DNA of 64,000 bases from assembly GCF_024298885.1 (NCBI RefSeq), contig NZ_CP101167.1, positions 1 to 64,000 of the forward strand, in the 5' to 3' direction. Below the pieces are notes generated by a model. The model was not told the origin of the DNA. It was given only the letters and a program-made list of their open reading frames with translations, and made no database searches. Position 1 is the first letter of the stretch; the number at the start of each line of letters is the position of its first letter. This DNA comes from Haloglomus halophilum. GTDB lineage: Archaea; Halobacteriota; Halobacteria; Halobacteriales; Haloarculaceae. Positions 1 to 64,000 of the stretch are shown piece by piece. Position numbers and translations under genes: made by a program.

Positions 1-28
1 CAGGAACACCAGACCCGCATCACAAGAT

Positions 29-97
29 TATTGAATCAATGAATCAGTGAAATCCCGACATTGTGAATCATTGAATCTGTGAGTCAATGATTCAAAG
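29..97. repeat. Partition-type repeats upstream of parA
   Basis: Short units built on TGAATCA/TGATTCA occur at 29-53 and 63-97, as direct and inverted copies about 10-12 bp apart. More copies lie at 201-223, 1587-1612 and 1689-1707, so they bracket the parA operon. Clustered repeats on both sides of a ParA gene are typical of plasmid centromere (parS/parC) sites that also act as operators. The role is inferred; the repeats are seen directly. Confidence 0.6.
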
Positions 98-200
98 ACA
101 GTGCTCGAAAAAGAGATGATCATAACTCTCAGCCCCTCAAACACCGATATCCGACAGAATCGCATTGAAAGAGATACAACTGAGTGTCTGACATGGATTT

Positions 201-223
201 ATGAGTCATTGATTCAATGATCG
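201..223. promoter_or_regulatory. Operator-like repeat at the parA start
   Basis: ATGAGTCATTGATTCAATGA is a near-palindromic copy of the upstream repeat unit. It ends about 5 bp before the ATG of parA, so a bound partition protein would cover the transcription start. This suggests autoregulation by ParA or by the product of the next gene. Confidence 0.5.
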
Positions 224-227
224 AACT

Positions 228-1139
228 ATGACCGAGTCACCTCGTGGATGGGGCGTCACACCATCGACTGGCATCTCCACGATCGCCTTCGGTAACCAGA
301 AAGGCGGGACTGGAAAGACAACGGCAACGATCAACAGTGCCGCGGCGCTGGCCACTCGCGACCACGATGTTCTTGCAATCGATATGGACCCACAAGCCGA
401 CATGACGAAAGGGCTTGGTCTGGGTCCGGGCGACGACAACGATCCATCAAGCCCGAAGAACGAACTCCCCAACACGCTAGTCACCGATGACGAGAACCTG
501 CTCGACGTACTCGTCGACAATCCGCGCACGCACGATACTAGTCTTTCAGAGATCGTGATCGAAGCCGACGAGTACGACCATCTGAACTTCGACTTGATTC
601 CCAGTCACAAGGACATGGGCCTTGCTCGAGATTGGATGGACGATGCGAATGCCCGTCTCTCGCTGAAGCTCGCCCTCGAAGAGATGGTTGACGACGGATA
701 CAACTACGATTTCATCTTAATCGACTGCCCCCCTGACCTCTCAGTCCTGACGGACGCGGCGTTCATCGCGGCTCAGAACGTCTTCCTGGCTGCACAGACC
801 CAAGCAACATCACGGGATGCACTTGACGACTTGTGGGACCAGCTGGAGTCCATCGAGGACAACCAGCAGATCGAGATCGCAATCGTCGGACTCCTGGCGA
901 ACATGTACCGGGACGACGGGCAGTCACAAAAGTTCCTCAGCTCCTTCGACGAGTCCTTCGCGTCGATGGCACCGATTTTCAAACTCCCGATGCGAGTGGC
1001 GGTTCAGCGCGCGTGGGACAACGGACGAGACATTTTCGAATGGGAAGACCCGAACGACCAACAAGTAGAGCGAGACCTCTTCCTGGAGGTTGCGGAGACG
1101 ATGGAACGAGCGTTTGACAAAACGCAGGTGGAGGCGTAA
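228..1139 (+). CDS. parA: ParA/Soj-family partition ATPase
   Basis: 303-residue cytoplasmic P-loop ATPase of the ParA/MinD class, which segregates plasmid copies by binding nucleoid DNA and being released by a centromere-bound partner. The deviant Walker A KGGTGKTT is at about residues 25-32, the A' motif DMDPQAD near 51-57, and a Walker B-like FILIDCPPD near 161-169. The length is normal for the family. The ATG at 228 follows an operator-like repeat directly. The next gene starts 2 bases after the stop, so the two form an operon. A general Soj/MinD ATPase is the alternative, but the flanking repeats and the origin elsewhere in the window favour plasmid partition. Confidence 0.93.
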   Translation: MTESPRGWGVTPSTGISTIAFGNQKGGTGKTTATINSAAALATRDHDVLAIDMDPQADMTKGLGLGPGDDNDPSSPKNELPNTLVTDDENLLDVLVDNPRTHDTSLSEIVIEADEYDHLNFDLIPSHKDMGLARDWMDDANARLSLKLALEEMVDDGYNYDFILIDCPPDLSVLTDAAFIAAQNVFLAAQTQATSRDALDDLWDQLESIEDNQQIEIAIVGLLANMYRDDGQSQKFLSSFDESFASMAPIFKLPMRVAVQRAWDNGRDIFEWEDPNDQQVERDLFLEVAETMERAFDKTQVEA

Positions 1140-1141
1140 GA

Positions 1142-1594
1142 ATGCCCCGGGGAATGGACGAGCGGTTCGAGGATCCCTCAGACGAGGTGGATGAGGAGGA
1201 CGCGGTCGCAGACGAGGAGACCACAGAGACGTCGGAGGAATCGGAAGAACAGGGTCGTGAAACTGCGGCAGCAACCGAGGATCGATCAGATCAGCAGAGA
1301 ACCGCATCCACGACCGATACTGATTCGTCGACCAGTGAGGCAGGAGAGACAGATGACGAACCACTGAACATCCGCGAAGATTGGGATTCAGCCACGATAT
1401 ACGTTGAACCGGAGCAAAGCGAGGACATCGAGATCACGTTCACTCGCCTGAAAAAGCAGCTCAAACGCGAGGACATCACGCTGGAGAAAAACAAGCACTT
1501 CTACCGCGGTGTTTTCGAGGTAGCGTTTGGCGAGCACCAGGAGGAAACGAAGGAGAAGATTCGCGAACTCGCCAAGGAAGACGCCGATCAGTGA
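1142..1594 (+). CDS. Acidic ParA-partner candidate
   Basis: 150-residue protein starting 2 bases after parA. The first 75 residues or so are low-complexity Glu/Asp/Ser/Thr and probably disordered. The second half is mixed-charge and helical, with a basic stretch around FTRLKKQLKRED, and could bind DNA. I recognise no ParB or CopG domain. Its position suggests it is the centromere-binding or ParA-stimulating partner. Its last codons lie inside another copy of the TGAATCA repeat. The coding call is firm; the function is inferred from context. Confidence 0.75.
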   Translation: MPRGMDERFEDPSDEVDEEDAVADEETTETSEESEEQGRETAAATEDRSDQQRTASTTDTDSSTSEAGETDDEPLNIREDWDSATIYVEPEQSEDIEITFTRLKKQLKREDITLEKNKHFYRGVFEVAFGEHQEETKEKIRELAKEDADQ

Positions 1595-1707
1595 ATCACT
1601 GATTCACAGAAACTGGAATGTTATGAGGATGGCCCCGGCTTCGAACGAGGATCTCAGAATCGACCTTCTCCTGTTCTTTTGAATGCCAAAATGAATCGTC
1701 ATTCACT
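1587..1707. repeat. Downstream partition-type repeats; otherwise empty gap
   Basis: AGTGAATCACTGATTCAC at about 1590-1607 overlaps the stop codon of the preceding gene, and ATGAATCGTCATTCACT at about 1690-1706 is a further inverted pair. Both match the units upstream of parA. The rest of 1595-1924 has no convincing gene; the short forward reading frames there have no coding character. Confidence 0.5.
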
Positions 1708-1924
1708 ATACGATCGGGTCGTTGGTGGGAAGGTCCACAGTTTCGGAGGATACGTTATTTTCTTCCAGATTTTGGCTTGTCCTCCGTGACTGTCGCGGTA
1801 GCTGGGTCATTCCAGCATCGGACGCCTCCGGAATCTGCCACTCTTACAAAATTTCGTGGGAATCTGGTGGTTTCGGAGAGCGTCGCCACTCTTGCGCAAG
1901 CACTCCCGACGGGATCAAAGGCCC

Positions 1925-2415
1925 TCAGTCAGGCGGAATCAACGCTGACGCGATCAGTTCCACACACTCACCCGCGGTCAAGACGGGTGCGTAGTCCACC
2001 TCGCCGTCGACGCCCGCTTTCAGCAGGAAGTCGGTAAGCCTCCAGATGTTGTAGAGCACCACCGCGAACACGAAGTAGAACAAGCGGACGCGGTAGTCCT
2101 TCGAGGACGTCTTCGTCAAAAATCACCCTTGATGGACTTGTACTCGTTCTCGATCTGCCAGCGGCGACTATACCGCCGACAGAACGTCTCGGCCTCGTCG
2201 GGGCCAACTCGGAGATTCGTCGCGAACACGGTCGTCCCCTCGCCACTCGTCAATGGGACGTACAGGAACCGCATCGAATGTGATCCCACGTCAACATAGA
2301 CGGAGGCCGGCTCAACAGCCACCTCCTGGTCGTCCTCGTCCATCCGCTCGATCACCTCGCGTTCGGAGCTGGTGATCCCTATGACGTCTCGGGGGGTCAG
2401 TTGATGCAAAACCAT
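1925..2415 (-). pseudogene. IS4-family transposase C-terminal fragment, frameshifted
   Basis: Two abutting minus-strand frames make up the C-terminal part of a DDE transposase. The first carries Y-x2-R-x3-E-x6-K, the IS4-family YREK signature, in YSRRWQIENEYKSIK. The second continues with the usual KTSSKDYRVRLFYF segment. They join if a run of five T (on the coding strand, near 2113-2120) had six, so one T has been lost. The N-terminal catalytic part is missing: the fragment stops at about 2415, right beside the UspA gene. This is a decayed IS remnant. Confidence 0.85.
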
Positions 2416-2450
2416 TAGCGATGTCCCATCATAGCCCTCGGTACTGGACT

Positions 2451-3320
2451 ATGTACGAGGACATTCTCTTCCCGTACGATGGGAGCGACGGTGCATCAGC
2501 CATCCTTGAGCACGCCGCTGACATCGCAGACTGGGTAGACGCCACGGTTCACGTCCTCTTCGTCGCAGACACGACGCGCGACTCCGTGACTGTCGTTGAG
2601 GGACGAACCGTCGACGCACTCGCACAACAAGGCGAAACCACGGTCGAGGAAGCGGCGGATGCACTAACAGCCCGAGGTGTTGACTACGACACGGACGTCG
2701 TCCAGGGGAACCCAGCACCGACGATTGCCGAGTACGCAGAGCGATACGACTATGACCTGATCGTAATGCCAACGCACGGTCGCGAGGGACTCTCTCGCTA
2801 CATCATCGGCAGTGTCACCGAGAAAGTCATCCGTCTGTCTTCGATCCCGGTCCTGACGGCACGGATGCAACCCGACGAACGACTGGCGTTTCCGTATGAG
2901 AATATCCTCATTCCAACGGACGGAAGCACTGGGGCGGTACATGCCGCTGAACACGGGCTCTCGCTCGCGGCGGCGGTTGATGCGACCGTTCACGCACTGT
3001 CGGTCGTGGACGATGCCTCACTCGGGTTAGACGTCCGCTCAGCAGCCTCTGAATCGGACGGTGAACAGGCCGCGACCGACGCTGTCGATGACCTGGTATC
3101 GGAAGCAGACTCGTATGGTGTCCGGAACACCGTCACGCACATCGAACACGGGGATCCTGCGGAGGAAATCCTCGAATGCATCGACTCGAATGACATTGAC
3201 GCCGTCGTGATGGGGACCACTGGGCGACGTGGGACGGATCGAATCCTCCTCGGCAGCGTCGCGGAGAAGACAGCGCGGTCTGCACCGGTACCTGTCATTA
3301 CGGTCGCTAGGGAATCGTAA
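2451..3320 (+). CDS. Tandem universal stress protein (UspA)
   Basis: 289 residues with two Usp domains in tandem, each beginning with an (Y/F)xxILxPxDGS segment. Each ends with the nucleotide-binding pattern Gx2Gx9G(S/T): THGREGLSRYIIGSV in the first and TTGRRGTDRILLGSV in the second, so both probably bind ATP. UspA proteins are cytoplasmic stress proteins. The ATG at 2451 (MYEDILFPYDG) is chosen because the family starts here; an in-frame ATG at 2421 would add ten residues running into the IS remnant. The gene stands alone between a transposase remnant and a 238 bp spacer. Confidence 0.92.
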   Translation: MYEDILFPYDGSDGASAILEHAADIADWVDATVHVLFVADTTRDSVTVVEGRTVDALAQQGETTVEEAADALTARGVDYDTDVVQGNPAPTIAEYAERYDYDLIVMPTHGREGLSRYIIGSVTEKVIRLSSIPVLTARMQPDERLAFPYENILIPTDGSTGAVHAAEHGLSLAAAVDATVHALSVVDDASLGLDVRSAASESDGEQAATDAVDDLVSEADSYGVRNTVTHIEHGDPAEEILECIDSNDIDAVVMGTTGRRGTDRILLGSVAEKTARSAPVPVITVARES

Positions 3321-3558
3321 CCCACGGCCTTCAGTTGTATAGTCGTCACCGGGCATCGTCTCAGCGATCGTGATTTTTTGCGTCGCCAAAGCCACAGCTG
3401 AGCAATTGTATAGTATGCCCTGTTCGTTGGGGGTCACTCGATGGAAGGCTCCAGCTCGTTCTCACCCCGTCGGCTACCGATGAACCATATTCTCCCACCT
3501 GGTGTAGCCGTCAGTCGCTCACGTCTCCCAGTCGTGACGATTCGCGTAAAGATCCGTC

Positions 3559-4155
3559 TTAGATGATGGTGATAACTCCGCCAAAGAAGCCGATCGTGAC
3601 GACAAGTCGGCCAAGACTACCGACGAACGTCGCGATTGCGAACTTCACATAATCTTCTTCGAGGATCGAAAACGCGTAGATCGACAGCGTATCCGGGAAG
3701 AAGGGTACACACAGCGCGAGCGCTAAGCCACCGTATCCGTACTGCCGAGCGAGCGTCATCGTCCGCCGTTCCGACCACTCGAGAATGTCGAACCGAGAGC
3801 GACGTAACCACCGAACGACGGGCCCCGCGTGTTTCACCTCCTGACCGAGGTGAAACGCAACGAGACTACCAACGGCCTTTCCCGTCGCGCTTACGCCCAT
3901 GATGACACCCAACCGAGTCCAGAGGGGTAGCCCGAGATCGAGTGGTGCCGCAAGCACAACCTCGCTTGGGCCGGGAAGCGCGAATGCAATCAAAAACGAA
4001 TAGACGAAAATAATCCCCAATCCCGGCCAGCCCGTCGCGCTATCAATGGCGGCGTGGCCGTACTCCAGCAGTACGGTTGTAACCTCACTCAATGAGATGT
4101 AGAGTGGGCGCGGATTCGCGGAAAATCGGTTCACAACGGTGAGTGACGGATACAT
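3559..4155 (-). CDS. VTT-domain (DedA/YqaA-like) membrane protein
   Basis: 198-residue integral membrane protein of the SNARE-associated/VTT superfamily, with several hydrophobic segments and the family's small-residue motif (FALPGPSEVVLAAP, then G-rich helices). Such proteins are thought to act in lipid or ion movement across the membrane. The ATG at 4155 is preferred because it lies 4 bases after the stop of the upstream gene; an earlier in-frame start at 4215 would overlap that gene by over 50 bases. It is likely cotranscribed with the CNNM/CorC gene. Confidence 0.8.
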   Translation of the reverse strand: MYPSLTVVNRFSANPRPLYISLSEVTTVLLEYGHAAIDSATGWPGLGIIFVYSFLIAFALPGPSEVVLAAPLDLGLPLWTRLGVIMGVSATGKAVGSLVAFHLGQEVKHAGPVVRWLRRSRFDILEWSERRTMTLARQYGYGGLALALCVPFFPDTLSIYAFSILEEDYVKFAIATFVGSLGRLVVTIGFFGGVITII

Positions 4156-4159
4156 CTGG

Positions 4160-5569
4160 TTACTCACCGGTCGAACGCTCGACGGACAGTTTTTCTCGGG
4201 ATTCGGTTCCGCCACGCGATTGGGTGTCCACCTCTCCCGTTTGAATCCGAACTTGCGTTATGCGGGTCTGGTCAACTGATTCGACCCGTAGTCGAACCTC
4301 ATCACAGTCGAACGTTTCTCCCTGCTCGACTAACCTGCCCGCCCGATTAAACAGGAGTCCCGCGATCGTCTCGAACTCTTCCCCATCCGGCAGTTCTAGT
4401 TCGAGCGTCTCGTTGACCTCGCCAATGTCGACGTCTCCACGCACGAGCGCCGTCGTGTCGTCGAGTTCCGTAATCGGGGCTTGTTCCCGGCCTTCGAGGA
4501 TTTCACCGACAATCTCCTCCGTGAGGTCTTCGACCGTCACGAGTCCCTCCGTCGTCCCGAACTCGTCGATGACCACCGCCATCTGCGTTCGCGACGTCTG
4601 CATCTCTTCGAGCAGTTCGTCGACGGACTTACTCTCAGGCATATGCTGGGGCGGGTCCAGTAGTTCGAGGTCGCCAACGAGCGTCTCTCCGGGAGTGCCA
4701 CGCTGCTGTGCCCGGGTCAGTTCGTGTATGTCTGCAGTTCCGACGATGTTGTCGAGCGTTTCTGCGTAGACAGGGAGTCGCCTGTGCCCGCTTTCGAGAC
4801 ACTTGGTGATCGCATCGTGGAGCGTCTCCGTCTTCTCGATTCCAGTGATGTCCAACCGTGGAGTCATGACCTCCTTGGCAATCGTGTTTCGGAAGCGGAA
4901 GATACGCTGAAACATCTCTCGTTCATCTTCGTCGATGACGCCCTCGCGCTCGCCCGTCCGAATCATCTCCTGGATCTCATCGCGAGTCACGTACGAGTCC
5001 TCGATTGCCGCTCGTCCGCCCGTCACGCGATTGACGAGCCGTGTGAGGTAATCGAACACGATGACGAGTGGGAACAAGATGTACTCGGCGAGTTTGAGCG
5101 GGCGTGCGATCCGGAGCGCCCACGATTCGGTGTTCTCGACAGCGTAGGATTTCGGGGCGCTTTCGCCAAAAAGCAGGACGATTGCCGTAATCCCGAACGT
5201 TGAGATGAGCACCGCAGGCCCCGGGTCGAAGTAGAAGCCGACGATGGCGGTCGATATCGAGGACATCGCGATGTTGACCAGATTGTTGCCCACGAGAATT
5301 GTCACAAGTAGTCGGTGGGGGTTCGACTTCAGATCGGCAACCGTGATGGCACCAGGGCTGCCTTTTTCGACCAGTGCATCAATGCGGTGCTTGGCAAGCG
5401 AGAACAACGCAATTTCCGAGGACGAAAAGAACGCAGAGAGGACGAGGAGCACGAAGAGAACCACACTTCCAATGAGCGTGATCGACATCTCGGAGTAGAG
5501 ATTTCTGGAAGTGGCCTGGAGAGCATAGAATCCAATATCGAAGTGGGCTGTGTCGAGTGACGCTACCAT
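4160..5569 (-). CDS. CNNM/CorC-family protein (DUF21-CBS-CorC)
   Basis: About 469 residues with the full family layout: an N-terminal DUF21 domain of four membrane segments beginning LFVLLVLSAFFSSSEIALFS, a cytoplasmic pair of CBS domains (around MTPRLDITGIEKTETL and the TQMAVVIDEFGTTEGLVTVEDL strand), and a C-terminal CorC/HlyC domain. Members are associated with magnesium or cobalt efflux. An ATG at 5569 gives the usual short lead before the first helix. A GTG at 5653 lies about 25 bp below a TATATAAG box on this strand, so a leaderless start there cannot be excluded. A relative is encoded divergently just upstream. Confidence 0.88.
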   Translation of the reverse strand: MVASLDTAHFDIGFYALQATSRNLYSEMSITLIGSVVLFVLLVLSAFFSSSEIALFSLAKHRIDALVEKGSPGAITVADLKSNPHRLLVTILVGNNLVNIAMSSISTAIVGFYFDPGPAVLISTFGITAIVLLFGESAPKSYAVENTESWALRIARPLKLAEYILFPLVIVFDYLTRLVNRVTGGRAAIEDSYVTRDEIQEMIRTGEREGVIDEDEREMFQRIFRFRNTIAKEVMTPRLDITGIEKTETLHDAITKCLESGHRRLPVYAETLDNIVGTADIHELTRAQQRGTPGETLVGDLELLDPPQHMPESKSVDELLEEMQTSRTQMAVVIDEFGTTEGLVTVEDLTEEIVGEILEGREQAPITELDDTTALVRGDVDIGEVNETLELELPDGEEFETIAGLLFNRAGRLVEQGETFDCDEVRLRVESVDQTRITQVRIQTGEVDTQSRGGTESREKLSVERSTGE

Positions 5570-5709
5570 ATACCTACGTTGCTCATTGTTTAACAAGCTG
5601 GTATAGCCCTTCTGATGGATCAAACGTGAGAGGGTGCCATTAGTTTCAATCACCGAATTTCGCCGAGATTCCTGTGCTTATATACCACCTGATCCAGTAG
5701 CGTGGGGTA

Positions 5710-6774
5710 ATGACCCCGCTTGAGCTGACGCTCCGCCTAGTTGCTGGCGTTCTCCTCATACTGACCAACGGCTTTTTCGTAGCGATCGAGTTCGCGTTGA
5801 CACGAGCGCGTCAATTTAGTGAAGCGGAATTCGTCGACGGAAATCCGACTCTCGAACGGGCCTGGGAGATGACGAATAATCTGGAGATCTATCTGACCAC
5901 GTGCCAGGTTGGTATTACGGCCTCCAGTATCGCAGTCGGGATCGTAGCCGAGCCGGCTCTCGCCGCGCTCTTCGAACCGTACTTTGCCAATACCGCACTG
6001 GCGTCCATCGGTGCAGGTGCGATCATCGCCTTTGCGATCATCAATCTCCTGCATCTCACCCACGGCGAGCAGACACCGACGTATCTCGGCGTTGAACGCT
6101 CCCGGATGGTGTGTCGGTACGGGGCCACACCTCTGTACTGGTTCAATTGGCTTATCTCTCCGCTCATTACATTCGGCGACTGGATCGCCAAGGCCACGCT
6201 CAAGCTGTTCGGCGTCGAGATGACCGGTGCGTGGCTCGAAACCGAAGAAGAGGTCCTCGAATCACGAGCCCAGCTCCGCAATCGCCTGCACTCGCTTCTC
6301 GAAGAGGGCGAACTTCCGGAGGAGCGCCGCGACGAAGTCCTTGGCGCACTCGACATCGACGAACTCTCGATCAGCGAGATTATGGTTCCAGCAGACGACA
6401 TTATCTCCCTCTCAACCACCCGCTCAGTCGACGAGAACTTTGATTGCATCCGAAACACGCCACACACCCGATTTCCACTAGTTGGTGAGGAGCTGACCGA
6501 CTTCCACGGAATCGTGTACGCACCGTCGATCATCGACCACTATGAGGATCTCGTAGACAGCGACATCTCCTTCAAAGAGATCGCGGCCCCTCCAATGACA
6601 CTCGCGGCGGAAACGAACGTCAGCGATGCATTCGATCAGTTCCAGGCCGAGGACCAGGAACTCGCGCTCGTCCTCGAAGATGGTGACGTCGTGGGACTCC
6701 TCACCGCAACCGACGCTCTGGAAACGGTAATGGGCGAACTCGAAGACCCGCTCGACCAGCAGGTGTCGACCTGA
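5710..6774 (+). CDS. CNNM/CorC-family protein (DUF21-CBS, short)
   Basis: 354 residues: a DUF21 membrane domain (LLILTNGFFVAIEFALTRAR opens the first helix), then a CBS pair centred on IMVPADDIISLSTT and ELALVLEDGDVVGLLTATDAL. Unlike its divergent neighbour it stops right after the CBS pair and lacks the C-terminal CorC/HlyC domain. A TTATATACC box at about 5677-5685 lies roughly 25 bp before the start, fitting a near-leaderless transcript. The divergent pair of long and short paralogues suggests a two-component ion-transport system; this is inferred. Confidence 0.88.
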   Translation: MTPLELTLRLVAGVLLILTNGFFVAIEFALTRARQFSEAEFVDGNPTLERAWEMTNNLEIYLTTCQVGITASSIAVGIVAEPALAALFEPYFANTALASIGAGAIIAFAIINLLHLTHGEQTPTYLGVERSRMVCRYGATPLYWFNWLISPLITFGDWIAKATLKLFGVEMTGAWLETEEEVLESRAQLRNRLHSLLEEGELPEERRDEVLGALDIDELSISEIMVPADDIISLSTTRSVDENFDCIRNTPHTRFPLVGEELTDFHGIVYAPSIIDHYEDLVDSDISFKEIAAPPMTLAAETNVSDAFDQFQAEDQELALVLEDGDVVGLLTATDALETVMGELEDPLDQQVST

Positions 6775-6821
6775 ACTGATATAACGGAGATGTGAAGGTC
6801 GTTAGAACCTCCTTGCCGTAC

Positions 6822-7109
6822 CTACTCGATCTCGAGACTCCCAGAGTTGCCCTCGCCGCCCTTACTGTTCTCGTCCCATTCAAGTTCGAACTCGATGCTC
6901 AATTCTCCAGGGCCATCAGTCGGTCCTTCGCGTTCGGCTTTCACTTCGAATGTCGGCCGTGCTGGAGGATCCATCGTGACGGACTCTGCCCCCGATTTCA
7001 GGGTGATCGGACCTCCCTGTTCGAGCTTTTCGGCGACGCTCCGGAGGTACGACGCGATTTCGTCCCGGCTCTGGGCGCTTTCGGATTTGAACAGCACTTC
7101 TTCGGGCAT
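6822..7109 (-). CDS. amphi-Trp domain protein
   Basis: 95-residue acidic cytoplasmic protein that opens MPEEVLFKSE and continues with the helix SRDEIASYLRSVAEKLEQGG and a beta-rich half, the pattern of the small haloarchaeal amphi-Trp family. Its function is unknown. The ATG at 7109 is chosen because the residues before it in the longer frame do not resemble the family. It converges on the upstream CNNM/CorC gene. Confidence 0.8.
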   Translation of the reverse strand: MPEEVLFKSESAQSRDEIASYLRSVAEKLEQGGPITLKSGAESVTMDPPARPTFEVKAEREGPTDGPGELSIEFELEWDENSKGGEGNSGSLEIE

Positions 7110-7175
7110 ACACCACGCTCTACATTTCCTGCTCGGATAAGTGGCCCTCTCATCTAGCAAAGGGAATCCGCCGCC

Positions 7176-7391
7176 CTAAGCCAGATGTGACACGTCTTCT
7201 AGCTCCTCGAAGTCGTCAAACTCGCCACACTCGACCGGCTCCCAGTCCTCTCTGGGTGCTGGACTCCACCAGTCGACCTCGTAGGCACCCGGTGCGCCGA
7301 GGAACTTCACTGACGTAGCAATAGATGATCTAATCGTTATGTAGTAACCGGGTTTATAAGACTGACTTCGTAACCAACCCGTATGAGACAT
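7176..7391 (-). pseudogene. Possible C-terminal gene remnant
   Basis: A 71-codon minus-strand frame whose last 45 residues are acidic and look coding (FLGAPGAYEVDWW then an E/D-rich tail). Its first 25 residues lie over the promoter and start of htpX and do not look coding. It may be the end of a broken gene. No family recognised. Confidence 0.35.
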
Positions 7392-8270
7392 TTCGGGCTC
7401 AAGATCCGGATGGCATTCGTCGGTGCTATCCTCGCAGCGTTCTATCTCGTCGCTGTTGCTGTCGCGATGGTGGTGTTCGGCCAGGGAATCCTCCCGATCG
7501 CCATCGTCGGCAGTCTCCTCCTCATCGGCATCCAGTACAAAATCGGGAAGTGGGCTGCCTTACGAAGCGTCGGTGCCGAGGACCTCTCCGAGACCCAGTA
7601 CTCGCAGATTCACCAGTTCGTCGAGCAGGTCTGCCGCGACAAGAATATGAAGAAACCGTCGCTGAAGATCGCCAGCATGGGCGTACCGAACGCGTTTGCG
7701 GTTGGCCGTCGCGGCAACGGTACCGTCGTCATCTCTCGGGAACTCATCCAGCTGCTCGACCGCGACGAACTAGAGGGCGTCATCGCCCACGAAATCGCCC
7801 ACATCGACAACCGCGACGTCATCACGATGCAACTCGGACAGGGCATCGCCTCGATCGTGGCGATCGTCGCGCAGTTCGCTGTCCTGTTCACGGGCGACAA
7901 CGACCTCGCAGACTTCTTCCTCGCCATCGTCGTCGGCAACATCGTCCAGTTCGTTGTGATGATCTTCGTGCTCGCCATCTCTCGGTACCGCGAGTACGTC
8001 GCCGACGCCGACGCGAGACGTGCCATCGGCTCCGGCGACCCGCTCGCCCGTGCCCTTGAGAAAATCGATCAGGGTAACCAGCAAGCCCGCGAGTCAGCCC
8101 GGAATGCCCAGCGAAGTCGTGGCCGCGCCCGCGGTGACCGGCGCCGCGACGCGAACATCGACCAGCAGGTGAGCGCACTCTGTATCTCCAGTCCCGACCG
8201 TGGCTTCCTCCAGCGGATCGTCTCGACGCACCCGCCAATGGAGAAGCGCATCGAACGGCTTCGCTCGTAG
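7383..8270 (+). CDS. htpX: HtpX-like membrane metalloprotease (M48)
   Basis: 295-residue zinc metalloprotease of family M48B, which degrades misfolded membrane proteins. Two hydrophobic segments lie in the first 60 residues. The zinc motif HEIAH is at about residues 136-140, two more hydrophobic segments follow, and the distal glutamate is in SRYREYVADADA near 205-212. Length and order match HtpX. TTTATAAGA at about 7351-7359 is a plausible TATA box for the ATG at 7383. The next gene begins directly at the stop codon. Confidence 0.93.
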   Translation: MRHFGLKIRMAFVGAILAAFYLVAVAVAMVVFGQGILPIAIVGSLLLIGIQYKIGKWAALRSVGAEDLSETQYSQIHQFVEQVCRDKNMKKPSLKIASMGVPNAFAVGRRGNGTVVISRELIQLLDRDELEGVIAHEIAHIDNRDVITMQLGQGIASIVAIVAQFAVLFTGDNDLADFFLAIVVGNIVQFVVMIFVLAISRYREYVADADARRAIGSGDPLARALEKIDQGNQQARESARNAQRSRGRARGDRRRDANIDQQVSALCISSPDRGFLQRIVSTHPPMEKRIERLRS

Positions 8271-8507
8271 ATGCCCGGGATACGCGAACTCCTTGCGGTC
8301 GTCCTCGGCGCCGCGCTCGGCGTCGCGTTCCTCGCCGCGCCGCGAACCATGCTCCGGATGTCCGTGTTCGTCGGCCCGACCCGTCGACGCCGCGGGGACT
8401 ACGGCACTGACGAAGCGATTTCTGCCCGGTGGACGTGGGTCGCCCGTGGGCTTGGTGTCGTCTCTCTCGCAATAGCTGCGTTCATCACCTACCAGACGTA
8501 CGCCTAA
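8271..8507 (+). CDS. Small two-helix membrane protein
   Basis: 78 residues, starting at the base after the htpX stop, so clearly in the same operon. Two hydrophobic segments (ELLAVVLGAALGVAFLAAP and ARGLGVVSLAIAAFITYQTY) flank an arginine-rich loop (TRRRRGDYG). Small partners of this kind beside membrane proteases are often modulators, but no family is recognised. Confidence 0.7.
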   Translation: MPGIRELLAVVLGAALGVAFLAAPRTMLRMSVFVGPTRRRRGDYGTDEAISARWTWVARGLGVVSLAIAAFITYQTYA

Positions 8508-8590
8508 CCGTCGAACTGCTGGGCGATGTTGGGTCGGTTGTTCTTGGCGGCATACAGTGCATCTTCGTTTCTAAAGCTCTGTTGGGAGTG
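8504..8590 (-). other. Remnant coding tail and solo IS-end-like sequence
   Basis: The minus-strand frame ending at 8504 carries a coding-like tail (YAAKNNRPNIAQQFDG) that is cut off about 70 bp in. The cut is at a sequence (AAGCTCTGTTGGGAGTGG, about 8575-8592) resembling solo IS-end-like motifs at 46577, 51890 and 54764. Probably a broken gene plus an old insertion scar. Confidence 0.3.
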
Positions 8591-8739
8591 GAACATCCAG
8601 AGTGTCCGTGGACAGAGCCCGCGCTGATGTCCGAGGAGGAGCCATCTCTCCTCTATAAAGAACACGGCTAATCTCTTGTTTTTCGCCTTCTGAAGGCGAC
8701 CTCCATATCTAAAGCCAACAGAGCTCACAGTCAATCAAA

Positions 8740-8991
8740 ATGGCGACTACTGAAGAACAGACGAATTCCCTCCCAGTAGACGAGCAGTTGACCAAAGTGC
8801 TTGTCCACTGTGGTGGTGTTGGTGGTGGTACGGCTCTACTCATCTATACGCAGTCATGGTACGCGGAGAGCCTCCAGGAGAGTCTCCCTTTCTTACTGCT
8901 CGGATTGCTCTTCTGGCTAATCACTATTGGTGCGTTCTCTTGGACAATGTGGGAATTTATCATTCCAACATTCGTGGCTTCAGATCGCTAA
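8740..8991 (+). CDS. Small membrane protein
   Basis: 83 residues with a hydrophilic start (MATTEEQTNSLPVDEQL), a glycine-rich segment (VHCGGVGGGTALLIY) and a strongly hydrophobic stretch (PFLLLGLLFWLITIGAFSW), so one or two membrane passes. The context ATCAAAATGG is typical of a short-leader archaeal start. No family recognised and no clear operon partner. Confidence 0.55.
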   Translation: MATTEEQTNSLPVDEQLTKVLVHCGGVGGGTALLIYTQSWYAESLQESLPFLLLGLLFWLITIGAFSWTMWEFIIPTFVASDR

Positions 8992-9312
8992 GGAGAGAAC
9001 TCGCCCAACTAACTGCAACGGACTCGGACGTGGAAACATGGAACCAAAGATGAACACACGTGTTCGCGCTGTGGAACAGCCTTTCCGATCACAACACGAC
9101 ACACAGAGATTGTTCGGCGAGATCTCGTCGATACGCCCCAGCCGCCGTGTCTCGAACGGCTCTGTGCAGACCCCTGGGAAGTATATATCGAGGAGTTTCT
9201 GGGCAGGGATTTCGATGGTGGACGCAATGAGTCCGAACTCACTCAATCAAAGTGAGTTGTGTCCTTCCGCCCTGATTCACACAGCTATCGATCGAGTGGG
9301 AGGGCGACGAAA
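8992..9312. other. Gene-free spacer
   Basis: No convincing reading frame. A TATATAT run near 9183 could be a promoter, but no gene follows it on the plus strand. Confidence 0.5.
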
Positions 9313-10332
9313 TTAGCGCCGACGCCAGGCGATGTATCCACCCACCGCAGCAATACCGACCACAATCGCAGCTATCGACTGATAGACTGTGGACGCGGGA
9401 CTCCGCCGCGAGTTCCACTCCTCCATCCAGTCCTCTTCGAGTGATTCGGCCCGGTCTTGGACGTCGTCGAACTCGAAGTCGTCGAGGCCGAGTGCTGCGG
9501 TTTGGTTTGCAGCGACAGCCGACTCGTTATGGACCCTCCAGAAGTGTTGTGCCGTCTCATTTCCGCGTTCGGGAACTGACGACACGTTCATCGCGATGGT
9601 CTCGCTCGTGCTGGCCACCTCGCCGAGCGGCTCGGCAATACTGCTGTATCCGAGATGATCCGAGAGATCGTCTTTCGCGTCGAGCGTCGCTGCGTACTGA
9701 TCATAGAGCCGTTGGGGGTCGACGTCAGTTCCGTTCTCCCGCTGTTCGAGCAGTTCGATGAGAGCTGTCGCATTCGACCGGTACGCGGTCGAAGCGTTCT
9801 CGAAAGAGCGAAGTTCCGGGTGCAGTTCGCGTGCGGTTTCGTTGAATTCGGGGATCTGGGGTGCTGCCTCGACTGACGCGTTATAGACCGTCGTCCCGTT
9901 TTCACGGACCGCTTTCATCCGCTCCATGTACACGAGCGTCTCGTTGATTGCAGTGGCCGTCGATGAGACGTTGGTTGCTGCCGTGCTGGTGTTCTGTGAC
10001 GTCGTGCGGAGTTGATTGATGTCTTCCGCTCCGAGGTCTTGAACGGCCCGTCGTTGTGCGAGTGCTGTAAGAACCGCTTCAGCAGTTGATTCCGAGGTGA
10101 CACGCTCACCATTCGTATAGATGTCAATGCCACTGGCCCAGGAGAAGACGTTCTTGTGTTCGTAGACGCTGTACTGTTGTCCGTCAACGGTGATGTCCGC
10201 AATATGGGTCGTGTCTTGGTCCAGCAGTACCGGCTGGGGATCTGACGCTCCCTGCGCAAGGGCGCCCATTGGCGTTGCGCCCACCAAGAACATTATGACC
10301 ACGAGGCTAGTAACAAGTTTTCTTCCGTTCAT
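9313..10332 (-). CDS. Secreted, membrane-anchored glycoprotein-like protein
   Basis: 339 residues. A Sec signal peptide (positive start NGRK, hydrophobic core, ALAQ cleavage-like end near residue 27) is followed by an acidic ectodomain with many N-x-S/T sequons (more than ten) and long helical, coiled-coil-prone stretches. A C-terminal hydrophobic segment (IAAIVVGIAAVGGYIAW) ends in RRR. This fits an exported cell-surface protein anchored at its C-terminus. No enzymatic motif seen; function unknown. Confidence 0.75.
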   Translation of the reverse strand: MNGRKLVTSLVVIMFLVGATPMGALAQGASDPQPVLLDQDTTHIADITVDGQQYSVYEHKNVFSWASGIDIYTNGERVTSESTAEAVLTALAQRRAVQDLGAEDINQLRTTSQNTSTAATNVSSTATAINETLVYMERMKAVRENGTTVYNASVEAAPQIPEFNETARELHPELRSFENASTAYRSNATALIELLEQRENGTDVDPQRLYDQYAATLDAKDDLSDHLGYSSIAEPLGEVASTSETIAMNVSSVPERGNETAQHFWRVHNESAVAANQTAALGLDDFEFDDVQDRAESLEEDWMEEWNSRRSPASTVYQSIAAIVVGIAAVGGYIAWRRR

Positions 10333-10576
10333 CGTCCACGTGTGACCTTACGTTGTGCTGATAAGGAAGGAGATGGAGCGTTACAAATGACGAAACTGTA
10401 GGAAGTCTCCGAGAAGCTGGTCGCTATGTGGTACCTAGCTTTCGGGGAATGAAACTATGAACGAGGAATTATGACTCATCTCTGCTTTCGATCCGGTAGC
10501 AGGGCCAATTCACTCCAAGAAATCGATGTGGATATTTTGCCGTCTCACGTTATGACTCTTATCTCTACCAAACGCG

Positions 10577-11233
10577 ATGACTGCTGGGGGTGGCTGGATT
10601 AATTATATGCCTGGCCGATTCACAACGTGGCGAGGAGATGCAGCGAGTGGTCTCGTTGTTCTTGCTCCGCTTCTCGTCATAGCGTATGTTGTCATATGGA
10701 TATACAGTGTGCTTGCTAGTTTCCCGGTATTGAATGCTGTGCAGCCACCAATCGTTCGCGTCGCAATCGTTCTCGCCGGGTTCGCTGGGCTCGTCTTGGT
10801 CACCGGCTCATTAATGCGGACGACGACTGGAACAATCGTTGAAGCCACACTGGATACGCTCGTGAATCGTATCCCTGGATTGCGAATCGTCTATAACGCC
10901 TCGAAAATGGGAATCGAGACGGTTGTTGACGGCACTGACCACCTACGCACGCCAGTGCGAGTTGAAACGTGGCCCGGGATGTATATGACTGGATTCAAGA
11001 CTGGAAATCGTGCGTCGGATGGACGTGATGTAGTGTTCATTCCGACGGCACCGAACATCACAACAGGGTTTGTCGTTGAACTTGAGACGGAGGACGTAAC
11101 AGAACTCGATGAATCCGTTGAGGATGCCCTCATCCGCATTATTAGTTGCGGGTTTGGAGAAGCCCCACAACCGGATGCTCTAAATGAAGAAGACCGACCA
11201 CCGAACTCACCGTCACCTACGACAACTGATTAA
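10577..11233 (+). CDS. DUF502-family membrane protein
   Basis: 218 residues. Two hydrophobic segments lie near the N-terminus (GLVVLAPLLVIAYVVIWIY and VAIVLAGFAGLVLVTGSLM), followed by the DUF502 core with IPGLRIVYNASKMGIETV, FIPTAPNITTGFVVE and an acidic tail. DUF502 proteins are widespread membrane proteins of unknown function. An internal ATG at 10607 (MPGRFTTWRGD) is a possible start; the outer ATG is kept because a TATA-like sequence overlaps the region just before 10607. Confidence 0.8.
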   Translation: MTAGGGWINYMPGRFTTWRGDAASGLVVLAPLLVIAYVVIWIYSVLASFPVLNAVQPPIVRVAIVLAGFAGLVLVTGSLMRTTTGTIVEATLDTLVNRIPGLRIVYNASKMGIETVVDGTDHLRTPVRVETWPGMYMTGFKTGNRASDGRDVVFIPTAPNITTGFVVELETEDVTELDESVEDALIRIISCGFGEAPQPDALNEEDRPPNSPSPTTTD

Positions 11234-11296
11234 TCCAACGGATTATGATCAACCAAGTCCGGAATATAGCGTCCAACAGGCTTTCGTCGTAAACAG

Positions 11297-11599
11297 TCAG
11301 TACCGAGATAGGGCATAGAAAATAACGACAAGTCCTGCAGTAATAACCAGGCTATCAAGCGTTTGAAGCGCAAGCGATTCACGGGCACCAAGATTGTAGT
11401 CTTGCCGAACACCGAGTTGATAGATGATGTCGAGGAGGCCACCGAGAGTGATGAGTGCGAAACCTCCTGCTGCGAGGCGGAGGCTGTGTTGTTGAATGCG
11501 AAGATAGGCTCGATAGCTGAGCACGGTCAAGCTTCCTCCGGCGATGAACAGGAGTGAATTGGCTACGAGGAAACTCCAGAACTCCGGCGGCTCAGCCAT
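11297..11599 (-). CDS. Four-helix membrane protein (DUF7521-like)
   Basis: 100 residues with about three hydrophobic segments (FLVANSLLFIAGGSLTVLSY, LAAGGFALITLGGLL, SLVITAGLVVIFYAL). Haloarchaea commonly pair such a protein with an ArsR-like regulator, and here it starts just past that regulator's stop codon, in one operon. It may sense a membrane signal for the regulator; that is inference from gene order. Confidence 0.75.
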   Translation of the reverse strand: MAEPPEFWSFLVANSLLFIAGGSLTVLSYRAYLRIQQHSLRLAAGGFALITLGGLLDIIYQLGVRQDYNLGARESLALQTLDSLVITAGLVVIFYALSRY

Positions 11600-11601
11600 G
11601 A

Positions 11602-12039
11602 TTATCCACCACTGAGATCAGACGACGAACTATCACGGTGACGAGAGTCTGCGTTCGTATCGTTTGAGACCTCTGTCGCTCCCTTTTCGAGGTCGTTCCA
11701 GAAATCCGTGAACTTGTCAGAGTAGTCTTTCTTGAGCTGGATATCGATATCGAACTGTCCTTCGTCAACCTGGAACCGTGCCTCCTTGAGACTCGTTCTG
11801 AATCGTTTGTAGTGATGGCCCTCATCGTCGAGTTCCATCTGTTCGTCCAGCATATCGTATTCCTGGAGCGCGTGAATCCGTCGATAAATCGTTGGCTCCG
11901 AGATCCCACAGTGTTCGGCGAGTTCGGTGGCTGACAGGGGTTTGAGGCTGGCTAACGCAAGAATTTGCCGAGCAACCTCGCTCCCGAGGACGTCGAACAC
12001 GTTCTCTGGCTCCCATTCTTTGCTCACAGTCCATGCCAC
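11602..12039 (-). CDS. ArsR-like winged-helix regulator
   Basis: 145 residues. The N-terminal half is a winged helix (NVFDVLGSEVARQILALAS, then the recognition helix region LAEHCGISEPTIYRRIHAL and a wing). The C-terminal part is a helical segment (LKKDYSDKFTDFWNDLEKG) and a polar, probably disordered tail. It is a DNA-binding repressor or activator whose ligand is unknown. It is the first gene of an operon with the membrane protein that follows. Confidence 0.85.
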   Translation of the reverse strand: MAWTVSKEWEPENVFDVLGSEVARQILALASLKPLSATELAEHCGISEPTIYRRIHALQEYDMLDEQMELDDEGHHYKRFRTSLKEARFQVDEGQFDIDIQLKKDYSDKFTDFWNDLEKGATEVSNDTNADSRHRDSSSSDLSGG

Positions 12040-12415
12040 CTCTGCGTTGCTTCCCCGCGTATGTACGATTGAGGGATTGGCTTCACGGTCCGAAGACGTC
12101 CCGCAACCGTTCGTATTCAGTTTTTGCTACGGTTGTCGTATCAATCTTTCCTAATAGTGTCGGGTTCCGTAGTGGAAAGGGGCAGGGGTGGGGAAGGGAG
12201 CTACAGACGAGGGGTGGGCACGACGAATCGAAGGGTACCTCTAATCTGTTTTCAACCGGCTTTTGAGGTATCGTGATCTCCGTTCACCGTGGGTTTCCGG
12301 ATATCATAGATACCCAATCAGAGATTTGAGTTCGTTCCTTGTTAATGGGACTCTGGGATTCGCTATCCGAAACCGTGCTTAACGGAGATACCATTGGCGA
12401 ACGATTGCACGAATA
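12040..12415. other. Spacer with a possible 23-codon ORF
   Basis: Mostly gene-free. ATG at 12345 opens a 23-codon frame (MGLWDSLSETVLNGDTIGER...) whose TAG overlaps the GTG of the next gene (TAGTG). It could be a short coupled peptide, or the frameshifted N-terminus of that gene. Evidence is weak. Confidence 0.3.
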
Positions 12416-12799
12416 GTGCCCGTGCAGGATGTCATATTGAAGCTTTCACTTCTAGACGAAATGCTGACTGAACTCGTTCGTTCTGTTCGCCAATGGATGT
12501 CCGCAATCACGGTCTCGGATGAAACCAAAATCGCCCTTGTTGCGATCGGTGTACTGCTCGTCTTCGGGTATTTCTTCGTACTCCCCCGTCTACGACGTCG
12601 CCGCCATTCCCATCCTGCTATCGCGGTCAAAGCACGGAAGGTGCAACAGGATACCTCAAAAGCAGATGACTGGGTTGTTGTCTGCCAAAACTGTGGCGCA
12701 CGGAATCCCGTCGGATATCGATACTGCCACAATTGTATCAACCGGTTACCTTCGACGGTTCGGAGATCCTGGGACGATGATCGAATGTCTGACCAGTGA
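12416..12799 (+). CDS. Membrane-anchored zinc-ribbon protein
   Basis: 127 residues: an amphipathic N-terminal helix, one membrane segment (IALVAIGVLLVFGYFFVL) followed by RLRRRR, and a C-terminal zinc ribbon CxxC...CHNC (VCQNCGARN, YRYCHNC). This gives a cytosolic metal-binding domain tethered to the membrane. The GTG start overlaps a preceding stop codon; ATG at 12461 is an alternative. It lies 117 bp before cetZ on the same strand and may share its function, but this is not shown. Confidence 0.65.
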   Translation: MPVQDVILKLSLLDEMLTELVRSVRQWMSAITVSDETKIALVAIGVLLVFGYFFVLPRLRRRRHSHPAIAVKARKVQQDTSKADDWVVVCQNCGARNPVGYRYCHNCINRLPSTVRRSWDDDRMSDQ

Positions 12800-12916
12800 A
12801 TCGCCGCGGGGGTCACGTCCCGGGGCATTCGCTCCGACCAGATGTACACCGCTTCACTACCCGAAACCGGGAAACTGGCTTTACAAACTGTTACCGGGTA
12901 GGTAGGGTGGTCCCAT

Positions 12917-14101
12917 ATGAAACTCGGCGTCGTCGGTCTCGGCCAAGCGGGTGGGAAAATCGTTGATGCCCTCCTTGAGTACGATCAGCGAACGAACAGC
13001 CACATCGTCCATGATGCACTCGCGGTCAACACAGCAACGGCTGATCTCAACGCACTCGAGCACGTTCCAGCGGACGCACGGGTACTCATCGGGCAGTCAC
13101 AGGTCGGCGGGCAGGGTGTCGGTGGCGATAATGAGCTTGGTGCCACAATCACCACCGAAGATATCACCGAGATCCAGCACGTCATCGACACGATTCCTGT
13201 CCATGAAATCGATGCGTTTCTCCTCGTCGCTGCCCTCGGTGGAGGGACGGGAAGTGGTGCCCTTCCCGTCGTCGGCCGGCACCTCAAGCAGCTGTATACT
13301 GAGCCGGTTTATGGGCTCGGCATTCTCCCGAGCACCAATGAAGGCGGGCTCTATTCACTCAATGCCGCTCGCTCCTCACAGACTGCTGTCCGGGAACTGG
13401 ACAACCTCCTTGTCTTCGATAACGACGCCCATCGACAGGCAAACGAGTCACTGACGGGCGGATACACAGCGATCAATCGAGAGCTCGCGACTCGCCTTGG
13501 CGTCCTCTTCGGAGTGGGTGACATTGACATGGGAACCGCGAATCCAGAAAGTGTCGTCGATGCAAGCGAAATCATAAACACTCTCAAGGGCGGTGGTGTC
13601 TCCACACTCGGATATGCCTCCCAGCCACTCGACGAGGAGAACGGTGCTGAGTCGGCAGGCCTCCTCTCCCGATTTACGAGTGGGTCTTCCCCGGATTCAG
13701 CTGGGGGAACGAATCGGATAACAAGTCTCGTTCGCCGTGCAACCCTTGGCCGTCTCACCCTCCCAGTCGAACCCGCCAACGTCTCGATCGACCGCGGCCT
13801 CGTTATCGTCGCCGGTCCCAGTGACAGTCTCACCCGTAAAGGAATCGAACGTGGGCGAACATGGGTAGAAGAGCAAACCGGGTGTCTTTCGATACGTGGC
13901 GGTGATTACCCACTTCCAGAGTCGAACACGGTCGCAGTCGTTGTTCTGTTTTCTGGTATATCAGGTGCTGATCGACTTCGAGAATTGCGATCAGTCGGAA
14001 GTGAAGCACAGACCACGAATTCGGAGAGGGCTGGGTCCTCGGATCGCCATCTCGAATCGATTCTTGGAGATGATGCGGACGAACTCGACTCGCTTTTTTA
14101 A
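12917..14101 (+). CDS. CetZ-family tubulin/FtsZ-like GTPase
   Basis: 394-residue tubulin-superfamily protein. The N-terminal Rossmann strand and loop GVVGLGQAGGKIVD bind the nucleotide base, and the phosphate-binding tubulin signature GGGTGSG is at about residues 109-115. NEGGLYSLNAARS and the NLLVFDNDAHR stretch match the haloarchaeal CetZ branch rather than FtsZ. CetZ proteins polymerise with GTP and control cell shape and motility. An acidic tail ends DDADELDSLF. Plasmid-borne CetZ copies are usually divergent paralogues; which group this one belongs to cannot be told by eye. Confidence 0.88.
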   Translation: MKLGVVGLGQAGGKIVDALLEYDQRTNSHIVHDALAVNTATADLNALEHVPADARVLIGQSQVGGQGVGGDNELGATITTEDITEIQHVIDTIPVHEIDAFLLVAALGGGTGSGALPVVGRHLKQLYTEPVYGLGILPSTNEGGLYSLNAARSSQTAVRELDNLLVFDNDAHRQANESLTGGYTAINRELATRLGVLFGVGDIDMGTANPESVVDASEIINTLKGGGVSTLGYASQPLDEENGAESAGLLSRFTSGSSPDSAGGTNRITSLVRRATLGRLTLPVEPANVSIDRGLVIVAGPSDSLTRKGIERGRTWVEEQTGCLSIRGGDYPLPESNTVAVVVLFSGISGADRLRELRSVGSEAQTTNSERAGSSDRHLESILGDDADELDSLF

Positions 14102-15219
14102 TACGACATTCTCCCCCAATTTCGGAATGCGCGTCCTCCTCCTTGAGGGCGTTCATGAGTACGCATCTCCGAAAAAATAATCAGCTATTGCTTTACTCGA
14201 CTCGAAGAGTCCATCAATATGGAAGTAACGTGCTTCACCTGAAGGTTGACCAGTTAGAGGAGCGTTGGGATATACTCCACAAGCGATTCCAAGAGACGAT
14301 TGACCGAAAATCGAACACCCGTGTTTCAGCTGTTTTCTGTACCTCACTCGAGTAATGGTCCCCGTCGTGTTCGAATCTCGTCGCCGGGCTACTCCCCGGA
14401 ACCATCAAAACGTAGCCGCGGTCAGCCTTCGCGATGCCGTCATCCTAATCGTTTCCTCAACAGTCACGTCCCGAGCCTTGTCCTCCTCAACGAGTGTCTC
14501 GGGAGGATCGTTTTCTTGAGACGACAACGACCTACTGAACAGAAAGCAAGAACTGGGCAGAGCCTCCGGAACGTCCCAGAAGTTCGGGGCAGAGCAGGAT
14601 ATCCGCTGACACCGAGAAAGCTAAACACAGAATACTCAGGACCTTGCCGTCCATCCCGGACAAGATATCGAGTACGTGATCGTCGACGACGAGAAATCCT
14701 CGCGGGACCGCGTTGTCCTCGCTCACAAAGAGATCGACACCTCGATGCATCTCCTTACGATACGCAGCTGGTCCGAGCTGTCGAGAGTATACTGTCTCGC
14801 TTTGACTGGAACTAGAACGACATCCGGCGTGAGCTCAGTGGAACACATGTAGTCGGTATCACGGACTGAACCTGACGAACCCCCTCCCCCCTTTTTCGAG
14901 TTGTAAGTCGCGGGGAACAGGCTATCCAAGACGTAGTGTAGCGAGAGTTGAGGTAACTAAAGTTGGTGTAGAGGTGGTAAGACGCGATAATACGCGGGAT
15001 GAGAACCACAAGCGAGATGGAGTCGTTATCTACATCCCGAGACATCAATCGTCTAGCTCAGCTAGACGATATATTCTATTCGTCTCTAGTACGGTTATGG
15101 TAAGATAGGGTGTGACATAAACTTTCGCATATCTAGTTGTGAGTTGGAAGATTAGACACTCAACCTATCTATCGTGCATATTCGCCACTATCGGCTGCTT
15201 TGCAGTCCCTCTTGCTGTT

Positions 15220-15272
15220 CACCCCCTCCCCGAGGCTACGAGTTTACAACTCGAAAAAGGGGGGAGGGGGTG
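15220..15272. repeat. Extended origin box with inverted G/C tracts
   Basis: CACCCCCTCCCC at 15220-15231 is the reverse complement of most of the G-rich tail of the box at 15243-15272, so this box sits inside an imperfect hairpin. It is the longest box in the array and probably the strongest Orc1 site. Confidence 0.55.
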
Positions 15273-15383
15273 AAACATTTGAGATCACCAAAGCGGCTTC
15301 ACCAGCAATCATATCCGAAACCTGGTATTCCTCTCACTCGTGAACGGATTCTACGAGCGTCGTTCGTTCGCAATCATTCTGGC

Positions 15384-15734
15384 GCTTACTACTCGAAAAC
15401 GGGGAGTGTGAGAAAGACCGTATCACCCTGAGCATCATTCACAAAATCCGGATTATGTGGATTTTGCTCCGAGACCCACCTCGACTCACTTCTCCTTACA
15501 ACATGAGGGTGGGAGCATCGAACCAGGTGTGTTACCGCCCCCAACATCTTACAACTCGAAAATGGGGGGTCCGGGTCATCGAGGAAGTTCGACGATAGCG
15601 AGCTTCGTCGAACCGTTACAACTCGACAACGGAGGGTGATAGATTCCGAAGACGGTATCTGACTCATCCAGAGGATACGGGTCTGTAGTCGTTAGATAGC
15701 CTGTTTTCGCCCGGTTACAACTCCACAAGGGTCC
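15384..15734 (+). repeat. Origin box array upstream of orc1
   Basis: Four plus-orientation copies of TTAC(A/T)ACTCGAAAA plus a G-rich tail, at about 15384-15411, 15548-15575, 15615-15639 and 15713-15734. The last two are degenerate. The last one touches the orc1 promoter, which suggests that Orc1 represses its own gene. Confidence 0.75.
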
Positions 15735-15748
15735 ATATTTTTATACCC
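15735..15748 (+). promoter_or_regulatory. orc1 promoter TATA box
   Basis: ATATTTTTATACCC lies about 25 bp before the ATG at 15769, the distance expected for a leaderless haloarchaeal transcript. A degenerate origin box abuts it on the upstream side. Confidence 0.65.
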
Positions 15749-15768
15749 AGAGTTCGAGGGGGTTCATA

Positions 15769-17268
15769 ATGGGACGAGAGGGACGTAGAGCAGGATCGAA
15801 TAATCCGGAAGGTGAGGAGGGTGGTGAATCTTCTGCTGCTGATCCTGAAAACCCCGAATCGATGGATGAGGAGGTGGAGTCTCCTGGCACGTCACAAGCG
15901 ACCTTCGGAAACGGATCAGATCCCGCCGATTCGTCTCAAGAAGCAACTAACGGCGACGGTGGCGGTATCTCAATTCGTGATCGGCTCCAAACCGAGTCGT
16001 CCGGTGGGGTATTCGCGAACAAAGACCTCGTCCGGTCAGATACCATCATCGACGAGGATCGTATCGTCGGTCGTGACGACCAGCTAGGCCGTGTCGTCGA
16101 CAATCTAAAACCGATCCTCCAGAATGAGGGGATCCCCGATATGCTTCTGAGTGGTCCCTCTGGAACGGGGAAATCGCTCATCATTCATGCAGTCTGTAAA
16201 CAGATCGTCGAACTGTGTGAATCCCAAGGCAAGACCTTCGGGGTCATTTCAATCAACTGCGAGGGGCCGAAGACCGCAGATCGGGCTGTCTATCGGTTAG
16301 TCAAAGCTGCTGCCGACGACCTTGGCGTTGATCCTGGTGTTCCCCAAACCGGTGTCTCAACGGATCAGAAGCTGGAGCGACTGTACGAACTGATGCGAGA
16401 GTATTACGACGGTGTCATCTTCATTCTCGATGAAATCGATATGCTCGAGGGACCGTATCAGGAGGCAGAGTACAATTCTCTCATCTACCAGCTTTCACGG
16501 GCTCGCAAACTCGCTGACTTTGATGGTCCCATCTCGCTCACGACGATCACGAACTACGCCGACTTTATGAAGGACCTCAACAGCCGCGCACAGAGTTCTT
16601 ACAACCCTGACGATATCTTCTTCGACGATTACGATGCGAACCAACTCCGTAGTATTCTCCGCAACCGGCGGGACGCCTTCAAGCCAGACTCACTTGCAGA
16701 TGACGTTGTTCCGCTTGTTGCTGCGTTCGGCTCCCAAACGCACGGGGATGCGCGGAAAGCGATTGATCTCCTCAGATGGGCTGGCGAATTAGCTGAGCGG
16801 CGTGGAGCTGACACAGTTACCGAGACTGATGTCCGTGAAGCCCAGGAGAAATACACCGAAAACCGCAAGCTCCGCCATATCAGCGGCATTTCAACTCAAA
16901 AGAAACTCTCTATCTACGCCGTGGCGGCGACGGCCAACTACGCAAGAGAACATCCTGAGTGGATCCCAGCTGGACCTGCGTTCAAGACGTACCAATTCAT
17001 TGCTGATACGATGGACGCAGACCAGTACAGTCGCGAGACGTTCGTAAATCACGTCACAGAACAGAGTACGTACGGTGTGTTGGACTTCGAGCGTCGGGGC
17101 AAGGGGCGAGGCAGAGGAGTGCATATGTATTTCTCCCTCTCCGAGGATCCGGAAACGATCATGGAGACGATCCGTGAGGATTCCCGGTTCGAAGATCTAG
17201 CTCACGAAGAGGCGACTATCAGCGCGGTTGTCCGCGAACGGCTGAAGCAGTTCCGGAGTAAGAACTAA
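15769..17268 (+). CDS. orc1: Orc1/Cdc6 replication initiator
   Basis: 499-residue AAA+ ATPase that binds origin boxes and loads the MCM helicase. An acidic low-complexity extension of about 70 residues precedes the AAA+ core, with Walker A GPSGTGKSL at about residues 127-135 and Walker B FILDEID near 217-223. A sensor/arginine region with NSRAQSSY and a C-terminal winged helix (about 400-499) follow. It is somewhat longer than chromosomal Orc1 proteins because of the N-terminal extension. Origin boxes on both sides indicate that it serves this replicon's origin. Confidence 0.93.
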   Translation: MGREGRRAGSNNPEGEEGGESSAADPENPESMDEEVESPGTSQATFGNGSDPADSSQEATNGDGGGISIRDRLQTESSGGVFANKDLVRSDTIIDEDRIVGRDDQLGRVVDNLKPILQNEGIPDMLLSGPSGTGKSLIIHAVCKQIVELCESQGKTFGVISINCEGPKTADRAVYRLVKAAADDLGVDPGVPQTGVSTDQKLERLYELMREYYDGVIFILDEIDMLEGPYQEAEYNSLIYQLSRARKLADFDGPISLTTITNYADFMKDLNSRAQSSYNPDDIFFDDYDANQLRSILRNRRDAFKPDSLADDVVPLVAAFGSQTHGDARKAIDLLRWAGELAERRGADTVTETDVREAQEKYTENRKLRHISGISTQKKLSIYAVAATANYAREHPEWIPAGPAFKTYQFIADTMDADQYSRETFVNHVTEQSTYGVLDFERRGKGRGRGVHMYFSLSEDPETIMETIREDSRFEDLAHEEATISAVVRERLKQFRSKN

Positions 17269-17288
17269 TCCCGCCTGTATTCACCCCA

Positions 17289-17443
17289 CACTTACTACTC
17301 GAAAATGGGGGGTGTCCTTCGTCGGGATGTCTCGTTACTACTCGAAAACGGGGGGTGGGTGAGTCAAGAGATTTGACGTGCCGGTCGATGTACTGTGGTA
17401 TCTCCTTGCCCTCTCCCATTTACAACTCGAAAACGGGGGTGTG
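17289..17443 (+). repeat. Origin box array downstream of orc1
   Basis: Three plus-orientation boxes at about 17289-17317, 17334-17361 and 17419-17443. Each has the core TTAC(T/A)ACTCGAAAA followed by a run of five or six G. They match the upstream set and are better conserved than the boxes at 15615 and 15713. Confidence 0.78.
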
Positions 17444-17532
17444 TTCTACGATTTTCTTGTCGCCGATACCATCGATGATACGGAGACCGTGGGGAAACGA
17501 CGGCAACGTAGGGTGGGAGCCCCGAGTTGAGT

Positions 17533-17859
17533 TCACTCGTCGGGATTCACCGGTCCTTTGTACTTCGATGTCACTGAATCTCCTTCCCGCCACTGCCAGT
17601 AGTAGTAGCGGTTGTCGTTGATTTCCTTGATCGTGATCGTCGCCTTCGCTGGCACGTCGTCCGGGAGGTCATCGGGGCGCTCCTCGACGTCGGCGGCGGC
17701 CGCCTCTTCCTCCTCGAGACGAGCTTCACGCTCCTTGTATTCGGCCAACGCCTCGGCGTAGCTGGCAACGTCCCGAAGATGCTCCGATGAGGCTTCGTTG
17801 AGCGTGTTGACGATCTCCGTTGGGAGGTTCGCCGGTGGGGTCGGGGGTTCGTAGGACAT
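17533..17859 (-). CDS. Small coiled-coil protein (DUF6788-like)
   Basis: 108 residues: a proline-rich start, a long Ala/Glu coiled coil (about residues 25-65, YAEALAEYKEREARLEEEEA), and a C-terminal beta segment with NDNRYYYWQWREGD and a KYKGP motif. The last part resembles a small DNA-interaction module seen in archaeal plasmid proteins. It is the first gene right of the origin and diverges from a regulator; function unknown. Confidence 0.65.
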   Translation of the reverse strand: MSYEPPTPPANLPTEIVNTLNEASSEHLRDVASYAEALAEYKEREARLEEEEAAAADVEERPDDLPDDVPAKATITIKEINDNRYYYWQWREGDSVTSKYKGPVNPDE

Positions 17860-17873
17860 CGGCTGCTCTCGTG

Positions 17874-17914
17874 TTAACCAACACTATCCGCGACTCCATA
17901 GTTTTGTTGGTTAA
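17874..17914. repeat. TTAACCAACA inverted repeat, copy 1
   Basis: TTAACCAACA at 17874-17883 and TGTTGGTTAA at 17905-17914, arm starts 31 bp apart, between divergent genes. First of six copies in the window. Confidence 0.8.
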
Positions 17915-17997
17915 GACGATGGAGACGGTTCTCACGATGGCTGTCTGTAACACTACTCGAAACTTGTTTATAAAGAAGTTTCCTACTATGTTACACC

Positions 17998-18921
17998 GTG
18001 CTCCGGCGCATCGAGCTTGAGGTCCTCGCCACGGTCGACCGCGGCGACACGATCTCCGAACTCGCGACGAAGCTCGACCACAGCGAGAGCTATCTCTCTC
18101 GTGCCGTCGGGGACCTCGTCGAAAAGGGACTCGTCTACACGGAACGCGATGGCCGGCGAAAACGAGTCGTCCCGTCGGATGCTCGTGCCGTTGAACGCTA
18201 CCAGGACCTCGTCCGCCAGCACTCCCACATCGACTTCCCCGAGCTACTGACCGGCAAAGCACTCGAAGTGCTGTACTACCTTGACCAGCCGCGAACTGTC
18301 TCCGAGATCGCCGACCGGAGCGACAACTACCGCAACACGATCAACCGCGTCCTCAAGCGGTTTCGTGATCGTGGGCTCGTCGGGACCGTCGAGGGCCACT
18401 ACGAGTTCAACGCCGACTTCGACCGCCTCCACGCGGTCGCACGTGAACTCGCACACCATCTGCATCGCTCCCGCCTCGAAGCCGTCGCCCCGAAGGGCAC
18501 GATTCTCTGGGAGGACTACGACGAATTCCTCGCCCAGACCGAGACGGAAATCGACGCGGAGGCGTTCCACGAAACCGGCCTCGCTCGATTCGCCGCCTTC
18601 GACCTCCAGTTCCTGCTCACCGGCCACCGCTACTACGTCTACTCCGAAGACCTCGACGTAGTCTCGCCGGCGGAGCTCTGCTGTCACACGCTGTTAATCG
18701 ACGATGGCAGCCGCCACCGCTCGTACTGTCTCCTCCTGCTCAGCCACGTCGACGTCGACGAGGAGAATCTCCGAGAGCAGGCAGCGAAATACGACATTGA
18801 AAACGAAATCGACGCCTTGCTCCGCTACCTTGAGACGCACGGTGAGGTCGCAGATGACCAGCTTCCGGAGTGGGACGAGTTCCAGGAGCTGGCGGCTGAC
18901 TACGAGGTACGACTATCCTGA
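17998..18921 (+). CDS. Two-domain winged-helix regulator
   Basis: 307 residues with two helix-turn-helix units. The first is about residues 3-55 (TISELATKLDHSESYLSRAVGDL with a basic wing) and the second about 85-130 (TVSEIADRSDNYRNTINRVLKRF). A C-terminal domain of unknown fold follows (FLLTGHRYYVYSEDL, CCHTLLIDDG). The GTG at 17998 is the only start that includes the whole first helix; TTTATAAAG at 17969-17977 is its likely TATA box. An inverted repeat lies upstream. A candidate plasmid transcription regulator; target unknown. Confidence 0.75.
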   Translation: MLRRIELEVLATVDRGDTISELATKLDHSESYLSRAVGDLVEKGLVYTERDGRRKRVVPSDARAVERYQDLVRQHSHIDFPELLTGKALEVLYYLDQPRTVSEIADRSDNYRNTINRVLKRFRDRGLVGTVEGHYEFNADFDRLHAVARELAHHLHRSRLEAVAPKGTILWEDYDEFLAQTETEIDAEAFHETGLARFAAFDLQFLLTGHRYYVYSEDLDVVSPAELCCHTLLIDDGSRHRSYCLLLLSHVDVDEENLREQAAKYDIENEIDALLRYLETHGEVADDQLPEWDEFQELAADYEVRLS

Positions 18922-18958
18922 GACCGAACATCGTCAGCAGCAGTGCCGTCTGCCAGCG

Positions 18959-19393
18959 TCAGTTCGGATCGTAGGGGTTCGTTGCTGTATCGAGTCGATA
19001 GACATCCTCGACAGCGTCAAAATCGTCGTCAAAGGCATACAGGTAGCCGAGCCCCTCGGTTTGCATATACGCCACAATGCAGGCATCGACGAAGGAGAGG
19101 GGTTCGTGTTGACGAAAGAGTGCCTTCCCGGTCGCGAGGGCATCGGTGGTGAGGGAGTCGATGTGGAAGCGGGCGTTTTCTTCGATGCGATCGAGGAGAT
19201 CGACGGCTGCGTCGTGGCCGGCGTGGGTCGTGAGGCCGTTGAGCGTTTCCGCGAGCACGTAGTCGAGGACGACTGCCTCCGGTAGCGCTCCATCGTCGAT
19301 GCCTCGGAGCACTGGGAGCGCAACGTCGTGGGATCCATCCCGCCGGTATGCGGCGGCAAAGAGGACTGTCGTATCGATGAGTGCCCGCGGCAT
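18959..19393 (-). CDS. vapC: PIN-domain toxin (VapC-like)
   Basis: 144-residue PIN-domain ribonuclease. The metal-binding acidic residues sit in LIDTTVLFAAA (Asp6), the ETLNG segment, FVDACIVAYM and the AFDDDFD near the C-terminus, the usual spacing for VapC. It probably cleaves RNA when its antitoxin is degraded. The stop of the antitoxin gene directly precedes this ATG, so the two form an operon. Confidence 0.85.
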   Translation of the reverse strand: MPRALIDTTVLFAAAYRRDGSHDVALPVLRGIDDGALPEAVVLDYVLAETLNGLTTHAGHDAAVDLLDRIEENARFHIDSLTTDALATGKALFRQHEPLSFVDACIVAYMQTEGLGYLYAFDDDFDAVEDVYRLDTATNPYDPN

Positions 19394-19645
19394 TTACTCG
19401 ACGTCGACGCCCCAGGCGTCGTGCTCGCTCGTCACATCGGCCGCCTCCTCACCAGCGTAGCCGTCGAAGTCGGCGAACGTGCCGGTTTGCTGTTGGATGA
19501 CGTGGACCCGAATGCTCCCGTCGTCCTCGAGACGCCAACGGAGGTGATCGCCATCGTCGATATCAAGTTCACGCCGAATCCGGGCGGGGATGTTTGCCTG
19601 GTTTCCAGACACCTTGCTTTCGGCGTCGATTCTGTCGCTACTCAT
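19394..19645 (-). CDS. vapB: AbrB/SpoVT-like antitoxin (VapB-like)
   Basis: 83 residues with the swapped-hairpin AbrB signature (ESKVSGNQANIPARIRRELDIDDGDHLRW) in the N-terminal half and an acidic C-terminal tail suited to bind the toxin. The promoter side carries a short dyad. Placed upstream of vapC, as usual for antitoxins, which also repress the operon. Confidence 0.85.
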   Translation of the reverse strand: MSSDRIDAESKVSGNQANIPARIRRELDIDDGDHLRWRLEDDGSIRVHVIQQQTGTFADFDGYAGEEAADVTSEHDAWGVDVE

Positions 19646-19736
19646 ACCTCACGGTAGGTGACCGGCCGTGAAAAGTCTAGTGTGCCGCCACACTACTCAG
19701 TCGCATAAGAGCGATTCCGACGAGAAAGATGGCGAT

Positions 19737-20558
19737 TTACCCTGAGGTCGTTGGGAGCCGACCATCCGGACGTGGAACACGACCCTGTTTGATCTCGTGA
19801 TCGACGCGACGCAGATGCTTACAGCCGCCTTCGGGTGAGCGCTGCTGCCAGTCGGGACAGGAACACGACTCGTCGACGACGTCAACTTCGTACCGGTTTC
19901 CGGACGCGGACTGTACTTCGTAGCGGCCACCTTTCGAGAGGAGCGAGACGTCCATCGCTTCAGCGACGGCACGCGCCGTGCGGGGCTCGAGATCGTCCTG
20001 CGACTGTGTGTTCTCGTCGACGACCAGTCGGTCGCGAACGTCGCCCGTTCGACCCCCGTCCGGAGCGACGGCTTCCGCAGGGCCACTGAGCCGCTCGTGG
20101 AGCACTTCCTCCACCGGATGGCCTTCCGGCCACAGGTAGTGGATCTCACGGCGCTCGCGATGATCGTAGGAGCCACAGGCGGCAGCGCTCCCAGTCCAGA
20201 CACGCCACGCCCCGAGTGCTGCCATCACGTCGACGATGACTCGCGGAACAGCCTCGTACTCGTCGGGGTAGAACATCCGGAAGCGAGTACACTCCGCCTG
20301 CGGCGGAACCGTCTCCCACCACTCGACGTCGTCATCCCAGCTCTCGTACATCGCTTTGTCCTCCCCGTATCCGACAGTCACGCCGTCAATCTGCGGTATC
20401 TCCACCGATGTTTCGTCAGCCTCGTCTTCGAGTAGCCGAAGGACGGCGTACCGAAGATACTCGTGATTCGGATTGTCTGATGATTGGGCGACCTGCTCGT
20501 GGTGCTCTGCGACCCGCTCTGCATCGTCGAGAACGGTCGTTAGATATCGGTCGGTCAT
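19737..20558 (-). CDS. SWIM zinc-finger protein
   Basis: 273 residues. The C-terminus has the SWIM pattern CxC...CxH (CSCPDWQQRSPEGGCKHLRRV), which binds zinc and often DNA or protein. The N-terminal 190 residues are acidic, helical and contain no motif I know. A leader hairpin and an inverted repeat (20578-20651) precede it, so it belongs to the proposed leader regulon. Related SWIM proteins are common on haloarchaeal plasmids; function unknown. Confidence 0.78.
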   Translation of the reverse strand: MTDRYLTTVLDDAERVAEHHEQVAQSSDNPNHEYLRYAVLRLLEDEADETSVEIPQIDGVTVGYGEDKAMYESWDDDVEWWETVPPQAECTRFRMFYPDEYEAVPRVIVDVMAALGAWRVWTGSAAACGSYDHRERREIHYLWPEGHPVEEVLHERLSGPAEAVAPDGGRTGDVRDRLVVDENTQSQDDLEPRTARAVAEAMDVSLLSKGGRYEVQSASGNRYEVDVVDESCSCPDWQQRSPEGGCKHLRRVDHEIKQGRVPRPDGRLPTTSG

Positions 20559-20577
20559 GGTTCGTGGAGACGGGACT

Positions 20578-20609
20578 GCGCCTCCGCCCCTCGGCGGGCG
20601 CTGATAGAC
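20578..20609 (-). promoter_or_regulatory. Leader hairpin element 1
   Basis: Read on the minus strand: box GTCTATCA, then stem GCGCC/GGCGC enclosing a GC-rich loop with GAGGGGCGG. It lies 20 bp before the ATG of the SWIM gene and 1 bp after the inverted repeat. Confidence 0.6.
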
Positions 20610-20651
20610 TTAACCAACAAATAGCGATCAGTCGTATCCTCTGTTGGTTAA
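20610..20651. repeat. TTAACCAACA inverted repeat, copy 2
   Basis: TTAACCAACA at 20610-20619 and TGTTGGTTAA at 20642-20651, arm starts 32 bp apart, between the divergent SWIM gene and the HTH/nucleotidyltransferase pair. Confidence 0.8.
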
Positions 20652-20782
20652 CCCTTCTCTGCTCGAATGCTGAGCCGGATCGGACTACCGGAGCCAAGAA
20701 TTGTATATCTGTATAGAGATAACTCCATAGGAAATACGAGGGACAAGACTAATACCGCTAGATGCGATACCGATAACTAACG

Positions 20783-21457
20783 ATGATGGAGTACGTCGAC
20801 GAGACCGCGGCGAAGATCATGGTCGCGGCCCGGCCGGGTGACTCGATCCGGCGAATCGCCCAGAAGATCGACGGCTCCTACTCGTGGGTCTACGACTGGA
20901 TCGAGCGGTTAGAGGACGCAGGCTTCATCCGGCGTGAAGACGGCGTCTACATCGAGAAGTACGTTGTCAGGGATCGCTACTACGACCTCGTCGCGGCCAT
21001 TTCTCGCGCTGTCCCCCCCTCGATCGACGACGGCTACGTCATTCCACACTTCGCCGGGATGCCCTTTGCGTACACGAAAATCGATGGCGTCTACGTCTGG
21101 ACCCACGGCGGCTATCAGATCGCTCGCGGCCACGACGATTATCCGATCTTCATCCAGGTCGCCGACCGGGATATCGAACGGTGGACGGCGTTCTTTGATG
21201 AGTTCGGGATTCCGAGCCGGATCGAAGAGCGGCCGGACGCGACCGACTACGATGCGACTGTCTCGTACGTGTTGTTCCCGACGAGTGGGGAGATCACTCG
21301 CGAGTGGGTTGACGGCAATCCGGTTATTCCGTTGGATGAGGCAATCGAGCACATGTTGGAGTACCGGGTGAACTACGAACCGGCGTTGGAGATGATCGCC
21401 GACGAGTACGACCGCGATATCGACGCGTCCCACGAGGATCCGCGTTTGAACGCATGA
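20783..21457 (+). CDS. HTH protein paired with nucleotidyltransferase
   Basis: 224 residues: an N-terminal winged helix (DSIRRIAQKIDGSYSWVYDWIERLEDAGF) and a longer domain with the motifs VIPHFAGMPFAYTKIDGVYVWTHGGYQIA and VIPLDEAIEHMLEY. It overlaps the next gene by the four bases ATGA, so the two are translationally coupled. The arrangement, regulator first and nucleotidyltransferase second, resembles AbiEi/AbiEii toxin-antitoxin systems, which makes this a likely antitoxin and repressor. An orphan paralogue with the same central motif lies at 31221-31880. Confidence 0.75.
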   Translation: MMEYVDETAAKIMVAARPGDSIRRIAQKIDGSYSWVYDWIERLEDAGFIRREDGVYIEKYVVRDRYYDLVAAISRAVPPSIDDGYVIPHFAGMPFAYTKIDGVYVWTHGGYQIARGHDDYPIFIQVADRDIERWTAFFDEFGIPSRIEERPDATDYDATVSYVLFPTSGEITREWVDGNPVIPLDEAIEHMLEYRVNYEPALEMIADEYDRDIDASHEDPRLNA

Positions 21458-22149
21458 GTCTCGGTGAACGCGAAGACGAGCTGCTGGACACCCTGGAGGC
21501 TGTCATTGACGCTGACCTGCCGTACGTGCTCGTCGGTGGGTGGGCGATCGCGGCGTTCAATCAACGCTTCACCACGGACGTCGACGTCGTCATTCCGGCA
21601 CAAGCGGTTGACGACTACACCGACCTTCTCACCGACCGCGGCTACGAGAAAACGGCCGATGTCGAGCGAAGCGAGCTCTACGAGGGCCGTACTATCCGGT
21701 TTACGAAAGATATCGGGAATCCGGTTCGGTTCGACGCGATGGTCGACGCACTTGGCTGTCGCCAGACGGAAGCTGAATGGTCGTATCGCTATCTGGCCCA
21801 GCACTCTGTCACCCAAGAACTGCGAACCGGCCGCCCGGTAACAGCCAGGATTCCGGAACGGGAACTGCTGTTCGCGGTGAAACTTCACAGTGGGCGCAAG
21901 GCAGACTCCCGGGATCTGGTAGTGCTGGCTGCTGGCGCGGATTTCGACCGGATCGCGACTCATCTGCATCGCGGAGAGTCCGAGAAGCTCGCTGGTCGCA
22001 TCGAGACTGTCCTCAACCGCCTCACGTCGGAGGATTTCGCAGATGCATTCAAAGGAGTCTTCGAACAGCAAACGGTTCCCGAACAGGATATCGATGCCGT
22101 CGTTGAGTTCCTTCGTGACCAGCAGCGCCGAATCGATTCTGAACGATAA
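21454..22149 (+). CDS. AbiEii-like nucleotidyltransferase (toxin candidate)
   Basis: 231-residue protein with a nucleotidyltransferase-fold active site: the VLVGGWAIAAF glycine helix followed by TTDVDVVIP, giving the paired aspartates, and FDAMVDAL as the third acidic strand. AbiEii-type enzymes modify nucleic acids such as tRNA and act as toxins in abortive infection. It overlaps the upstream HTH gene by ATGA. Defence or plasmid maintenance is inferred from the family and the coupled layout; substrate unknown. Confidence 0.75.
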   Translation: MSLGEREDELLDTLEAVIDADLPYVLVGGWAIAAFNQRFTTDVDVVIPAQAVDDYTDLLTDRGYEKTADVERSELYEGRTIRFTKDIGNPVRFDAMVDALGCRQTEAEWSYRYLAQHSVTQELRTGRPVTARIPERELLFAVKLHSGRKADSRDLVVLAAGADFDRIATHLHRGESEKLAGRIETVLNRLTSEDFADAFKGVFEQQTVPEQDIDAVVEFLRDQQRRIDSER

Positions 22150-22212
22150 TATCGACCGTCAGTCGTATGTCTCGGGACCGATCGAAACACACGGGGTCGG
22201 ACGCCGGCCGAA

Positions 22213-22253
22213 TTAACCAACAGTGTGGACAAAGCATCCCCGGCGTTGGTTAA
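22213..22253. repeat. TTAACCAACA inverted repeat, copy 3
   Basis: TTAACCAACA at 22213-22222 and CGTTGGTTAA at 22244-22253 (one mismatch), arm starts 31 bp apart, between convergent genes and 18 bp from the stop of the ArdC-like gene. Confidence 0.75.
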
Positions 22254-22271
22254 CAGCCGGAGAAGGCGTGT

Positions 22272-23201
22272 TCAGCCTTCGGAGATCGTCCCGATGATCT
22301 CCTGAGCGGTCGAACTGATTCGACCGAGACGCTCCTGAATGCTCTCCGCATCGTCGTCCTGCCACGCGGCAAGATAGAACGCTGACCCGCTCGTATCCAG
22401 GTTGAAATACCGCCCGACGATGTACGCAACGGCTTCCGCTTCGACCTCGCGTTTTGCGCGCTCGGGCTCGTCGTCGCCATCGAAATGAAGCAGCGCGTGG
22501 GCGTACTCGTGAACCAATGTCACCGCGAGATCGGCCTGATTTGAGCGGGCTTTCGCTTCGACGACTGGCTGGCCCTCGTGGAGAGTCCGGTGTTTGCAGA
22601 CGCCTTCCGCGTCGCCATGCTCCCACTCAGCAGCGTCGACGACACGGACGTCTATATCGAGCGTAGCTGCCGCATCAAGGAGTGCTGGCACCAGGTCGTC
22701 AGCGTTACCAGTGGCCTCGGTTTCCAGCTCGGGGAGCGGTTCGCCCTCGGTTTGAGACACATCGAAGACTGCCGTTGGTTTGAATCCAACCAGTCCTTCG
22801 GACCACTCCTCGGCCGGTGTCTCGTCATAGTCACAGTCGCTTTGCTCGTGGTAGCTCGGTGAGTTCTCGCACTCAGGGCACTGCTTCGTGATGATCGGTG
22901 CCCAGATCCAGATCGCCTGTTCGCCCTCTTGGACGTGCCGGTCGAACTCCGACCGCCACGTATTGTAGCCCGCTACGCGGGTTGCCTCGGGACACTGGAG
23001 CTTGATCAAGAGGGTGTTGCGATGGGAGTAGTCGTGGAACCGGGACTGGACATCGAGCCACTCCTGGAACTGTTGGCTGGCTTTTGCCTCGTCGACGTCT
23101 GCGACGAGCTCGTCGATCCAGTCTTCGATGGTACTGTGCATCTCGTCGTGTCGGGTGTCGGTCTCCTCGAACGAGATACCCGACTCACTGGCTGTCATCA
23201 T
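22272..23201 (-). CDS. ArdC-like antirestriction protein with zincin domain
   Basis: About 309 residues. The first half matches the ArdC ssDNA-binding region (FQEWLDVQSRFHDYSHRNTL, VAGYNTWRSEFDRHVQEGE, IWIWAPI) with an inserted CxxC zinc pair. The second half has the metallopeptidase motif HEYAH followed by an E-x-EA-x-AY helix (REVEAEAVAYIVGRYF). ArdC proteins protect incoming plasmid DNA from restriction. The start is uncertain among several clustered ATG/GTG codons (23198-23213); 23201 is chosen. It carries a leader hairpin. Confidence 0.8.
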   Translation of the reverse strand: MMTASESGISFEETDTRHDEMHSTIEDWIDELVADVDEAKASQQFQEWLDVQSRFHDYSHRNTLLIKLQCPEATRVAGYNTWRSEFDRHVQEGEQAIWIWAPIITKQCPECENSPSYHEQSDCDYDETPAEEWSEGLVGFKPTAVFDVSQTEGEPLPELETEATGNADDLVPALLDAAATLDIDVRVVDAAEWEHGDAEGVCKHRTLHEGQPVVEAKARSNQADLAVTLVHEYAHALLHFDGDDEPERAKREVEAEAVAYIVGRYFNLDTSGSAFYLAAWQDDDAESIQERLGRISSTAQEIIGTISEG

Positions 23202-23247
23202 GGATTGCATCACATCGAGTACGACGACGTCTCCGAGAAGTCAGGAC

Positions 23248-23278
23248 GCGCCGCGCCCCTCGGGGGCGCACGATAAAC
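23248..23278 (-). promoter_or_regulatory. Leader hairpin element 2
   Basis: Minus strand: box GTTTATCG, then GCGCCCC-CGA-GGGGCGC, with a second GGCGC that could pair with the first arm instead. Upstream of the ArdC-like gene. Confidence 0.6.
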
Positions 23279-23361
23279 ATCGGCGCGACTTCGGGGGGTT
23301 TAGATTGGGGCTGCTATCGGAGGCTAGGATTAACAACCAGTGCGACACAAGCACAGGGAGG

Positions 23362-23517
23362 ATGGGTCTCGTCGAAACGCTCCGCGGGGTCGTTGGGACT
23401 CGTATGTCCACGATCTCCACCCTGTATGAGTGCCGACACTGCGGAACGACCCTTTCCGAAGACGCTGAAACGTGTCCGACCTGTGGTGGAGAAGACGTTG
23501 CATGCTACCGGTTCTAA
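23362..23517 (+). CDS. Small zinc-ribbon protein
   Basis: 51 residues: a short amphipathic start (MGLVETLRGVVG), then a compact zinc ribbon with two CxxC pairs (ECRHCGTTL and CPTCGGEDV). Tiny proteins of this type are widespread in haloarchaea and probably bind zinc and a protein or nucleic acid partner. The ATG at 23362 fits their usual start; 23404 is an internal alternative. It stands alone on the plus strand. Confidence 0.65.
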   Translation: MGLVETLRGVVGTRMSTISTLYECRHCGTTLSEDAETCPTCGGEDVACYRF

Positions 23518-23612
23518 GTACACGTCCTCCTATCTGGACAAGTTGCGGTCAGCCCCGTTTCTGTTCGAGATAGTGCCCGGTCAAACACCCCGTAGTGTGA
23601 ATGGGGGACCGG

Positions 23613-23960
23613 TTATCGAAGCGCTGCCTTTTCGTCAGCGAACCCGATCGTGACGAGATATTCGAGGAACGTATCGAACTGGTTGACATCGCTGGGTGTG
23701 TCCGTCGCGAGGTGTCGCACCCACTCGATGGCCCACTGGAACGCGGGATCGGTCCCGCCCTTGCCATGTATATACCACCAGCGAGCGGCCTTCAGGACGA
23801 CGAGCGGATTCGTCGGTGGTTGCTCGCTTGCGAGTCCACGAGTGATCGACCGGATTTCCTCGGGTACTTCAGCGGGGTCGACCTCGCCTGATTGGGTGTT
23901 CGATACGTCGACTGGAATGTCGTCGATCGAGAAGTTGTTCGGACGCTGTTGTTGACTCAC
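23613..23960 (-). CDS. Uncharacterised haloarchaeal plasmid protein
   Basis: 115 residues, acidic, with a disordered N-terminus of about 45 residues and a helical rest containing LKAARWWYIHGKGGTDPAFQ. No motif recognised. The GTG at 23960 is chosen because a leader hairpin lies about 35 bp upstream; it is in the same orientation as its neighbours and part of the same regulon. Confidence 0.6.
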   Translation of the reverse strand: MSQQQRPNNFSIDDIPVDVSNTQSGEVDPAEVPEEIRSITRGLASEQPPTNPLVVLKAARWWYIHGKGGTDPAFQWAIEWVRHLATDTPSDVNQFDTFLEYLVTIGFADEKAALR

Positions 23961-23995
23961 GGAAAATCACCTTCTCGGAGGACTCTTTGGATCGA

Positions 23996-24024
23996 GCCCT
24001 CGCCCCCTCCGGGGCGCGAAAAAC
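23996..24024 (-). promoter_or_regulatory. Leader hairpin element 3
   Basis: Minus strand: box GTTTTTCG, then GCGCCCC-GGAG-GGGGCG followed by AGGGC, so the first arm has two possible partners. Precedes the 115-residue protein gene. Confidence 0.6.
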
Positions 24025-24035
24025 CACTCGTAGCG

Positions 24036-25037
24036 TCACGCCGGTGGAATGTACACGCTCTGCTCGCCGGCGATCTCCTCCAGGTTGTTCCGATGGCGAT
24101 GTGAGAAGTAGCACTCGTAGCTGCAGTAGCCACAGAGCACGCCGGTATCATACTCAGCGATGAAGGGACCGCACCGAGTCGTCCAGACGTTCGCTTCGCA
24201 TTCGGTACACACAGCACTATCGAGATCGGTTGGTGACGGGCCCTCGTACTCGATTTCGAGGATGTCGTTATGTGGTGTCGAGTCGGGCCACACACCGTGA
24301 GACTGCCAGAAGGCCTTGATCCGGGCAAGACTGTGTCGGACTGTCTTCCGAACTGTGACGTGGGAGGCGTCACGTCCGCTATCATCCCACCCGTCAGCTG
24401 TCCAGAACTCCCCGAACTGTGCGCCGCGATGGAGTCCGTTCCAATCGAGGCCGACGATGTCGGTCGGTGGCTCGCCTGTGAGTGTCGGTCGGGTCAGCTG
24501 CTGGATGACGTCCCACTGTTTCGGTGGACTGCCACCGAGGATATGCACACGGCGGCCACGCCAGTCGGTCGGCTCGGAGAACTCATGCGCCAATCGGTCG
24601 GCATACCCCCGCGAGTAGCCGACCACGAGGTCGTTCGGGATCGTGTCGATCACCTCGCGGCACTTTGGGACGATGACGAGTTCTGCGTCGGGATAACTCG
24701 CCTGAATCTTGCGGGCAGCGGCCACGTACTTGTCGACGTCGTCTCTCTCGTACGCATCTCCGATCACGCCAACCGTGGGTTCGTATTCGAAAAATCGGGC
24801 GACGTACCGATCCAGATCGGGATTCCGAAAGTCGTTATCCAACATTCCAACGGGGATGTTCAGGTCCTGATACTGGGCCTGCTGATATCCGCAGTCCTCT
24901 CGGAACCCAGGTAGGTAGCCGAGCCTGTAGGCATCCAGAGCGAACGGCGCTCGATGAAGGAACGCCACGCTGTCGGCTTGTCTGGCAGCGGAAATCTCGC
25001 GTTCAGTGCTGCTGCTGGGGCTGATATCGAGCGACAT
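24036..25037 (-). CDS. DUF6610-like protein, possible TGT-like barrel
   Basis: 333 residues. The N-terminal 230 residues have alternating strands and helices with AELVIVPKCREVIDTIP, RRVHILGGSPPKQWDVIQQL and TDIVGLDWNGLHRGAQFG. This recalls the tRNA-guanine transglycosylase (TGT/DpdA) barrel, where a hydrophobic strand plus GG and a later D-containing strand bind the base. The C-terminal 80 residues carry four CxxC-type cysteines and a histidine-rich stretch (CSYECYFSHRHR), probably a zinc site. The TGT link is my reading of the motifs and is weak; the family name is likely but unverified. Confidence 0.6.
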   Translation of the reverse strand: MSLDISPSSSTEREISAARQADSVAFLHRAPFALDAYRLGYLPGFREDCGYQQAQYQDLNIPVGMLDNDFRNPDLDRYVARFFEYEPTVGVIGDAYERDDVDKYVAAARKIQASYPDAELVIVPKCREVIDTIPNDLVVGYSRGYADRLAHEFSEPTDWRGRRVHILGGSPPKQWDVIQQLTRPTLTGEPPTDIVGLDWNGLHRGAQFGEFWTADGWDDSGRDASHVTVRKTVRHSLARIKAFWQSHGVWPDSTPHNDILEIEYEGPSPTDLDSAVCTECEANVWTTRCGPFIAEYDTGVLCGYCSYECYFSHRHRNNLEEIAGEQSVYIPPA

Positions 25038-25066
25038 GAATGTGCCCTGCGAGGGCGAATCCGGCC

Positions 25067-25096
25067 GCCCTGCACCCTCTCAGAGGGGCAATAAAC
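25067..25096 (-). promoter_or_regulatory. Leader hairpin element 4
   Basis: Minus strand: box GTTTATTG, then GCCC...GGGC enclosing CTCTGAGAGGGTGCA. The AGGGTGC loop core matches the consensus. It lies 29 bp before the ATG of the DUF6610-like gene. Confidence 0.65.
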
Positions 25097-25113
25097 GGAG
25101 TCGCAGTCCACCA

Positions 25114-25153
25114 TTAACCAACATTAAACCCCAGACCGCACTTTGTTGGTTAA
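25114..25153. repeat. TTAACCAACA inverted repeat, copy 4
   Basis: TTAACCAACA at 25114-25123 and TGTTGGTTAA at 25144-25153, arm starts 30 bp apart, between two tandem minus-strand genes and 17 bp from leader element 4. Confidence 0.8.
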
Positions 25154-25193
25154 TTATCTGGACGGCTCCGATACCTGCCAAGGATTTTCCAAC

Positions 25194-25730
25194 TCACTCG
25201 TTGGGCTGACGCCGCCGGCGTACCTGCTCTGGATTCGGCACCCAGGGATGAACATCCCAGCAATGGAGGGCGTGCTCTCGTGCCGTATCGAACAGCGCCT
25301 CACATGACCCACATTCGTAGATCGTCTCGGGCCAGCGTTCTGTGACGAACATCGCCGTCACCGTTGATCTGATTGGGTCTGGTGCAACCGACCGCCGGAC
25401 GTAGTCATAGCCGATCACCGTCTGTTGACGAAGCGCCGACTGCGCCAGCCGCTCGGGCCGGTCTGCTGGGAGATACACCCAGCGGACGAACCCATCTTCT
25501 GAGTCTTTCGCCGACGGTTGGAAGATGAACCACCGATCGTGCTCGTCGCGGAAGAGATACCGCTCTCTTCCCCGATTTTGGAGATAGAGCGGATCGCCGC
25601 GACCCGGAATCACCCGTAGACCGATGGACGGGGAGATCGGGGCGAGGAGTCGCTCTTCCAGCGTGAGCGAGCTGGACTCTCCGCATGGTGTCTCGGCCTC
25701 GAAATCGTCGAGCGTCGCTTCACCGGTCAT
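25194..25730 (-). CDS. Small protein with C2H2-like zinc finger
   Basis: 178 residues. The C-terminal part has a C2H2-type arrangement, CxxC then H...H (CGSCEALFDTAREHALHCWDVH), and a basic tail (VRRRRQ). The rest is beta-rich with RYLFRDEHDRWFIFQPS. A DNA- or protein-binding role is likely; function unknown. Its ATG overlaps the stop of the preceding 51-codon gene (ATGA), so it is the last gene of a coupled three-gene operon. Confidence 0.7.
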   Translation of the reverse strand: MTGEATLDDFEAETPCGESSSLTLEERLLAPISPSIGLRVIPGRGDPLYLQNRGRERYLFRDEHDRWFIFQPSAKDSEDGFVRWVYLPADRPERLAQSALRQQTVIGYDYVRRSVAPDPIRSTVTAMFVTERWPETIYECGSCEALFDTAREHALHCWDVHPWVPNPEQVRRRRQPNE

Positions 25731-25882
25731 AATTCACGGGGACTCCTCTCGTCTGTGTCTTCCCCCGCTGTTCGCTCGTGCCGGTCATTGTGTCGCTCGA
25801 GTTCTCGGACGATGCACTCCAACGCCTTGGCGGCGCGTTCGATGAGTTGATACGTGGCCCGCGAGAGTCGGATTCTCTCCAT
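25727..25882 (-). CDS. 51-residue helical protein, translationally coupled
   Basis: A small gene whose ATG overlaps the stop of the gene before it and whose TGA overlaps the start of the gene after it, both as ATGA. It is predicted to be one long amphipathic helix (MERIRLSRATYQLIERAAKA...VRELERHND) with a charged tail. The double overlap is good evidence that it is translated. Possibly a small DNA-binding or partner protein; not recognised. Confidence 0.7.
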   Translation of the reverse strand: MERIRLSRATYQLIERAAKALECIVRELERHNDRHERTAGEDTDERSPREL

Positions 25883-26577
25883 CAGGTCTCCTCCTCTGGC
25901 TTGACGAGGTCGTTACTCTCAGCGACGAGTGCCTGAACGGCTGAAGCAGGGTCGTTCTCGACCGGAAGTGTTCGATGGTCAAGCGGGGCGGGATACGCTC
26001 GGTCCCCCTGCGCACAAAGTATGATCAACCACTCTTCGCTCCCTTCGGCGAGGACGACGTAGTGGTCGATATCCCGACGTTGGAAGACTGTCCGATCTGT
26101 CCGGCTCACCGCACTCCAGTTCGCCGGCAGTGACGATGACGGCGTCCCACCATCTGGCGTGAGTGCTCGGGACTCTTCGAATTCGGCGAGTTCCGCCTCG
26201 ATATCCTCTCCGGTGAGGTGCCAGCAGTCGGCCGGGCCATCACACACCAACTGACTGACCACGTCGTCGCGGAACTGGATGTAGTGTTTCTCGGCGACGG
26301 TTTCGTCGTCGGTATAATCGAGGAGGAGCGCACAGGCGAGCTGTGCCGGTCTGCTTCCCGTATAGCCCCAGTCGAATCCCGCCGGGCTACGCCGCACGAG
26401 ACCGAGACTTCGATTTGGGGAGAGGCGTTCGTGTGCGGTGAGGTTCAGGACCACTGGCGTTCCATCGACACGCATTCCGACGTACTCAACGCAGTCTGCA
26501 CTCGCCTGCCATCGCTCACTCGCATCCTGTACGACTGCTCGTGGGTCGGTAGTCGAGTTCATCTCCATCGGTTGCAT
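25882..26577 (-). CDS. DUF6166-domain protein
   Basis: 231 residues. The N-terminal 130 residues match the DUF6166 type (VRRSPAGFDWGYTGSRPAQLACALLLDYTDD, then VVSQL...DCWHLTGEDIEAEL). A shorter paralogue of the same domain lies at 32219-32623. The C-terminal 100 residues are extra. It is the first gene of the operon with the 51-residue and zinc-finger genes, and its leader hairpin lies 15 bp before the start. Function unknown. Confidence 0.7.
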   Translation of the reverse strand: MQPMEMNSTTDPRAVVQDASERWQASADCVEYVGMRVDGTPVVLNLTAHERLSPNRSLGLVRRSPAGFDWGYTGSRPAQLACALLLDYTDDETVAEKHYIQFRDDVVSQLVCDGPADCWHLTGEDIEAELAEFEESRALTPDGGTPSSSLPANWSAVSRTDRTVFQRRDIDHYVVLAEGSEEWLIILCAQGDRAYPAPLDHRTLPVENDPASAVQALVAESNDLVKPEEET

Positions 26578-26592
26578 GCGGGCGTTCGGATT

Positions 26593-26621
26593 GCCCGCGC
26601 CCCTGCTGGGGGTCGAAAAAC
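26593..26621 (-). promoter_or_regulatory. Leader hairpin element 5
   Basis: Minus strand: box GTTTTTCG, then CGACCCCC-AGCA-GGGGCG followed by CGGGC. Upstream of the DUF6166 operon. Confidence 0.6.
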
Positions 26622-26912
26622 CACCACCGGCTATTAGCCCCTCAGCGTCGCTTCAAAGTTAGAACTCAGACTATTATAGTTCAGACTATAGCAATTCGGC
26701 CTTGTTGGAAGGCCTCAATTAATAGATCTCACGACGGTGCTGAATAGAGAGCATGAGTGCATCACGATGGTGTTCCGGGAGGAAAGCCAAACTCGGGATC
26801 TACTCCAACTCTGAAAAAATTGGCGTGCAGCATACATGGCGAAATACAGCATCGTGGATGTCCCTCATCGGTTATCGAGCTGGATTAGCATCACAGAAAG
26901 TACCCGGAATGG
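26622..26912. other. Gene-free spacer with ACTATA repeats
   Basis: No gene. TCAGACTAT occurs twice at about 26668-26695, around TATAGTTC, forming short direct and inverted repeats. GC drops sharply here and stays low through the next gene, which marks the edge of a foreign segment. Confidence 0.4.
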
Positions 26913-29900
26913 TTATAGAAATCGCTCAACCTCACGAATTTTCTGGGATATCCATCGGCGAACGTTTTGGTCCGAAGATTTCGAACGCAATCGCTGTAGT
27001 TTATCTCGACGATTTCGGAATATGTCATTCCCCCACCTTCCACCTTGTTCTATGGCGTTCAAATCCTCAACAACGTCATCGATATCCCCATAACGAATGA
27101 GTATTTCGTGAGCTAAATTCCACCATCCGTCGTGTTCCATTGGTGGTATACAACGTGCTAGTTGTGGACCACGTTCTTCCGGGTTCACATCAACCCAATC
27201 CCATAAGACAGATTCAGGAACTAACAGAATAGCAGGATCATCTGAATCTATTCCAGTTCCCGCTAACCAAGCTTCTATTCTAACTCGGCTGGAGTCGGTG
27301 TCGAATCCATCCACAACCAGCTCCCAGGCCTTCTCCGGATCTTCTTCCAATAATGGTCGTAAGACGATGTCGAGGATCTCTCGGATTCCGGCGATGCTTC
27401 CCTTCGTTCCCAATGAACCAATGATTGGACCAGCGATATCATATCCGTTAGTTATATCTTGTTTAATTGTTATTTCTGCTAATTGTTCCCACTCGATCCA
27501 GTGCCCGCCCACGGCCACCTCAAATTCCTTATTGACGAGACTGGGGTGAGTGAGTGCCTGTATAATTAAATCTTCATTGATACTCGGAGCATCATCCCGC
27601 CTATAGAAGTCTTCCGCCAAATTGACCAATATCGCAACTGCTTCACCTGAATCTTTATCGATCAAGTAAGACCCGATCTCTAAGAACATTTCCTCAGATA
27701 ATTCTCCACTTCGCGCAATAGTCTCGATCTGGCTGATCTTACGGAGTGGAATATCACCATTTTGGACAGTATCTAAAATCAGTTCAGCTGCTTCGTCCGA
27801 TGGGTCTGCTCTGCGAACTAAGAAGGGGAAGAAGTTGATGAGATGTTGATCATCTATCATCCGATCAAAAACGTTCTTGGGGGCTTCCTCACAGGAATCT
27901 ACCACTTCGTATAGGTAGCTTCCAAATAGCCTACACGAGGCATCTGGCTCGACCGAATGTAAACCGGATAGGAGGATTTCAATAAGTTCGAGATCGTTGT
28001 CTCGCTTTGCCAGTTCCCGACCAAGATCTCCTGCATTTTCAGAAGAGGCTTCGTGCATCCATTCTAACTCATCGGTGATGAGGGCCGGATTTTCCGTGAT
28101 CTCCTCGGCAAGAGAGGCAATCCTCCTCTCGGTTATTTCTTCACGCTCTTCAGAACGATCTACCAAGTTATAGCCTGCTACGTATCGTTTAAGCTTCGTG
28201 TGGAAATCGCGGTTTGTGATCTCCTTTTCGAACTCCTCCCAAGATTCGCGGAGCTCCATCGGATATTCATCTGCGTCATAATGGACAATTCCACTTGTGG
28301 CGGAGATCACATCGTTCGCGTCCACGTCCTTGTGGTCCAGCAAATTACGAAACGTATCCTGAATAATGGGGGTGAGGTCCTCGCTCTCAGCCAGCTTCCG
28401 GCAATTGTTCAAGAGAATATCTAGTGCCTTCTCAAAGTGCTTTTCTTGGAACCGTCCGAGGTTCCTTTCTACTAGCTTCCATACTTCTCTAAAATATTCG
28501 ATTCTCTGTTCATTATTTTCGGGCACCCACAAGTCTGGTGCTGGCTTGGCACCTTGTCGGTGGGGTATTCCACCACCCCTACTGCCTCTAATTGACAATA
28601 TTTGCTCGGCTGCCTCTAATCCCACCCTGTGTTTTTCGGAGTCCCTCGAAGTTAGCAAATCCTCCAAAAGTGGGTATCGATCCATTGGAGCAACCTCGGT
28701 TGGAGCGTATGGACCATAGTGTGGCGAAAATAAATCCGCGAACAATCCTGTGGAGTTGTTTACAAATTTGTCATCATTCTCAGCCTCGGCCAACTTCTTG
28801 AGGAGTAGAGCTGCACCAAAGAAGTGCGTCTCCCAAACCGCAATCCGACGCAGGCTTTCCAGGATAGGTCTCCGTCCCCCAATATTCTCCAATTCTTCAC
28901 GCTCCATCGGTCCCAAGAACCTCTCTAGTATCTCTAAAGCTTCTCCCGGAGTTACTTCGGCAAGACCTCGGAAGACTGGCCCAATGTTCGCTTTGAATCC
29001 AGAGCTCCCAAACCACTCTGTTCTGAGGAGTGTTATTGTGGACCACTCCACCGCTTGGTCTATGGTGTTGGCATAGGGAATTCTCTCAGCAAAGCTCCAC
29101 AACAGCCTCGGCGGACAACTCTCATGGAATATTGAATCAAGAATCGAAGCATCCCTTTCAAGCGCAGATCTCATCAGGTAGGTTGCCAATGGAATCGTTC
29201 GCAGCGAGAGTACGTCGTCACCGCTTAGCACACCCCGGTTCTTCTCATACTGAACAACTTCAGAAATGACCTCATCGGAGTAATCAGATTTCAGATTAAA
29301 CGCTCGGACAATCCACTCTCGATGGCTCTCGTTATCTGACCAATTAATCCGGTCAAAGAATGCAAAGGGCGTCAAGATCCGCTTTACAGCTCTGAGCTCA
29401 GGCGCATCTTGCTCGTCCCCCACCAGTAGACGGTCAAAGATCGTCGAATCAGAGACTTCAACGACGCTCTCTTCCGTATCATCTCTGGTGTACCGCTCCG
29501 CTAAAAGCAATGCCATCTCAGGGTACCCGTCCGCAATTGTTGCGAAGCGGTCTACGGTGTGGCTTGGTACCTCTGAATACTCATTTCCTAAAATCTCCCT
29601 CAAATCATCCTTTTGCAACCGATCAATCGTCAAAGTAAGATCAGAAGCGACCTTGCTTCGGTCAGTCGAGATTGTGATCAACGCCAATCGATCGTAGGAA
29701 CCGTACCTATTGTTGAAGGCCCGGTGCTGTTCTCTTGAACAGTTATCGAGGATAATGATTGCTTGCCGACTCTCATCCATCTCCAGGGTCGTCGCTAACT
29801 CGCATCCTTCAAAATCATCTGCGTCTTCGTAGATAACTCGATTCGAAAATTGTTCGTGATTTACACACTCGTATACTAAGCGGGTTTTCCCCAACCCAGA

Positions 29901-30614
29901 GGTTCCTCGGACTCTGCAAACTGGGCACTTGTCAATGTCTTCAAACTCATCCGTTCTTTTGAGAAGGGATCTTAGCTTCTCCTTGGCTTCTCTTCGATCA
30001 TCGGTTTCAACAAAGGTTTCTGGAACTCGATTAGATCTCCGTTCAGACCAAGTCCCAATATCAATACCGCCCCCCTCAATAGAAGTGTATTTGAAAATGA
30101 GGCCGGGGAACTGATTGGCAAATTCGACCAATTGGTTGGTGGCGAAAAGCTGTACATTCCCCTTGTCATAGCCCTTCTCACTGAGCTGGTTTTCAATCGC
30201 CGAGATGCGTTCATCCCTCTCTTCAGAGGTCAGTTGAGAGAACGTGACGAATACATAATTCCCACCAGAAGACACGACATCCTTCACATATGATTTAATG
30301 TGGCCATCACTATTCAATAATTCATTTTGACAATCTGACGTTGATGGCTTGCTGCCAGTTTTTATTTGGTATCCGGTTCTTCCCTCCGGAATTAGATTTG
30401 ATTTGTCAGCAGTGGTCACTTCTACCTCAAATTCATTTTCTGCCTCAGCGTCAATTCCACCATCTGATGTGTAGATATTTAGATTCACGTGGGTCTCCGA
30501 TTGAATTCCCGCATCGGGCGCAGAAGCCCAGATTAGATCACGAAAGAATTTGACTGCCTGCTTCGGTTCAAATGATGAAATATCTTCATCCACCAGCTCG
30601 ACCCCTTGTCTCAT
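26913..30614 (-). CDS. STAND NTPase with N-terminal nuclease (Avs-like defence)
   Basis: 1233 residues. An N-terminal domain has a PD-(D/E)xK-like nuclease pattern: GGIDAEAE near residue 53 and YQIKTG (Q-x-K) near 80-85. The central NTPase has Walker A RGTSGLGKTRLVYE at about 235-248 and Walker B AIIILDNC near 286, with the extended STAND layout. The C-terminal 700 residues are helical repeats (HEAT/TPR-like). Nuclease-STAND-repeat proteins sense phage proteins and trigger DNA cleavage (Avs group). The gene is far more AT-rich than its neighbours, with AT-ending codons, which indicates recent transfer. No partner gene is seen. The architecture is clear; the defence role is inferred. Confidence 0.8.
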   Translation of the reverse strand: MRQGVELVDEDISSFEPKQAVKFFRDLIWASAPDAGIQSETHVNLNIYTSDGGIDAEAENEFEVEVTTADKSNLIPEGRTGYQIKTGSKPSTSDCQNELLNSDGHIKSYVKDVVSSGGNYVFVTFSQLTSEERDERISAIENQLSEKGYDKGNVQLFATNQLVEFANQFPGLIFKYTSIEGGGIDIGTWSERRSNRVPETFVETDDRREAKEKLRSLLKRTDEFEDIDKCPVCRVRGTSGLGKTRLVYECVNHEQFSNRVIYEDADDFEGCELATTLEMDESRQAIIILDNCSREQHRAFNNRYGSYDRLALITISTDRSKVASDLTLTIDRLQKDDLREILGNEYSEVPSHTVDRFATIADGYPEMALLLAERYTRDDTEESVVEVSDSTIFDRLLVGDEQDAPELRAVKRILTPFAFFDRINWSDNESHREWIVRAFNLKSDYSDEVISEVVQYEKNRGVLSGDDVLSLRTIPLATYLMRSALERDASILDSIFHESCPPRLLWSFAERIPYANTIDQAVEWSTITLLRTEWFGSSGFKANIGPVFRGLAEVTPGEALEILERFLGPMEREELENIGGRRPILESLRRIAVWETHFFGAALLLKKLAEAENDDKFVNNSTGLFADLFSPHYGPYAPTEVAPMDRYPLLEDLLTSRDSEKHRVGLEAAEQILSIRGSRGGGIPHRQGAKPAPDLWVPENNEQRIEYFREVWKLVERNLGRFQEKHFEKALDILLNNCRKLAESEDLTPIIQDTFRNLLDHKDVDANDVISATSGIVHYDADEYPMELRESWEEFEKEITNRDFHTKLKRYVAGYNLVDRSEEREEITERRIASLAEEITENPALITDELEWMHEASSENAGDLGRELAKRDNDLELIEILLSGLHSVEPDASCRLFGSYLYEVVDSCEEAPKNVFDRMIDDQHLINFFPFLVRRADPSDEAAELILDTVQNGDIPLRKISQIETIARSGELSEEMFLEIGSYLIDKDSGEAVAILVNLAEDFYRRDDAPSINEDLIIQALTHPSLVNKEFEVAVGGHWIEWEQLAEITIKQDITNGYDIAGPIIGSLGTKGSIAGIREILDIVLRPLLEEDPEKAWELVVDGFDTDSSRVRIEAWLAGTGIDSDDPAILLVPESVLWDWVDVNPEERGPQLARCIPPMEHDGWWNLAHEILIRYGDIDDVVEDLNAIEQGGRWGNDIFRNRRDKLQRLRSKSSDQNVRRWISQKIREVERFL

Positions 30615-30909
30615 TGTAGATAGAAAAAAGGATTTTAAGGTATAACATTACCGCCGCGTCACTCTTCCTTTAGACCGATTCTTGTTAGATAGCGTAGAAC
30701 TCGGGTTTGGGTTCTACATATTCAGCTCGGTAATCGGTTTACTGAGTGTCGAAATCACCGTAGACCTGATTGTTGGTAGCCAAGCGGCTCGATCATCTAC
30801 GAGTCATCGTTATCTGGGTTATTTACCGCGTGGAAATCTGATACGCTATCATATCCCCTCCGAGATATGGGCGATCTCGGGCATATCGCTCATTTGACCC
30901 CGCGGTCAA
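30615..30909. other. Spacer upstream of the STAND gene
   Basis: AT-rich, with no gene. It presumably holds the STAND promoter; several T/A tracts make the exact TATA box ambiguous. Confidence 0.4.
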
Positions 30910-31134
30910 CTATTGCACGTCCTGTGCGCGGATTTCGCTGGCCCGATCTTTGAGCTGGCGAAGAATCTGGACGCGCTGCTGGTTCGCGTTCTCGTAGGCG
31001 ACGCAGGCTCGGAGCGTCTCCATGTCGTGAATCGTCGCGATACCAGCATTGATGAGTCGGGTGTTTGGCGGTTCAAGACGCTGTTCCGGTGTGAGACCGT
31101 CTGATTCGACGGATGAATTCAACGAATCGCTCAT
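30910..31134 (-). CDS. Small helical plasmid protein
   Basis: 74 residues, mostly helical (ETLRACVAYENANQQRVQILRQLKDRASEIRAQ). The ATG at 31134 is preferred over an upstream one because a leader hairpin ends only 6 bp before it. The gene lies last on the minus strand before the foreign STAND segment. Function unknown; several small proteins of this kind occur in haloarchaeal plasmid operons. Confidence 0.6.
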   Translation of the reverse strand: MSDSLNSSVESDGLTPEQRLEPPNTRLINAGIATIHDMETLRACVAYENANQQRVQILRQLKDRASEIRAQDVQ

Positions 31135-31140
31135 TTTTGT

Positions 31141-31171
31141 TCGCCTCCGCTCTCTCAAGGCGACAACAAAC
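31141..31171 (-). promoter_or_regulatory. Leader hairpin element 6
   Basis: Minus strand: box GTTTGTTG, then stem TCGCCT/AGGCGA with loop TGAGAGAGCGG. The stem sequence differs from the others but pairs perfectly. Confidence 0.65.
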
Positions 31172-31220
31172 AGCGGCTAGGCCACTCCCAGTCGAAGAAA
31201 TTCCTTGTCAGAACCCCAAG

Positions 31221-31880
31221 TCAGTTTGGACGGTAGTTCGCGTCAGTGTCGACGCTGTCGTACATGCGGCCGAGCATGTCGAGCGCTGACTGGAAGTGCG
31301 CGTAGTGCTCGTTTGCGAACGCCACAGTTTCTTCGAGTGGGATGACGGGCCGTCCGTCGACCATCTCGGCCTCGATCTGTGGCCGCGGCTTGAGTACCAC
31401 CTGTATCGAACCATCGAGGTCGGCAGCGGGCAGGCGTTCTTCCGCAGTCGGGATTTCGAACCGATCGAAGAACGCCGTCCAGGCATCGAGGTCGGGCTCG
31501 TGGACGGCGATGAACAGCGGATAGTCCTCTGGGTCGCGAGCGACCTGGTAGCCACCGCGGGTCCAGACGTAGACCGCATCGATGCCAGTGTATGCATACT
31601 CCATCCCCGCGAACTGCGGGAGGACATAGGCTTCTGAGATCGACGGTGGCGAGATGTCTGCTGACGCCGTCAGGAACTCGAGACCGGCGTCTCGGAGCGT
31701 CTGATCGATGAGATGAAGCCCATCGTTGCCCGCGACGTATCCCGCCTCCTCGAAGCGATTCACGACGCGACGGATCGTCTCCCTGTTCTCGTCGATCTTC
31801 CGCGCGACGCCTGAGATGGAATCGCCCGGGTCAAGCGCGAGGATGACCTTGAGTTCCTTCTCACCGCACACTTCGTACAT
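31221..31880 (-). CDS. HTH protein, orphan paralogue of the AbiEi-like regulator
   Basis: 219 residues with an N-terminal winged helix (DSISGVARKIDENRETIRRVVNRFEEAGY) and the same C-terminal domain as the protein at 20783-21457: YVLPQFAGMEYAYTGIDAVYVWTRGGYQVA and VIPLEETVAFANEHY align directly. No nucleotidyltransferase gene is beside it, so it is an orphan of that toxin-antitoxin-like pair. Start ATG at 31880; 31895 is an alternative. It could still repress or neutralise the distant pair. Confidence 0.72.
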   Translation of the reverse strand: MYEVCGEKELKVILALDPGDSISGVARKIDENRETIRRVVNRFEEAGYVAGNDGLHLIDQTLRDAGLEFLTASADISPPSISEAYVLPQFAGMEYAYTGIDAVYVWTRGGYQVARDPEDYPLFIAVHEPDLDAWTAFFDRFEIPTAEERLPAADLDGSIQVVLKPRPQIEAEMVDGRPVIPLEETVAFANEHYAHFQSALDMLGRMYDSVDTDANYRPN

Positions 31881-31920
31881 CCTTTGATTACACAATTCTG
31901 TGCAATAGTCAAAAGAAGTA

Positions 31921-32199
31921 CTATTCGTGTGGGTCGGCTGGCTGGATCTGGCGAGTGTCCTCAGCGAGGTTGTGGATATACTCGCGGAGGGTTTCCATAT
32001 CCTCGCGGGCGTCTTCGAGCGTCTTACCCTTCACTTTGGCCGTGATCTTGTCTTGATCGCGGGTGCCAGTACCGCGAGTAAGTTTGACGGTGAGTGAGAC
32101 GCCGACATCGCTTCGCTCGACGTACTCGGTTGGTGCCTGACGCTCACGGTTCTGCGGCGATTCTGCGTCCGTACGTGGCTGCTGGGTGTGTTCTGACAT
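31921..32199 (-). CDS. Small conserved protein (DUF7389-like)
   Basis: 92 residues: a disordered N-terminus, then a beta-hairpin and a helix (VSLTVKLTRGTGTRDQDKITAKVKGKT, METLREYIHNLAEDTRQ). No catalytic residues. It follows the DUF6166 paralogue by 19 bases and is probably cotranscribed from leader element 7. Confidence 0.62.
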   Translation of the reverse strand: MSEHTQQPRTDAESPQNRERQAPTEYVERSDVGVSLTVKLTRGTGTRDQDKITAKVKGKTLEDAREDMETLREYIHNLAEDTRQIQPADPHE

Positions 32200-32218
32200 T
32201 GATTGCTCTCTGTGGTCG

Positions 32219-32623
32219 TTAGTTGACGGACGGTGCGACTGGATCGTCGACTATCTCACGAAGGGCTGCATCTATCTCGCGTCCGGTGAGTCGCCAGCAG
32301 CCGTCAGGGCCTGTACACTCTAGCTGGCTCACCACTTCGGTCTTGAACGCCTTGTACTCCGCAAGCGCTACCTCCTCATCGTCGGTGTAATCGAGCAGGA
32401 GGGCGAGTGCGAGTTGGGCCGGCCCGCTGCCACCATATCCCCATTCGAAGCCCGAAGGACTGTGATTCGCCAGCTTGAGACTCCGCTCTGGCGTGAGCTG
32501 TTCTTGGTCCGATTGCTTCTCGACGATGGCGCGGCCTCGACGACGGTAACCGACGTAGATGACGTCGGGATCTGCCGAAGTCCGTGACTGTACGTGTGAG
32601 CGTGGGTCGCTGATTCCACTCAT
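32219..32623 (-). CDS. DUF6166-domain protein, short paralogue
   Basis: 134 residues, aligning with the N-terminal part of the protein at 25882-26577: SPSGFEWGYGGSGPAQLALALLLDYTDD and VVSQLECTGPDGCWRLTGREI. It ends where the domain ends. A leader hairpin lies 30 bp before the ATG. Two paralogues with the same leader and different partners suggest duplication of the leader-plus-gene unit. Function unknown. Confidence 0.72.
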   Translation of the reverse strand: MSGISDPRSHVQSRTSADPDVIYVGYRRRGRAIVEKQSDQEQLTPERSLKLANHSPSGFEWGYGGSGPAQLALALLLDYTDDEEVALAEYKAFKTEVVSQLECTGPDGCWRLTGREIDAALREIVDDPVAPSVN

Positions 32624-32652
32624 AGGTTGGTTCGCGGGAGGCTCGTTCGATC

Positions 32653-32683
32653 ACCCCCGCACCCCTCTCGGGGGTTCAAAAAC
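32653..32683 (-). promoter_or_regulatory. Leader hairpin element 7
   Basis: Minus strand: box GTTTTTGA, then stem ACCCCC/GGGGGT around GAGAGGGGTGC. A shorter CCCC-GAGA-GGGG hairpin is the alternative fold. Confidence 0.7.
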
Positions 32684-32745
32684 AGGACGTAGCTGCGTTC
32701 GGCAACGTATTTGACAGTTGCAACGTACTGTCCAGGTATATCGGA

Positions 32746-34110
32746 ATGGCTGTACTGGACGATATCTCGGGGTTCGAGTTCGAGGACGTAATGGAGGACG
32801 TGTTCCGGAACCTCGGCTACGAGAACGTCCGCCAGGCCGACCGCACGGCTGACGAGGGTCGCGACGTCATCATGGAGGAGGTCGTCGACGGCACGCGGCG
32901 CGCGATCATCGTCGAGTGCAAGCACACGGGGACGGTCGGGCGACCGGTCGTCCAGAAGCTCCACTCCGCCATCGCGACCTTCGACTTCGACGGCCCGAAA
33001 CGCGGGATGGTCGTCACGACCGGCCGGTTCACGAATCCCGCCCAGGAGTACGCGCATCGACTCCAGCAGAATGACGATCCCCATCCAATAGAGCTGCTCG
33101 ATGGCGAGGACCTCCGGGAGATCGCCGACGAGATCGGCCTTGACCTCTACAACGGGCGCATCGAGATTCTCTGCGACGAGACGCTCCGCCCGTACGACCC
33201 GGCCGCCGACGTCGACGCGACCGTCGCGGAGGCGTTCCGCGACATTGAGAACATCGAGGCCGCCGACCTCCCAGACCCGCACTCATCGGTGACGTTCCGC
33301 CCGGTGGTCGCGGTCACCGCGGACACGAACGCCGTCTTCGAGACGTCGGTGGGCGTCGTCCACCGGATCAACGACCGGACCCGATTCGTTGCCCACGCCG
33401 AACGCGGGCAGCCGCAGGTCGTCGACGAAGACGTCGCGACGCTGGTCACCGAAAACCTCCACGCGACGATCGACCTCGACTCGGAACAGTTCGGAGCGGT
33501 GTTCGACGACGTCGAGGAGCACCGGTTCGGGCAGACTCAGACGGAGTACAAGGAGTGGGCCGTCGAGCGCCTCCAGCAACACCACACGACGACGGTGACC
33601 TACACCGGCGACAACAACGTCACGTACAACAAGACCTGTGAGCCGAACCGCTCGGACATCTCCGTCCAGTCGATCGAACCAGTGTACCTCCCCGAGGTTC
33701 GACAGACGACGGAACTTCAGGAGTACACCTACCCCTACGAGTACTACGCGGCAGGCCCGTCACGAGTGACCGCCGAGGACGGCATCCATCGGTGCGTCCA
33801 CTGTGACACGAGCGGCGGCGACGAGGCGTACACGTACTGTCCGAACTGCGGGGCCATCGCCTGCTCCAGCCACAGCAAGACCGAACGGCTCGAAGGCGAG
33901 CCGATCTGTACGGGCTGTGCGGTGACCGAACGGTTCGCGCTAAAGACGAAGTACTTCTACGACCAGGAGAATCTCGAGGCGTTCCGCGAGGAGTACGCCG
34001 ACATGCCGCTCCACGAGAAGGCGATGGAGAACAAGTGGCTGGCCGGGGGAAGCGTTGTCGCGACGCTGCTGCTCGTGGTCGGACTACTCATCATCGGCGG
34101 CATCATCTGA
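32746..34110 (+). CDS. Membrane-anchored Mrr-like nuclease with zinc ribbon
   Basis: 454 residues. The first 130 form an Mrr-type restriction-endonuclease domain (FEFEDVMEDVFRNLGYENVRQ) with catalytic EGRDVI near residue 38 and VECKHTG near 56-62 (D...ExK). A middle region of unknown fold is followed by a treble-clef/zinc ribbon (CVHCD...CPNCG...CTGC) near 345-395 and one C-terminal membrane helix (VVATLLLVVGLLIIGGII). Mrr-like enzymes cut modified or foreign DNA. A nuclease tethered to the membrane by its C-terminus, with a zinc ribbon between, is unusual and could meet incoming DNA at the membrane. Confidence 0.82.
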   Translation: MAVLDDISGFEFEDVMEDVFRNLGYENVRQADRTADEGRDVIMEEVVDGTRRAIIVECKHTGTVGRPVVQKLHSAIATFDFDGPKRGMVVTTGRFTNPAQEYAHRLQQNDDPHPIELLDGEDLREIADEIGLDLYNGRIEILCDETLRPYDPAADVDATVAEAFRDIENIEAADLPDPHSSVTFRPVVAVTADTNAVFETSVGVVHRINDRTRFVAHAERGQPQVVDEDVATLVTENLHATIDLDSEQFGAVFDDVEEHRFGQTQTEYKEWAVERLQQHHTTTVTYTGDNNVTYNKTCEPNRSDISVQSIEPVYLPEVRQTTELQEYTYPYEYYAAGPSRVTAEDGIHRCVHCDTSGGDEAYTYCPNCGAIACSSHSKTERLEGEPICTGCAVTERFALKTKYFYDQENLEAFREEYADMPLHEKAMENKWLAGGSVVATLLLVVGLLIIGGII

Positions 34111-34123
34111 GCGGGCTACGCGT

Positions 34124-34762
34124 TCACGCCGGCTCAGCGACCAGCTCTTCGAGCGCGTGCTCAAGCGGGCCGTGGAACTGCCAGCTGGCCCGCTCGAAGG
34201 CTTCCTCGGTCGGACCATCCCACCGGGGGAAGGCGGAGTGACCACTCACCTTGACGGTCCACTCGGAGGGGCCCTCGAACGGGTTCCGGGTCGGGAGTTC
34301 GACGACGTAGAGGTACTCTTCGTCGCCGTGAATGCCGTCGGCTGGGCTCTCGACGCCGTGTCCGAGCAGGAACATCGGCTGGTCGAGGTGCTCCATATTG
34401 TCCGGCTCGAGGAGATCCGAGGGTTGGTCAGCGTGGATCGTTCGGTCTGGGTCACCATCCAGATACAGGTCGATCGTCGAGAGCTTGTCGAGGAACACGA
34501 ATGTCGCCGCTGTGTACCCCGGTCCGCGCTCGGCGCGAGTCGCATCGAGAAGTTCCTTTAGCTGGGAGAGATCCCGCAGAACGCTACCTGGGTAACCGTC
34601 TGAATGCCGGTACACCTGTGCGACGCGCTCGGCGTCGCCATCCGTTTCACGGGGGCCGCTCCGACGTATTCGAGTTCTACGATGTCTCCATTGCGTCGCT
34701 AAGCATACCTCAGAGATTTCTGTACCATCGAACTCCTCGTTCGCCACTTGGACAAGCGGCAA
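34124..34762 (-). CDS. Uncharacterised haloarchaeal protein
   Basis: 212 residues in this frame, acidic, with the recognisable stretches AERVAQVYRHSDGYPGSVLRDL and FVFLDKLSTIDLYLDGDP and a C-terminus rich in aromatic residues (YLYVVELPTRNPFEG). The first 35 residues look foreign to the rest, so the true N-terminus may be altered or start lower. It converges on the Mrr-like gene with 13 bases between. A short haloarchaeal family of unknown function. Confidence 0.6.
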   Translation of the reverse strand: MPLVQVANEEFDGTEISEVCLATQWRHRRTRIRRSGPRETDGDAERVAQVYRHSDGYPGSVLRDLSQLKELLDATRAERGPGYTAATFVFLDKLSTIDLYLDGDPDRTIHADQPSDLLEPDNMEHLDQPMFLLGHGVESPADGIHGDEEYLYVVELPTRNPFEGPSEWTVKVSGHSAFPRWDGPTEEAFERASWQFHGPLEHALEELVAEPA

Positions 34763-35081
34763 TCAGCAATCGGTGGTGGAGGTGGTCTCGGATAGCCGAT
34801 TCGGATCGGGGGCACACCAGCGACCGAGAGATGGCTCTCCAACATGAGAGCGGACGAGGGGCAGGGGTGGAATGTCAGACTCCAACACTACAGGGCGTGA
34901 ACATGGGTGCGATGTCTGTCCCTGCCCACGTGGAGCTCTGTGTACACGCCAATAAACGCCCGACAACTCGTCAATAATTGGCGTTTCAGAGTTACTCCTC
35001 AAGCCGTCGGCCGCTGGTCCGAACCTGGTGAGGCGATGTACAGCGCGCAGTACGTCGAGACTCGATGAATATACTCAATTA
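34763..35081. other. Gene-free spacer before the IS5-like element
   Basis: No convincing gene; reading frames are short and lack coding bias. Confidence 0.4.
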
Positions 35082-36062
35082 GGCCCTGATTAGACGCCTG
35101 AATTCATGTGTTTGAGCGGTCGAGCGCGAGTTCCACGTTTCTGACTGCGCACTTGAGAACGAGTTCTCGGAACTGGCCGAACCACGTTCTCGCTCGAACG
35201 ATCTCGCCGTATTTGCGCCGAAGCGCGAAAAACGTCGCCTCGATGTTCGAGCGTTGGTGGTCGATCGTATCATCAAGCAAGACATTGTTGGCGACGCCGT
35301 GCCAGCCGAACTCGCGGTACTTGACTACCGGTTTGACGCCCTATGACCGGAGTTTGTGGCGAAGCAGCTCCCAGTCGTAGCCTTTGTCGGCGGTGAGAAT
35401 GCTCAGTTTCTCTAGGTTTCGCGTGAGCAGTTGCCACGCGATCTGTGAGTCGTGCGGTTGTTTCATCGAGCAATGTATATCTAGAATCGTACCAGTTTTA
35501 CAGTCGATCAACGCGGTAGTTTTCACCGCCTTGAACGTGTAATTCGTGCGTTTCGCATAGTGCTGGCTCGCCGCGATGCGATCCATGCCGGTTGCGTCGA
35601 TCGCCTGAATCTCGCCGGTGTCGTGCAGCTCCGCCGACAGCCGGAGGAAGTCACGCCAGAGCGGCATTTTGAGCTGTTGTATCCGGACACACACTGTGGT
35701 AAAATCAGGTGGCTGAGCCATCTCTAACTCCATGATTCGAGCGACTCGCGGCATTTCGTGTAGGACCTCGAGAAGCCGTCGGTACGGTAAATTGAGATAC
35801 GTCTTGAGGCCGTGAATCGACACGATCACCCAGTCGGCGTAGCCGCCAGTACCCTTCTGAACGGGCGGGTTAGGAGTCCCGACGACGGCTTTTTGGGCCA
35901 GCGTTACGACGTGCATAGTGAAGCGGGCTAGCTTCGTTGGCACAACCGAATCTAACCCGCTTCACTTCCTAGTAAATTAGACATGTAGCGGAACCTTCTA
36001 GGAACACGATACTAATGGAGGTGCCGCTGAGCTACGCGTCTTTGAGCGTCTAAACAAGGCCC
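35082..36062 (-). mobile_element. IS5-like insertion sequence, inactive
   Basis: 981 bp bounded by 16-bp imperfect terminal inverted repeats: GGCCCTGATTAGACGC at the left end, and on the right GGCCTTGTTTAGACGC read inward (two mismatches). The only gene is a broken transposase. No clear target-site duplication is visible, so the insertion is old or the flanks have changed. A further right-end-like sequence lies at 36167-36186. Confidence 0.75.
35104..35943 (-). pseudogene. IS5-family transposase with in-frame TAG
   Basis: A DDE transposase of 280 codons if read through. The catalytic segment includes IQAIDATGMDRI (first Asp), TALIDCKTGTI, and after the break the IEATFFALRRKYGE-type glutamate. 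TAG at 35341-35343 interrupts the frame after residue 200 (RHKLRS-stop), but the same frame continues with coding sequence (VKPVVKYREFGWHGVANNVLL) to TGA at 35104. A single nonsense change has probably inactivated it. Confidence 0.85.
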
Positions 36063-36166
36063 GATGATTGTGGACTCTATGGAAGAGATCAACCACCTCT
36101 TCGTTCACTCAACCGCCGACACTAACGTGTAAAGCTGAGTATAGAACCGCTAAACCGTATTTTGAT

Positions 36167-36186
36167 GAGTGTCTAATCAAGCCCGT
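36167..36186. repeat. Extra IS5-like terminal repeat
   Basis: GAGTGTCTAATCAAGCCCG closely matches the IS5-like right end GAGCGTCTAAACAAGGCCCG at 36045-36064. It is probably the end of a second, deleted copy of the same element; no transposase piece lies between. Confidence 0.5.
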
Positions 36187-36222
36187 CCTTCAGAAGAGAA
36201 CGGTGGACCAACCATGCTATTC

Positions 36223-36666
36223 CTATTGCCGTTCTACTAGAACATTATTGGTTACCCGAAGAACAACGGAGTCGTGTTGATTAACGACCTTACGCATAAT
36301 CGTCACGAGTCCTCGGGAAGGATTGGATTTTGATGGGCGCTTCTCAAGGATTTCAAGCGTCGTGGAAAGTGTATCTCCGGGACGAACAGGATTCGGGAAC
36401 TCTGCTTCGTCAAAACCGACGCTCCCTAGCAGGTGGCTTTCTCGAAAGAAACTATCGACGACTTGTTTCTGGGAGAGTGCAAAAGTTTGCAGTCCACTTG
36501 CGATTACGCCATTAAATGGCGTTTCCGCTGCGGTCTCTTCGTCAATATGGAACGGAAGCGGATCGTATTTCTGCCCGAACTCAAGGATTTCTTGCTTGGT
36601 AACTTCGACATCATCGGTTTTATGAGTTTCGCCGACGACGAAATCTTCGTAATATCTATTATACAT
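36223..36666 (-). CDS. MaoC-like (R)-specific enoyl-CoA hydratase
   Basis: 147-residue single hot-dog domain with the hydratase pair in YDPLPFHIDEETAAETPFNGVIASGLQT (Asp and His) and NPVRPGDTL. It hydrates trans-enoyl-CoA. It is the last gene of a minus-strand operon (ligase, dehydrogenase, hydratase) for fatty acyl-CoA degradation, 13 bases after the dehydrogenase. Cytoplasmic. A polyhydroxyalkanoate supply role would be the other common use of this fold. Confidence 0.85.
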   Translation of the reverse strand: MYNRYYEDFVVGETHKTDDVEVTKQEILEFGQKYDPLPFHIDEETAAETPFNGVIASGLQTFALSQKQVVDSFFRESHLLGSVGFDEAEFPNPVRPGDTLSTTLEILEKRPSKSNPSRGLVTIMRKVVNQHDSVVLRVTNNVLVERQ

Positions 36667-36679
36667 ATCAATTTTTCGT

Positions 36680-37885
36680 CTAGAGGAGACCGTTTTGCTT
36701 AGCGATCGTGTTGAGTTGGATCTCGTCAGTTCCTTCTACGATCCGAAGCACTCTAGCGAGATGGAGATGATCAACAAATGGATTGTCCTCTGATAGGCCG
36801 TTTGCACCGTGAATCTGGACCGCGTTATCCGCAATTTCCCAGAAAGCGTTAGTCGCGAACCAATGGAAGATTGAGACATCCTCAACGATGTCGTTACCCT
36901 GATCCAGATTCCATGCGGTTCGTAGCCCCCCAGCGTCTGCCATATACGTTTTCGCACGTCCTCGTGCATACATGCTTGACACCTGCTGGAACGACCCGAT
37001 GGACTCTCCGAACGCTTCACGTTCTCGTGCATACTCCCGGCTCTTTTCAAGCAGATACTGGGAGTAGCCAACAGCTTCTGCTCCGAGTTCGAGTCGACCC
37101 ATCGTCAATAGTTCCATTGCATCTCGAAATGCGCCATGCTTGGGGCCAAGAACGCGTGATTCAGGTACGGCAACGTCGTCCAGAAGGATTTCGGCTTGCC
37201 AACCCTCTAAGCCAATAGCGTTGTTGACCGAGCCGACTTCGAACTCGTCTCGTTCGACGATGAAACACGTGATACCATCGTATCGCCGATCGACCTCCGC
37301 CAGCGGCTTTGTCCGTGCCAGCACGAGGGCGAAATCGCAGAATGCCGCGTTCGTAATCCACTGCTTTCGACCGTTGATTATCCATTCGTCACCGTTCTTT
37401 TCAGCTTCGGTTGACATCGAGGGTGAGTCAGAGCCGACATCGGGTTCAGTTTGACCGAATGCAGTCGATTTCTTACCACGCACGACTGGCTTGAAGTACC
37501 GTTCGACCTGTTCACCCTCAGCAAGACCCAATAACGCATTTGGCCCCTCCGGCCCCTTGAGGACATACTCAGAGAGCCCTCGTCCCTTCGAAGCGACGTG
37601 GCGCTTCGCTGCGTACCACGTTATTTTTGAGACCCCTTGGCCACCCACCTCTTCGGGCATATGCATAGCATAAAACCCAGCCTCACCACTCTTTTGACGA
37701 ATACTCTGGATTGCTTCGAGTATCTCATCAGTGGGTTGACCGTTTGCTCGTCGACCTAGGGTGGGATTGTTAAGTTTCGATTCAAGGTCACTTGTTAAGG
37801 GTGCTACTTCCCGCTCAATAAACTCATCAAGGCTGTTCAATACGAGCTGCGTCTCTTCGTCAACTTCGAAATTAATGCCTGTCAT
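36680..37885 (-). CDS. Acyl-CoA dehydrogenase
   Basis: 401-residue FAD enzyme catalysing the first, oxidising step of beta-oxidation. It shows the three-part fold: a helical N-terminus, a beta middle with KQWITNAAFCDFALVLART, and a C-terminal helical bundle with VQIHGANGLSEDNPF and RIVEGTDEIQ near the end. GTDEIQ and the QIHGG-like segment are family signatures. It lies between the acyl-CoA ligase and the MaoC hydratase in one operon. Confidence 0.93.
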   Translation of the reverse strand: MTGINFEVDEETQLVLNSLDEFIEREVAPLTSDLESKLNNPTLGRRANGQPTDEILEAIQSIRQKSGEAGFYAMHMPEEVGGQGVSKITWYAAKRHVASKGRGLSEYVLKGPEGPNALLGLAEGEQVERYFKPVVRGKKSTAFGQTEPDVGSDSPSMSTEAEKNGDEWIINGRKQWITNAAFCDFALVLARTKPLAEVDRRYDGITCFIVERDEFEVGSVNNAIGLEGWQAEILLDDVAVPESRVLGPKHGAFRDAMELLTMGRLELGAEAVGYSQYLLEKSREYAREREAFGESIGSFQQVSSMYARGRAKTYMADAGGLRTAWNLDQGNDIVEDVSIFHWFATNAFWEIADNAVQIHGANGLSEDNPFVDHLHLARVLRIVEGTDEIQLNTIAKQNGLL

Positions 37886-37915
37886 ATCCCTGTTTGAATC
37901 TAGTCTAAGATGCTT

Positions 37916-39565
37916 TCAATCGAAGTACCGACCTTCGTACTGATTACGGATTACTTTCTTGTTGTTTTTCCCCACACTTGTTTTTGGAATCTCGTTAGTG
38001 AACTCAATTTCATCGGGGAGTTGCCAGTCCGCGAACCGCTGGGAAAGAATTTCATCGAGTTCTTCACGATCGAATTCGTCTTCGACCTCAACAAGTGCGA
38101 ATGGGCGCTCTTCCCATTCCGGGTGTTCAAGGCCAACAACGCACGCGTCTCTGACATCCGGATGTTCGATGAGGAGGTTTTCCATGTCGACAGACGAAAT
38201 CCATTCCCCACCGCTTTTAATAACATCCTTGATACGGTCAGTGATCTTTAGATATCCTTCCTTATCGATAACCCCAGCGTCTCCGCTTTTCCAGAACCCA
38301 TCGTCAGTGAACGAATGTTCGGTTCGGTCGTCGTCATGGTAACTGCTTACCACCCATGGGCCACGGATGAGAATTTCTCCGGCGGATTCACCGTCGTGTG
38401 ATAGTTCCTCCCCTGTGGTAGGATCGACTATTTTCATCTCGATACCCGGGACAGTCAGTCCCTGCTTGCGCCGCATATCGAGCTTTTCTTCCTCAGAGAG
38501 GTCTTCTTCAAGCGACGGCTTGATGTAGTTCATCGTTACCAGCGGGGTCGTCTCAGTTGCGCCATATGCATGGACGATCTCTGCCCCCGTGAGTTCTTTG
38601 TATCCCCGTATCATGTCCAGCGGCGGCTCTGTGGCCCCAGACATCATCTGTAGATCGTTCCAGTTCGGGATATCGTCGAGATCCCGAATGTAATCAAGCA
38701 TCGGCATAAAAATAGCTGGTGCCCCGTTTGTTACGGTCGCATCCTCGTCACGGATGAGATCAACCAGCGGTTCGGGATTTTCCGCCCGATATCGGCCTGG
38801 GAACGCAAGCTTTGCGCCAGCGTACGTCGCAGCGTAGGCCAGTCCCCATCCTTGTCCATGGAACATCGGAGTGATTTGAGCGACTGAGTCCTCATGTGAG
38901 ATACCGATGGAATTCGCCAACTGCATCGTGTGTAGGTAGATGCTCCGGTGGGAATAGTACACCCCTTTGGGACGCCCCGTCGTTCCAGTCGTGTAGCAGG
39001 CACTGTATGCCGATGTTTCGTCGATGTATGGCCAATCGTACTCCGGCTCCGCCTCAGTTAATATGTCTTCATAGGAGTACGTCGGCTCGAGATCGGTTTC
39101 GACCTCGTCGAGCTCGTTATCAGTCATGACGACGAATCCCTCTATGGAACTGACCTCGTGGGCGACACCTTCAGCGACTTCCAGAAGGGATTCGTCGACC
39201 ACTAAGAACCGCGGTTCCGAGTGATTTAACACATACTGTAGTTGATCTGAATGCAGTCGGAGATTGAGCTGAAGGAAAACGGCACCGGTTCCGGGAATGC
39301 CGAAATAGCATTCATAGTGACGGTGGTCATTCCACGCAAGCACACCTACGCGATCTCCGGCCTCAACACCCAACTCTTCGAGGGCATTGGCCAAGCGCTG
39401 CATTCGTTCGTACGCCTCTCCGTAGGTGTACCGGAACTGGTCTTCACCTGTTCCTGAGACGATTTCCCGATCAGGAACGTTTCGTGCTGCCGCCTCGATG
39501 AATCTTGTCGTGTTGAGCGGATACTCGTCTCCACTAGTCGATGGGAATCCATCTATGACCTCCAT
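37916..39565 (-). CDS. Long-chain acyl-CoA ligase (AMP-forming)
   Basis: 549-residue adenylate-forming enzyme that activates fatty acids to acyl-CoA with ATP. The phosphate-binding motif YTTGTTGRPKGVYYSH is near residues 191-206. The AMP site is in HAYGATETTPLV, the hinge in KSGDAGVIDKEGYLKITDRIKD, and the catalytic lysine region SVGKNNKK is near the C-terminus. Full length. First of three genes for acyl-CoA use on this strand; 30 bases separate it from the dehydrogenase. Confidence 0.93.
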   Translation of the reverse strand: MEVIDGFPSTSGDEYPLNTTRFIEAAARNVPDREIVSGTGEDQFRYTYGEAYERMQRLANALEELGVEAGDRVGVLAWNDHRHYECYFGIPGTGAVFLQLNLRLHSDQLQYVLNHSEPRFLVVDESLLEVAEGVAHEVSSIEGFVVMTDNELDEVETDLEPTYSYEDILTEAEPEYDWPYIDETSAYSACYTTGTTGRPKGVYYSHRSIYLHTMQLANSIGISHEDSVAQITPMFHGQGWGLAYAATYAGAKLAFPGRYRAENPEPLVDLIRDEDATVTNGAPAIFMPMLDYIRDLDDIPNWNDLQMMSGATEPPLDMIRGYKELTGAEIVHAYGATETTPLVTMNYIKPSLEEDLSEEEKLDMRRKQGLTVPGIEMKIVDPTTGEELSHDGESAGEILIRGPWVVSSYHDDDRTEHSFTDDGFWKSGDAGVIDKEGYLKITDRIKDVIKSGGEWISSVDMENLLIEHPDVRDACVVGLEHPEWEERPFALVEVEDEFDREELDEILSQRFADWQLPDEIEFTNEIPKTSVGKNNKKVIRNQYEGRYFD

Positions 39566-39710
39566 GGATTCTTGTTATGTGCTTTCATATATATAGGTTC
39601 GGGGTGACAACCTATTCTGTTGTTGCCGATTGGGAAACAATTTTTAGAGGTGTCTAACGACAGATCTTTAGATAGGAATGTGAAACCGAATATCTAGTAA
39701 AAACAAAAAA

Positions 39711-40883
39711 TCAGCGGTTACTGAGGATCGTTACTGTCGATACGCCGCCTTCACCTACAAGTGCGCCACCCGAGTTCTGGGCTAATCCAATAGACGGATT
39801 TTCAACCTGCCGGGCTCCCGCCTCGCCACGGAGTTGCCAGACGAGTTCACAAATCTGGGCCACCCCCGTTGCTCCCACCGGATGACCGCGTGACTTGAGT
39901 CCACCACTTGGATTAACCGGAGTACGACCATCGAGCATAACGTCACCACTCCGGACGAGTGAAGCACCTTCCCCTCGATCCGCTAACCCTAGTCCTTCGT
40001 AATGCATTAGCTCGCCGATGGTAGCCGCATCATGAACTTCGACAACATCCAGATCATCCGGGCCGATACCAGCCTCACTGTAGGCCTTTTGGGCCACGCG
40101 TTCGTCAAGTTCTTCACGCCAGAATTCGACCTCCTCAAGGTAATTGCCGCTCAACATTTCGGCAGCATCGACGTAGATTGGTTCTTCAACCAACTCTTCG
40201 GCGATTTCGCCGCGTGCGATGACTGCTGCTGCTGCTCCATCTGACATTGGACAGGCATCAAGCAGCCGGATAGGATCGGAGATTGGGCGGGATTCAAGGA
40301 TGTCGTCGCGGTCAACGTTGAGCTGAAGATGTGCCCGTGGATTTTTAAGCCCATTGTCATGGTTTTTGACCGCGATGTCGGCCAATTCCTCGCGTACATT
40401 ACCGAACTGATTCATGTAGGCATTAGCGCGCATCCCGTAGAGGCCCATGAACGTCATCCCCATTGCACCCTCAACTTCTGCGTCCGCCGCACCAGCCATA
40501 TCTTTGAGAGTAACCTCCGTCGGGACACCAGTCATTTTCTCAACACCCATAGCGAGCACGATATCGGATTCGCCTGATTGAACTCTCTTATAGGCCTCTT
40601 GGAATGCACAGGTTGAGCTGGCACACGCGTTCTCAACTCGGATGACCGGGATACCTGTTACCCCTACTTCTCGGAGTATTGCTTGGCCAATAACGCTGGT
40701 TTGATCCTGGGCAGTAGTAGCGACATTACCGATATACGCTTCCTCGATATCATCTGGTTCAACGCTCGAAGACAAGAGCGCTTCACGAACGGCTCTGCTC
40801 CCAAACTCAGTTACGCGCTGTCCCTCCAGTTCGCCGAAGTCGGACTGGCCGACGTTGATGACAGCTACTTCGTTTTCAGTCAT
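39711..40883 (-). CDS. Thiolase (acetyl-CoA acetyltransferase type)
   Basis: 390-residue thiolase. The nucleophile cysteine lies in VENACASSTCAFQ near residue 87, a histidine in VVEVHDAATIGELM, and GGLKSRGHPVGATGVAQ is the GHP motif. The usual C-terminal CxG is replaced by NSGGALVGEGG, as in the archaeal/SCP-x group that works with a DUF35 protein. It cleaves or forms 3-ketoacyl-CoA. Its start overlaps the end of the DUF35 gene by four bases, so the two are coupled. Confidence 0.9.
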   Translation of the reverse strand: MTENEVAVINVGQSDFGELEGQRVTEFGSRAVREALLSSSVEPDDIEEAYIGNVATTAQDQTSVIGQAILREVGVTGIPVIRVENACASSTCAFQEAYKRVQSGESDIVLAMGVEKMTGVPTEVTLKDMAGAADAEVEGAMGMTFMGLYGMRANAYMNQFGNVREELADIAVKNHDNGLKNPRAHLQLNVDRDDILESRPISDPIRLLDACPMSDGAAAAVIARGEIAEELVEEPIYVDAAEMLSGNYLEEVEFWREELDERVAQKAYSEAGIGPDDLDVVEVHDAATIGELMHYEGLGLADRGEGASLVRSGDVMLDGRTPVNPSGGLKSRGHPVGATGVAQICELVWQLRGEAGARQVENPSIGLAQNSGGALVGEGGVSTVTILSNR

Positions 40884-41314
40884 TGTTCTTCCTCCATGGG
40901 GCGGAACATATGGCCAAACAACGGTTCACCGGTCTCCGGATCTGTCTTGATTTTTTCAAGTACCAGTTCCACTTGGTCGCCAACTTCGAGTGATCTTTCT
41001 TTCCACTCGGTGAAGCGAGAGTAAACCTGTACGTTTTCCAGGTTCACAAAGCCGAATGCGTACGGTGGTTCGATTCCATCTTGACCAGTATGTGCAACGG
41101 TGTAGGTCTCGAGGTGTCCTGTTCGTGCAAGTTCGACATCAGAGACGTTGTCCGAAAGACAATTGCGGCAAAACGGCCGAGATGGAAAGACAACGTACTC
41201 GCACTCGGAACATTCGGTCCCTATCAGCACTGGATTATCATCGGCGGCAATACGAATCGACCCGTCAACGACGAGTCCCGACGACTCATTATAGTCGGGG
41301 TGCACCTGTCGCAT
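40880..41314 (-). CDS. DUF35 OB-fold zinc-ribbon partner of thiolase
   Basis: 144 residues. A rubredoxin-like zinc ribbon (CSECEYVVFPSRPFCRNC) is followed by an acyl-CoA-binding OB fold (YTVAHTGQDGIEPPYAFGFVNL). In archaea such proteins hold the CoA for the adjoining thiolase in a complex. The TGA overlaps the ATG of the thiolase gene. Upstream is a 546-bp spacer that probably holds the promoter of this pair. Confidence 0.88.
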   Translation of the reverse strand: MRQVHPDYNESSGLVVDGSIRIAADDNPVLIGTECSECEYVVFPSRPFCRNCLSDNVSDVELARTGHLETYTVAHTGQDGIEPPYAFGFVNLENVQVYSRFTEWKERSLEVGDQVELVLEKIKTDPETGEPLFGHMFRPMEEEQ

Positions 41315-41860
41315 ACGCTCCCAAATTGATGCTGTGTATATAAGTGTTTGGCCGGTAGTCCGGTGGTGTAGTATCCATTGGTGGAACGCGCAGTCGCCCT
41401 GTTTCTGCTCGTTTTGGGACGCTATGCTGCTCTTTTCGAGAGACCGTGCTGAAGAGACGGGCCAGTCGGTGTCACCGACTGGCCCGTCACATCCTCGCAG
41501 GTGAAGTTCCCGAATTGTTGGGTGAAAATTACCTGAGGACGCCCATTGCGGAACAATTCCTTCATAGCTTCGTATCCCATCGTAAATCGAATGGTTAGCG
41601 GCAATGACACCAGCGCGTCGAGTCCCTTCTCTGCCTCTGTTTTATGCTCTCTAGGAACCACCGGAGATCTCACTTTCCACTACCTCACCAGACAGCACCA
41701 GGTAGTACTTCGAACGAGATTAAATCACCAGAACGCGATTTTCCTATGGTATTGTGAGTGGCCTCGGAAGAGCAATAGAACCACCAATGACCGATGAAGC
41801 ATCAAAGACTGGGGAAAATTATAACAAGGACGATGGAGACGTCTTAAGCACGGTGAAAAA
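41315..41860. other. Promoter spacer with a 33-bp palindrome
   Basis: No convincing gene: an 83-codon minus-strand frame (41422-41673) has no recognisable domain. 41456-41488 holds a perfect palindrome with 16-bp arms (GACGGGCCAGTCGGTG and its complement) and one central base. The region separates divergent beta-oxidation operons. Confidence 0.6.
41456..41488. repeat. Perfect 33-bp palindrome
   Basis: Left arm 41456-41471, single T at 41472, right arm 41473-41488, all 16 pairs matched. With no T run after it, it does not look like a standard terminator. It could be an operator for the nearby IclR protein or a remnant of an element. Confidence 0.75.
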
Positions 41861-43834
41861 ATGAGTGCGCCACTAACCGAAAGTGTAGAGACTGTGACAG
41901 TCGTCGGAGGCGGAACAATGGGTCATGGTATCGCTCAAACCTTTGCGATGTCTGGATACGACGTTACGATTATCGACATCAACGAGGACGTCTTGAAAAC
42001 CGCTCTCGAAAAAATCGAAGGAAGTCTCGAGAAACTCACTAAGGATCCGGATGCCGTATTAGCACGGATCAAGACGACGACGTCAGAGGAAGATGCCTAC
42101 GGTGATGCCGATCTTGTCGTCGAAGCAGTACCTGAGAACATCGACTTGAAACAGGATGTTTTTAGTACGATCGATGACCACGCACCGGAAAGAACGATTC
42201 TAGCGACCAATACTAGTACTCTCCCGATCACCGAAATTGCGTCCGCGACGGATCGGCCGAGCAAGGTTGTCGGCCTGCATTTTTCCAATCCAGTTCAGCT
42301 TATGGACATCGTCGAGGTTATCCGGGGTGAGGAAACGGCCGACGATATATTTGAGGCGGCTGAAACGATCAGCGAGGCGATTGGCAAGACCCCAGTTCTC
42401 GTTGAGAAGGATATCCCCGGATTCCTTATCAATCGGATCAATCTCCGATTCTGGCTTGAGGCAGTTCGTCAGGTTGACCAAGAGGGGCGAGACAGGAAAA
42501 CAATAGACGCCGCGATCCGGCGGATCGGCCTTCCAATGGGACCGTTCGAGGTTCTCGACTTCAGTGGTATAGATGTCGCTACCATGGCTGCCCACTCGAT
42601 GCAAGAACGAGGAGTCGACCTGCACATCCCCGATCTGCTCGAAAAAAAAGAGGAGGCCGAGAATTACGGTATGAAGACCGGTGAGGGCTTCTACACATAT
42701 CCTGAACCAGGGGAGTATTCACGTGTTGAGATTCCACAGGAGCGTCGCCATGACTTCGATCCGAAACATCTAGTCGCGCCTGCTGTAAACGAAGCGGCTT
42801 GGATGCTGGCGAACAACGTGACCACGAAGTCAGAGATCGACAAGGCGATGCAAATCGGAATGAACTGGCCGCGAGGCCTCCTCGAGATGGCTGACGAGTA
42901 CGGGATTGACCGACTTGTCGAGACGTTGGAAGAGTTGCATTCCCGGTCGGGTTGGGATGAGTATGAACCCAACCCATCTCTTCATGAATCGGTGGCGAAC
43001 GGGGAACTCGGGCAGAAGACAGGAATCGGCTTCTACGAGTGGGAATACGAGCAGGCGGAGTTCGAGACGGTTAGATATGAGCGACGTGAATACACTGCAT
43101 GGATTACGCTCAACAGACCAGATCGACTCAACGCGCTTGACAAGTCGAGCTGGAACGGTCTGAAGGCCGCTCTCGAGAAGGCAGCGAATGACGACAAAGT
43201 TCGAGCGACAGTCCTCCAGGGAGCAGGACGAGCATTCTGTGCTGGCGACGACATCGCGGAGATCCAAAGCCTTGAGTCGACAGAGGATGCCAGAGAAATG
43301 TTCGAAGAGGTCGTAGGCCCGACGGTACAAACGATTCGCGATCATCCGAAACCGGTAATTGCAGCTGTTGAGGGAGCTGCTAACGGCGGGGGGTGTGAGC
43401 TCGTTCTACTTTGCGATCTTGCAGTCGCCTCTACGAACAGTAGCTTCGCGCTTCCAGAAGGACAGATCGGGGCGCTCCCACCAATTGGACTCACATACGG
43501 TCGGATGAGTCTCGGAAAGAAAGAGATCATGGAAATATCGCTGACAGGCGATCAATTCACCGCTACTGAAGCGGAATCGATGGGAATCGTCAATTACGCA
43601 GTTGATGAAACGCAGGTAGAAGATATCGTTCGTGAACTCGCTCATTCGACGACTGCATCGGGACCGAAGTCTGTTAGGGAAATGAAAGACCTATGGACAG
43701 AGATGGAAGACGATCTGCTAGAAACGTGGTTCGACGAGGCGATGGACCGGCTCGTCAAACGGACGCAGTCGGAAGAAGCTGAGAAGGGACTCTCGGCGTT
43801 TCTCGAAAAACGCGAAGCGGACTGGAAGCGATAG
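41861..43834 (+). CDS. 3-hydroxyacyl-CoA dehydrogenase/enoyl-CoA hydratase fusion
   Basis: 657 residues in two catalytic parts. Residues about 1-400 form an NAD-dependent 3-hydroxyacyl-CoA dehydrogenase with the Rossmann loop VVGGGTMGHGIAQTFA and GFLINRI. Residues about 400-657 form a crotonase-type hydratase with LNRPDRLNALDKSSW, AFCAGDDIAE and GGGCELVLLCDLAVAS. The order, dehydrogenase first, matches the haloarchaeal fusion. Together it performs the hydration and second oxidation of beta-oxidation. It is divergent from the thiolase pair. Confidence 0.92.
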   Translation: MSAPLTESVETVTVVGGGTMGHGIAQTFAMSGYDVTIIDINEDVLKTALEKIEGSLEKLTKDPDAVLARIKTTTSEEDAYGDADLVVEAVPENIDLKQDVFSTIDDHAPERTILATNTSTLPITEIASATDRPSKVVGLHFSNPVQLMDIVEVIRGEETADDIFEAAETISEAIGKTPVLVEKDIPGFLINRINLRFWLEAVRQVDQEGRDRKTIDAAIRRIGLPMGPFEVLDFSGIDVATMAAHSMQERGVDLHIPDLLEKKEEAENYGMKTGEGFYTYPEPGEYSRVEIPQERRHDFDPKHLVAPAVNEAAWMLANNVTTKSEIDKAMQIGMNWPRGLLEMADEYGIDRLVETLEELHSRSGWDEYEPNPSLHESVANGELGQKTGIGFYEWEYEQAEFETVRYERREYTAWITLNRPDRLNALDKSSWNGLKAALEKAANDDKVRATVLQGAGRAFCAGDDIAEIQSLESTEDAREMFEEVVGPTVQTIRDHPKPVIAAVEGAANGGGCELVLLCDLAVASTNSSFALPEGQIGALPPIGLTYGRMSLGKKEIMEISLTGDQFTATEAESMGIVNYAVDETQVEDIVRELAHSTTASGPKSVREMKDLWTEMEDDLLETWFDEAMDRLVKRTQSEEAEKGLSAFLEKREADWKR

Positions 43835-44375
43835 AAAGGTCCCGACGGAACTGTACGAATATTGATTGGCGGATACTAACGAATTCGGTTTCGGCAAATC
43901 GTTGGATAGCGTCTGCTTCTACCGTTAGAACTAGGGAGATGAAGCGGGAAACCGCCGCTGATTATGTCAAAGATCCCTGCTTCACAAAGAATGTTTGGAA
44001 AGTTCCGCGAACTCACCTTGATGTGTACGGTTCACACATCAGGCAGGCGGTGGCATAGTGAAATTAAGCTACGTCCGGCGATTCACTACAGCCATTTTAA
44101 CTTATACCACTAGGCTGGGTTGGATACCACGTCAGGTCGTATCCCCTTCGTTTTACTAAATGATTGATCACGCATCGCCTAGTGGCAGCGAATAGGCTCA
44201 CTACAACAACGGCCGGATCCAAAATTGTTGATATCGTCAACACTGGCTATAGTCGGATGATGGCCCTATAGACTAACAATAGTAGCTTTGTTATTCTATG
44301 GCCCTAGATGGGGGATTCCTAAAGCCTCCAATTGTCGATATTATCAACGTCTACGAACGTGTCATAGAATTCATC
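43835..44375. other. Gene-poor spacer
   Basis: AT-richer than its surroundings. A 39-codon plus-strand frame (ATG at about 43938, MKRETAADYVKDPCF...) could be a gene fragment, but I see no family. Nothing else is supported. Confidence 0.35.
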
Positions 44376-45135
44376 TCATAGCTTCACACAGCCCGGTTCG
44401 TTTCCTTGTTCGGAGGTGGTGATTGCAACAACGAGTCGGAGACACAGCGCAAGGAACACCTCTGTTCGTGCGTGGACGCGGCCTCGAGCACGCACATGCC
44501 CGAGGCCAGAGTCTTTGGCTATGTCGTTGGTTCGTTCGACCCCTGTCCGGTTGTCGTACGTCTCGTCCAAGATGGATTGTTTCAGCTGAACATCCTCGCT
44601 GTGTTCCTCGGTTCGGTCTTCGACCCTGTGTTCGATGTCTTTCAAGTCGTCAATGTTTCGCGGATTGTAGGGAGCAATCGGCACGACCCTGCGTTCAGCA
44701 GGTGGTCGTGCCAATCGAGGATGTCGTAGCTGCTGCCTCAAGCATCCTGACTGGCGTATTGATGGCGAGCGCGCCACGTGTGATGTGCATCGCCGTCTCT
44801 TAGTCTGCTTGTTTAGCCTGTTTGAACTCCGCTGCTATCGGAATCCTTGCACCGGTTGAGACGATTGTACACCCGAAGCTGTAGTAGTACTCTTTGGCGG
44901 TTGGATCGTAGTTTCATGAGACAGCGTCGTTGTACTGGATCATCTCGATGTGCGGCGAATTGGTGGAGTACGTCGAGTCGGGCAGACCCCGAATGCCGGC
45001 CTGCTCGACGAGCCTGTCGAAGAAGTCGTCGATAGCGTATTTGGGATTAGTGAGAAAGCCATCCGTGTTCGGTTTAGCTGAGAAACCAAGAGACTGCGCT
45101 CTACTGACGAAGTTATCGGCGTAGACCGCGTGGGG
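44376..45135 (-). pseudogene. Decayed DDE transposase cut by an ISH8-like element
   Basis: Minus-strand pieces of one transposase. The part nearest the next IS (about 45135 down to 44914) reads VYADNFVSRAQSLGFSAKPN and so on to a stop. Further down, about 44700-44376 reads APYNPRNIDDLKDIEHRVED and DNRTGVERTNDIAKDSGLGH, the C-terminal part of a haloarchaeal transposase. Stops and shifts lie between. The upstream end stops where the ISH8-like IS begins, so that element inserted into or beside it. Confidence 0.65.
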
Positions 45136-45162
45136 AGAGGTTGTGCTGAAGGAACTCTCCCC
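45132..45162 (+). promoter_or_regulatory. Hairpin over the ISH8-like transposase start
   Basis: GGGGAGAG at 45132-45139 and CTCTCCCC at 45155-45162 pair perfectly, with the GTG start (45143) in the loop. Any read-through transcript from outside would fold here and hide the start, as IS10-type elements do to limit their own expression. Confidence 0.55.
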
Positions 45163-46441
45163 GGACCTCATACGACGGCGGCTCACTTCCCTGTTTCCAG
45201 CCGAACGTATCGAAGACATCGCGCGCGAGCGCGATGTCGTCCAACGCCACCGGACAATCGACATCACGATGCTCGTTTGGACGCTCATCATGGGCTTCGC
45301 CGTCGATGGCGAAGCCCGTACCATCGCCGGATTTCAACGGGCGTACTCCGCAGCAACCAACCAGACCGTTGCCCGCTCCAGCTTCTACGACCGGTTCACG
45401 CCGGCACTCGCAGCACTGTTGAGCGACCTCCTCGAGCACGCTCTCGAGGAGGTCGCGGTTCCTCACACGATCGCGCCACAGTTCGAGCTGTTTCGAGAAG
45501 TGCTGATCGCCGATGCAACCGTCTTCAGGTTGCATCGGCTCCTCAACGAGTTTCCGGCGACTCACGCGGATCAATCCGGCGCGAAACTCCACCTCGTGCA
45601 GAACGCGACCAAGCAGACGATCGAGCAGTTCCAGCTCACCGATGAACGCACCCACGAGAGCAGCCAACTCCGCACCGGGAGTTGGCTGCGAGGGCGGCTG
45701 TTACTGTTCGATCTGGGCTTCTACAGTTTCCGCCGGTTCGCGTTGATCGAAGAGAACGGCGGCTTCTTCCTGACTCGGCTGAAGTCGAACGCAAACCCAT
45801 TGATCGTCGGAGAGCGGCGGAAATGGCGCGGGCGCGCCATTTCCTTGCCAGAGCGTCGTCTTCGGGACGTTCTAGGAGATCTCAGTCGGGAGATTATCGA
45901 CGTAACCGTGGAGATCGAGTTCAAACGGCGGGCATACGCTGGGAAGCAGTCAACCGATTCGGTGGAGTTTCGCGTCGTCGGTGTCCGCAACGAGGACACC
46001 GACGACTACCACCTGTACGTGACGAATCTACCCGATGAGTTCACTCCAAGGCAGGTCGCAGCGCTGTACGGGTTGCGGTGGGAAGTGGAGTTGCTGTTCC
46101 GGGAACTGAAGTCGCTGTATGGGCTGGAGAAGTTCCAGACGAGTGATCCAGCAATCGTTCACCTGCTGGTGGTGGCGGCTCTGCTGACGCTGACGGTCAG
46201 CAGAGCCTTACTCGGCGTGTTTCAAGAGCTATTCCCGGAGACGGTGTTTCCCCGCGAACGCTGGGCGAAGACCTTCCGGTCTGTCGCCCAGATCATTCTC
46301 GAAGATTTGGCCCAGTCGTTCGGACATCCACCGCCGAATCTGCCGGAGTTGATGTTCCGTGACGCTCGCCAGCCAGAGAAATCACGCCTCTTACTCGGCG
46401 AACGAGTGGCTGAAGCCTTCATGAGGCGATCCAGTGCTTAA
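45143..46441 (+). CDS. IS4-family (ISH8-like) transposase
   Basis: 432-residue DDE transposase, apparently intact. The catalytic pieces are LIADATVFRLH (first Asp), LLLFDLGFYSFRRF (second Asp) and the YREK signature YGLRWEVELLFRELK that holds the glutamate. Length and sequence type fit the ISH8 group. A GTG is used as the start. The element's ends are only approximately visible: the sequence after the stop near 46443-46462, read inward, partly resembles the left end near 45127-45150. It may still be active. Confidence 0.88.
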   Translation: MLKELSPDLIRRRLTSLFPAERIEDIARERDVVQRHRTIDITMLVWTLIMGFAVDGEARTIAGFQRAYSAATNQTVARSSFYDRFTPALAALLSDLLEHALEEVAVPHTIAPQFELFREVLIADATVFRLHRLLNEFPATHADQSGAKLHLVQNATKQTIEQFQLTDERTHESSQLRTGSWLRGRLLLFDLGFYSFRRFALIEENGGFFLTRLKSNANPLIVGERRKWRGRAISLPERRLRDVLGDLSREIIDVTVEIEFKRRAYAGKQSTDSVEFRVVGVRNEDTDDYHLYVTNLPDEFTPRQVAALYGLRWEVELLFRELKSLYGLEKFQTSDPAIVHLLVVAALLTLTVSRALLGVFQELFPETVFPRERWAKTFRSVAQIILEDLAQSFGHPPPNLPELMFRDARQPEKSRLLLGERVAEAFMRRSSA

Positions 46442-46576
46442 CCGAACACCGATGCGGGTACATCATAAGACCGGTGGGACGGAGCATTGGTCGACAGCTG
46501 TCATATCACCAGACACTGCTACTTGCTCCGAGAATATCCTGTGCTGACCCCGACTAGGTAAGGATATATCACTTGC

Positions 46577-46592
46577 GGAGGGTTTCAACGGA
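46577..46592. repeat. Solo IS-end-like motif
   Basis: GAGGGTTTCAACGGAGCC. Similar motifs occur near 54764 (GAGGGTTTCAACAGAACC), 51890 and 8575 (reverse). No transposase adjoins any of them. They may be scars or MITE ends. Confidence 0.3.
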
Positions 46593-46632
46593 GCCGTATA
46601 TGTGTATGTGACTAGTATAAGTCCGTCTGCTG

Positions 46633-47328
46633 GGTAGTGTTCAGATAAGCTGATTCCATGCGAAGCTGAACGATCTGAGCCAGTCGTCGGCAGTTTCTGC
46701 TTTGGCGCTGCTGAAACAGTTTGAGAAGCAGAGAGTTCGACGTTTTATCTCTCTAAAGACACGTTCGACAGCATTCCGATTTCCATGTTTCTCGTATCTG
46801 AAATCGAAGCCGTGACGCTGGCACGCGTCTTGTAACGAGTGCGAGCCATCGACGAGAAACACGGCGTCGGAGACGTCGTGTTTCTCGGAGAGGTCCGTCA
46901 GAAATGAATGCGCGAGAACCTTCGTTGTCGTCGGTTCAAGCTTTGTATGTAGCAATTCGTTTGTTTCTGGCTCGACGGCAGCATACAGCCAATATTGCTC
47001 ATCATTCAGTCGGATCACAGTCTCGTCAACCGCAATGTGATCCGGGCACCGACCGGAGTCGGGCTGTAGATCGGCCTTGTGAACCCAATTATGAATGGTG
47101 GACCGAGCGCGTTCGACACCGAATACTTCAAGAATAGATACAGTATTTGAAAGCGATAGACCAGCAAGATGGAGCTGAATACTGAGCTTCATCAGCAGTC
47201 GCGGTGTCGCTTCTCGTTCAACAAACTCTAAGTCGATCTCGTCTAAACACCCGTTGAGGCGGTCGTTTTCGGGCATAGATCACTCAGAAAACGAACGCCT
47301 CATCCTTCATCCTTATCTGAACACCGCC
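46633..47328 (-). mobile_element. Complete IS6-family element
   Basis: 696 bp with terminal repeats sharing GTGTTCAGATAAG, flanked by identical 8-bp copies GTCTGCTG at 46625-46632 and 47329-47336. An 8-bp target duplication is the IS6 norm and its perfect state marks a recent insertion. One intact transposase gene inside. Confidence 0.92.
46641..47276 (-). CDS. IS6-family transposase
   Basis: 211-residue DDE transposase. After an N-terminal HTH region (VSILEVFGVERARSTIHNWVHKADL) come IAVDETVIRLNDEQYWLYAAV (first Asp), FLVDGSHSLQDACQRHGFDF (second Asp) and ERVFREIKRRT (Glu). Full length with no frameshift, so probably functional. IS6 elements form cointegrates and can bring plasmids together or delete DNA between copies. 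Confidence 0.92.
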   Translation of the reverse strand: MPENDRLNGCLDEIDLEFVEREATPRLLMKLSIQLHLAGLSLSNTVSILEVFGVERARSTIHNWVHKADLQPDSGRCPDHIAVDETVIRLNDEQYWLYAAVEPETNELLHTKLEPTTTKVLAHSFLTDLSEKHDVSDAVFLVDGSHSLQDACQRHGFDFRYEKHGNRNAVERVFREIKRRTLCFSNCFSSAKAETADDWLRSFSFAWNQLI

Positions 47329-47439
47329 GTCTGCTGTTACTAGATATTTATACCCCATCTAACGTTTGAACTCAAGTATCTCAACACTATCTTGTCGACA
47401 TTACCAACAATTAAATACTCACCATTGATAGACTCACAC

Positions 47440-48189
47440 ATGACTCCCTCAAACTCGATAAAGTCGGTCCGAACCGCATTCGATATAATCCAATTACTCT
47501 CGGCGTCCGGCAATCTAACAGCTACGAAGATTGCTGATGAGTTAGAGATGAACCGAAGTACTGTCCACGATTACTTACGGACCCTCACAGAGGAAGGTTA
47601 TGTCATCAACACGAATGGGGAATATTGTCTGAGTCACCAATTTTTGAATCTGGGAGGAAATCTGCGAAAAAGAAATGAGTTGTTTCGAACGGCTAGGCCG
47701 GTACTTAGAGATCTCGCTACCTCAAAAGGTGCACCAGTAGTATTGACCATCGAAGAACGTGGATACGGTGTTGTCCTTTATACGGTAAGCGGAGAGAATA
47801 TGCAGAATGCACTAACCCACGAGGGAACACATTTTCTTCTTCATTCAGCTGCACCTGGAAAAGCGATTCTCGCCCATTCCCCGGAAGAAAAAGTAGAGAA
47901 TATTATTGAATCGCGGGGGCTTGTAGCGGTGACTGACCAGACTATTACTGATGAAGATGAGTTACAAAGCGAACTGACAGACATAAGAAACCAAGAATAT
48001 GCAGTTGATCACGAGGAGATTGGTATCGGATTACAAGGAATAGGAACAGCAATCACGGACTCAGAGAGTGGAGAAGTTACGGGCGCAATATCGATGTATG
48101 TCCCTGCTAAGAATTCACACCAGAAGGATATTATTGACTCTTTGTTAGAGGCCGCAAATGTTATTGAAGTCGAACTCCATTATCAGTAG
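47440..48189 (+). CDS. IclR-family transcriptional regulator
   Basis: 249 residues. An N-terminal winged helix (AFDIIQLLSASGNLTATKIADELEMNRSTVHDYLRTL) is followed by a GAF-like ligand-binding domain with LLHSAAPGKAILAH and the C-terminal GIGLQGIGTAI and GAISMYVP segments. IclR proteins govern catabolic operons in response to a small ligand. The ATG at 47440 is chosen over an earlier one at 47392 because the family starts close to the helix. It is the likely controller of the beta-oxidation genes, now separated from them by IS elements. Confidence 0.88.
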   Translation: MTPSNSIKSVRTAFDIIQLLSASGNLTATKIADELEMNRSTVHDYLRTLTEEGYVINTNGEYCLSHQFLNLGGNLRKRNELFRTARPVLRDLATSKGAPVVLTIEERGYGVVLYTVSGENMQNALTHEGTHFLLHSAAPGKAILAHSPEEKVENIIESRGLVAVTDQTITDEDELQSELTDIRNQEYAVDHEEIGIGLQGIGTAITDSESGEVTGAISMYVPAKNSHQKDIIDSLLEAANVIEVELHYQ

Positions 48190-48249
48190 TTCACATCGTC
48201 CCTGATGGCTGACACGATCTCCCAAGGAAGAGAGGCGAGATCCTCCCAG

Positions 48250-48549
48250 AGACTTGGACGATGGACGCGGAGACGGTGGTCTCACAGTAGTGAGAGCACA
48301 GCCCTCACATGCGAGAGTCGAAGGGGTCGCTCTCCAGAGAGCCACAGCTGGGTGCGGAGTGACCGAGCCCCCGTCCAGTAGGCTATACATCACAGGAACC
48401 CCGACACCATTGGTCGATACTTCCCACTTCCGACGAAGCATCTCGTCGAGAGCGTGGTTGATCCACCTCCGGAATACCTCAAAGCAGACGGGTAATGCTC
48501 GCCCGCTCCAGCGGGCAATCAGCCACAGATTCCGCAACAGGAAATTCAC
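48250..48549 (-). pseudogene. Possible transposase C-terminal remnant
   Basis: A minus-strand frame from 48549 reads NFLLRNLWLIARWSGRALP and RRKWEVSTNGVGVP, which looks like the tail of a haloarchaeal DDE transposase. It is truncated exactly at the IS630-like left end and ends without clear function. Low certainty. Confidence 0.35.
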
Positions 48550-49610
48550 TATAGTAGCGATTAGAAATAGTTGCTTACTTTTGGAATGGAGAGTTGGTCA
48601 AGAGCTGTATCAATCGCAGTCGTCAGCTCGTCGAGTGAGTCAAAGAAGCGGTTGCTAAGCGACGCTTGAAGCTGTCTCCAGCACTCCTCGACAAGATTCA
48701 GCTCCGGCGAATACGACGGTAACGTCACGAAGGCGAGATCGTCACGGGCCGCCAGGTCCGTGACGGGCTGACGCCTGGAAGTATGGCGCACAATCCAGCA
48801 CCACGAGCAAGTCATCTTCGAATTCTTGGCATAACGCTAAAATGAAATGTTTCGCGTGTTCGGCCGTGACGTACTCGGTGAACCGAGAGAAAAAGCGATC
48901 ACCGTCCTCGGTGATCGCGCCCAGCAGACACGTCCAATCACGTTGGCCTGAAAGCTCGACCGAGGGCCGCGTGCCCTGCGGAAACCACGCGGCCCGCGGC
49001 TCAACTTGCACAGATTTCTTGGTTTGGTCGATACAGACTACGGTGGCGTCCATTTCCCGCCGCTTTTTTTGAGCTTCTCGTGAAACGCTTCTTGCTCGTT
49101 GTCGTCGGCTTCGGCGGCTGAACGGCGTGGTTTCTGGTAGCTCAATCCCGCTTCTTTCAGCAACCGCCGACAACTCGGGATTGAATACTCGACACCGTAC
49201 GTTTCTTCGAGATACTCTTGGGCAAGCGCCGGCGTCCACGCCGGCGCGTCGATCCCGACCTCTTCAGGTGGTTCGTGAACGGTTTCTTCGAATTTTTCTT
49301 GCTGTGATTCTGAGAGTTTTCTCTTTCTCCCAGTTCGCTTATCGTCAGAAACGGCTCGCTCAAGCGACTCGTCAGTGTCGAGTCGCGTGAGCCAGCTGTA
49401 GATCGTCCGCCGCTGAACATCGTACCACTCGGATAGCTCGGTCTGAGTTACACCGTTCTTGTACGCGATTGCGGCTAAGAGCCGTTGTGTCGGCTTTTTT
49501 CCGTCCACATTGTCAAGAGCGTCTTGCAGTTCCTCGACAGAGATCTCGTCGAGATGTTCCACTATCTCTTACAACAGTCTCCGAGCAAAAAGTTCTAACG
49601 GTTACTATAG
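48549..49610 (-). mobile_element. IS630-like element inside tnpB
   Basis: 1062 bp with imperfect terminal inverted repeats of about 27 bp, both opening CTATAGTA (48549-48575 and 49584-49610); the TA expected for IS630 targets is included. The element sits inside a tnpB gene, so it is a secondary insertion. Its own transposase gene is broken by frameshifts. Confidence 0.75.
48561..49562 (-). pseudogene. IS630-family transposase, two frameshifts
   Basis: N-terminal HTH part at 49562-49038 (NGVTQTELSEWYDVQRRTIYSWL), a catalytic middle at about 49070-48745 (VVCIDQTKKSVQV and DLLVVLDCAPYF) and a C-terminal DDE end at about 48760-48561 (VTLPSYSPELNLVEECW). The first junction lies at a run of seven A on the coding strand (49064-49070) and could be a programmed -1 frameshift, as some IS630 members use. 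The second is a one-base insertion in a C run near 48760 and inactivates the protein. Confidence 0.8.
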
Positions 49611-50130
49611 TTACGTTGACGTGCAGCTCGGCGTTGCCGTTTCGGAACAGGGCTTCCGCCGTCCCAATCGTCCATGCATCGCTTTCAAGTGCGGTCTTGA
49701 GAATGTCGAGATGAGCGTCGTCACCATCGAGGACGCCCTTGACGTGCTTGTAGGGCTTCGCGCTGATCCGGAACGCCACGTCGCCGTCGTCGGTAAGGAA
49801 CAAGTTGTACCCCTCCTCGTAGTTCGCCCGGAGCGGGTACGTTCCATCTTTGGTGTGGCTGGGTTTGTTGTAGTCGTCATACTCGTAGTAGTTCTCCATC
49901 GCACCGAGTGCTTTGGCGACGACGCGCTGTATCGTGTTTTTCACGAGGCTGGCGTCCTCGGCCACGCGATCGGGGATGGCGCCCCAATCCACACCTTTCT
50001 TAGCGAGTCGGATAGATTGGTTGTATACCGACCTCGCTTCGAGGGTGGCGTCGTACAGCAGGATCTCATTGTCGCTCTGGATGTCGAGCTGGAAGTCCAG
50101 CGTCTTGATGAGAGCCTGTGAATCAGTCAT
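49610..50130 (-). pseudogene. TnpB (IS605 OrfB) N-terminal part, truncated
   Basis: The first 170 residues or so of a TnpB protein (KTLDFQLDIQSDNEILLYDATLEARSVYNQSIRLAKKG, later GTAEALFRNGNAELHVNVT). TnpB is an RNA-guided nuclease carried by IS200/IS605 elements. The frame is cut by the IS630-like element at about 49610, and no RuvC domain or zinc finger of TnpB is found on the other side, so the rest is lost or moved. Its ATG overlaps the TGA of the small DUF2080 gene. Confidence 0.82.
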
Positions 50131-50282
50131 TCTTCGTCTTGTTTGGTTGGTTCTGAGGTACGGACGACTTTCACGTCAGCCCCACGCCAGCGTTTGGGGA
50201 CGGTGACGTGGGCGCTGTTCCCGAACTCCTTGACTTGGCCGTCGAGAACTTCCTCGCCGTCGATTTGAAATCGATTCGCCAT
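50127..50282 (-). CDS. DUF2080 transposase-associated protein
   Basis: 51 residues (MANRFQIDGEEVLDGQVKEFGNSAHVTVPKRWRGADVKVV), the small AbrB-like protein that regularly precedes haloarchaeal tnpB genes. It overlaps tnpB by ATGA. Probably a DNA-binding regulator of the element. ATG at 50282 fits the family; a longer frame has a non-coding start. Confidence 0.82.
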   Translation of the reverse strand: MANRFQIDGEEVLDGQVKEFGNSAHVTVPKRWRGADVKVVRTSEPTKQDEE

Positions 50283-50415
50283 ATCGATGTATATCTTTTG
50301 GATATACTTAATTGGCTCGGTGGCTGACCCTCCATATATGTGAGAAGCAGACAAACCACGCACACCCGTTCCTTAGCGGAATGTACGGCCTTCACTCTCG
50401 GAGTCAAGCCCTGAG

Positions 50416-50784
50416 TTACGGCGTACTCCGCCCGTAGATGATGCGTGAGGGGGCTTCGTACCCACAGTCCGGGCAGTCGTACCACCGCTGGACTTTCGCT
50501 CCGTCTGCCGCTTTCTCGCCGACACGAACGTCCTCGTTCGGACACTCCGGACAGCTGAGGTCCGGAGCGGGACGCTCCCGGAGCTCGTCACGGAACGCCG
50601 TCGCGTCTTTCGTCTCGTACCCCCGCGACCACACTGGGTAGCCGTCGACGAGGATTGCTCCACGCCATTTGTACCGATACGAATCTGGCGCTCGATGCAG
50701 GACGGCTCGCGCACCGGTCTCGGTGTTCCGATACGCGAGCGTCGGCGAGCGGCACTCGCGTCGCCAGTTGGTGATGCGGGGCAT
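50416..50784 (-). CDS. Zinc-ribbon plasmid protein (DUF7568-like)
   Basis: 122 residues: a basic N-terminus, a beta-rich middle (YRYKWRGAILVDGYPVWSRGYETKD), and a zinc ribbon with two CxxC pairs (CPECPNEDV and DCPDCGYEAP). Likely cotranscribed with the gene ending 3 bases upstream. No enzyme motif; function unknown. Confidence 0.65.
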   Translation of the reverse strand: MPRITNWRRECRSPTLAYRNTETGARAVLHRAPDSYRYKWRGAILVDGYPVWSRGYETKDATAFRDELRERPAPDLSCPECPNEDVRVGEKAADGAKVQRWYDCPDCGYEAPSRIIYGRSTP

Positions 50785-50787
50785 TGT

Positions 50788-51279
50788 TCAGAAGTGGACG
50801 TCAGCGGGCACGATCCAGAGCTCTTCACTCTCCTCGAGGAGTCGATCCAACTGTCCACGGTGGCGAATGCCGGTTCCGTGTTCGGTGTACAGGAAGATCG
50901 TTGGGCCGTCGTACGCACCGACCTGGTGGAAGGCGTGCCGCGCGAGGTCCTCGTCGCGCATGATCTCCTCGTCGGAGAACTCGTCGATGGCTTCCTTCAC
51001 CCGCTCGAGATTACGCTCGAATTCCGCCTTCGTCGCCTCCCAGCCACGCTCGAGGAGATCCCGGCCGTCGTCGGAGTCGACGGGGGCTGCAGTCGGGAGC
51101 TCTCCCCACCGCGCTTTGCCCGCAACGGACGTATCCTCCTCATCGAAACAGACGTAGTAGTCGAAGACGGCGCCGGCGTGTGGGTCCGCGCCGACCAAGC
51201 GGTCGAACACCGTCTTTCCGGTGGCCAGTGCGTCGTCGTGCGTCGATGCCTCTACGAGGGCGTAAATCACCATGTGCAT
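50788..51279 (-). CDS. Uncharacterised protein (DUF7995-like)
   Basis: About 164 residues, acidic, opening MHMVIYALVEASTHDDALATGKTVFDRLVG. It has a helical middle (EATKAEFERNLERVKEAIDEF) and ends LWIVPADVHF. ATG at 51279 or 51273 is the start; the earlier codon at 51306 adds an unlike N-terminus. Leader element 8 lies upstream. It forms an operon with the zinc-ribbon gene 3 bases downstream. Seen on other haloarchaeal plasmids; function unknown. Confidence 0.62.
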   Translation of the reverse strand: MHMVIYALVEASTHDDALATGKTVFDRLVGADPHAGAVFDYYVCFDEEDTSVAGKARWGELPTAAPVDSDDGRDLLERGWEATKAEFERNLERVKEAIDEFSDEEIMRDEDLARHAFHQVGAYDGPTIFLYTEHGTGIRHRGQLDRLLEESEELWIVPADVHF

Positions 51280-51330
51280 CTCGAACACCTCGAAACGCCG
51301 ACGCACCGGGTGTCGTTGCTCGCTCCAGAT

Positions 51331-51362
51331 GCGCCGGCACCCATCGCCGGCGCTCGAAAAAC
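51331..51362 (-). promoter_or_regulatory. Leader hairpin element 8
   Basis: Minus strand: box GTTTTTCG, then stem GCGCCGGC/GCCGGCGC with the 7-nt loop GATGGGT. The longest perfect stem of the family. Confidence 0.75.
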
Positions 51363-51384
51363 TCTCCCCCGTGACGCCGGATTC

Positions 51385-51801
51385 TCAGGACTCGTCCGCT
51401 CGTTCGACAGTGATGGTCAGATCGCCCGATTCGTAGTCGGCCTCGAAATCGACGGCGAACGCGTCCGAGTTGTGGGCTGCGTGGTAGGCGCGGTGGAGTT
51501 CGAGCGAGCCAGTCGCCTTGAAGTGGAAGAATGCGGCCGCCGTGTAGGGCTTGCTCTGTGTTTCGACCTGCGACTCGACGGATGCGGGAAGCGCGATCTG
51601 GGGCGTCTCCGTATCGATACTCGCAGCGAACTCCTTCGCTTCCTCGACGGTTGTTTGCGAATGTGCCGGTGTCTCGCCGGTGATCACGTTCACCGGAGTT
51701 TCTGTCTCGTCGGTGAATAGGACGTCTTCGAAGGTGTGTGTTCCGAGGATCGCTTCGGGATCCAACTCGCAGTCGTGAAACGGATCGTCGTCTGAGGTCA
51801 T
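51385..51801 (-). CDS. Uncharacterised acidic protein
   Basis: 138 residues, strongly acidic, with a C-terminal alpha/beta half (PYTAAAFFHFKATGSLELHRAYHAAHNSDAFAVDFEADY). No motif recognised. Leader element 9 lies 19 bp before the ATG, so it is expressed as part of the leader group. The next gene downstream on the strand starts after leader element 8. Confidence 0.6.
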   Translation of the reverse strand: MTSDDDPFHDCELDPEAILGTHTFEDVLFTDETETPVNVITGETPAHSQTTVEEAKEFAASIDTETPQIALPASVESQVETQSKPYTAAAFFHFKATGSLELHRAYHAAHNSDAFAVDFEADYESGDLTITVERADES

Positions 51802-51820
51802 CGAATCACGAGCCTATGAC

Positions 51821-51850
51821 GGGGCTCACCCATTCCGGCCCCTGAAAAAC
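51821..51850 (-). promoter_or_regulatory. Leader hairpin element 9
   Basis: Minus strand: box GTTTTTCA, then stem GGGGC/GCCCC with loop CGGAATGGGTGA. The stem bases are reversed relative to other copies yet still pair. Confidence 0.75.
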
Positions 51851-52072
51851 AGCATCTTCCACGAAACAGATTTAATTAGGAGCTTTGTTGAACTCCCAGG
51901 ACCTGATAGGTGTCGCGTGCTGAATGTTGAGGGTGTAGGTGGCAGGCGAGGCATTGTTTGTTTCAAACCGTCAGTGCCGAAACAGCCCTTCGGTAGGTTT
52001 GCCCAGTTACTGGAGTTTGGCCGACCAACGGCGTCCGGACGCTTAACTGTGAGAAAGGAGTAGAATCACTCC
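51851..52072. other. Gene-free spacer with solo IS-end motif
   Basis: No gene. GAGCTTTGTTGAACTCC near 51891 resembles the solo IS-end-like motifs at 46577 and 54764. Confidence 0.35.
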
Positions 52073-52750
52073 ATGACCATCACGACGGAATTTCGACTCC
52101 GTTCGTCCGCCCTTCCGCTCGTCAGCATCCCGGCGACGCTCCCCCCAGACGAACTCGTGTGCTCTCACGCACTCTGTCTCGAACCTGACGCGCGAGTGTT
52201 TCACGTGGAGATCGACGCCGAACACGAGCTCTCCAAAGCCCAGCTCGCCGCGCTCGACGAAGTCGTTTCAGTAAAGCCGCTCGGAGAACGGGGTGACAAA
52301 ACCGTCTTTAAGCTCACCGTTGAATTGGATGAGTCGATCGCCCCGGCCTTCGACCCAGAACGCTTCGATGGCGCGAAGATGAAATCAACGATCATCACGT
52401 CCGAGGGCTGGCGCGAAACGAAGGAGTTCAAAGACTACGAGACGTTCCATGACTTCCACACCACGTTCGAAAACCACGGAATCTCGGTCGATCTCATCTC
52501 CATTACGTCGAACCAATCCGCGTCCAACGACTCCAGAGAAGATGGACTCACTGACCGGCAACGGGAGGCCCTAGAGCTCGCCGTGTCTCGTGGCTACTAC
52601 GAGAGTCCACGCCAGGTGACGGCCGAAGAACTCGCCGAAGAACTCGACATCTCACAGCCCTCGCTGTCGAGTCTCCTCCGACGCGGCGAGCGCCAACTCC
52701 TCACCTCTTCGCTCGATATACAAGGCGAATTAAACACCCTTTCCAGATAG
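52073..52750 (+). CDS. Bat-type HTH_10 regulator
   Basis: 225 residues. The C-terminal 60 residues hold the HTH_10 domain of haloarchaeal bacterio-opsin-activator-like proteins (LTDRQREALELAVSRGYYESPRQVTAEELAEELDISQPSLSSLLRR). The N-terminal 150 residues form the family's sensor-like region. It probably regulates the cupin/DUF2255/SDR genes that follow on the same strand. A 27-bp stretch at its 3' end recurs upstream of the SDR gene. Confidence 0.85.
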   Translation: MTITTEFRLRSSALPLVSIPATLPPDELVCSHALCLEPDARVFHVEIDAEHELSKAQLAALDEVVSVKPLGERGDKTVFKLTVELDESIAPAFDPERFDGAKMKSTIITSEGWRETKEFKDYETFHDFHTTFENHGISVDLISITSNQSASNDSREDGLTDRQREALELAVSRGYYESPRQVTAEELAEELDISQPSLSSLLRRGERQLLTSSLDIQGELNTLSR

Positions 52751-52757
52751 CCCCGAA
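52731..52757 (+). repeat. 27-bp direct repeat, copy 1
   Basis: TAAACACCCTTTCCAGATAG plus CnCCGAA, covering the last codons and stop of the Bat-like gene. The second copy is at 53766-53792, just before the SDR gene. Confidence 0.8.
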
Positions 52758-52798
52758 ACGAAGTCACACCCCGCCCAACTGAAGGGCGGGTACAATCC

Positions 52799-53206
52799 AT
52801 GGATATCACCAGCGGCTGTTCGCAACCCTCAGTCGAAGGCCCTGACGAGTACTTCACAGGGAACGCCCGAATCGACCCTCTATTTGATCCGCAGGACGAG
52901 GCTCGCGCGGCGGCGGCCAGCGTGACGTTCGAACCAGGCGCTCGCACGGCGTGGCACACCCATCCCCTCGGCCAGCGGCTGGTCGTAACGAGCGGCTGTG
53001 GGCTCGTGCAACGAGACGGCGGAGATATCGAGCAGATTCGCGCGGGTGACGTGGTCTGGTTCCCGCCGGGCGAAAAACACTGGCATGGCGCGACGCCAGA
53101 GAAGGCGATGACCCACATCGCCATCCAAGAGGAGCAAAATGGGGAGGCCGTCAGGTGGCTGGAACACGTCACCGACGAAGAGTACCCCACAGACTCGGAG
53201 AGCTAA
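52799..53206 (+). CDS. Cupin-domain protein
   Basis: 135-residue single cupin barrel. The metal-binding motifs are seen: [20 protein letters not shown] (motif 1, two His and a Gln) and [16 protein letters not shown] (motif 2, His). Small cupins of this type act as oxygenase-like or isomerase-like enzymes, or bind small molecules. First of three enzyme genes after the Bat-like regulator; 48 bp follow the regulator's stop. Confidence 0.85.
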
Positions 53207-53268
53207 TCCATCACCTCGACAGTCGGACCACCATCCGAGTATTCCCTCGATGCCGAGGAACAACACCA

Positions 53269-53652
53269 ATGTCTGCATGGACAGACGACGAACTGAACGC
53301 AATCGCTGACTCCGACGACTTCCACATCGCTCCCGTTCGGGAGGACGGCGAGACGTACGGCACGCCGACGTGGATCTGGTCCGTCCGGGTTGAGGACGAC
53401 CTCTACGTGCGTGCCTACAACGGCCAGGACTCCAGTTGGTACCAAGCAGCAGTCCGTGAGAACGCGGGCCGAATCGAAGCTGCCGGCATGACGAAGGAGG
53501 TCGTTTTCGAGCAGGTCGATGGACCGATTCTCGACCGCATTGACGAGGCCTACCGCGAGAAGTACGAGTATAGTCAATACCTCAAACCGATGGTCAGTGA
53601 ACGAGCCCGCGCTGCCACCGTCAGGGTCATCCCACGCGGAACTGGCGACTGA
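53269..53652 (+). CDS. DUF2255-family protein
   Basis: 127 residues: TWIWSVRVEDDLYVRAYNGQDSSWYQA matches the beta-rich DUF2255 fold, related to flavin-binding barrels. A function in redox or flavin binding is possible but unproven. The ATG at 53269 is used because the upstream part of the frame overlaps the cupin gene in another frame. Part of a cluster with the cupin and SDR. Confidence 0.78.
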   Translation: MSAWTDDELNAIADSDDFHIAPVREDGETYGTPTWIWSVRVEDDLYVRAYNGQDSSWYQAAVRENAGRIEAAGMTKEVVFEQVDGPILDRIDEAYREKYEYSQYLKPMVSERARAATVRVIPRGTGD

Positions 53653-53765
53653 TCATCGACCCCCTCGAAGAACCGGTGGCGGCGGTAGCGCTCTGTGTTG
53701 GAGACTCGGAGGTCGGGTACCTGGTGGCCTCGGCGAGCCTGGGCCGAGTCCCCCGGACTGATACA

Positions 53766-53792
53766 TAAACACCCTTTCCAGATAGCACCGAA
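53766..53792 (+). repeat. 27-bp direct repeat, copy 2
   Basis: Matches 52731-52757 at all but one position. In this copy it is non-coding and precedes the SDR start by 31 bp. Confidence 0.8.
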
Positions 53793-53823
53793 TCTACCCC
53801 GCCGCGTCCCCTCCGTTCACTTG

Positions 53824-54588
53824 ATGACAGCAGAGTTTGGCTCCGAGCTAGACGGGCAGGTCGCAATAGTTACCGGCGCATCCTCGGGAATCGGCGAAGC
53901 AACGGCCAAGTCCCTCGCGTCGCGGGGTTCGAGTGTCGTCCTCGCTGCTCGGCGGAAGGACGAAATCGACGAGCTCGCGGCCCAGATCGAAGACGAACAT
54001 GGCGACGCGCTTGCTGTGCCGACCGACATCACCGATGACGAGGACATCGACAACTTAGTCGAGCGGACGACCGACGAATTCGGTCGCATCGACATCCTCG
54101 TGAACAATGCGGGGCTCATGCCGCTCGCACACATCGGGACTGCGGACAGGGAGACACTCCAAACGACCATCGACGTCAACCTCACTGGCCTCATCACGCT
54201 CACACACGCCGTCATCCCCACGATGCTGGAACAAGGGAGCGGCCACGTGGTCAACCTCTCGTCGGTTGTCGGACGGTTCCTGCAAGCGAACAGTTCTCAC
54301 TACAATGCGGCAAAAGCAGGCGTGAAGATGTTCGGTGACTCGCTCCGTCTGGACGTCGCCGAAGAGGGAATCCGTGTGGCGACAATCGAACCGGGGGCGG
54401 TCAGTACAGAACTCCTCGAACACATCCCTGACGAGGAGATCAAGGCAGGAGTACAGGAACACGTCGGATCGATGGAGGCGCTCCAACCCGACGATATCGC
54501 GCGGACGATTACGTTCGTCGTGACGCAGCCGGAGCACGTGGACATCAACGAAGTCTTGATCCGGCCGACGGATCAGGTCCAACCGTAG
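53824..54588 (+). CDS. Short-chain dehydrogenase/reductase
   Basis: 254-residue classical SDR with the NAD(P)-binding TGASSGIGEA near residue 18, NNAG at about 95, catalytic Ser in VNLSSVVGR and YNAAK (Tyr and Lys). An oxidoreductase of an unknown alcohol or ketone substrate. The ATG at 53824 gives the usual length; a longer frame from 53695 has an unlike start. Last gene of the Bat/cupin/DUF2255/SDR set. Confidence 0.92.
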   Translation: MTAEFGSELDGQVAIVTGASSGIGEATAKSLASRGSSVVLAARRKDEIDELAAQIEDEHGDALAVPTDITDDEDIDNLVERTTDEFGRIDILVNNAGLMPLAHIGTADRETLQTTIDVNLTGLITLTHAVIPTMLEQGSGHVVNLSSVVGRFLQANSSHYNAAKAGVKMFGDSLRLDVAEEGIRVATIEPGAVSTELLEHIPDEEIKAGVQEHVGSMEALQPDDIARTITFVVTQPEHVDINEVLIRPTDQVQP

Positions 54589-54784
54589 TCACGCTCGTCC
54601 AAGGTCGAACACTCTTCCTGGATAGCATCAAGCCGAGGGAACACGACAGCTAGCCGTGGAAATTACTCGAACTGAGGGATTCCGGATTCCCGCTGAGTGT
54701 AGCAATAGTCCACGGGAAGTATCCTGACTGTATTCAGCACACCCCCAGAATACTATCAGCGGCTGAGGGTTTCAACAGAACCAA

Positions 54785-55447
54785 TTAGAAGTGATTCAGG
54801 CTCGCCTTCTCGAAGGGTGATTCACCGCTCGGGATGCGCAACTCCTGCCGCTTCCCGACCCACTTGCCGAGCTTCTGCTTGAGGTACTGGCGAGCCGTCG
54901 ACTGGGTAAACACACCCTTGTCGACCATATCGCCGACGACGTCTTTCAGTGCCCGGAACAGCCCCTTCAGATGGCCGTCGCCGACCGGCTCGCCGTCGTA
55001 CCAGCGCACCGTCGCGAGCGCCCCGTTCCCGACCGTCTCGCCGTGGTCGATTGTCTCCGAATCGTACTGCAGGCCGAGCCACAGCGTCCGGTAGGCGGTC
55101 ACCTCGAAGGTCGGCGACACCACGTAAAACGCCTCGTGGTGGAGGTAGTCGAGATGGTCCGCGACGATCTCGTCGAGGGTGAGCCCGGTGGCGCGGGGCT
55201 TCGGCTCGACGACTGTCGACGGTCGGTTCTCGTCGGCGAGGTAGCCGTCGACCGCATCTGCCTCGAGGCCATCGGCAAGCTCTGCGAGGAGCTGTTTCGC
55301 CCACTTGGAGTCGGTGTCGTCACCACCGAACGGCGACTCAGCCGAGATTCGGTGCTTGAGCTTCAGGTTCGCTGCGCCCCAATGGCTGTAGTGGAGCGTG
55401 TACTGTCCGTCCGTGCGTTCGTACGCAACGAGTGCGCGGTGTCCCAT
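54785..55447 (-). CDS. DUF6735-family plasmid protein
   Basis: 220 residues opening MGHRALVAYERTDGQYTLHYSHWGAANL, the usual start of a haloarchaeal family found on plasmids and in viruses. Later segments TLDEIVADHLDYLHHEAFYVVSP and LGKWVGKRQELRIPSGESPF are typical. Leader element 10 lies about 36 bp upstream. Function unknown; strong gene call. Confidence 0.78.
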   Translation of the reverse strand: MGHRALVAYERTDGQYTLHYSHWGAANLKLKHRISAESPFGGDDTDSKWAKQLLAELADGLEADAVDGYLADENRPSTVVEPKPRATGLTLDEIVADHLDYLHHEAFYVVSPTFEVTAYRTLWLGLQYDSETIDHGETVGNGALATVRWYDGEPVGDGHLKGLFRALKDVVGDMVDKGVFTQSTARQYLKQKLGKWVGKRQELRIPSGESPFEKASLNHF

Positions 55448-55483
55448 CGAGCAATCACCTCACGGGGCGACCGCGACTGGATC

Positions 55484-55513
55484 GCCCCGCACCCCTCCCG
55501 GGGGACGAACAAC
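55484..55513 (-). promoter_or_regulatory. Leader hairpin element 10
   Basis: Minus strand: box GTTGTTCG, then CCCC...GGGG around a loop with GAGGGGTGC. Two alternative G tracts can pair with the C tract. Confidence 0.65.
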
Positions 55514-55629
55514 GCTACCAGTAGTTGCTATCGAGGCTTCTTTATTCGGGATGAGTAGTGAAATCGGGGCGGCTAAATCGGTAAGTAGAATTGCTTAGTT
55601 ATTTGAACGAAGTCAGTGTAAATGCGTGT

Positions 55630-55947
55630 ATGGATATTGACGCCGGCGAGTTCAAGAAGAACATAGAGAAGGCGTTAGAGGAGCAGTCAGGGCTCCGGAT
55701 GAACGAGCAGAATGAGATCCCGTTGGAGCAATTGTTCACAGAGGAGTTCATGCAGCTGTACACAGAATTCGACTCTTTCGAAGCGTTGCTTGAGGCAAGT
55801 CAATGGGATGTTGAGGACGAGGACGATTTCGAGGCCATCCCGGAGGATGAGTTCGATACCTATGTCGACGAGCACACGGATTTCCCATCGTGGGAAGTTT
55901 TGTCTCAGACTGCGGCTCAGCGGTTCCTTGAACGTCAATTCAACTGA
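55630..55947 (+). CDS. Small acidic protein
   Basis: 105 residues, helical, opening MDIDAGEFKKNIEKALEEQ, with acidic runs (DVEDEDDFEAIPEDEFDTY) and a tryptophan in FPSWEVLSQTAAQRFLERQ. ATG at 55630 is favoured over 55591. No family known. It converges with the split wHTH gene downstream. Confidence 0.55.
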   Translation: MDIDAGEFKKNIEKALEEQSGLRMNEQNEIPLEQLFTEEFMQLYTEFDSFEALLEASQWDVEDEDDFEAIPEDEFDTYVDEHTDFPSWEVLSQTAAQRFLERQFN

Positions 55948-55953
55948 AGTGGG

Positions 55954-56793
55954 TTACTGACTGACCTGCCGCCCGAGCTTGGTGATCTCCGCCTCACTGT
56001 ACCCGCCGTCACTCGAATTGATGTAGGCTTGTGTCTCGACGTATCCTTTCTCTCGGAGCAACCAGAGGTTATGATCCACGACGTCTGACGACCGGCCCAC
56101 TGCCTAAATCAACTCGTCACGATCAACCCGTGGATAGGTAGGATCCGATCGGTATGACTGGAGTAACACGTCCAGGATTTCATCCTGAACCGCGTCATCC
56201 AACAAGAGTTCCTCACCCAACTCTTTTGCTCGCCACAGCGTCGTCGGTGTAATCGTCAGTGACCGCTTCCCTGGCCGCCGCTTGAAGAACCCATCATCCT
56301 TTGAGAACCGCCACACCTTATCGATCACGTCCTCATCAACGTCCTCGAATTCATCGTTGAGATAGCTGCGTAGCCGTTCACCTTGTGGACTCGGCCAGAA
56401 CGTAAACGGCTGCTCTGTAAACCTACGATATGACTCACGGATCAATTCATTCTGGACCCGCCGCTCGGTCGCCGATAACCCCTCTGTCGCACCTACGTCA
56501 TGCTCCGTCGATGCCCCATCTCCATCCCCATTCACCACATCGTCACTGGTATCGGACCGATCAGTCCCGTCCACGTACTCGCCAGCGTCCTCCGGCTCGA
56601 CTCTATTGTTCGACGTGTTGTGGACTTGGATCGCTAGAATACCCAGAGTGCCTAACATACCGATCACACCAGCAATCTCCACGAGCGAAAAAGGTGTATA
56701 GACGGTTCCGATCCCTGCGAGAATGGAGGCAGCAAGCCAGGCAAGGATGAGCTTCCCGATGAACCGCTCAGTCACGTACTGCCCAACCGACAT
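55954..56793 (-). pseudogene. Membrane protein with winged-helix tail, split by TAG
   Basis: The N-terminal part (56793-56104) has two membrane segments (LILAWLAASILAGIGTVY, LVEIAGVIGMLGTLGILAI), a disordered acidic linker and a helical region. TAG at 56104-56106 ends it after RVDRDELI. The same frame then runs 49 more codons without another stop (VGRSSDVVDHNLWLLREKGYVE...), clearly a winged-helix domain, to TAA at 55954. A CAG-to-TAG change would explain it: a complete protein of about 280 residues. Alternatives are readthrough, or restart at the GTG at 56100. Confidence 0.7.
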
Positions 56794-56899
56794 CCTATCA
56801 CTGCAAGTATTCACAGACCAGTATTATAAGTCGTAGGAGAGCAGCCTCAATCAGACATACCCACCTGATTTTTCAAGAGTTGCTGAGAAGTACCGAATT

Positions 56900-57667
56900 A
56901 TGAGTCAAAACGACAGAACATCTTGGTTCATCGATTACGAGGGGCCAAATGAGGAGGCTGTCGAACTGGCCTTCGCGTGGGTGCAACAGCTCGGTGAGCA
57001 GCATGAAGAGAAACGAGATGCTGTCTTGGCAGTAAACACGAAAAAGCAGCTGGACGGTGTCGTATCTACTGTGATCGGTGACCAGGCAGCAAAGGCGTTG
57101 AATAAAAAGAAGCCGGTCGGCGTCGGTGAAGCAGAGATCCAGCTGATGACGAAACGGATTGATCCATCGGGGTGGCAAAGCGGTCCTGTCCTTGCTATCT
57201 ACCCAGACAAAGACCTGCTGGACAAGATTGACGGAATGTATGGTGTGACCGATGTGCTCGTCGTGCCTTGGTCGAAGGACACCGTCCAGTTCTGGATCGA
57301 TACCTGGGGCGCGTCAGCACTCCAATCAGATGCGAGTGGCGATGCACCAGAAATCGATAATCCGGTCGCCAAGGAAGCTGTCGACACGCTCGATGCATTG
57401 GTCAACACCTCGACTGGGATCACGCATTCGTCAGATCGTGCTACCTGTATCGAGATCTTCAAAACCCTCCATAGCAACGGTATCAGCTTCGATCCTGAAG
57501 CAATCAGAGCCTGGTTAGTCGCTGAAAAAGGCTGGGACCCGGATTATGCCGATGACGTAAAAGAGGTCGCCGAAGGCGTCCAAACGGGGAAACGCTTCCA
57601 GTACGACTCTGGCCGTCTTAGCAACGACATTATGAACCAGTGGAAAGACGCCGCAAATGTTAATTAA
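56900..57667 (+). CDS. Uncharacterised protein, divergent from the membrane wHTH gene
   Basis: 255 residues, mixed alpha/beta. The N-terminal 130 residues have AVLAVNTKKQLDGVVSTVIGDQAAKAL and PVLAIYPDKDLLDKIDGMYGVTDVLVVPW, which suggest a Rossmann-like domain. A helical C-terminal half follows (FDPEAIRAWLVAEKGWDPDYADDVKEVAEGVQTGKRF). No catalytic motif recognised. The divergent start, about 100 bp from the neighbouring membrane protein gene, suggests they form a two-gene module. Confidence 0.65.
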   Translation: MSQNDRTSWFIDYEGPNEEAVELAFAWVQQLGEQHEEKRDAVLAVNTKKQLDGVVSTVIGDQAAKALNKKKPVGVGEAEIQLMTKRIDPSGWQSGPVLAIYPDKDLLDKIDGMYGVTDVLVVPWSKDTVQFWIDTWGASALQSDASGDAPEIDNPVAKEAVDTLDALVNTSTGITHSSDRATCIEIFKTLHSNGISFDPEAIRAWLVAEKGWDPDYADDVKEVAEGVQTGKRFQYDSGRLSNDIMNQWKDAANVN

Positions 57668-57805
57668 TCCAATATAACTGCCGGAAATCGTTTTCACTCC
57701 GTTTGCTCACGTTCCTGTAGTGACCGCTCTGATGCATCTATGCTCTGTACTGACCAGCTGTTTCAGCTCTCACTCTAAATAAAGAAACAGTATCGGAAAC
57801 TACTG

Positions 57806-58186
57806 CTACTCGTCGATCGGGTCGGGGGAACTGAGGTCCGCGTGGAGGACTTCGCCGTCGCGAACGACGTACCGCTTCGCCAGGACTGGGAAGCGGCACT
57901 TGGTGAACCCCGCCGTCTGGATATCGAACTCCTCGTCAGCTTCGAGGTGGTCGGCGAGTTCTTGCAGGAATTCGTGAGTCACGATCCCGCCCTCGTAGTC
58001 CGGCAGGCCGTTCTCCCGCGCCTCGTACACCTCGAAGTCGTCGTACCCCCAGATGGTGAGTTCGCCCTCGTCGGTCACCTCCCAGTCGAGCGTCCCGAAG
58101 CAGTAGCTCTCACAGAGCTCGCGGACTGCCTGTGGATCCGATACGATCGCGTCGGTCGACGTCGTCGCAGCTTGCAGTGTAGCCAT
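57806..58186 (-). CDS. Uncharacterised acidic plasmid protein
   Basis: 126 residues, acidic, beta-rich with LDWEVTDEGELTIWGYDDFEVYEARENGL and a C-terminal FPVLAKRYVVRDGEVLHADL. No motif. Leader element 11 begins 18 bp before the ATG. Member of the leader group; function unknown. Confidence 0.62.
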   Translation of the reverse strand: MATLQAATTSTDAIVSDPQAVRELCESYCFGTLDWEVTDEGELTIWGYDDFEVYEARENGLPDYEGGIVTHEFLQELADHLEADEEFDIQTAGFTKCRFPVLAKRYVVRDGEVLHADLSSPDPIDE

Positions 58187-58204
58187 GTCTGGAGTTCACG
58201 GGGT

Positions 58205-58234
58205 CGCCCCCGCACCCCTATCGGGGCGATAAAC
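58205..58234 (-). promoter_or_regulatory. Leader hairpin element 11
   Basis: Minus strand: box GTTTATCG, then stem CGCCCC/GGGGCG around GATAGGGGTGCG. The inner CCCC-GATA-GGGG fold competes. Confidence 0.75.
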
Positions 58235-58276
58235 CGACGCGAGAGGTGCCTCCCGAGGCGTGGCCGGCGACGCCAG

Positions 58277-58465
58277 TTAGGAGTCTGCGTGGACGTCCGA
58301 CCCGGCTCCGTCGCCCGGCCGCGTGAAAAGACTCACCTCTTCCAGGAGGTCTCTCGCGGTCTCGACTCGCTCTCGATCCGCGTCGTCCAATCGGTCGATG
58401 TCGAGTCGGTTGAGATTGCTGAGTATACGATGCATCCGGTAGCCCTGTTTGAACTCTTGCTCCAT
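58277..58465 (-). CDS. Small helical protein
   Basis: 62 residues (MEQEFKQGYRMHRILSNLNRLDIDRLDDADRERVETARDLLEEV), mostly one or two helices. ATG at 58465 is chosen because leader element 12 ends 5 bp before it; an upstream ATG at 58507 lies inside the leader. Not recognised; similar small helical proteins occur beside other leader genes. Confidence 0.6.
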   Translation of the reverse strand: MEQEFKQGYRMHRILSNLNRLDIDRLDDADRERVETARDLLEEVSLFTRPGDGAGSDVHADS

Positions 58466-58470
58466 CGGAA

Positions 58471-58500
58471 GCGCCTCACCGCTCGCCGGCGCGGAAAGAC
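58471..58500 (-). promoter_or_regulatory. Leader hairpin element 12
   Basis: Minus strand: box GTCTTTCC, then stem GCGCC/GGCGC with loop GGCGAGCGGTGA, ending 5 bp before the ATG at 58465. Confidence 0.65.
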
Positions 58501-58542
58501 GCCCCATCGAGGTTGGCGTCGGGCTTGCAGGAGCTCGCGGAC

Positions 58543-58584
58543 GTAACCAACGAACCTCGACGCTACTCGCAGGGTGTTGGTTAA
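58543..58584. repeat. TTAACCAACA inverted repeat, copy 5
   Basis: GTAACCAACG at 58543-58552 (two mismatches) and TGTTGGTTAA at 58575-58584, arm starts 32 bp apart, 19 bp from the stop of the zinc-ribbon gene. Confidence 0.7.
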
Positions 58585-58603
58585 TCGACGCCCAGCACTG
58601 GCG

Positions 58604-59497
58604 CTACTCGAGACTGGGTCCGTAGCGAGCCGAGCCACACACCCGACACTCCCAGATCGGTTGCCCCGTCCACGCCTCATCCGGGACCGACTCGTGGGTC
58701 TTGAACCGATGGCCGGTCGCCCGTTCACAGGTTTGACAGTCGAGTTCCTGCGTCGTCGGCACCGACGACACCTGGCGATCAGCCGCAGCCTCGCCAGTGG
58801 ATTCGGTCAGCGCCATCGCTGGAACCAGCCACACCGCGTCGGCGGCGTCGTCGAGGACCGCGTCGAGACGCGACGCGCCGCGGATGCCGTCCCCACGCTG
58901 GTCGTAGAGCCGCGTCGGGGCCTGTTCCTGCCGCTCCGACGCTTCCTGCCCGTGCCACCCAGTCCGGTCACGGGCGGCACTGAGAAGCCGCTCTCCCTCC
59001 TCTGACGCCACCTGTACCGCGTCGGGGAGTGAGGGCCATTGCTCGGCCAGCTGGCGCGCCGGCGCCTCGTCGAGATCGTAGATGAGCGTGTAGTCGTCGA
59101 CGGCCGGCTCCGCCTCGTTGGTAGAGAGGAGGTTCGCCGCGGCGCCGCCTTTCGCCACGGCGCCGTAGAACGTGGTCGACTCGACGACCAGATGGACGAT
59201 GCCGAGGAACGTCGTCGACGCTGCCTCGTTCGTGCTAGTGGCGTCACCTCCGAGATGGTTAGAGAGACAGAACCGGCATTTCGTCTGGCCGTCTGGGACT
59301 GAGGCCCCACAGGACCGGCACTCGCCGTCGGTGGCCGTCGGCGCATCAGGGTAGCCACCAGCGTTCGTCGCGACGCGTTGCCGTCGGGGGGCACCCTCAC
59401 AGCCGTCGTCCAGCCTCGTGTCCGGAATGTGGGACGCCTCGCCAGTCGGCCGTAGTTTTGCAAAGTCAGAATATCGGTTATGCATCGGTTGGCTCAT
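58604..59497 (-). CDS. Double zinc-ribbon plasmid protein, intact copy
   Basis: 297 residues with two zinc motifs. The N-terminal one is CRSCGASVPDGQTKCRFC and the C-terminal one is CQTCERATGHRF...WECRVCGSARYG. Between them an alpha/beta domain has VHLVVESTTFYGAVAKGGAAANLL and DAVWLVPAMALTE. A damaged paralogue lies at 60931-61801. An inverted repeat follows each copy by about 20 bp. The role is unknown, though the layout suggests a nucleic-acid or protein-binding regulator. Confidence 0.72.
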   Translation of the reverse strand: MSQPMHNRYSDFAKLRPTGEASHIPDTRLDDGCEGAPRRQRVATNAGGYPDAPTATDGECRSCGASVPDGQTKCRFCLSNHLGGDATSTNEAASTTFLGIVHLVVESTTFYGAVAKGGAAANLLSTNEAEPAVDDYTLIYDLDEAPARQLAEQWPSLPDAVQVASEEGERLLSAARDRTGWHGQEASERQEQAPTRLYDQRGDGIRGASRLDAVLDDAADAVWLVPAMALTESTGEAAADRQVSSVPTTQELDCQTCERATGHRFKTHESVPDEAWTGQPIWECRVCGSARYGPSLE

Positions 59498-59621
59498 ACC
59501 TTCTGTCGGTATCGCATTTCAACGTCCGGACGCCTTCGCCTGCAAGGCACTCTTGATTATGCGAGACGGTACAAACATATATGGGAGTAGGGCGCGAACA
59601 CTGTCCCAAGAGGTGCCAACC

Positions 59622-60173
59622 ATGACCGAATCCTCGCGAGATGAGGTCCAATCGTGGACTGAGTCGATGAGCGCCCGCGAACGCATTCGAGCGGTCGCCG
59701 AGTCACTTCGCGAACCGCGGTCGGTCAACTGGATCAGCGAGCAGGCCGACGCTGCCTGGAGTACGACCAACGAGGAACTTCAGGATCTCGTCGACCAGGG
59801 CCAATTGCGTCGCGTCGAGGCCGGCGAGACGACGCGCTACCAGCCGGACTACACGCGACTGCTCTTCGAGGAGATCCGCACGCTCATCGAGGAGAACACC
59901 CGCGAGGAGCTGCGGAGTGAATTGGCCGCGATTACCGAGGAGATCGAGGAGTGGCAGGCGACCTACGACGTCGAGACGTGGGAAGACCTCGAACAGTCGC
60001 TCGCCGACGGCGACCTCACAAGTGCGGAGCTCCGGGACCGCCGCGACGTCATCGCGTTCTGGCGTGAGAACGAGGAGGATCGCCGCCTCATCAAGCACGC
60101 ACTGGAACTCTACTCCGACGTCGAAGCTGCCCGCGAGCAGATGACCGACGTGGCTGACCGCGCCACGAGCTAA
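59622..60173 (+). CDS. Winged-helix/coiled-coil protein (DUF7342-like)
   Basis: 183 residues. The N-terminal winged helix (SVNWISEQADAAWSTTNEELQDLVDQGQLRRV) is followed by a long helical region (EEIRTLIEENTREELRSELAAITEEIEEW) and an acidic C-terminus. It is the first gene of a two-gene unit with the next one (17 bases apart). The plasmid family is common in haloarchaea and may be a DNA-binding antitoxin or regulator. ATG at 59622 matches the family start. Confidence 0.7.
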   Translation: MTESSRDEVQSWTESMSARERIRAVAESLREPRSVNWISEQADAAWSTTNEELQDLVDQGQLRRVEAGETTRYQPDYTRLLFEEIRTLIEENTREELRSELAAITEEIEEWQATYDVETWEDLEQSLADGDLTSAELRDRRDVIAFWRENEEDRRLIKHALELYSDVEAAREQMTDVADRATS

Positions 60174-60190
60174 CCCTCCTCTCTCACAGA

Positions 60191-60679
60191 ATGATCTTTC
60201 TTGCCGGTCGCGACCGCTATACACAGCGGACCCTCCTCCGCGACGTTCACGACCGATTGACGAACCAGCCAGGGTGTGAAGAGGTCCGCTATCGCCCGTC
60301 TCGACGCCGACCCCGGTACGTCATCGCGGATGTCGATCCGACGACGTTCCTGAGTGACTCGTACGATGCGGCGACAGCACGACTGGAGATTCGCTTCTGG
60401 TACCCCGCCGGCGTCGACCACGAATACTACCGCATAAACTGGGTCGAACCGGACCGAAATCTGATGCTCGGATTCCACCAGGACGCCGACCATCCGGACC
60501 TTGGGCTCTGTCACATCCAACTCAATTACGAAGACACGCCGGTTGATCGGCACAAGGCGACGTTTCTCGATGCGCACCCACTCGCCGTCCTCGATGACCG
60601 ACTACAGCAGTTCCCGCCCGCGCTAGATGCGATCCACTGGAAGAATGGAGCGCCCTCGCTCCCTACCTGGCCCGTCTAG
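60191..60679 (+). CDS. Partner of the DUF7342-like protein
   Basis: 162 residues, beta-rich, opening MIFLAGRDRYTQRTLLRDVHDRL, with the conserved-looking RLEIRFWYPAGVDHEYYRINWVEPDRNLMLGFHQD and DLGLCHIQLNY. No catalytic triad visible. The pair with a DUF7342-like winged-helix protein recurs in haloarchaea and may be a toxin-antitoxin or regulatory module; this is inferred from pairing only. Confidence 0.65.
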   Translation: MIFLAGRDRYTQRTLLRDVHDRLTNQPGCEEVRYRPSRRRPRYVIADVDPTTFLSDSYDAATARLEIRFWYPAGVDHEYYRINWVEPDRNLMLGFHQDADHPDLGLCHIQLNYEDTPVDRHKATFLDAHPLAVLDDRLQQFPPALDAIHWKNGAPSLPTWPV

Positions 60680-60855
60680 ACAGCGAGTTCATCGAGCGTC
60701 TGGTGATGCGTCCGTGTCGTGGTCGGCGTGACGTTTCCGGACTCGGCGATGTCACGGTGCGCTACCCACTACCCCTGTTCCCGCCCCGATTTGTGGAGGT
60801 AAGCCGCTGCGAACCCTGCCAAATGAACGCCCGCCGTGACTGCCGTCGGAATTGA
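60676..60855 (-). pseudogene. Fragment of a TFB gene
   Basis: A minus-strand frame of about 60 codons matches the last cyclin repeat of TFB: VTAGVHLAGFAAAYLHKSGREQG, an in-frame TAG, then WVAHRDIAESGNVTPTTTRTH and a stop overlapping the stop of the plus-strand neighbour. The functional copy at 62671-63657 has GVHPAGFAAACLYTAGQ and WVTQGEAAAVASVTATTIRNH at the same place. The fragment begins about 15 bp from the inverted repeat at 60870. Confidence 0.75.
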
Positions 60856-60869
60856 GGGTACTCACCGTA

Positions 60870-60910
60870 TTAACCAACAGAAGCCATCTCTGTCGGAGAC
60901 TGTTGGTTAA
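60870..60910. repeat. TTAACCAACA inverted repeat, copy 6
   Basis: TTAACCAACA at 60870-60879 and TGTTGGTTAA at 60901-60910, arm starts 31 bp apart, 20 bp from the stop of the damaged zinc-ribbon gene and about 15 bp from the tfb remnant. Confidence 0.8.
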
Positions 60911-60930
60911 TCGGCGAGATTCCTCCTGCC

Positions 60931-61801
60931 CTATTCGGGAGCAGGTCCGTAGCGACCTGTGCCACACACCTGGCACTCCCAGATTGGTTGGCCTGTCCAG
61001 GTCTCGTCAGAGAGCGACTCACGTGTCCTGAACCGATGTTCTGTTTCTCTCGTACAGTGCTGGCACTCCAGGGCTGTCACGGTCGGGATTTCAGCTCCGG
61101 TACTGGTGGATTCGGTTTTGCGGGGAACTGTTTCAACAGCGATTGCTGGGACGATCCACAGCTGATCGCTGTCGTCGAGCGTGTGCTCGAGGGACGACTC
61201 ATCACGAATTCCCTGGCCTCGCTCGTCATAGACGCGTGGAATCTCCTTCTGAGGGCGATTGTTCCTCTCGTTCCACGCTGTCCGCTCACGGGTCGCTGTT
61301 AGCAACGCCTCACCGGCCGCTGAGGTCACCTCGGCGGCCGCGGGGAGCGTAGGCCAGCGTTCGGTTAGCTGGGGTGCGGGCTCGTCGTCGAGAGCGTAGA
61401 TGAGCGTACAGTCGTCGATCGGTTCGTCGTGACCTGACGTAAGAAGTGTCGCTGCAGCTGCCCCTTTCGCGACAGCACCATAGAACGTCCCGGATTCGAC
61501 GAGGAAGTGGATCACACCACGGAGTGATTGCTCGGAACTCGCAGCATCCGACGCTGAGGCGGCGTCGAGTTCGTGTTCGAGACAGAACCGGCATTTTCCG
61601 TTGCGACGCCGGTATGGATGCGCCACAGGAGACACAGGCTCGGTCTGTGTCGGCCGTTCTATCCGGATACCCACCCGAATGCGCGGCTTCACGCTGGCGG
61701 GTTGGCTGGCCGTCCGCGGGCTGATCCAGCGCTGGGTCCGGCACCAGAGCGCCTTCCCCGACAGGTTGGAACGCGTCTCGGTCTGAGTTGCGGTCAGTCA
61801 T
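60931..61801 (-). pseudogene. Double zinc-ribbon protein, frameshifted copy
   Basis: Paralogue of the protein at 58604-59497, frame-broken near 61594-61597. The N-terminal frame ends at CVSCGASIPASQRK, and the next frame continues CRFCLEHELD. One extra A in a run of four (three in the intact copy) splits the first zinc motif. The rest aligns to the end (CQHCTRETEHRF, CQVCGTGRYG). It may be a recent mutation or a programmed event; the former is more likely. Confidence 0.8.
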
Positions 61802-61956
61802 CGATTCGCTCCGCGTTTCCCCCGGTTTGGTACTTGAGTCTCCGGACGCTGTCCACACAGCTCCCCGAGCGGTACGCTACTGAGACAGATGCCGAGCGGG
61901 ACTCAGTCTGGGGGATTGAAGAACGAGCGATCGCCGTAATACCGCCGGCTGCCGTC

Positions 61957-62094
61957 CTATTCGGTGGCGAGTTCCTCGTAGATCTCCGCGTGCTCGTCGA
62001 GGTCTTGGCGACCGAGGAACCGGATGAGATACTGCCGCGCCTCCTCGGCGGACAGCTCATCGGGAATCTCGGGCGGCTCGCTTTCAGCGGCCAT
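61957..62094 (-). CDS. 45-residue protein coupled to Doc (antitoxin candidate)
   Basis: A small gene beginning 2 bases after the stop of the Doc toxin gene: 45 residues, acidic and helical (EIPDELSAEEARQYLIRFLGRQDLDEHAEIYEEL). It is too short to be noticed easily but has coding codon use and no stop. Phd-type antitoxins normally precede doc; here the partner follows it. It could neutralise Doc, and would be an unusual antitoxin if it does. Confidence 0.6.
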   Translation of the reverse strand: MAAESEPPEIPDELSAEEARQYLIRFLGRQDLDEHAEIYEELATE

Positions 62095-62096
62095 GC

Positions 62097-62642
62097 TTAC
62101 TCCTCATTACGGGGGTCGTGGTCATAATCGTTCGGTTCGTGGGATTCCTGCTCGCCGGTGTCGCGGTCCGTTGGGAGCTGCTCCGTCCCGTCGATACGGG
62201 CCAGCCACAGATTGATGGTCGCCTCGTATTCCGGTGCCAGCGGCTCTGTGTGCGCCCGCAGATACGCGAGCACATCGTCCACATCGACACTGGACTCGTC
62301 TGTCGCGAGTGCCTTCAGAATCTCTTTGATCTCCCGATCGTAGTCGAAGCGCAGCCCATTCAGCGCGTAGAAAATCCGGGTCGACATGAGTGCTGTTCGC
62401 TTGTTGCCATCGACAAACGGATGATTGGCCGCAATGAGCCGGAGCAGCTGGAAGGCCTTCTCGTGGAGCGACTCGGGGCCCTGACCGAACTGGCCTTCCT
62501 GAACGTGTTCCACGGCGTATTCGATATCGCCTGGCGAGGCCACCCCGGCGGTAGTCTCTGCATTTGCCTCCACGATCAACGCGTGAATGGCCTGGATGTC
62601 GTCGGCCGACAGGTAGCTGATCGACTCCGAGTCCTCGCCCAT
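62097..62642 (-). CDS. Doc/Fic-family toxin
   Basis: 181 residues with the Fic/Doc motif HPFVDGNKRTA in the middle. The Lys and Thr in place of the second Arg match Doc, which phosphorylates EF-Tu (elongation factor) rather than adding AMP. Helical segments around it (LSADDIQAIHALIVE and LRLIAANH) fit the family. A C-terminal acidic, polar tail of 30 residues is extra. The gene is followed by a 45-residue protein; no Phd gene is visible upstream. Plasmid addiction is the likely role. Confidence 0.82.
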   Translation of the reverse strand: MGEDSESISYLSADDIQAIHALIVEANAETTAGVASPGDIEYAVEHVQEGQFGQGPESLHEKAFQLLRLIAANHPFVDGNKRTALMSTRIFYALNGLRFDYDREIKEILKALATDESSVDVDDVLAYLRAHTEPLAPEYEATINLWLARIDGTEQLPTDRDTGEQESHEPNDYDHDPRNEE

Positions 62643-62670
62643 TGTCGATATCCTCTACGACAACGCGTAT

Positions 62671-63657
62671 CTATCTACTGTTTTGTGGAGCGCACTCGCG
62701 GGCCACCGCGGTGGCAAGATCTCCGCGCTGTCCGATGTCGAGCTCCTGCAGCACGTCGCGGTGGTTCCGTATCGTCGTTGCCGTAACGCTCGCCACGGCC
62801 GCGGCCTCGCCCTGTGTTACCCATCGCCCTGCTTCCTGGCCGGCCGTGTAGAGACAGGCCGCAGCGAAGCCGGCGGGATGGACGCCGGTCGTCACGCCGG
62901 CATCCTCGGCCGCTTCGGCAAGTGTTCGCGCTCGACGTCGGATCCGCTCCGGACAGTCGAGGTCAGATGCGAGCCGCGGAATGTACATCGTCGGTGTCGC
63001 GGGTTTGGCTGGGAGACCTAGCTCCTCGTTGAGTGTCTTGTAGGCGTTCGTGACCCGTGATTCCCCGACCGTCGCGACTGCCACGATGTCGTCGAGGAGC
63101 TGCGACCGGCCGTTGCATCGGCCGGTACCGTAGATGCTCGCTGCACCGATGGCTTCGATGGATCTGCCACGAAGCAGATCCTCGCTCTGAGCCCTCCGGA
63201 AGAGCTGGCACGCCTGGTCACGAATCGACTCGGAGAGTTCGAGCGCACTCGCCAGCCGGCGCACCTCGCCCAACCCGTGTGCGAGATTCCGTTCCGCTTT
63301 GGACCGCCAGCGACCACGGGTCTGCTCACGCCGCATCCGAGCGAGCCGCCGTCGCTTCTGTCCTGAGAGTTCATTCCCGTGAGCATCGGTTCTGTGACCG
63401 ATCTCCGTCGAGAGGCCTCGATCGTGGCGGGCCGCCGTTAACGGTGCGCCTGTTCGCTCGCGCTCGTCTGCATCGTACGCTCGCCATTCTGGCCCGTGGT
63501 CGATCCGCTGCTCGTTGATGACCAGGCCACAGTCCTCGCAGATGGTTTCGACTGCGTTGGTGGTGACCCGCCCGTCGCACTCGGGACACAGGTTAGCGCT
63601 CGACTCCGTCTGGGCGTCCTCATCGAAGTCAGTTTCGTAGATGTCTCTGATTGCCAT
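62671..63657 (-). CDS. TFB-family transcription initiation factor (paralogue)
   Basis: 328 residues. The zinc ribbon near the N-terminus is CPECDGRVTTNAVETICEDCG, the B-finger region ends at ERTGAPLTAARHDRGLSTEIG, and two cyclin repeats follow (about 130-230 and 235-328). Haloarchaea encode several TFBs that steer RNA polymerase to different promoter sets. The ATG at 63657 is chosen over 63708 because leader element 13 lies just upstream. A fragment of another tfb copy lies at 60676-60855. Its leader puts this gene inside the group it may control. Confidence 0.9.
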   Translation of the reverse strand: MAIRDIYETDFDEDAQTESSANLCPECDGRVTTNAVETICEDCGLVINEQRIDHGPEWRAYDADERERTGAPLTAARHDRGLSTEIGHRTDAHGNELSGQKRRRLARMRREQTRGRWRSKAERNLAHGLGEVRRLASALELSESIRDQACQLFRRAQSEDLLRGRSIEAIGAASIYGTGRCNGRSQLLDDIVAVATVGESRVTNAYKTLNEELGLPAKPATPTMYIPRLASDLDCPERIRRRARTLAEAAEDAGVTTGVHPAGFAAACLYTAGQEAGRWVTQGEAAAVASVTATTIRNHRDVLQELDIGQRGDLATAVARECAPQNSR

Positions 63658-63696
63658 GGTTCTCACCGTGTTCAGGGAACCCGCCAGTACGGCGAG

Positions 63697-63722
63697 CCCC
63701 TCACCCATTGAGGGGACAATAG
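63697..63722 (-). promoter_or_regulatory. Leader hairpin element 13
   Basis: Minus strand: box CTATTGTC, then stem CCCCTC/GAGGGG with loop AATGGGT, upstream of the tfb gene. The box is a weaker match than in other copies. Confidence 0.65.
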
Positions 63723-63891
63723 ACTCTATGCTGGACTGAAGTGCCTACACAGGGAGTCGGGGGAACTTCGATGCCTGCCGTAAGAACGGCAAGAAGTGGA
63801 ACAAGGTCCGCGACTGGGGCTACGACGAAATGTCACTAGACCTCCTGTACTCCAGATCGAGTCCTTTCTCATAGGATATGATGGGGCAGGA
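63723..63891. other. Spacer with a possible coding fragment
   Basis: A plus-strand stretch (about 63750-63870) reads GNFDACRKNGKKWNKVRDWG and on; it looks coding-like but has no start or family, so it may be a gene remnant. Confidence 0.25.
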
Positions 63892-64000
63892 CTAATCGTC
63901 CCGCTTCAGTGCTGCGTAGTACGGCACGCCCATCCTCACCGCGCCAATGAGTCTGTAGATGCCGTAGACGGCGCCAAGGGAGATACCGACGGTTACAGCC
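63892..64000 (-). CDS. Partial membrane protein (C-terminus only)
   Basis: The last 35 codons of a gene running off the right edge: a hydrophobic stretch (AVTVGISLGAVYGIYRLIGAV) then RMGVPYYAALKRDD and TAG. It ends a membrane protein of unknown type. Confidence 0.55.
   Translation of the reverse strand, partial: AVTVGISLGAVYGIYRLIGAVRMGVPYYAALKRDD

Follow-up and report, generated by a model that had tools for sequence, protein, structure and literature searches.

The window, a 64,000-nucleotide stretch of Haloglomus halophilum DNA (NZ_CP101167.1, positions 1–64,000), was examined at 13 coordinates where a sequence-only reading had placed copies of a box followed by a GC hairpin. All 13 proved to be such copies, and all lie on the minus strand. 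Each has a GTTTNTYG box followed by hairpin A, which has a variable GC stem (arms a and a′) and a loop ending in GGGTG. On a scorer calibrated against the opposite strand and limited to stems of 4–8 bp, the copies reached 19.7 to 29.6; other window matches scoring at least 17 comprised four on the minus strand (17.2–19.3) and five on the plus strand (17.3–19.7), and the weakest copy (31171) equals rather than exceeds the best chance match by score alone. In a covariance model that was itself built from these copies, they were the 13 top window matches (E 0.02–0.08 for the last four, 0.13 for the next match). Past the window, further minus-strand copies lie at C2:75795 and 76515 and probably at 67324 (score 19.4). 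A loose regular-expression scan (829 plus, 355 minus matches) was dropped as too noisy, and the scorer was used instead. Rfam returned no match across the window at gathering score; in L048, at E ≤ 5, a single snoRNA match (18.5 bits, E 2) lay away from any element.

Downstream of hairpin A, an arm b complementary to its 3′ arm a′ can form hairpin B, and b usually ends ~9 nt before the start codon. Because a′ pairs with both a and b, hairpins A and B are mutually exclusive. The sequence-only reading had overlooked this arm, the second hairpin and the link to conjugation genes; its proposal that an additional G tract might compete for the C tract holds for the CCCC-type copies only, and the element in general has the reverse arrangement, one G-rich 3′ arm with an upstream and a downstream partner. 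With start codons as assigned in our analysis, 5 to 51 nt separate the end of the 3′ arm from the start over the 13 copies, in place of the 5–60 bp originally claimed, and the box lies 35–83 nt from the start in the window copies. Two of the 13 copies have no room for hairpin B; of the 11 with room, only four have p ≤ 0.05 in a shuffle test of hairpin B, to which the p values below refer.

Element 1 (20565..20609; box 20603–20609, a 20597–20601, a′ 20578–20582, or to 20585 for B, b 20565–20573; B ΔG −12.5, p 0.013) precedes a minus-strand gene at 19737–20558 with a SWIM zinc finger match under the Pfam cut-off. Element 2 (23220..23278; box 23272–23278, a 23265–23270, a′ 23247–23252, b 23220–23235; p 0.033) stands before the minus-strand gene 22272–23213, whose product matches Pfam ArdcN above cut-off (1.9e-5) and Peptidase_M78 0.1 bit under cut-off (1.7e-4). 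Its close relatives are annotated as ArdC-like ssDNA-binding, and we consider it a candidate ArdC-like anti-restriction gene (ArdC-N plus IrrE-like peptidase domain). Element 8 (51295..51362; box 51356–51362, a 51346–51353, a′ 51331–51338, b 51295–51308; B ΔG −22.7, 0 of 300 shuffles as low) is followed by the SD-like site GAGGTG after b and by gene 50788–51279 (ATG 51279, family M), and element 10 (55461..55513; box 55507–55513, a 55502–55507, a′ 55483–55488, b 55461–55473; B ΔG −23.2, p 0.003) by the SD-like site GAGGTGATT after b and the DUF6735 gene 54785–55447 (family K).

Hairpin B was closer to its shuffles at seven further copies. Element 3 (23977..24024; box 24018–24024, an imperfect a at 24012–24018 that overlaps the last box base, a′ 23993–23999, b 23977–23986; p 0.107) has the SD-like site AGGTGATT after b and precedes 23613–23960, which has a GTG start. 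Element 4 (25047..25096; box 25090–25096, a 25082–25089, a′ 25064–25071, b 25047–25059; p 0.167) precedes the DUF6610 gene 24036–25037. DUF6166 genes follow both element 5 (26577..26621; box 26615–26621, a 26608–26612, a′ 26594–26598, b 26577–26584; p 0.233; gene 25882–26577) and element 7 (32632..32683; box 32677–32683, a 32669–32675, a′ 32653–32659, b 32632–32643; p 0.277; gene 32219–32623); b of element 5 overlaps the first ATG by one base, and a later in-frame ATG may be the true start. Element 9 (51808..51850; box 51844–51850, a 51838–51842, a′ 51821–51825, b 51808–51815; p 0.083) lies before 51385–51801, and element 11 (58190..58234; box 58228–58234, a 58223–58228, a′ 58205–58210, weak b 58190–58200; p 0.30) before 57806–58186. 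Element 13 (63667..63724; box 63718–63724, a 63709–63715, a′ 63697–63703, b 63667–63684; p 0.39, computed with start 63660, 3 nt early) is followed by the SD-like site GGTGAG after b and by the minus-strand gene 62671–63657 (ATG 63657, family S). Scanned as 62671–63660, this gene matched Pfam TFIIB (2e-31) and NCBIfam PRK00423.1 (5e-77; 259 bits, under its 384-bit cut-off); by these matches it is a plasmid-encoded relative of transcription initiation factor IIB (TFB). The element had been suggested as a promoter of a plasmid-borne initiation factor; such a gene exists, and as its own leader carries element 13, TFB is a target too. The two copies without room for B are element 6 (31141..31171; box 31165–31171, a 31158–31163, a′ 31141–31146; lowest score, 19.7; before 30910–31134), with an ATG 6 nt downstream, and element 12 (58471..58500; box 58494–58500, a 58488–58492, a′ 58471–58475), with an ATG 5 nt downstream (58465). 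Targets of the element thus range from the ArdC-like gene, TFB and the DUF6735, DUF6166 and DUF6610 genes to many of no known function.

The stem changes of hairpin A, earlier read as compensatory, were compared with shuffled alignments. Paired cells amounted to 88.5% in the 13 copies against 72.3% after shuffling (covariation score 0.318 versus 0.079) and to 93.3% against 68.3% in 21 copies (0.507 versus 0.118), with 0 of 500 shuffles as good each time; both alignments were hand-padded with N on the assumed stem, as MAFFT on the raw copies put the stem in the wrong place. A swap test of a × a′ in 56 leaders (own −12.36, swapped −6.37) was discarded as circular because its matches had been chosen partly by that same stem. 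In its place, matches were picked by box and core with the stem ignored, then made non-redundant, at two cut-offs. Among the 129 and 61 gene-strand leaders, a × a′ and a′ × downstream were both matched by 0 of 1,000 swaps in all four tests, and on the opposite strand (86 and 20 leaders) 346 to 924 of 1,000 swaps were as good and none of four tests was positive. The compensatory change is borne out, with covariation above chance.

The second pairing was also seen in the 56 scorer-selected leaders, where a′ × downstream gave −11.15 kcal with its own arm and −9.34 kcal (sd 0.30) with swapped arms (0/1,000), the control pairings a × downstream and a′ × upstream giving 584/1,000 and 79/1,000. With dinucleotide shuffles of 83 leaders, a′ × downstream had a z of −1.01 (sem 0.17) and three controls lay between −0.03 and 0.01. 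The hairpin B effect is one of the average: a leader's own downstream arm was the top partner in 3 of 56 rows (median rank 0.20). The test in family S alone did not reach significance (S_B 82/1,000, S_A 51/1,000), and for K_B and M_B it was uninformative as one side is invariant. Together, these comparisons argue for two mutually exclusive helices with a common arm, both apparently under selection, across families and on the gene strand only. Predicted folding energies favored B in 23 and A in 12 of 35 leaders, B often being far more stable; the comparison covered 35 of the 56 leaders, leaving out 15 in which no start codon was found and 6 without room or a helix for B. That predicted stability, the rarity of the own b as top partner, and the same box and loop in window copies with and without room for hairpin B would suit a constitutive RNA feature, in which hairpin A and the box form a protein-binding, processing or stability site and the complementarity of b is a by-product, for example of structure near the start. 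We judge this unlikely, as a′ × downstream pairs better than swapped and shuffled controls in leaders unlike one another, does so only on the gene strand, and has a preferred place before the start codon.

That place was assessed in 25 families, all with an ATG start and room for B: the distance from the end of b to the start is 5–18 nt in 23 of them, compared with 66% (sd 8, maximum 84% of 200) for swapped arms. For strong duplexes only, the control was weaker (own 20/22; swapped 67%, sd 11, maximum 94%). In aligned families, the SD-like site, where present, follows b and precedes the start codon. Hairpin B leaves the SD and start codon uncovered, and any repression would be indirect. The register also bears on a recombination or cassette site, in which the hairpins would be attC-like or REP-like gene exchange points. 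Integron attC sites keep conserved R and L boxes within the stem and undergo integrase-dependent excision. In the present element the common letters are in the box and loop and the stems are the variable part. Two DUF6735 leaders, L056 and L103, do resemble hybrids with the box side from another leader and the remainder their own, yet ordinary homologous recombination between repeats could explain them, and b keeps its register to start codons; we regard a cassette site as highly improbable.

The strand that folds was addressed through wobble pairs. Under wobble-blind scoring, G-T pairs numbered 40 against 26.2 (sd 4.7) in swapped arms, and A-C 16 against 19.7 (sd 3.5). Families K, M and S (covering 41 of the 44 rows for M and 27 of the 37 for S) held 129 G-T against 12 A-C cells, at 17 and 6 of the 35 pair positions respectively, although 41 of the 129 represent one fixed pair; the A stems alone gave 11 G-T and 6 A-C, a count without a control. 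The excess of G-T wobbles over A-C mismatches indicates folding of the coding strand, the behavior expected of RNA. Matches were strongly biased to the gene strand (289 of 289 covariance-model matches at E ≤ 0.1, over 80 loci; 576 versus 12 with our scorer), and of the 45 gene-strand model matches in three annotated plasmids, 42 end 1–52 nt before an annotated start.

Upstream of the box, the pooled profiles showed no block resembling TATA/BRE at a constant distance, and all-AT 6-mers at −35 to −21 showed no excess in 115 leaders, which weakens the promoter option of the sequence-only reading. In such a dsDNA promoter or operator, GTTTNTYG would stand for the TATA-like box, the palindrome would serve as an operator at the site of the start, and the plasmid TFB or a repressor would be the reader. 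The box is indeed the sole AT-rich block of the pooled profile, its distance to the start would allow it, and the plasmid encodes a TFB; a duplex site, however, would not preserve pairing under stem change, prefer G-T over A-C or give a′ a second partner. In NZ_CP095489, moreover, an upstream stop codon lies only 1 nt before the DUF6735 box, and in the 60 leaders whose gap exceeds 60 nt, all-AT 6-mers are weakly in excess at −60 to −51. We therefore hold the promoter reading to be very improbable. In the pooled profile, AT content rises mildly at −27 and −25 (0.55 and 0.58), which leaves room for other start positions, and in some leaders an AT-rich stretch ~30 nt before the box would place the RNA start at the box. 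The weak upstream AT excess and the wobble asymmetry favor a putative location of the element inside the transcript. Of the options first raised, an RNA leader or translation switch appears best supported, by compensatory change, more copies, wobble asymmetry and start-codon register.

The search for copies elsewhere, whose failure would have spoken against the element, found many more: of 145 genomes sampled across the class Halobacteria, 58 carry the element. The match sets include some matches within genes. The conjugation gene TrbL_3 occurred in 71 of the 145 and both together in 48 (Fisher p 1.4e-11). Among matches listed with TrbL_3 within 100 kb, 92 of 97 lie on the TrbL_3 strand (44 of 47 modules); TrbL_3 was absent within 100 kb for 53 of 150 listed element matches. 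The host plasmids appear to be of conjugation type and have an ArdC-like gene among the targets, yet PLSDB types 70 of 70 DUF6735 plasmids as non-mobilizable, and actual transfer is putative. Co-orientation with TrbL_3 and the ArdC-like target would also suit a coding-strand ssDNA signal. On this view the coding strand is the one transferred in conjugation, and the box and hairpin would resemble an ssi site or ssDNA promoter that a plasmid primase, SSB or similar protein recognizes. Plasmid primases may initiate at GTG or TTTGGTTA motifs. C2 encodes a 1,475-aa protein with weak TraD and D5-primase matches, under cut-off, one protein with an NrS-1-type HBD domain and another with an RPA-like OB fold, and the wobble asymmetry also fits folded coding-strand ssDNA. 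It is not obvious why a DNA site would hold b in register to the start, with SD-like sites between, and we think this signal rather unlikely.

We propose, with a probability of roughly 0.55, that the element is a cis-acting two-fold mRNA leader switch of haloarchaeal conjugation-type plasmids that acts on translation, probably with a trans factor. Sequence comparison supports the element, both pairings, the folded coding strand, the start register, and the co-occurrence and co-orientation with a conjugation gene; we infer RNA rather than coding-strand ssDNA, translation as the controlled step, B as off and A as on, the trans factor and a role in establishment. In hairpin A, a would pair with a′, leaving the GUUUNUYG box unpaired 5′ of the stem and the loop ending in GGGUG, and the ribosome landing zone would be free. 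In hairpin B, a′ would pair instead with b, usually ~9 nt upstream of the start codon, occupying that zone and lowering translation. A putative trans factor reading box and loop would set the balance, and a dozen scattered genes (ArdC-like, TFB, DUF6735, DUF6166, DUF6610 and others) might be switched together at plasmid entry or maintenance. More tentatively, the element may define an archaeal plasmid-wide post-transcriptional regulon, with one two-state RNA switch before most establishment genes read by a plasmid-encoded factor, giving a burst after entry (anti-restriction, TFB, others) and then silencing as the factor accumulates.

Translational riboswitches and protein-controlled leader switches likewise share one arm between two alternative hairpins beside the initiation region; the present element differs in having no known ligand or family and in being repeated over many genes of one plasmid. 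A riboswitch that controls gene expression in haloarchaea through leader RNA has been described; it is synthetic rather than natural (PMC8241225). PMC8708921 describes EGeRS1 of pLS20-family Bacillus plasmids as 400–600 bp with multiple inverted repeats; EGeRS1/EGeRS2, which are establishment gene regulatory sequences, resemble our element as a repeated upstream sequence before several establishment genes, including ardC, on a conjugative plasmid. The present element is ~30–80 nt, archaeal, and has variable paired stems and a start-codon register; no EGeRS1-like 400–600-bp region was found, the shared sequence being limited to ~30 nt across dissimilar leaders. Frpo-type promoters of leading regions, which become functional when inverted repeats in ssDNA anneal, are structured sites before co-oriented anti-defense genes of conjugative elements (PMC8708921, PMC11541004), a placement that the present element may share. 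They require a duplex promoter in the hairpin and transfer of the template strand, whereas here the stem is short and GC-rich, wobbles indicate the coding strand as the folded one and the second hairpin adjoins the start codon; among the scanned stems of 4–8 bp, no archaeal TATA/BRE promoter was found within a stem, the AT-rich box lying outside. If real, the regulon would parallel ssDNA promoters and zygotic induction at the level of RNA. Control of new-host genes on archaeal conjugation-type plasmids is little described in the literature, as far as we searched, and a compact, widespread two-fold leader would give a handle on it, would by itself mark DUF6735, DUF6610, DUF6166 and other uncharacterized genes as regulon members, and would provide a leader switch native to archaea that could be studied.

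On a second plasmid, C3, six weaker candidates were found, with model E values from 0.013 to 1.2 in 82 kb; the box reads GTTTGT in five of them. A stricter pattern recovered four of the six plus 4 plus-strand and 9 minus-strand others resembling chance. Box letter and loop type showed no visible pattern in the listed counts. Model R2, which includes all six C3 candidates, gave a minus-strand match at L025:27602–27639 (25.6 bits) that was taken as chance; it has a box-like start and a stem, and the GGGTG core is absent. It lies antisense, inside the 3′ end of a 'transfer complex protein' gene. One R2 match, in G288 (E 0.006), was found outside the order.

All 13 copies of the structured leader element described in the sequence-only reading were found in the window, every one on the minus strand, and the observation of a 13-copy element holds. 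The window spans bases 1–64000 of a 126,082-bp contig (NZ_CP101167.1, hereafter C2), one of three in the 4.45-Mb genome; plasmid-collection relatives of C2 come from haloarchaea. In 5′-to-3′ order on the minus strand, the element comprises a GTTTNTY(G) box, a spacer of a few bases and then arm a, a loop with GGGTG or a near variant at its 3′ end, and arm a′, which pairs with a in hairpin A. The differences among the stems had been called compensatory, and the alignments agreed: paired cells reached 88.5% compared to 72.3% after shuffling in the 13 copies (covariation score 0.318 versus 0.079; 0/500 shuffles as good) and 93.3% compared to 68.3% in 21 rows that added two C2 copies and six candidates from C3, a second plasmid of this genome (0.507 versus 0.118; 0/500), with both alignments hand-padded on the assumed stem and so biased toward it. 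The six candidates lie on the plus strand of C3 at 80586–96076 and are individually weak; five have a GTTTGT box and four an ACGGT loop, letters hinting at plasmid-specific recognition.

Further copies were sought with a covariance model, as had been proposed. With 150 of 4,260 first-look candidates scored in the own genome, 11 matches were obtained at E ≤ 1, ten on C2 and one on C3, and none on the chromosome-size contig. At E ≤ 0.01 the model including the six C3 candidates matched 58 of 145 class genomes and, under stricter filters in a phylum sample of 196 genomes, 18 genomes, namely the own genome, 16 from its order and one from beyond that order (E 0.006). An Rfam search of the window gave no matches, and among the literature matches listed, from a scope with subscription journals mostly outside it, no title or abstract opening describes the element. 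We then used the surroundings of the DUF6735 gene (the best 80 of 102 confirmed loci), in which all 289 matches at E ≤ 0.1 lay on the gene strand; an independent scorer, calibrated on the opposite strand, counted 576 gene-strand hits against 12 at a score of 20. On NZ_CP101324, NZ_CP095489 and NC_018225, 42 of 45 gene-strand matches stopped 1–52 nt 5′ of an annotated start, counted manually against the annotation tables (16/19 in the E ≤ 5 set and 26/26 in the E ≤ 2 set). The exceptions were two matches within genes and one across a start; three more matches fell on the other strand.

New here are a second hairpin, its start-codon register, evidence on the strand that folds and a putative link to conjugation. 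Among orthologous leaders, arm a′, which is G-rich, is also complementary to a stretch b directly 5′ of a Shine–Dalgarno (SD)-like site or the start codon, giving hairpin B. Both pairings were assayed in matches from the 80 related loci picked by box and core letters only, with the stem ignored and dissimilar leaders retained. On the gene strand, a with a′ averaged −6.80 kcal compared to −5.17 kcal with swapped arms in 129 leaders and −8.84 compared to −6.56 kcal in 61 leaders under stricter cut-offs, and a′ with the downstream stretch gave −11.56 versus −10.64 and −11.89 versus −10.85 kcal in the same two sets; in all four tests 0/1,000 swaps were as good. For the 86 and 20 matches on the opposite strand, the four tests gave 891, 631, 924 and 346 equally good swaps per 1,000. 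Because both pairings outperform swaps on the gene strand only, both are real on average and a property of that strand.

In 83 scorer-selected leaders the a′–downstream pairing had a mean z of −1.01 (sem 0.17) against dinucleotide shuffles, with controls at −0.02 (a′–upstream), 0.01 (a–downstream) and −0.03 (a–upstream), and in 56 leaders it averaged −11.15 versus −9.34 when swapped (0/1,000; controls 584/1,000 and 79/1,000); the a–a′ swap figure for these 56 is circular and was left out. The own downstream stretch was the top partner among all 56 in just three rows. Within single families the test was not significant or not informative, and the case for hairpin B therefore rests on comparison between families. 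In two of the 13 window copies b would not fit, and four of the other 11 reached p ≤ 0.05 when compared with shuffles of their own short leader sequences. Of 25 families that start with ATG and leave space for B, 23 had b ending 5–18 nt 5′ of the start (mode 9), compared to 66% with swapped arms (sd 8; maximum of 200, 84%); the contrast is smaller for strong duplexes only (20/22 versus 67%, sd 11, maximum 94%). SD-like letters were present in nine of the 35 leaders and, in the aligned leaders of the DUF6735 gene, the gene at 50788–51279 and the transcription factor B (TFB) gene, sit between b and the start. In most leaders among those listed GAGGTGATT precedes the ATG, and on NZ_CP095489 the DUF6735 box starts 1 nt past the upstream stop codon.

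Wobble pairs bear on which strand folds. With wobble-blind scoring of 56 leaders, 40 G–T pairs were found compared to 26.2 with swapped arms (sd 4.7; maximum of 30 swaps, 39), and 16 A–C pairs compared to 19.7 (sd 3.5). A stems by themselves gave 11 G–T and six A–C under such scoring. In the three aligned families, non-Watson–Crick stem cells comprised 129 G–T and 12 A–C, on 17 versus 6 of 35 pair positions, although each cell stands for a sequence rather than an event and a single fixed pair accounts for 41. By stem, G–T to A–C was 70:3, 43:0 and 12:6 in hairpin B of the DUF6735, 50788–51279 and TFB leaders, respectively, and 2:1 and 2:2 in hairpin A of the latter two. Judged from these patterns, the coding strand is the folding strand, and RNA would be the simplest folded molecule. 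Coding-strand single-stranded DNA is a possible alternative. Among known systems, single-stranded DNA promoters are described in leading regions (PMC11541004, where 'archaea' gave no text match), and a study of the establishment sequences of pLS20 reports the non-template strand as the one transferred and weighs single-stranded DNA promoters, judging them unlikely for that plasmid (PMC8708921).

The sequence-only reading had also allowed for a promoter. Across 169 leaders whose upstream DNA is dissimilar, the box was the only strong AT-rich block, its letters being required by the scorer itself, and AT was mildly raised at −27 and −25; in 115 leaders all-AT 6-mers were not in excess at −35 to −21. 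The 60 of these with a gap above 60 nt had a weak all-AT 6-mer excess at −60 to −51 (about 0.04 versus 0.012), from which starts would fall upstream of the element, and individual leaders have AT-rich stretches near −30, from which starts would fall at the box. No fixed promoter emerged from the pooled sets of 169 and 115, and of the earlier proposals the promoter was weakened and the RNA leader gained from the pairings, register and strand evidence; an RNA interpretation appears best supported. By layout hairpin A is transcribed first, and when either fold was forced in the energy calculation B came out ahead for 23 of the 35 leaders that could be used (mean 2.7 kcal/mol). B would occupy the landing zone 5′ of the start codon and lower translation, A would relieve that block, and a factor reading GUUUNUYG and GGGUG could tip the balance; the on/off direction and the trans factor are guesses.

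Window genes with an element in front of them comprise two DUF6166 genes, a DUF6610 and a DUF6735 gene, one with ArdC-N plus IrrE-like domains, one whose SWIM match is below threshold, genes without a Pfam match and a TFB relative (Pfam 2e-31; its NCBIfam match is below cut-off). A Fic/DOC-family protein is encoded directly after the TFB gene (62097–62642, minus). C2 encodes a TrbL/VirB6-like gene and a 1,475-aa protein whose TraD, CedB and D5-type matches are weak, none of them reaching the cut-off. On a single strand of NZ_CP101324, xseAB, VirB4-like and conjugal-transfer genes are followed by a DNA-binding protein, TFB, DUF6735, DUF6166, DUF6610 and an ArdC-like gene; NZ_CP095489 and NC_018225 are similar, with some parts absent or interrupted. 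Across 145 genomes the element occurs in 58, the conjugation marker TrbL_3 in 71 and both in 48 (Fisher p 1.4e-11). Among the 150 element matches listed, 97 share a contig with a TrbL_3 no more than 100 kb away; of the 97, 92 are on its strand and 77 lie further along in its direction. Co-orientation is complete in 44 of 47 modules. Association and co-orientation with TrbL_3 suggest a link to conjugation; against it, PLSDB types every one of the 70 DUF6735-matching plasmids as non-mobilizable, and a TrbL_3 search of C3 gave no match. Two of the three annotated plasmids have mating-pair type MPF_T. Also on the minus strand of C2 are a 288-aa protein with a terminal RPA/SSB-like OB fold (67489–68355; matches below curated cut-offs) and, beside the transfer module, a protein containing an NrS-1 polymerase HBD domain (77723–78997; 2.7e-32), which might belong to a plasmid primase. 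On the chromosome-size contig, a TrbL_3 match interrupted by one TAG (2157777–2158874) may be what is left of an integrated conjugative element.

Plasmids with the element also have a separate DNA site, the inverted pair TTAACCAAC-N22-25-GTTGGTTAA, with seven exact copies on C2 (17874, 20610, 22213, 25114 and 60870 in the window; 77616 and 91540) and two on C3 (22941 and 104856), spaced 31–33 bp start to start. The 80 loci contain 104 such pairs, 92 with 32–33-bp spacing, although the loci are related and the pairs not independent; composition predicts about four single half-sites per orientation. Of the 107 forward half-sites, 54 have an element no more than 150 nt downstream, as do 51 of the 110 reverse ones. 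A literature search by the half-site letters returned, among the matches listed, none related by title. The pair is probably a double-stranded DNA plasmid operator or partition site spanning about three helical turns. In two loci (L056 and L103), just upstream of position 10001, the DUF6735 leaders resemble hybrids with a foreign box side and their own downstream side, as if an intervening gene had been lost via recombination between two elements.
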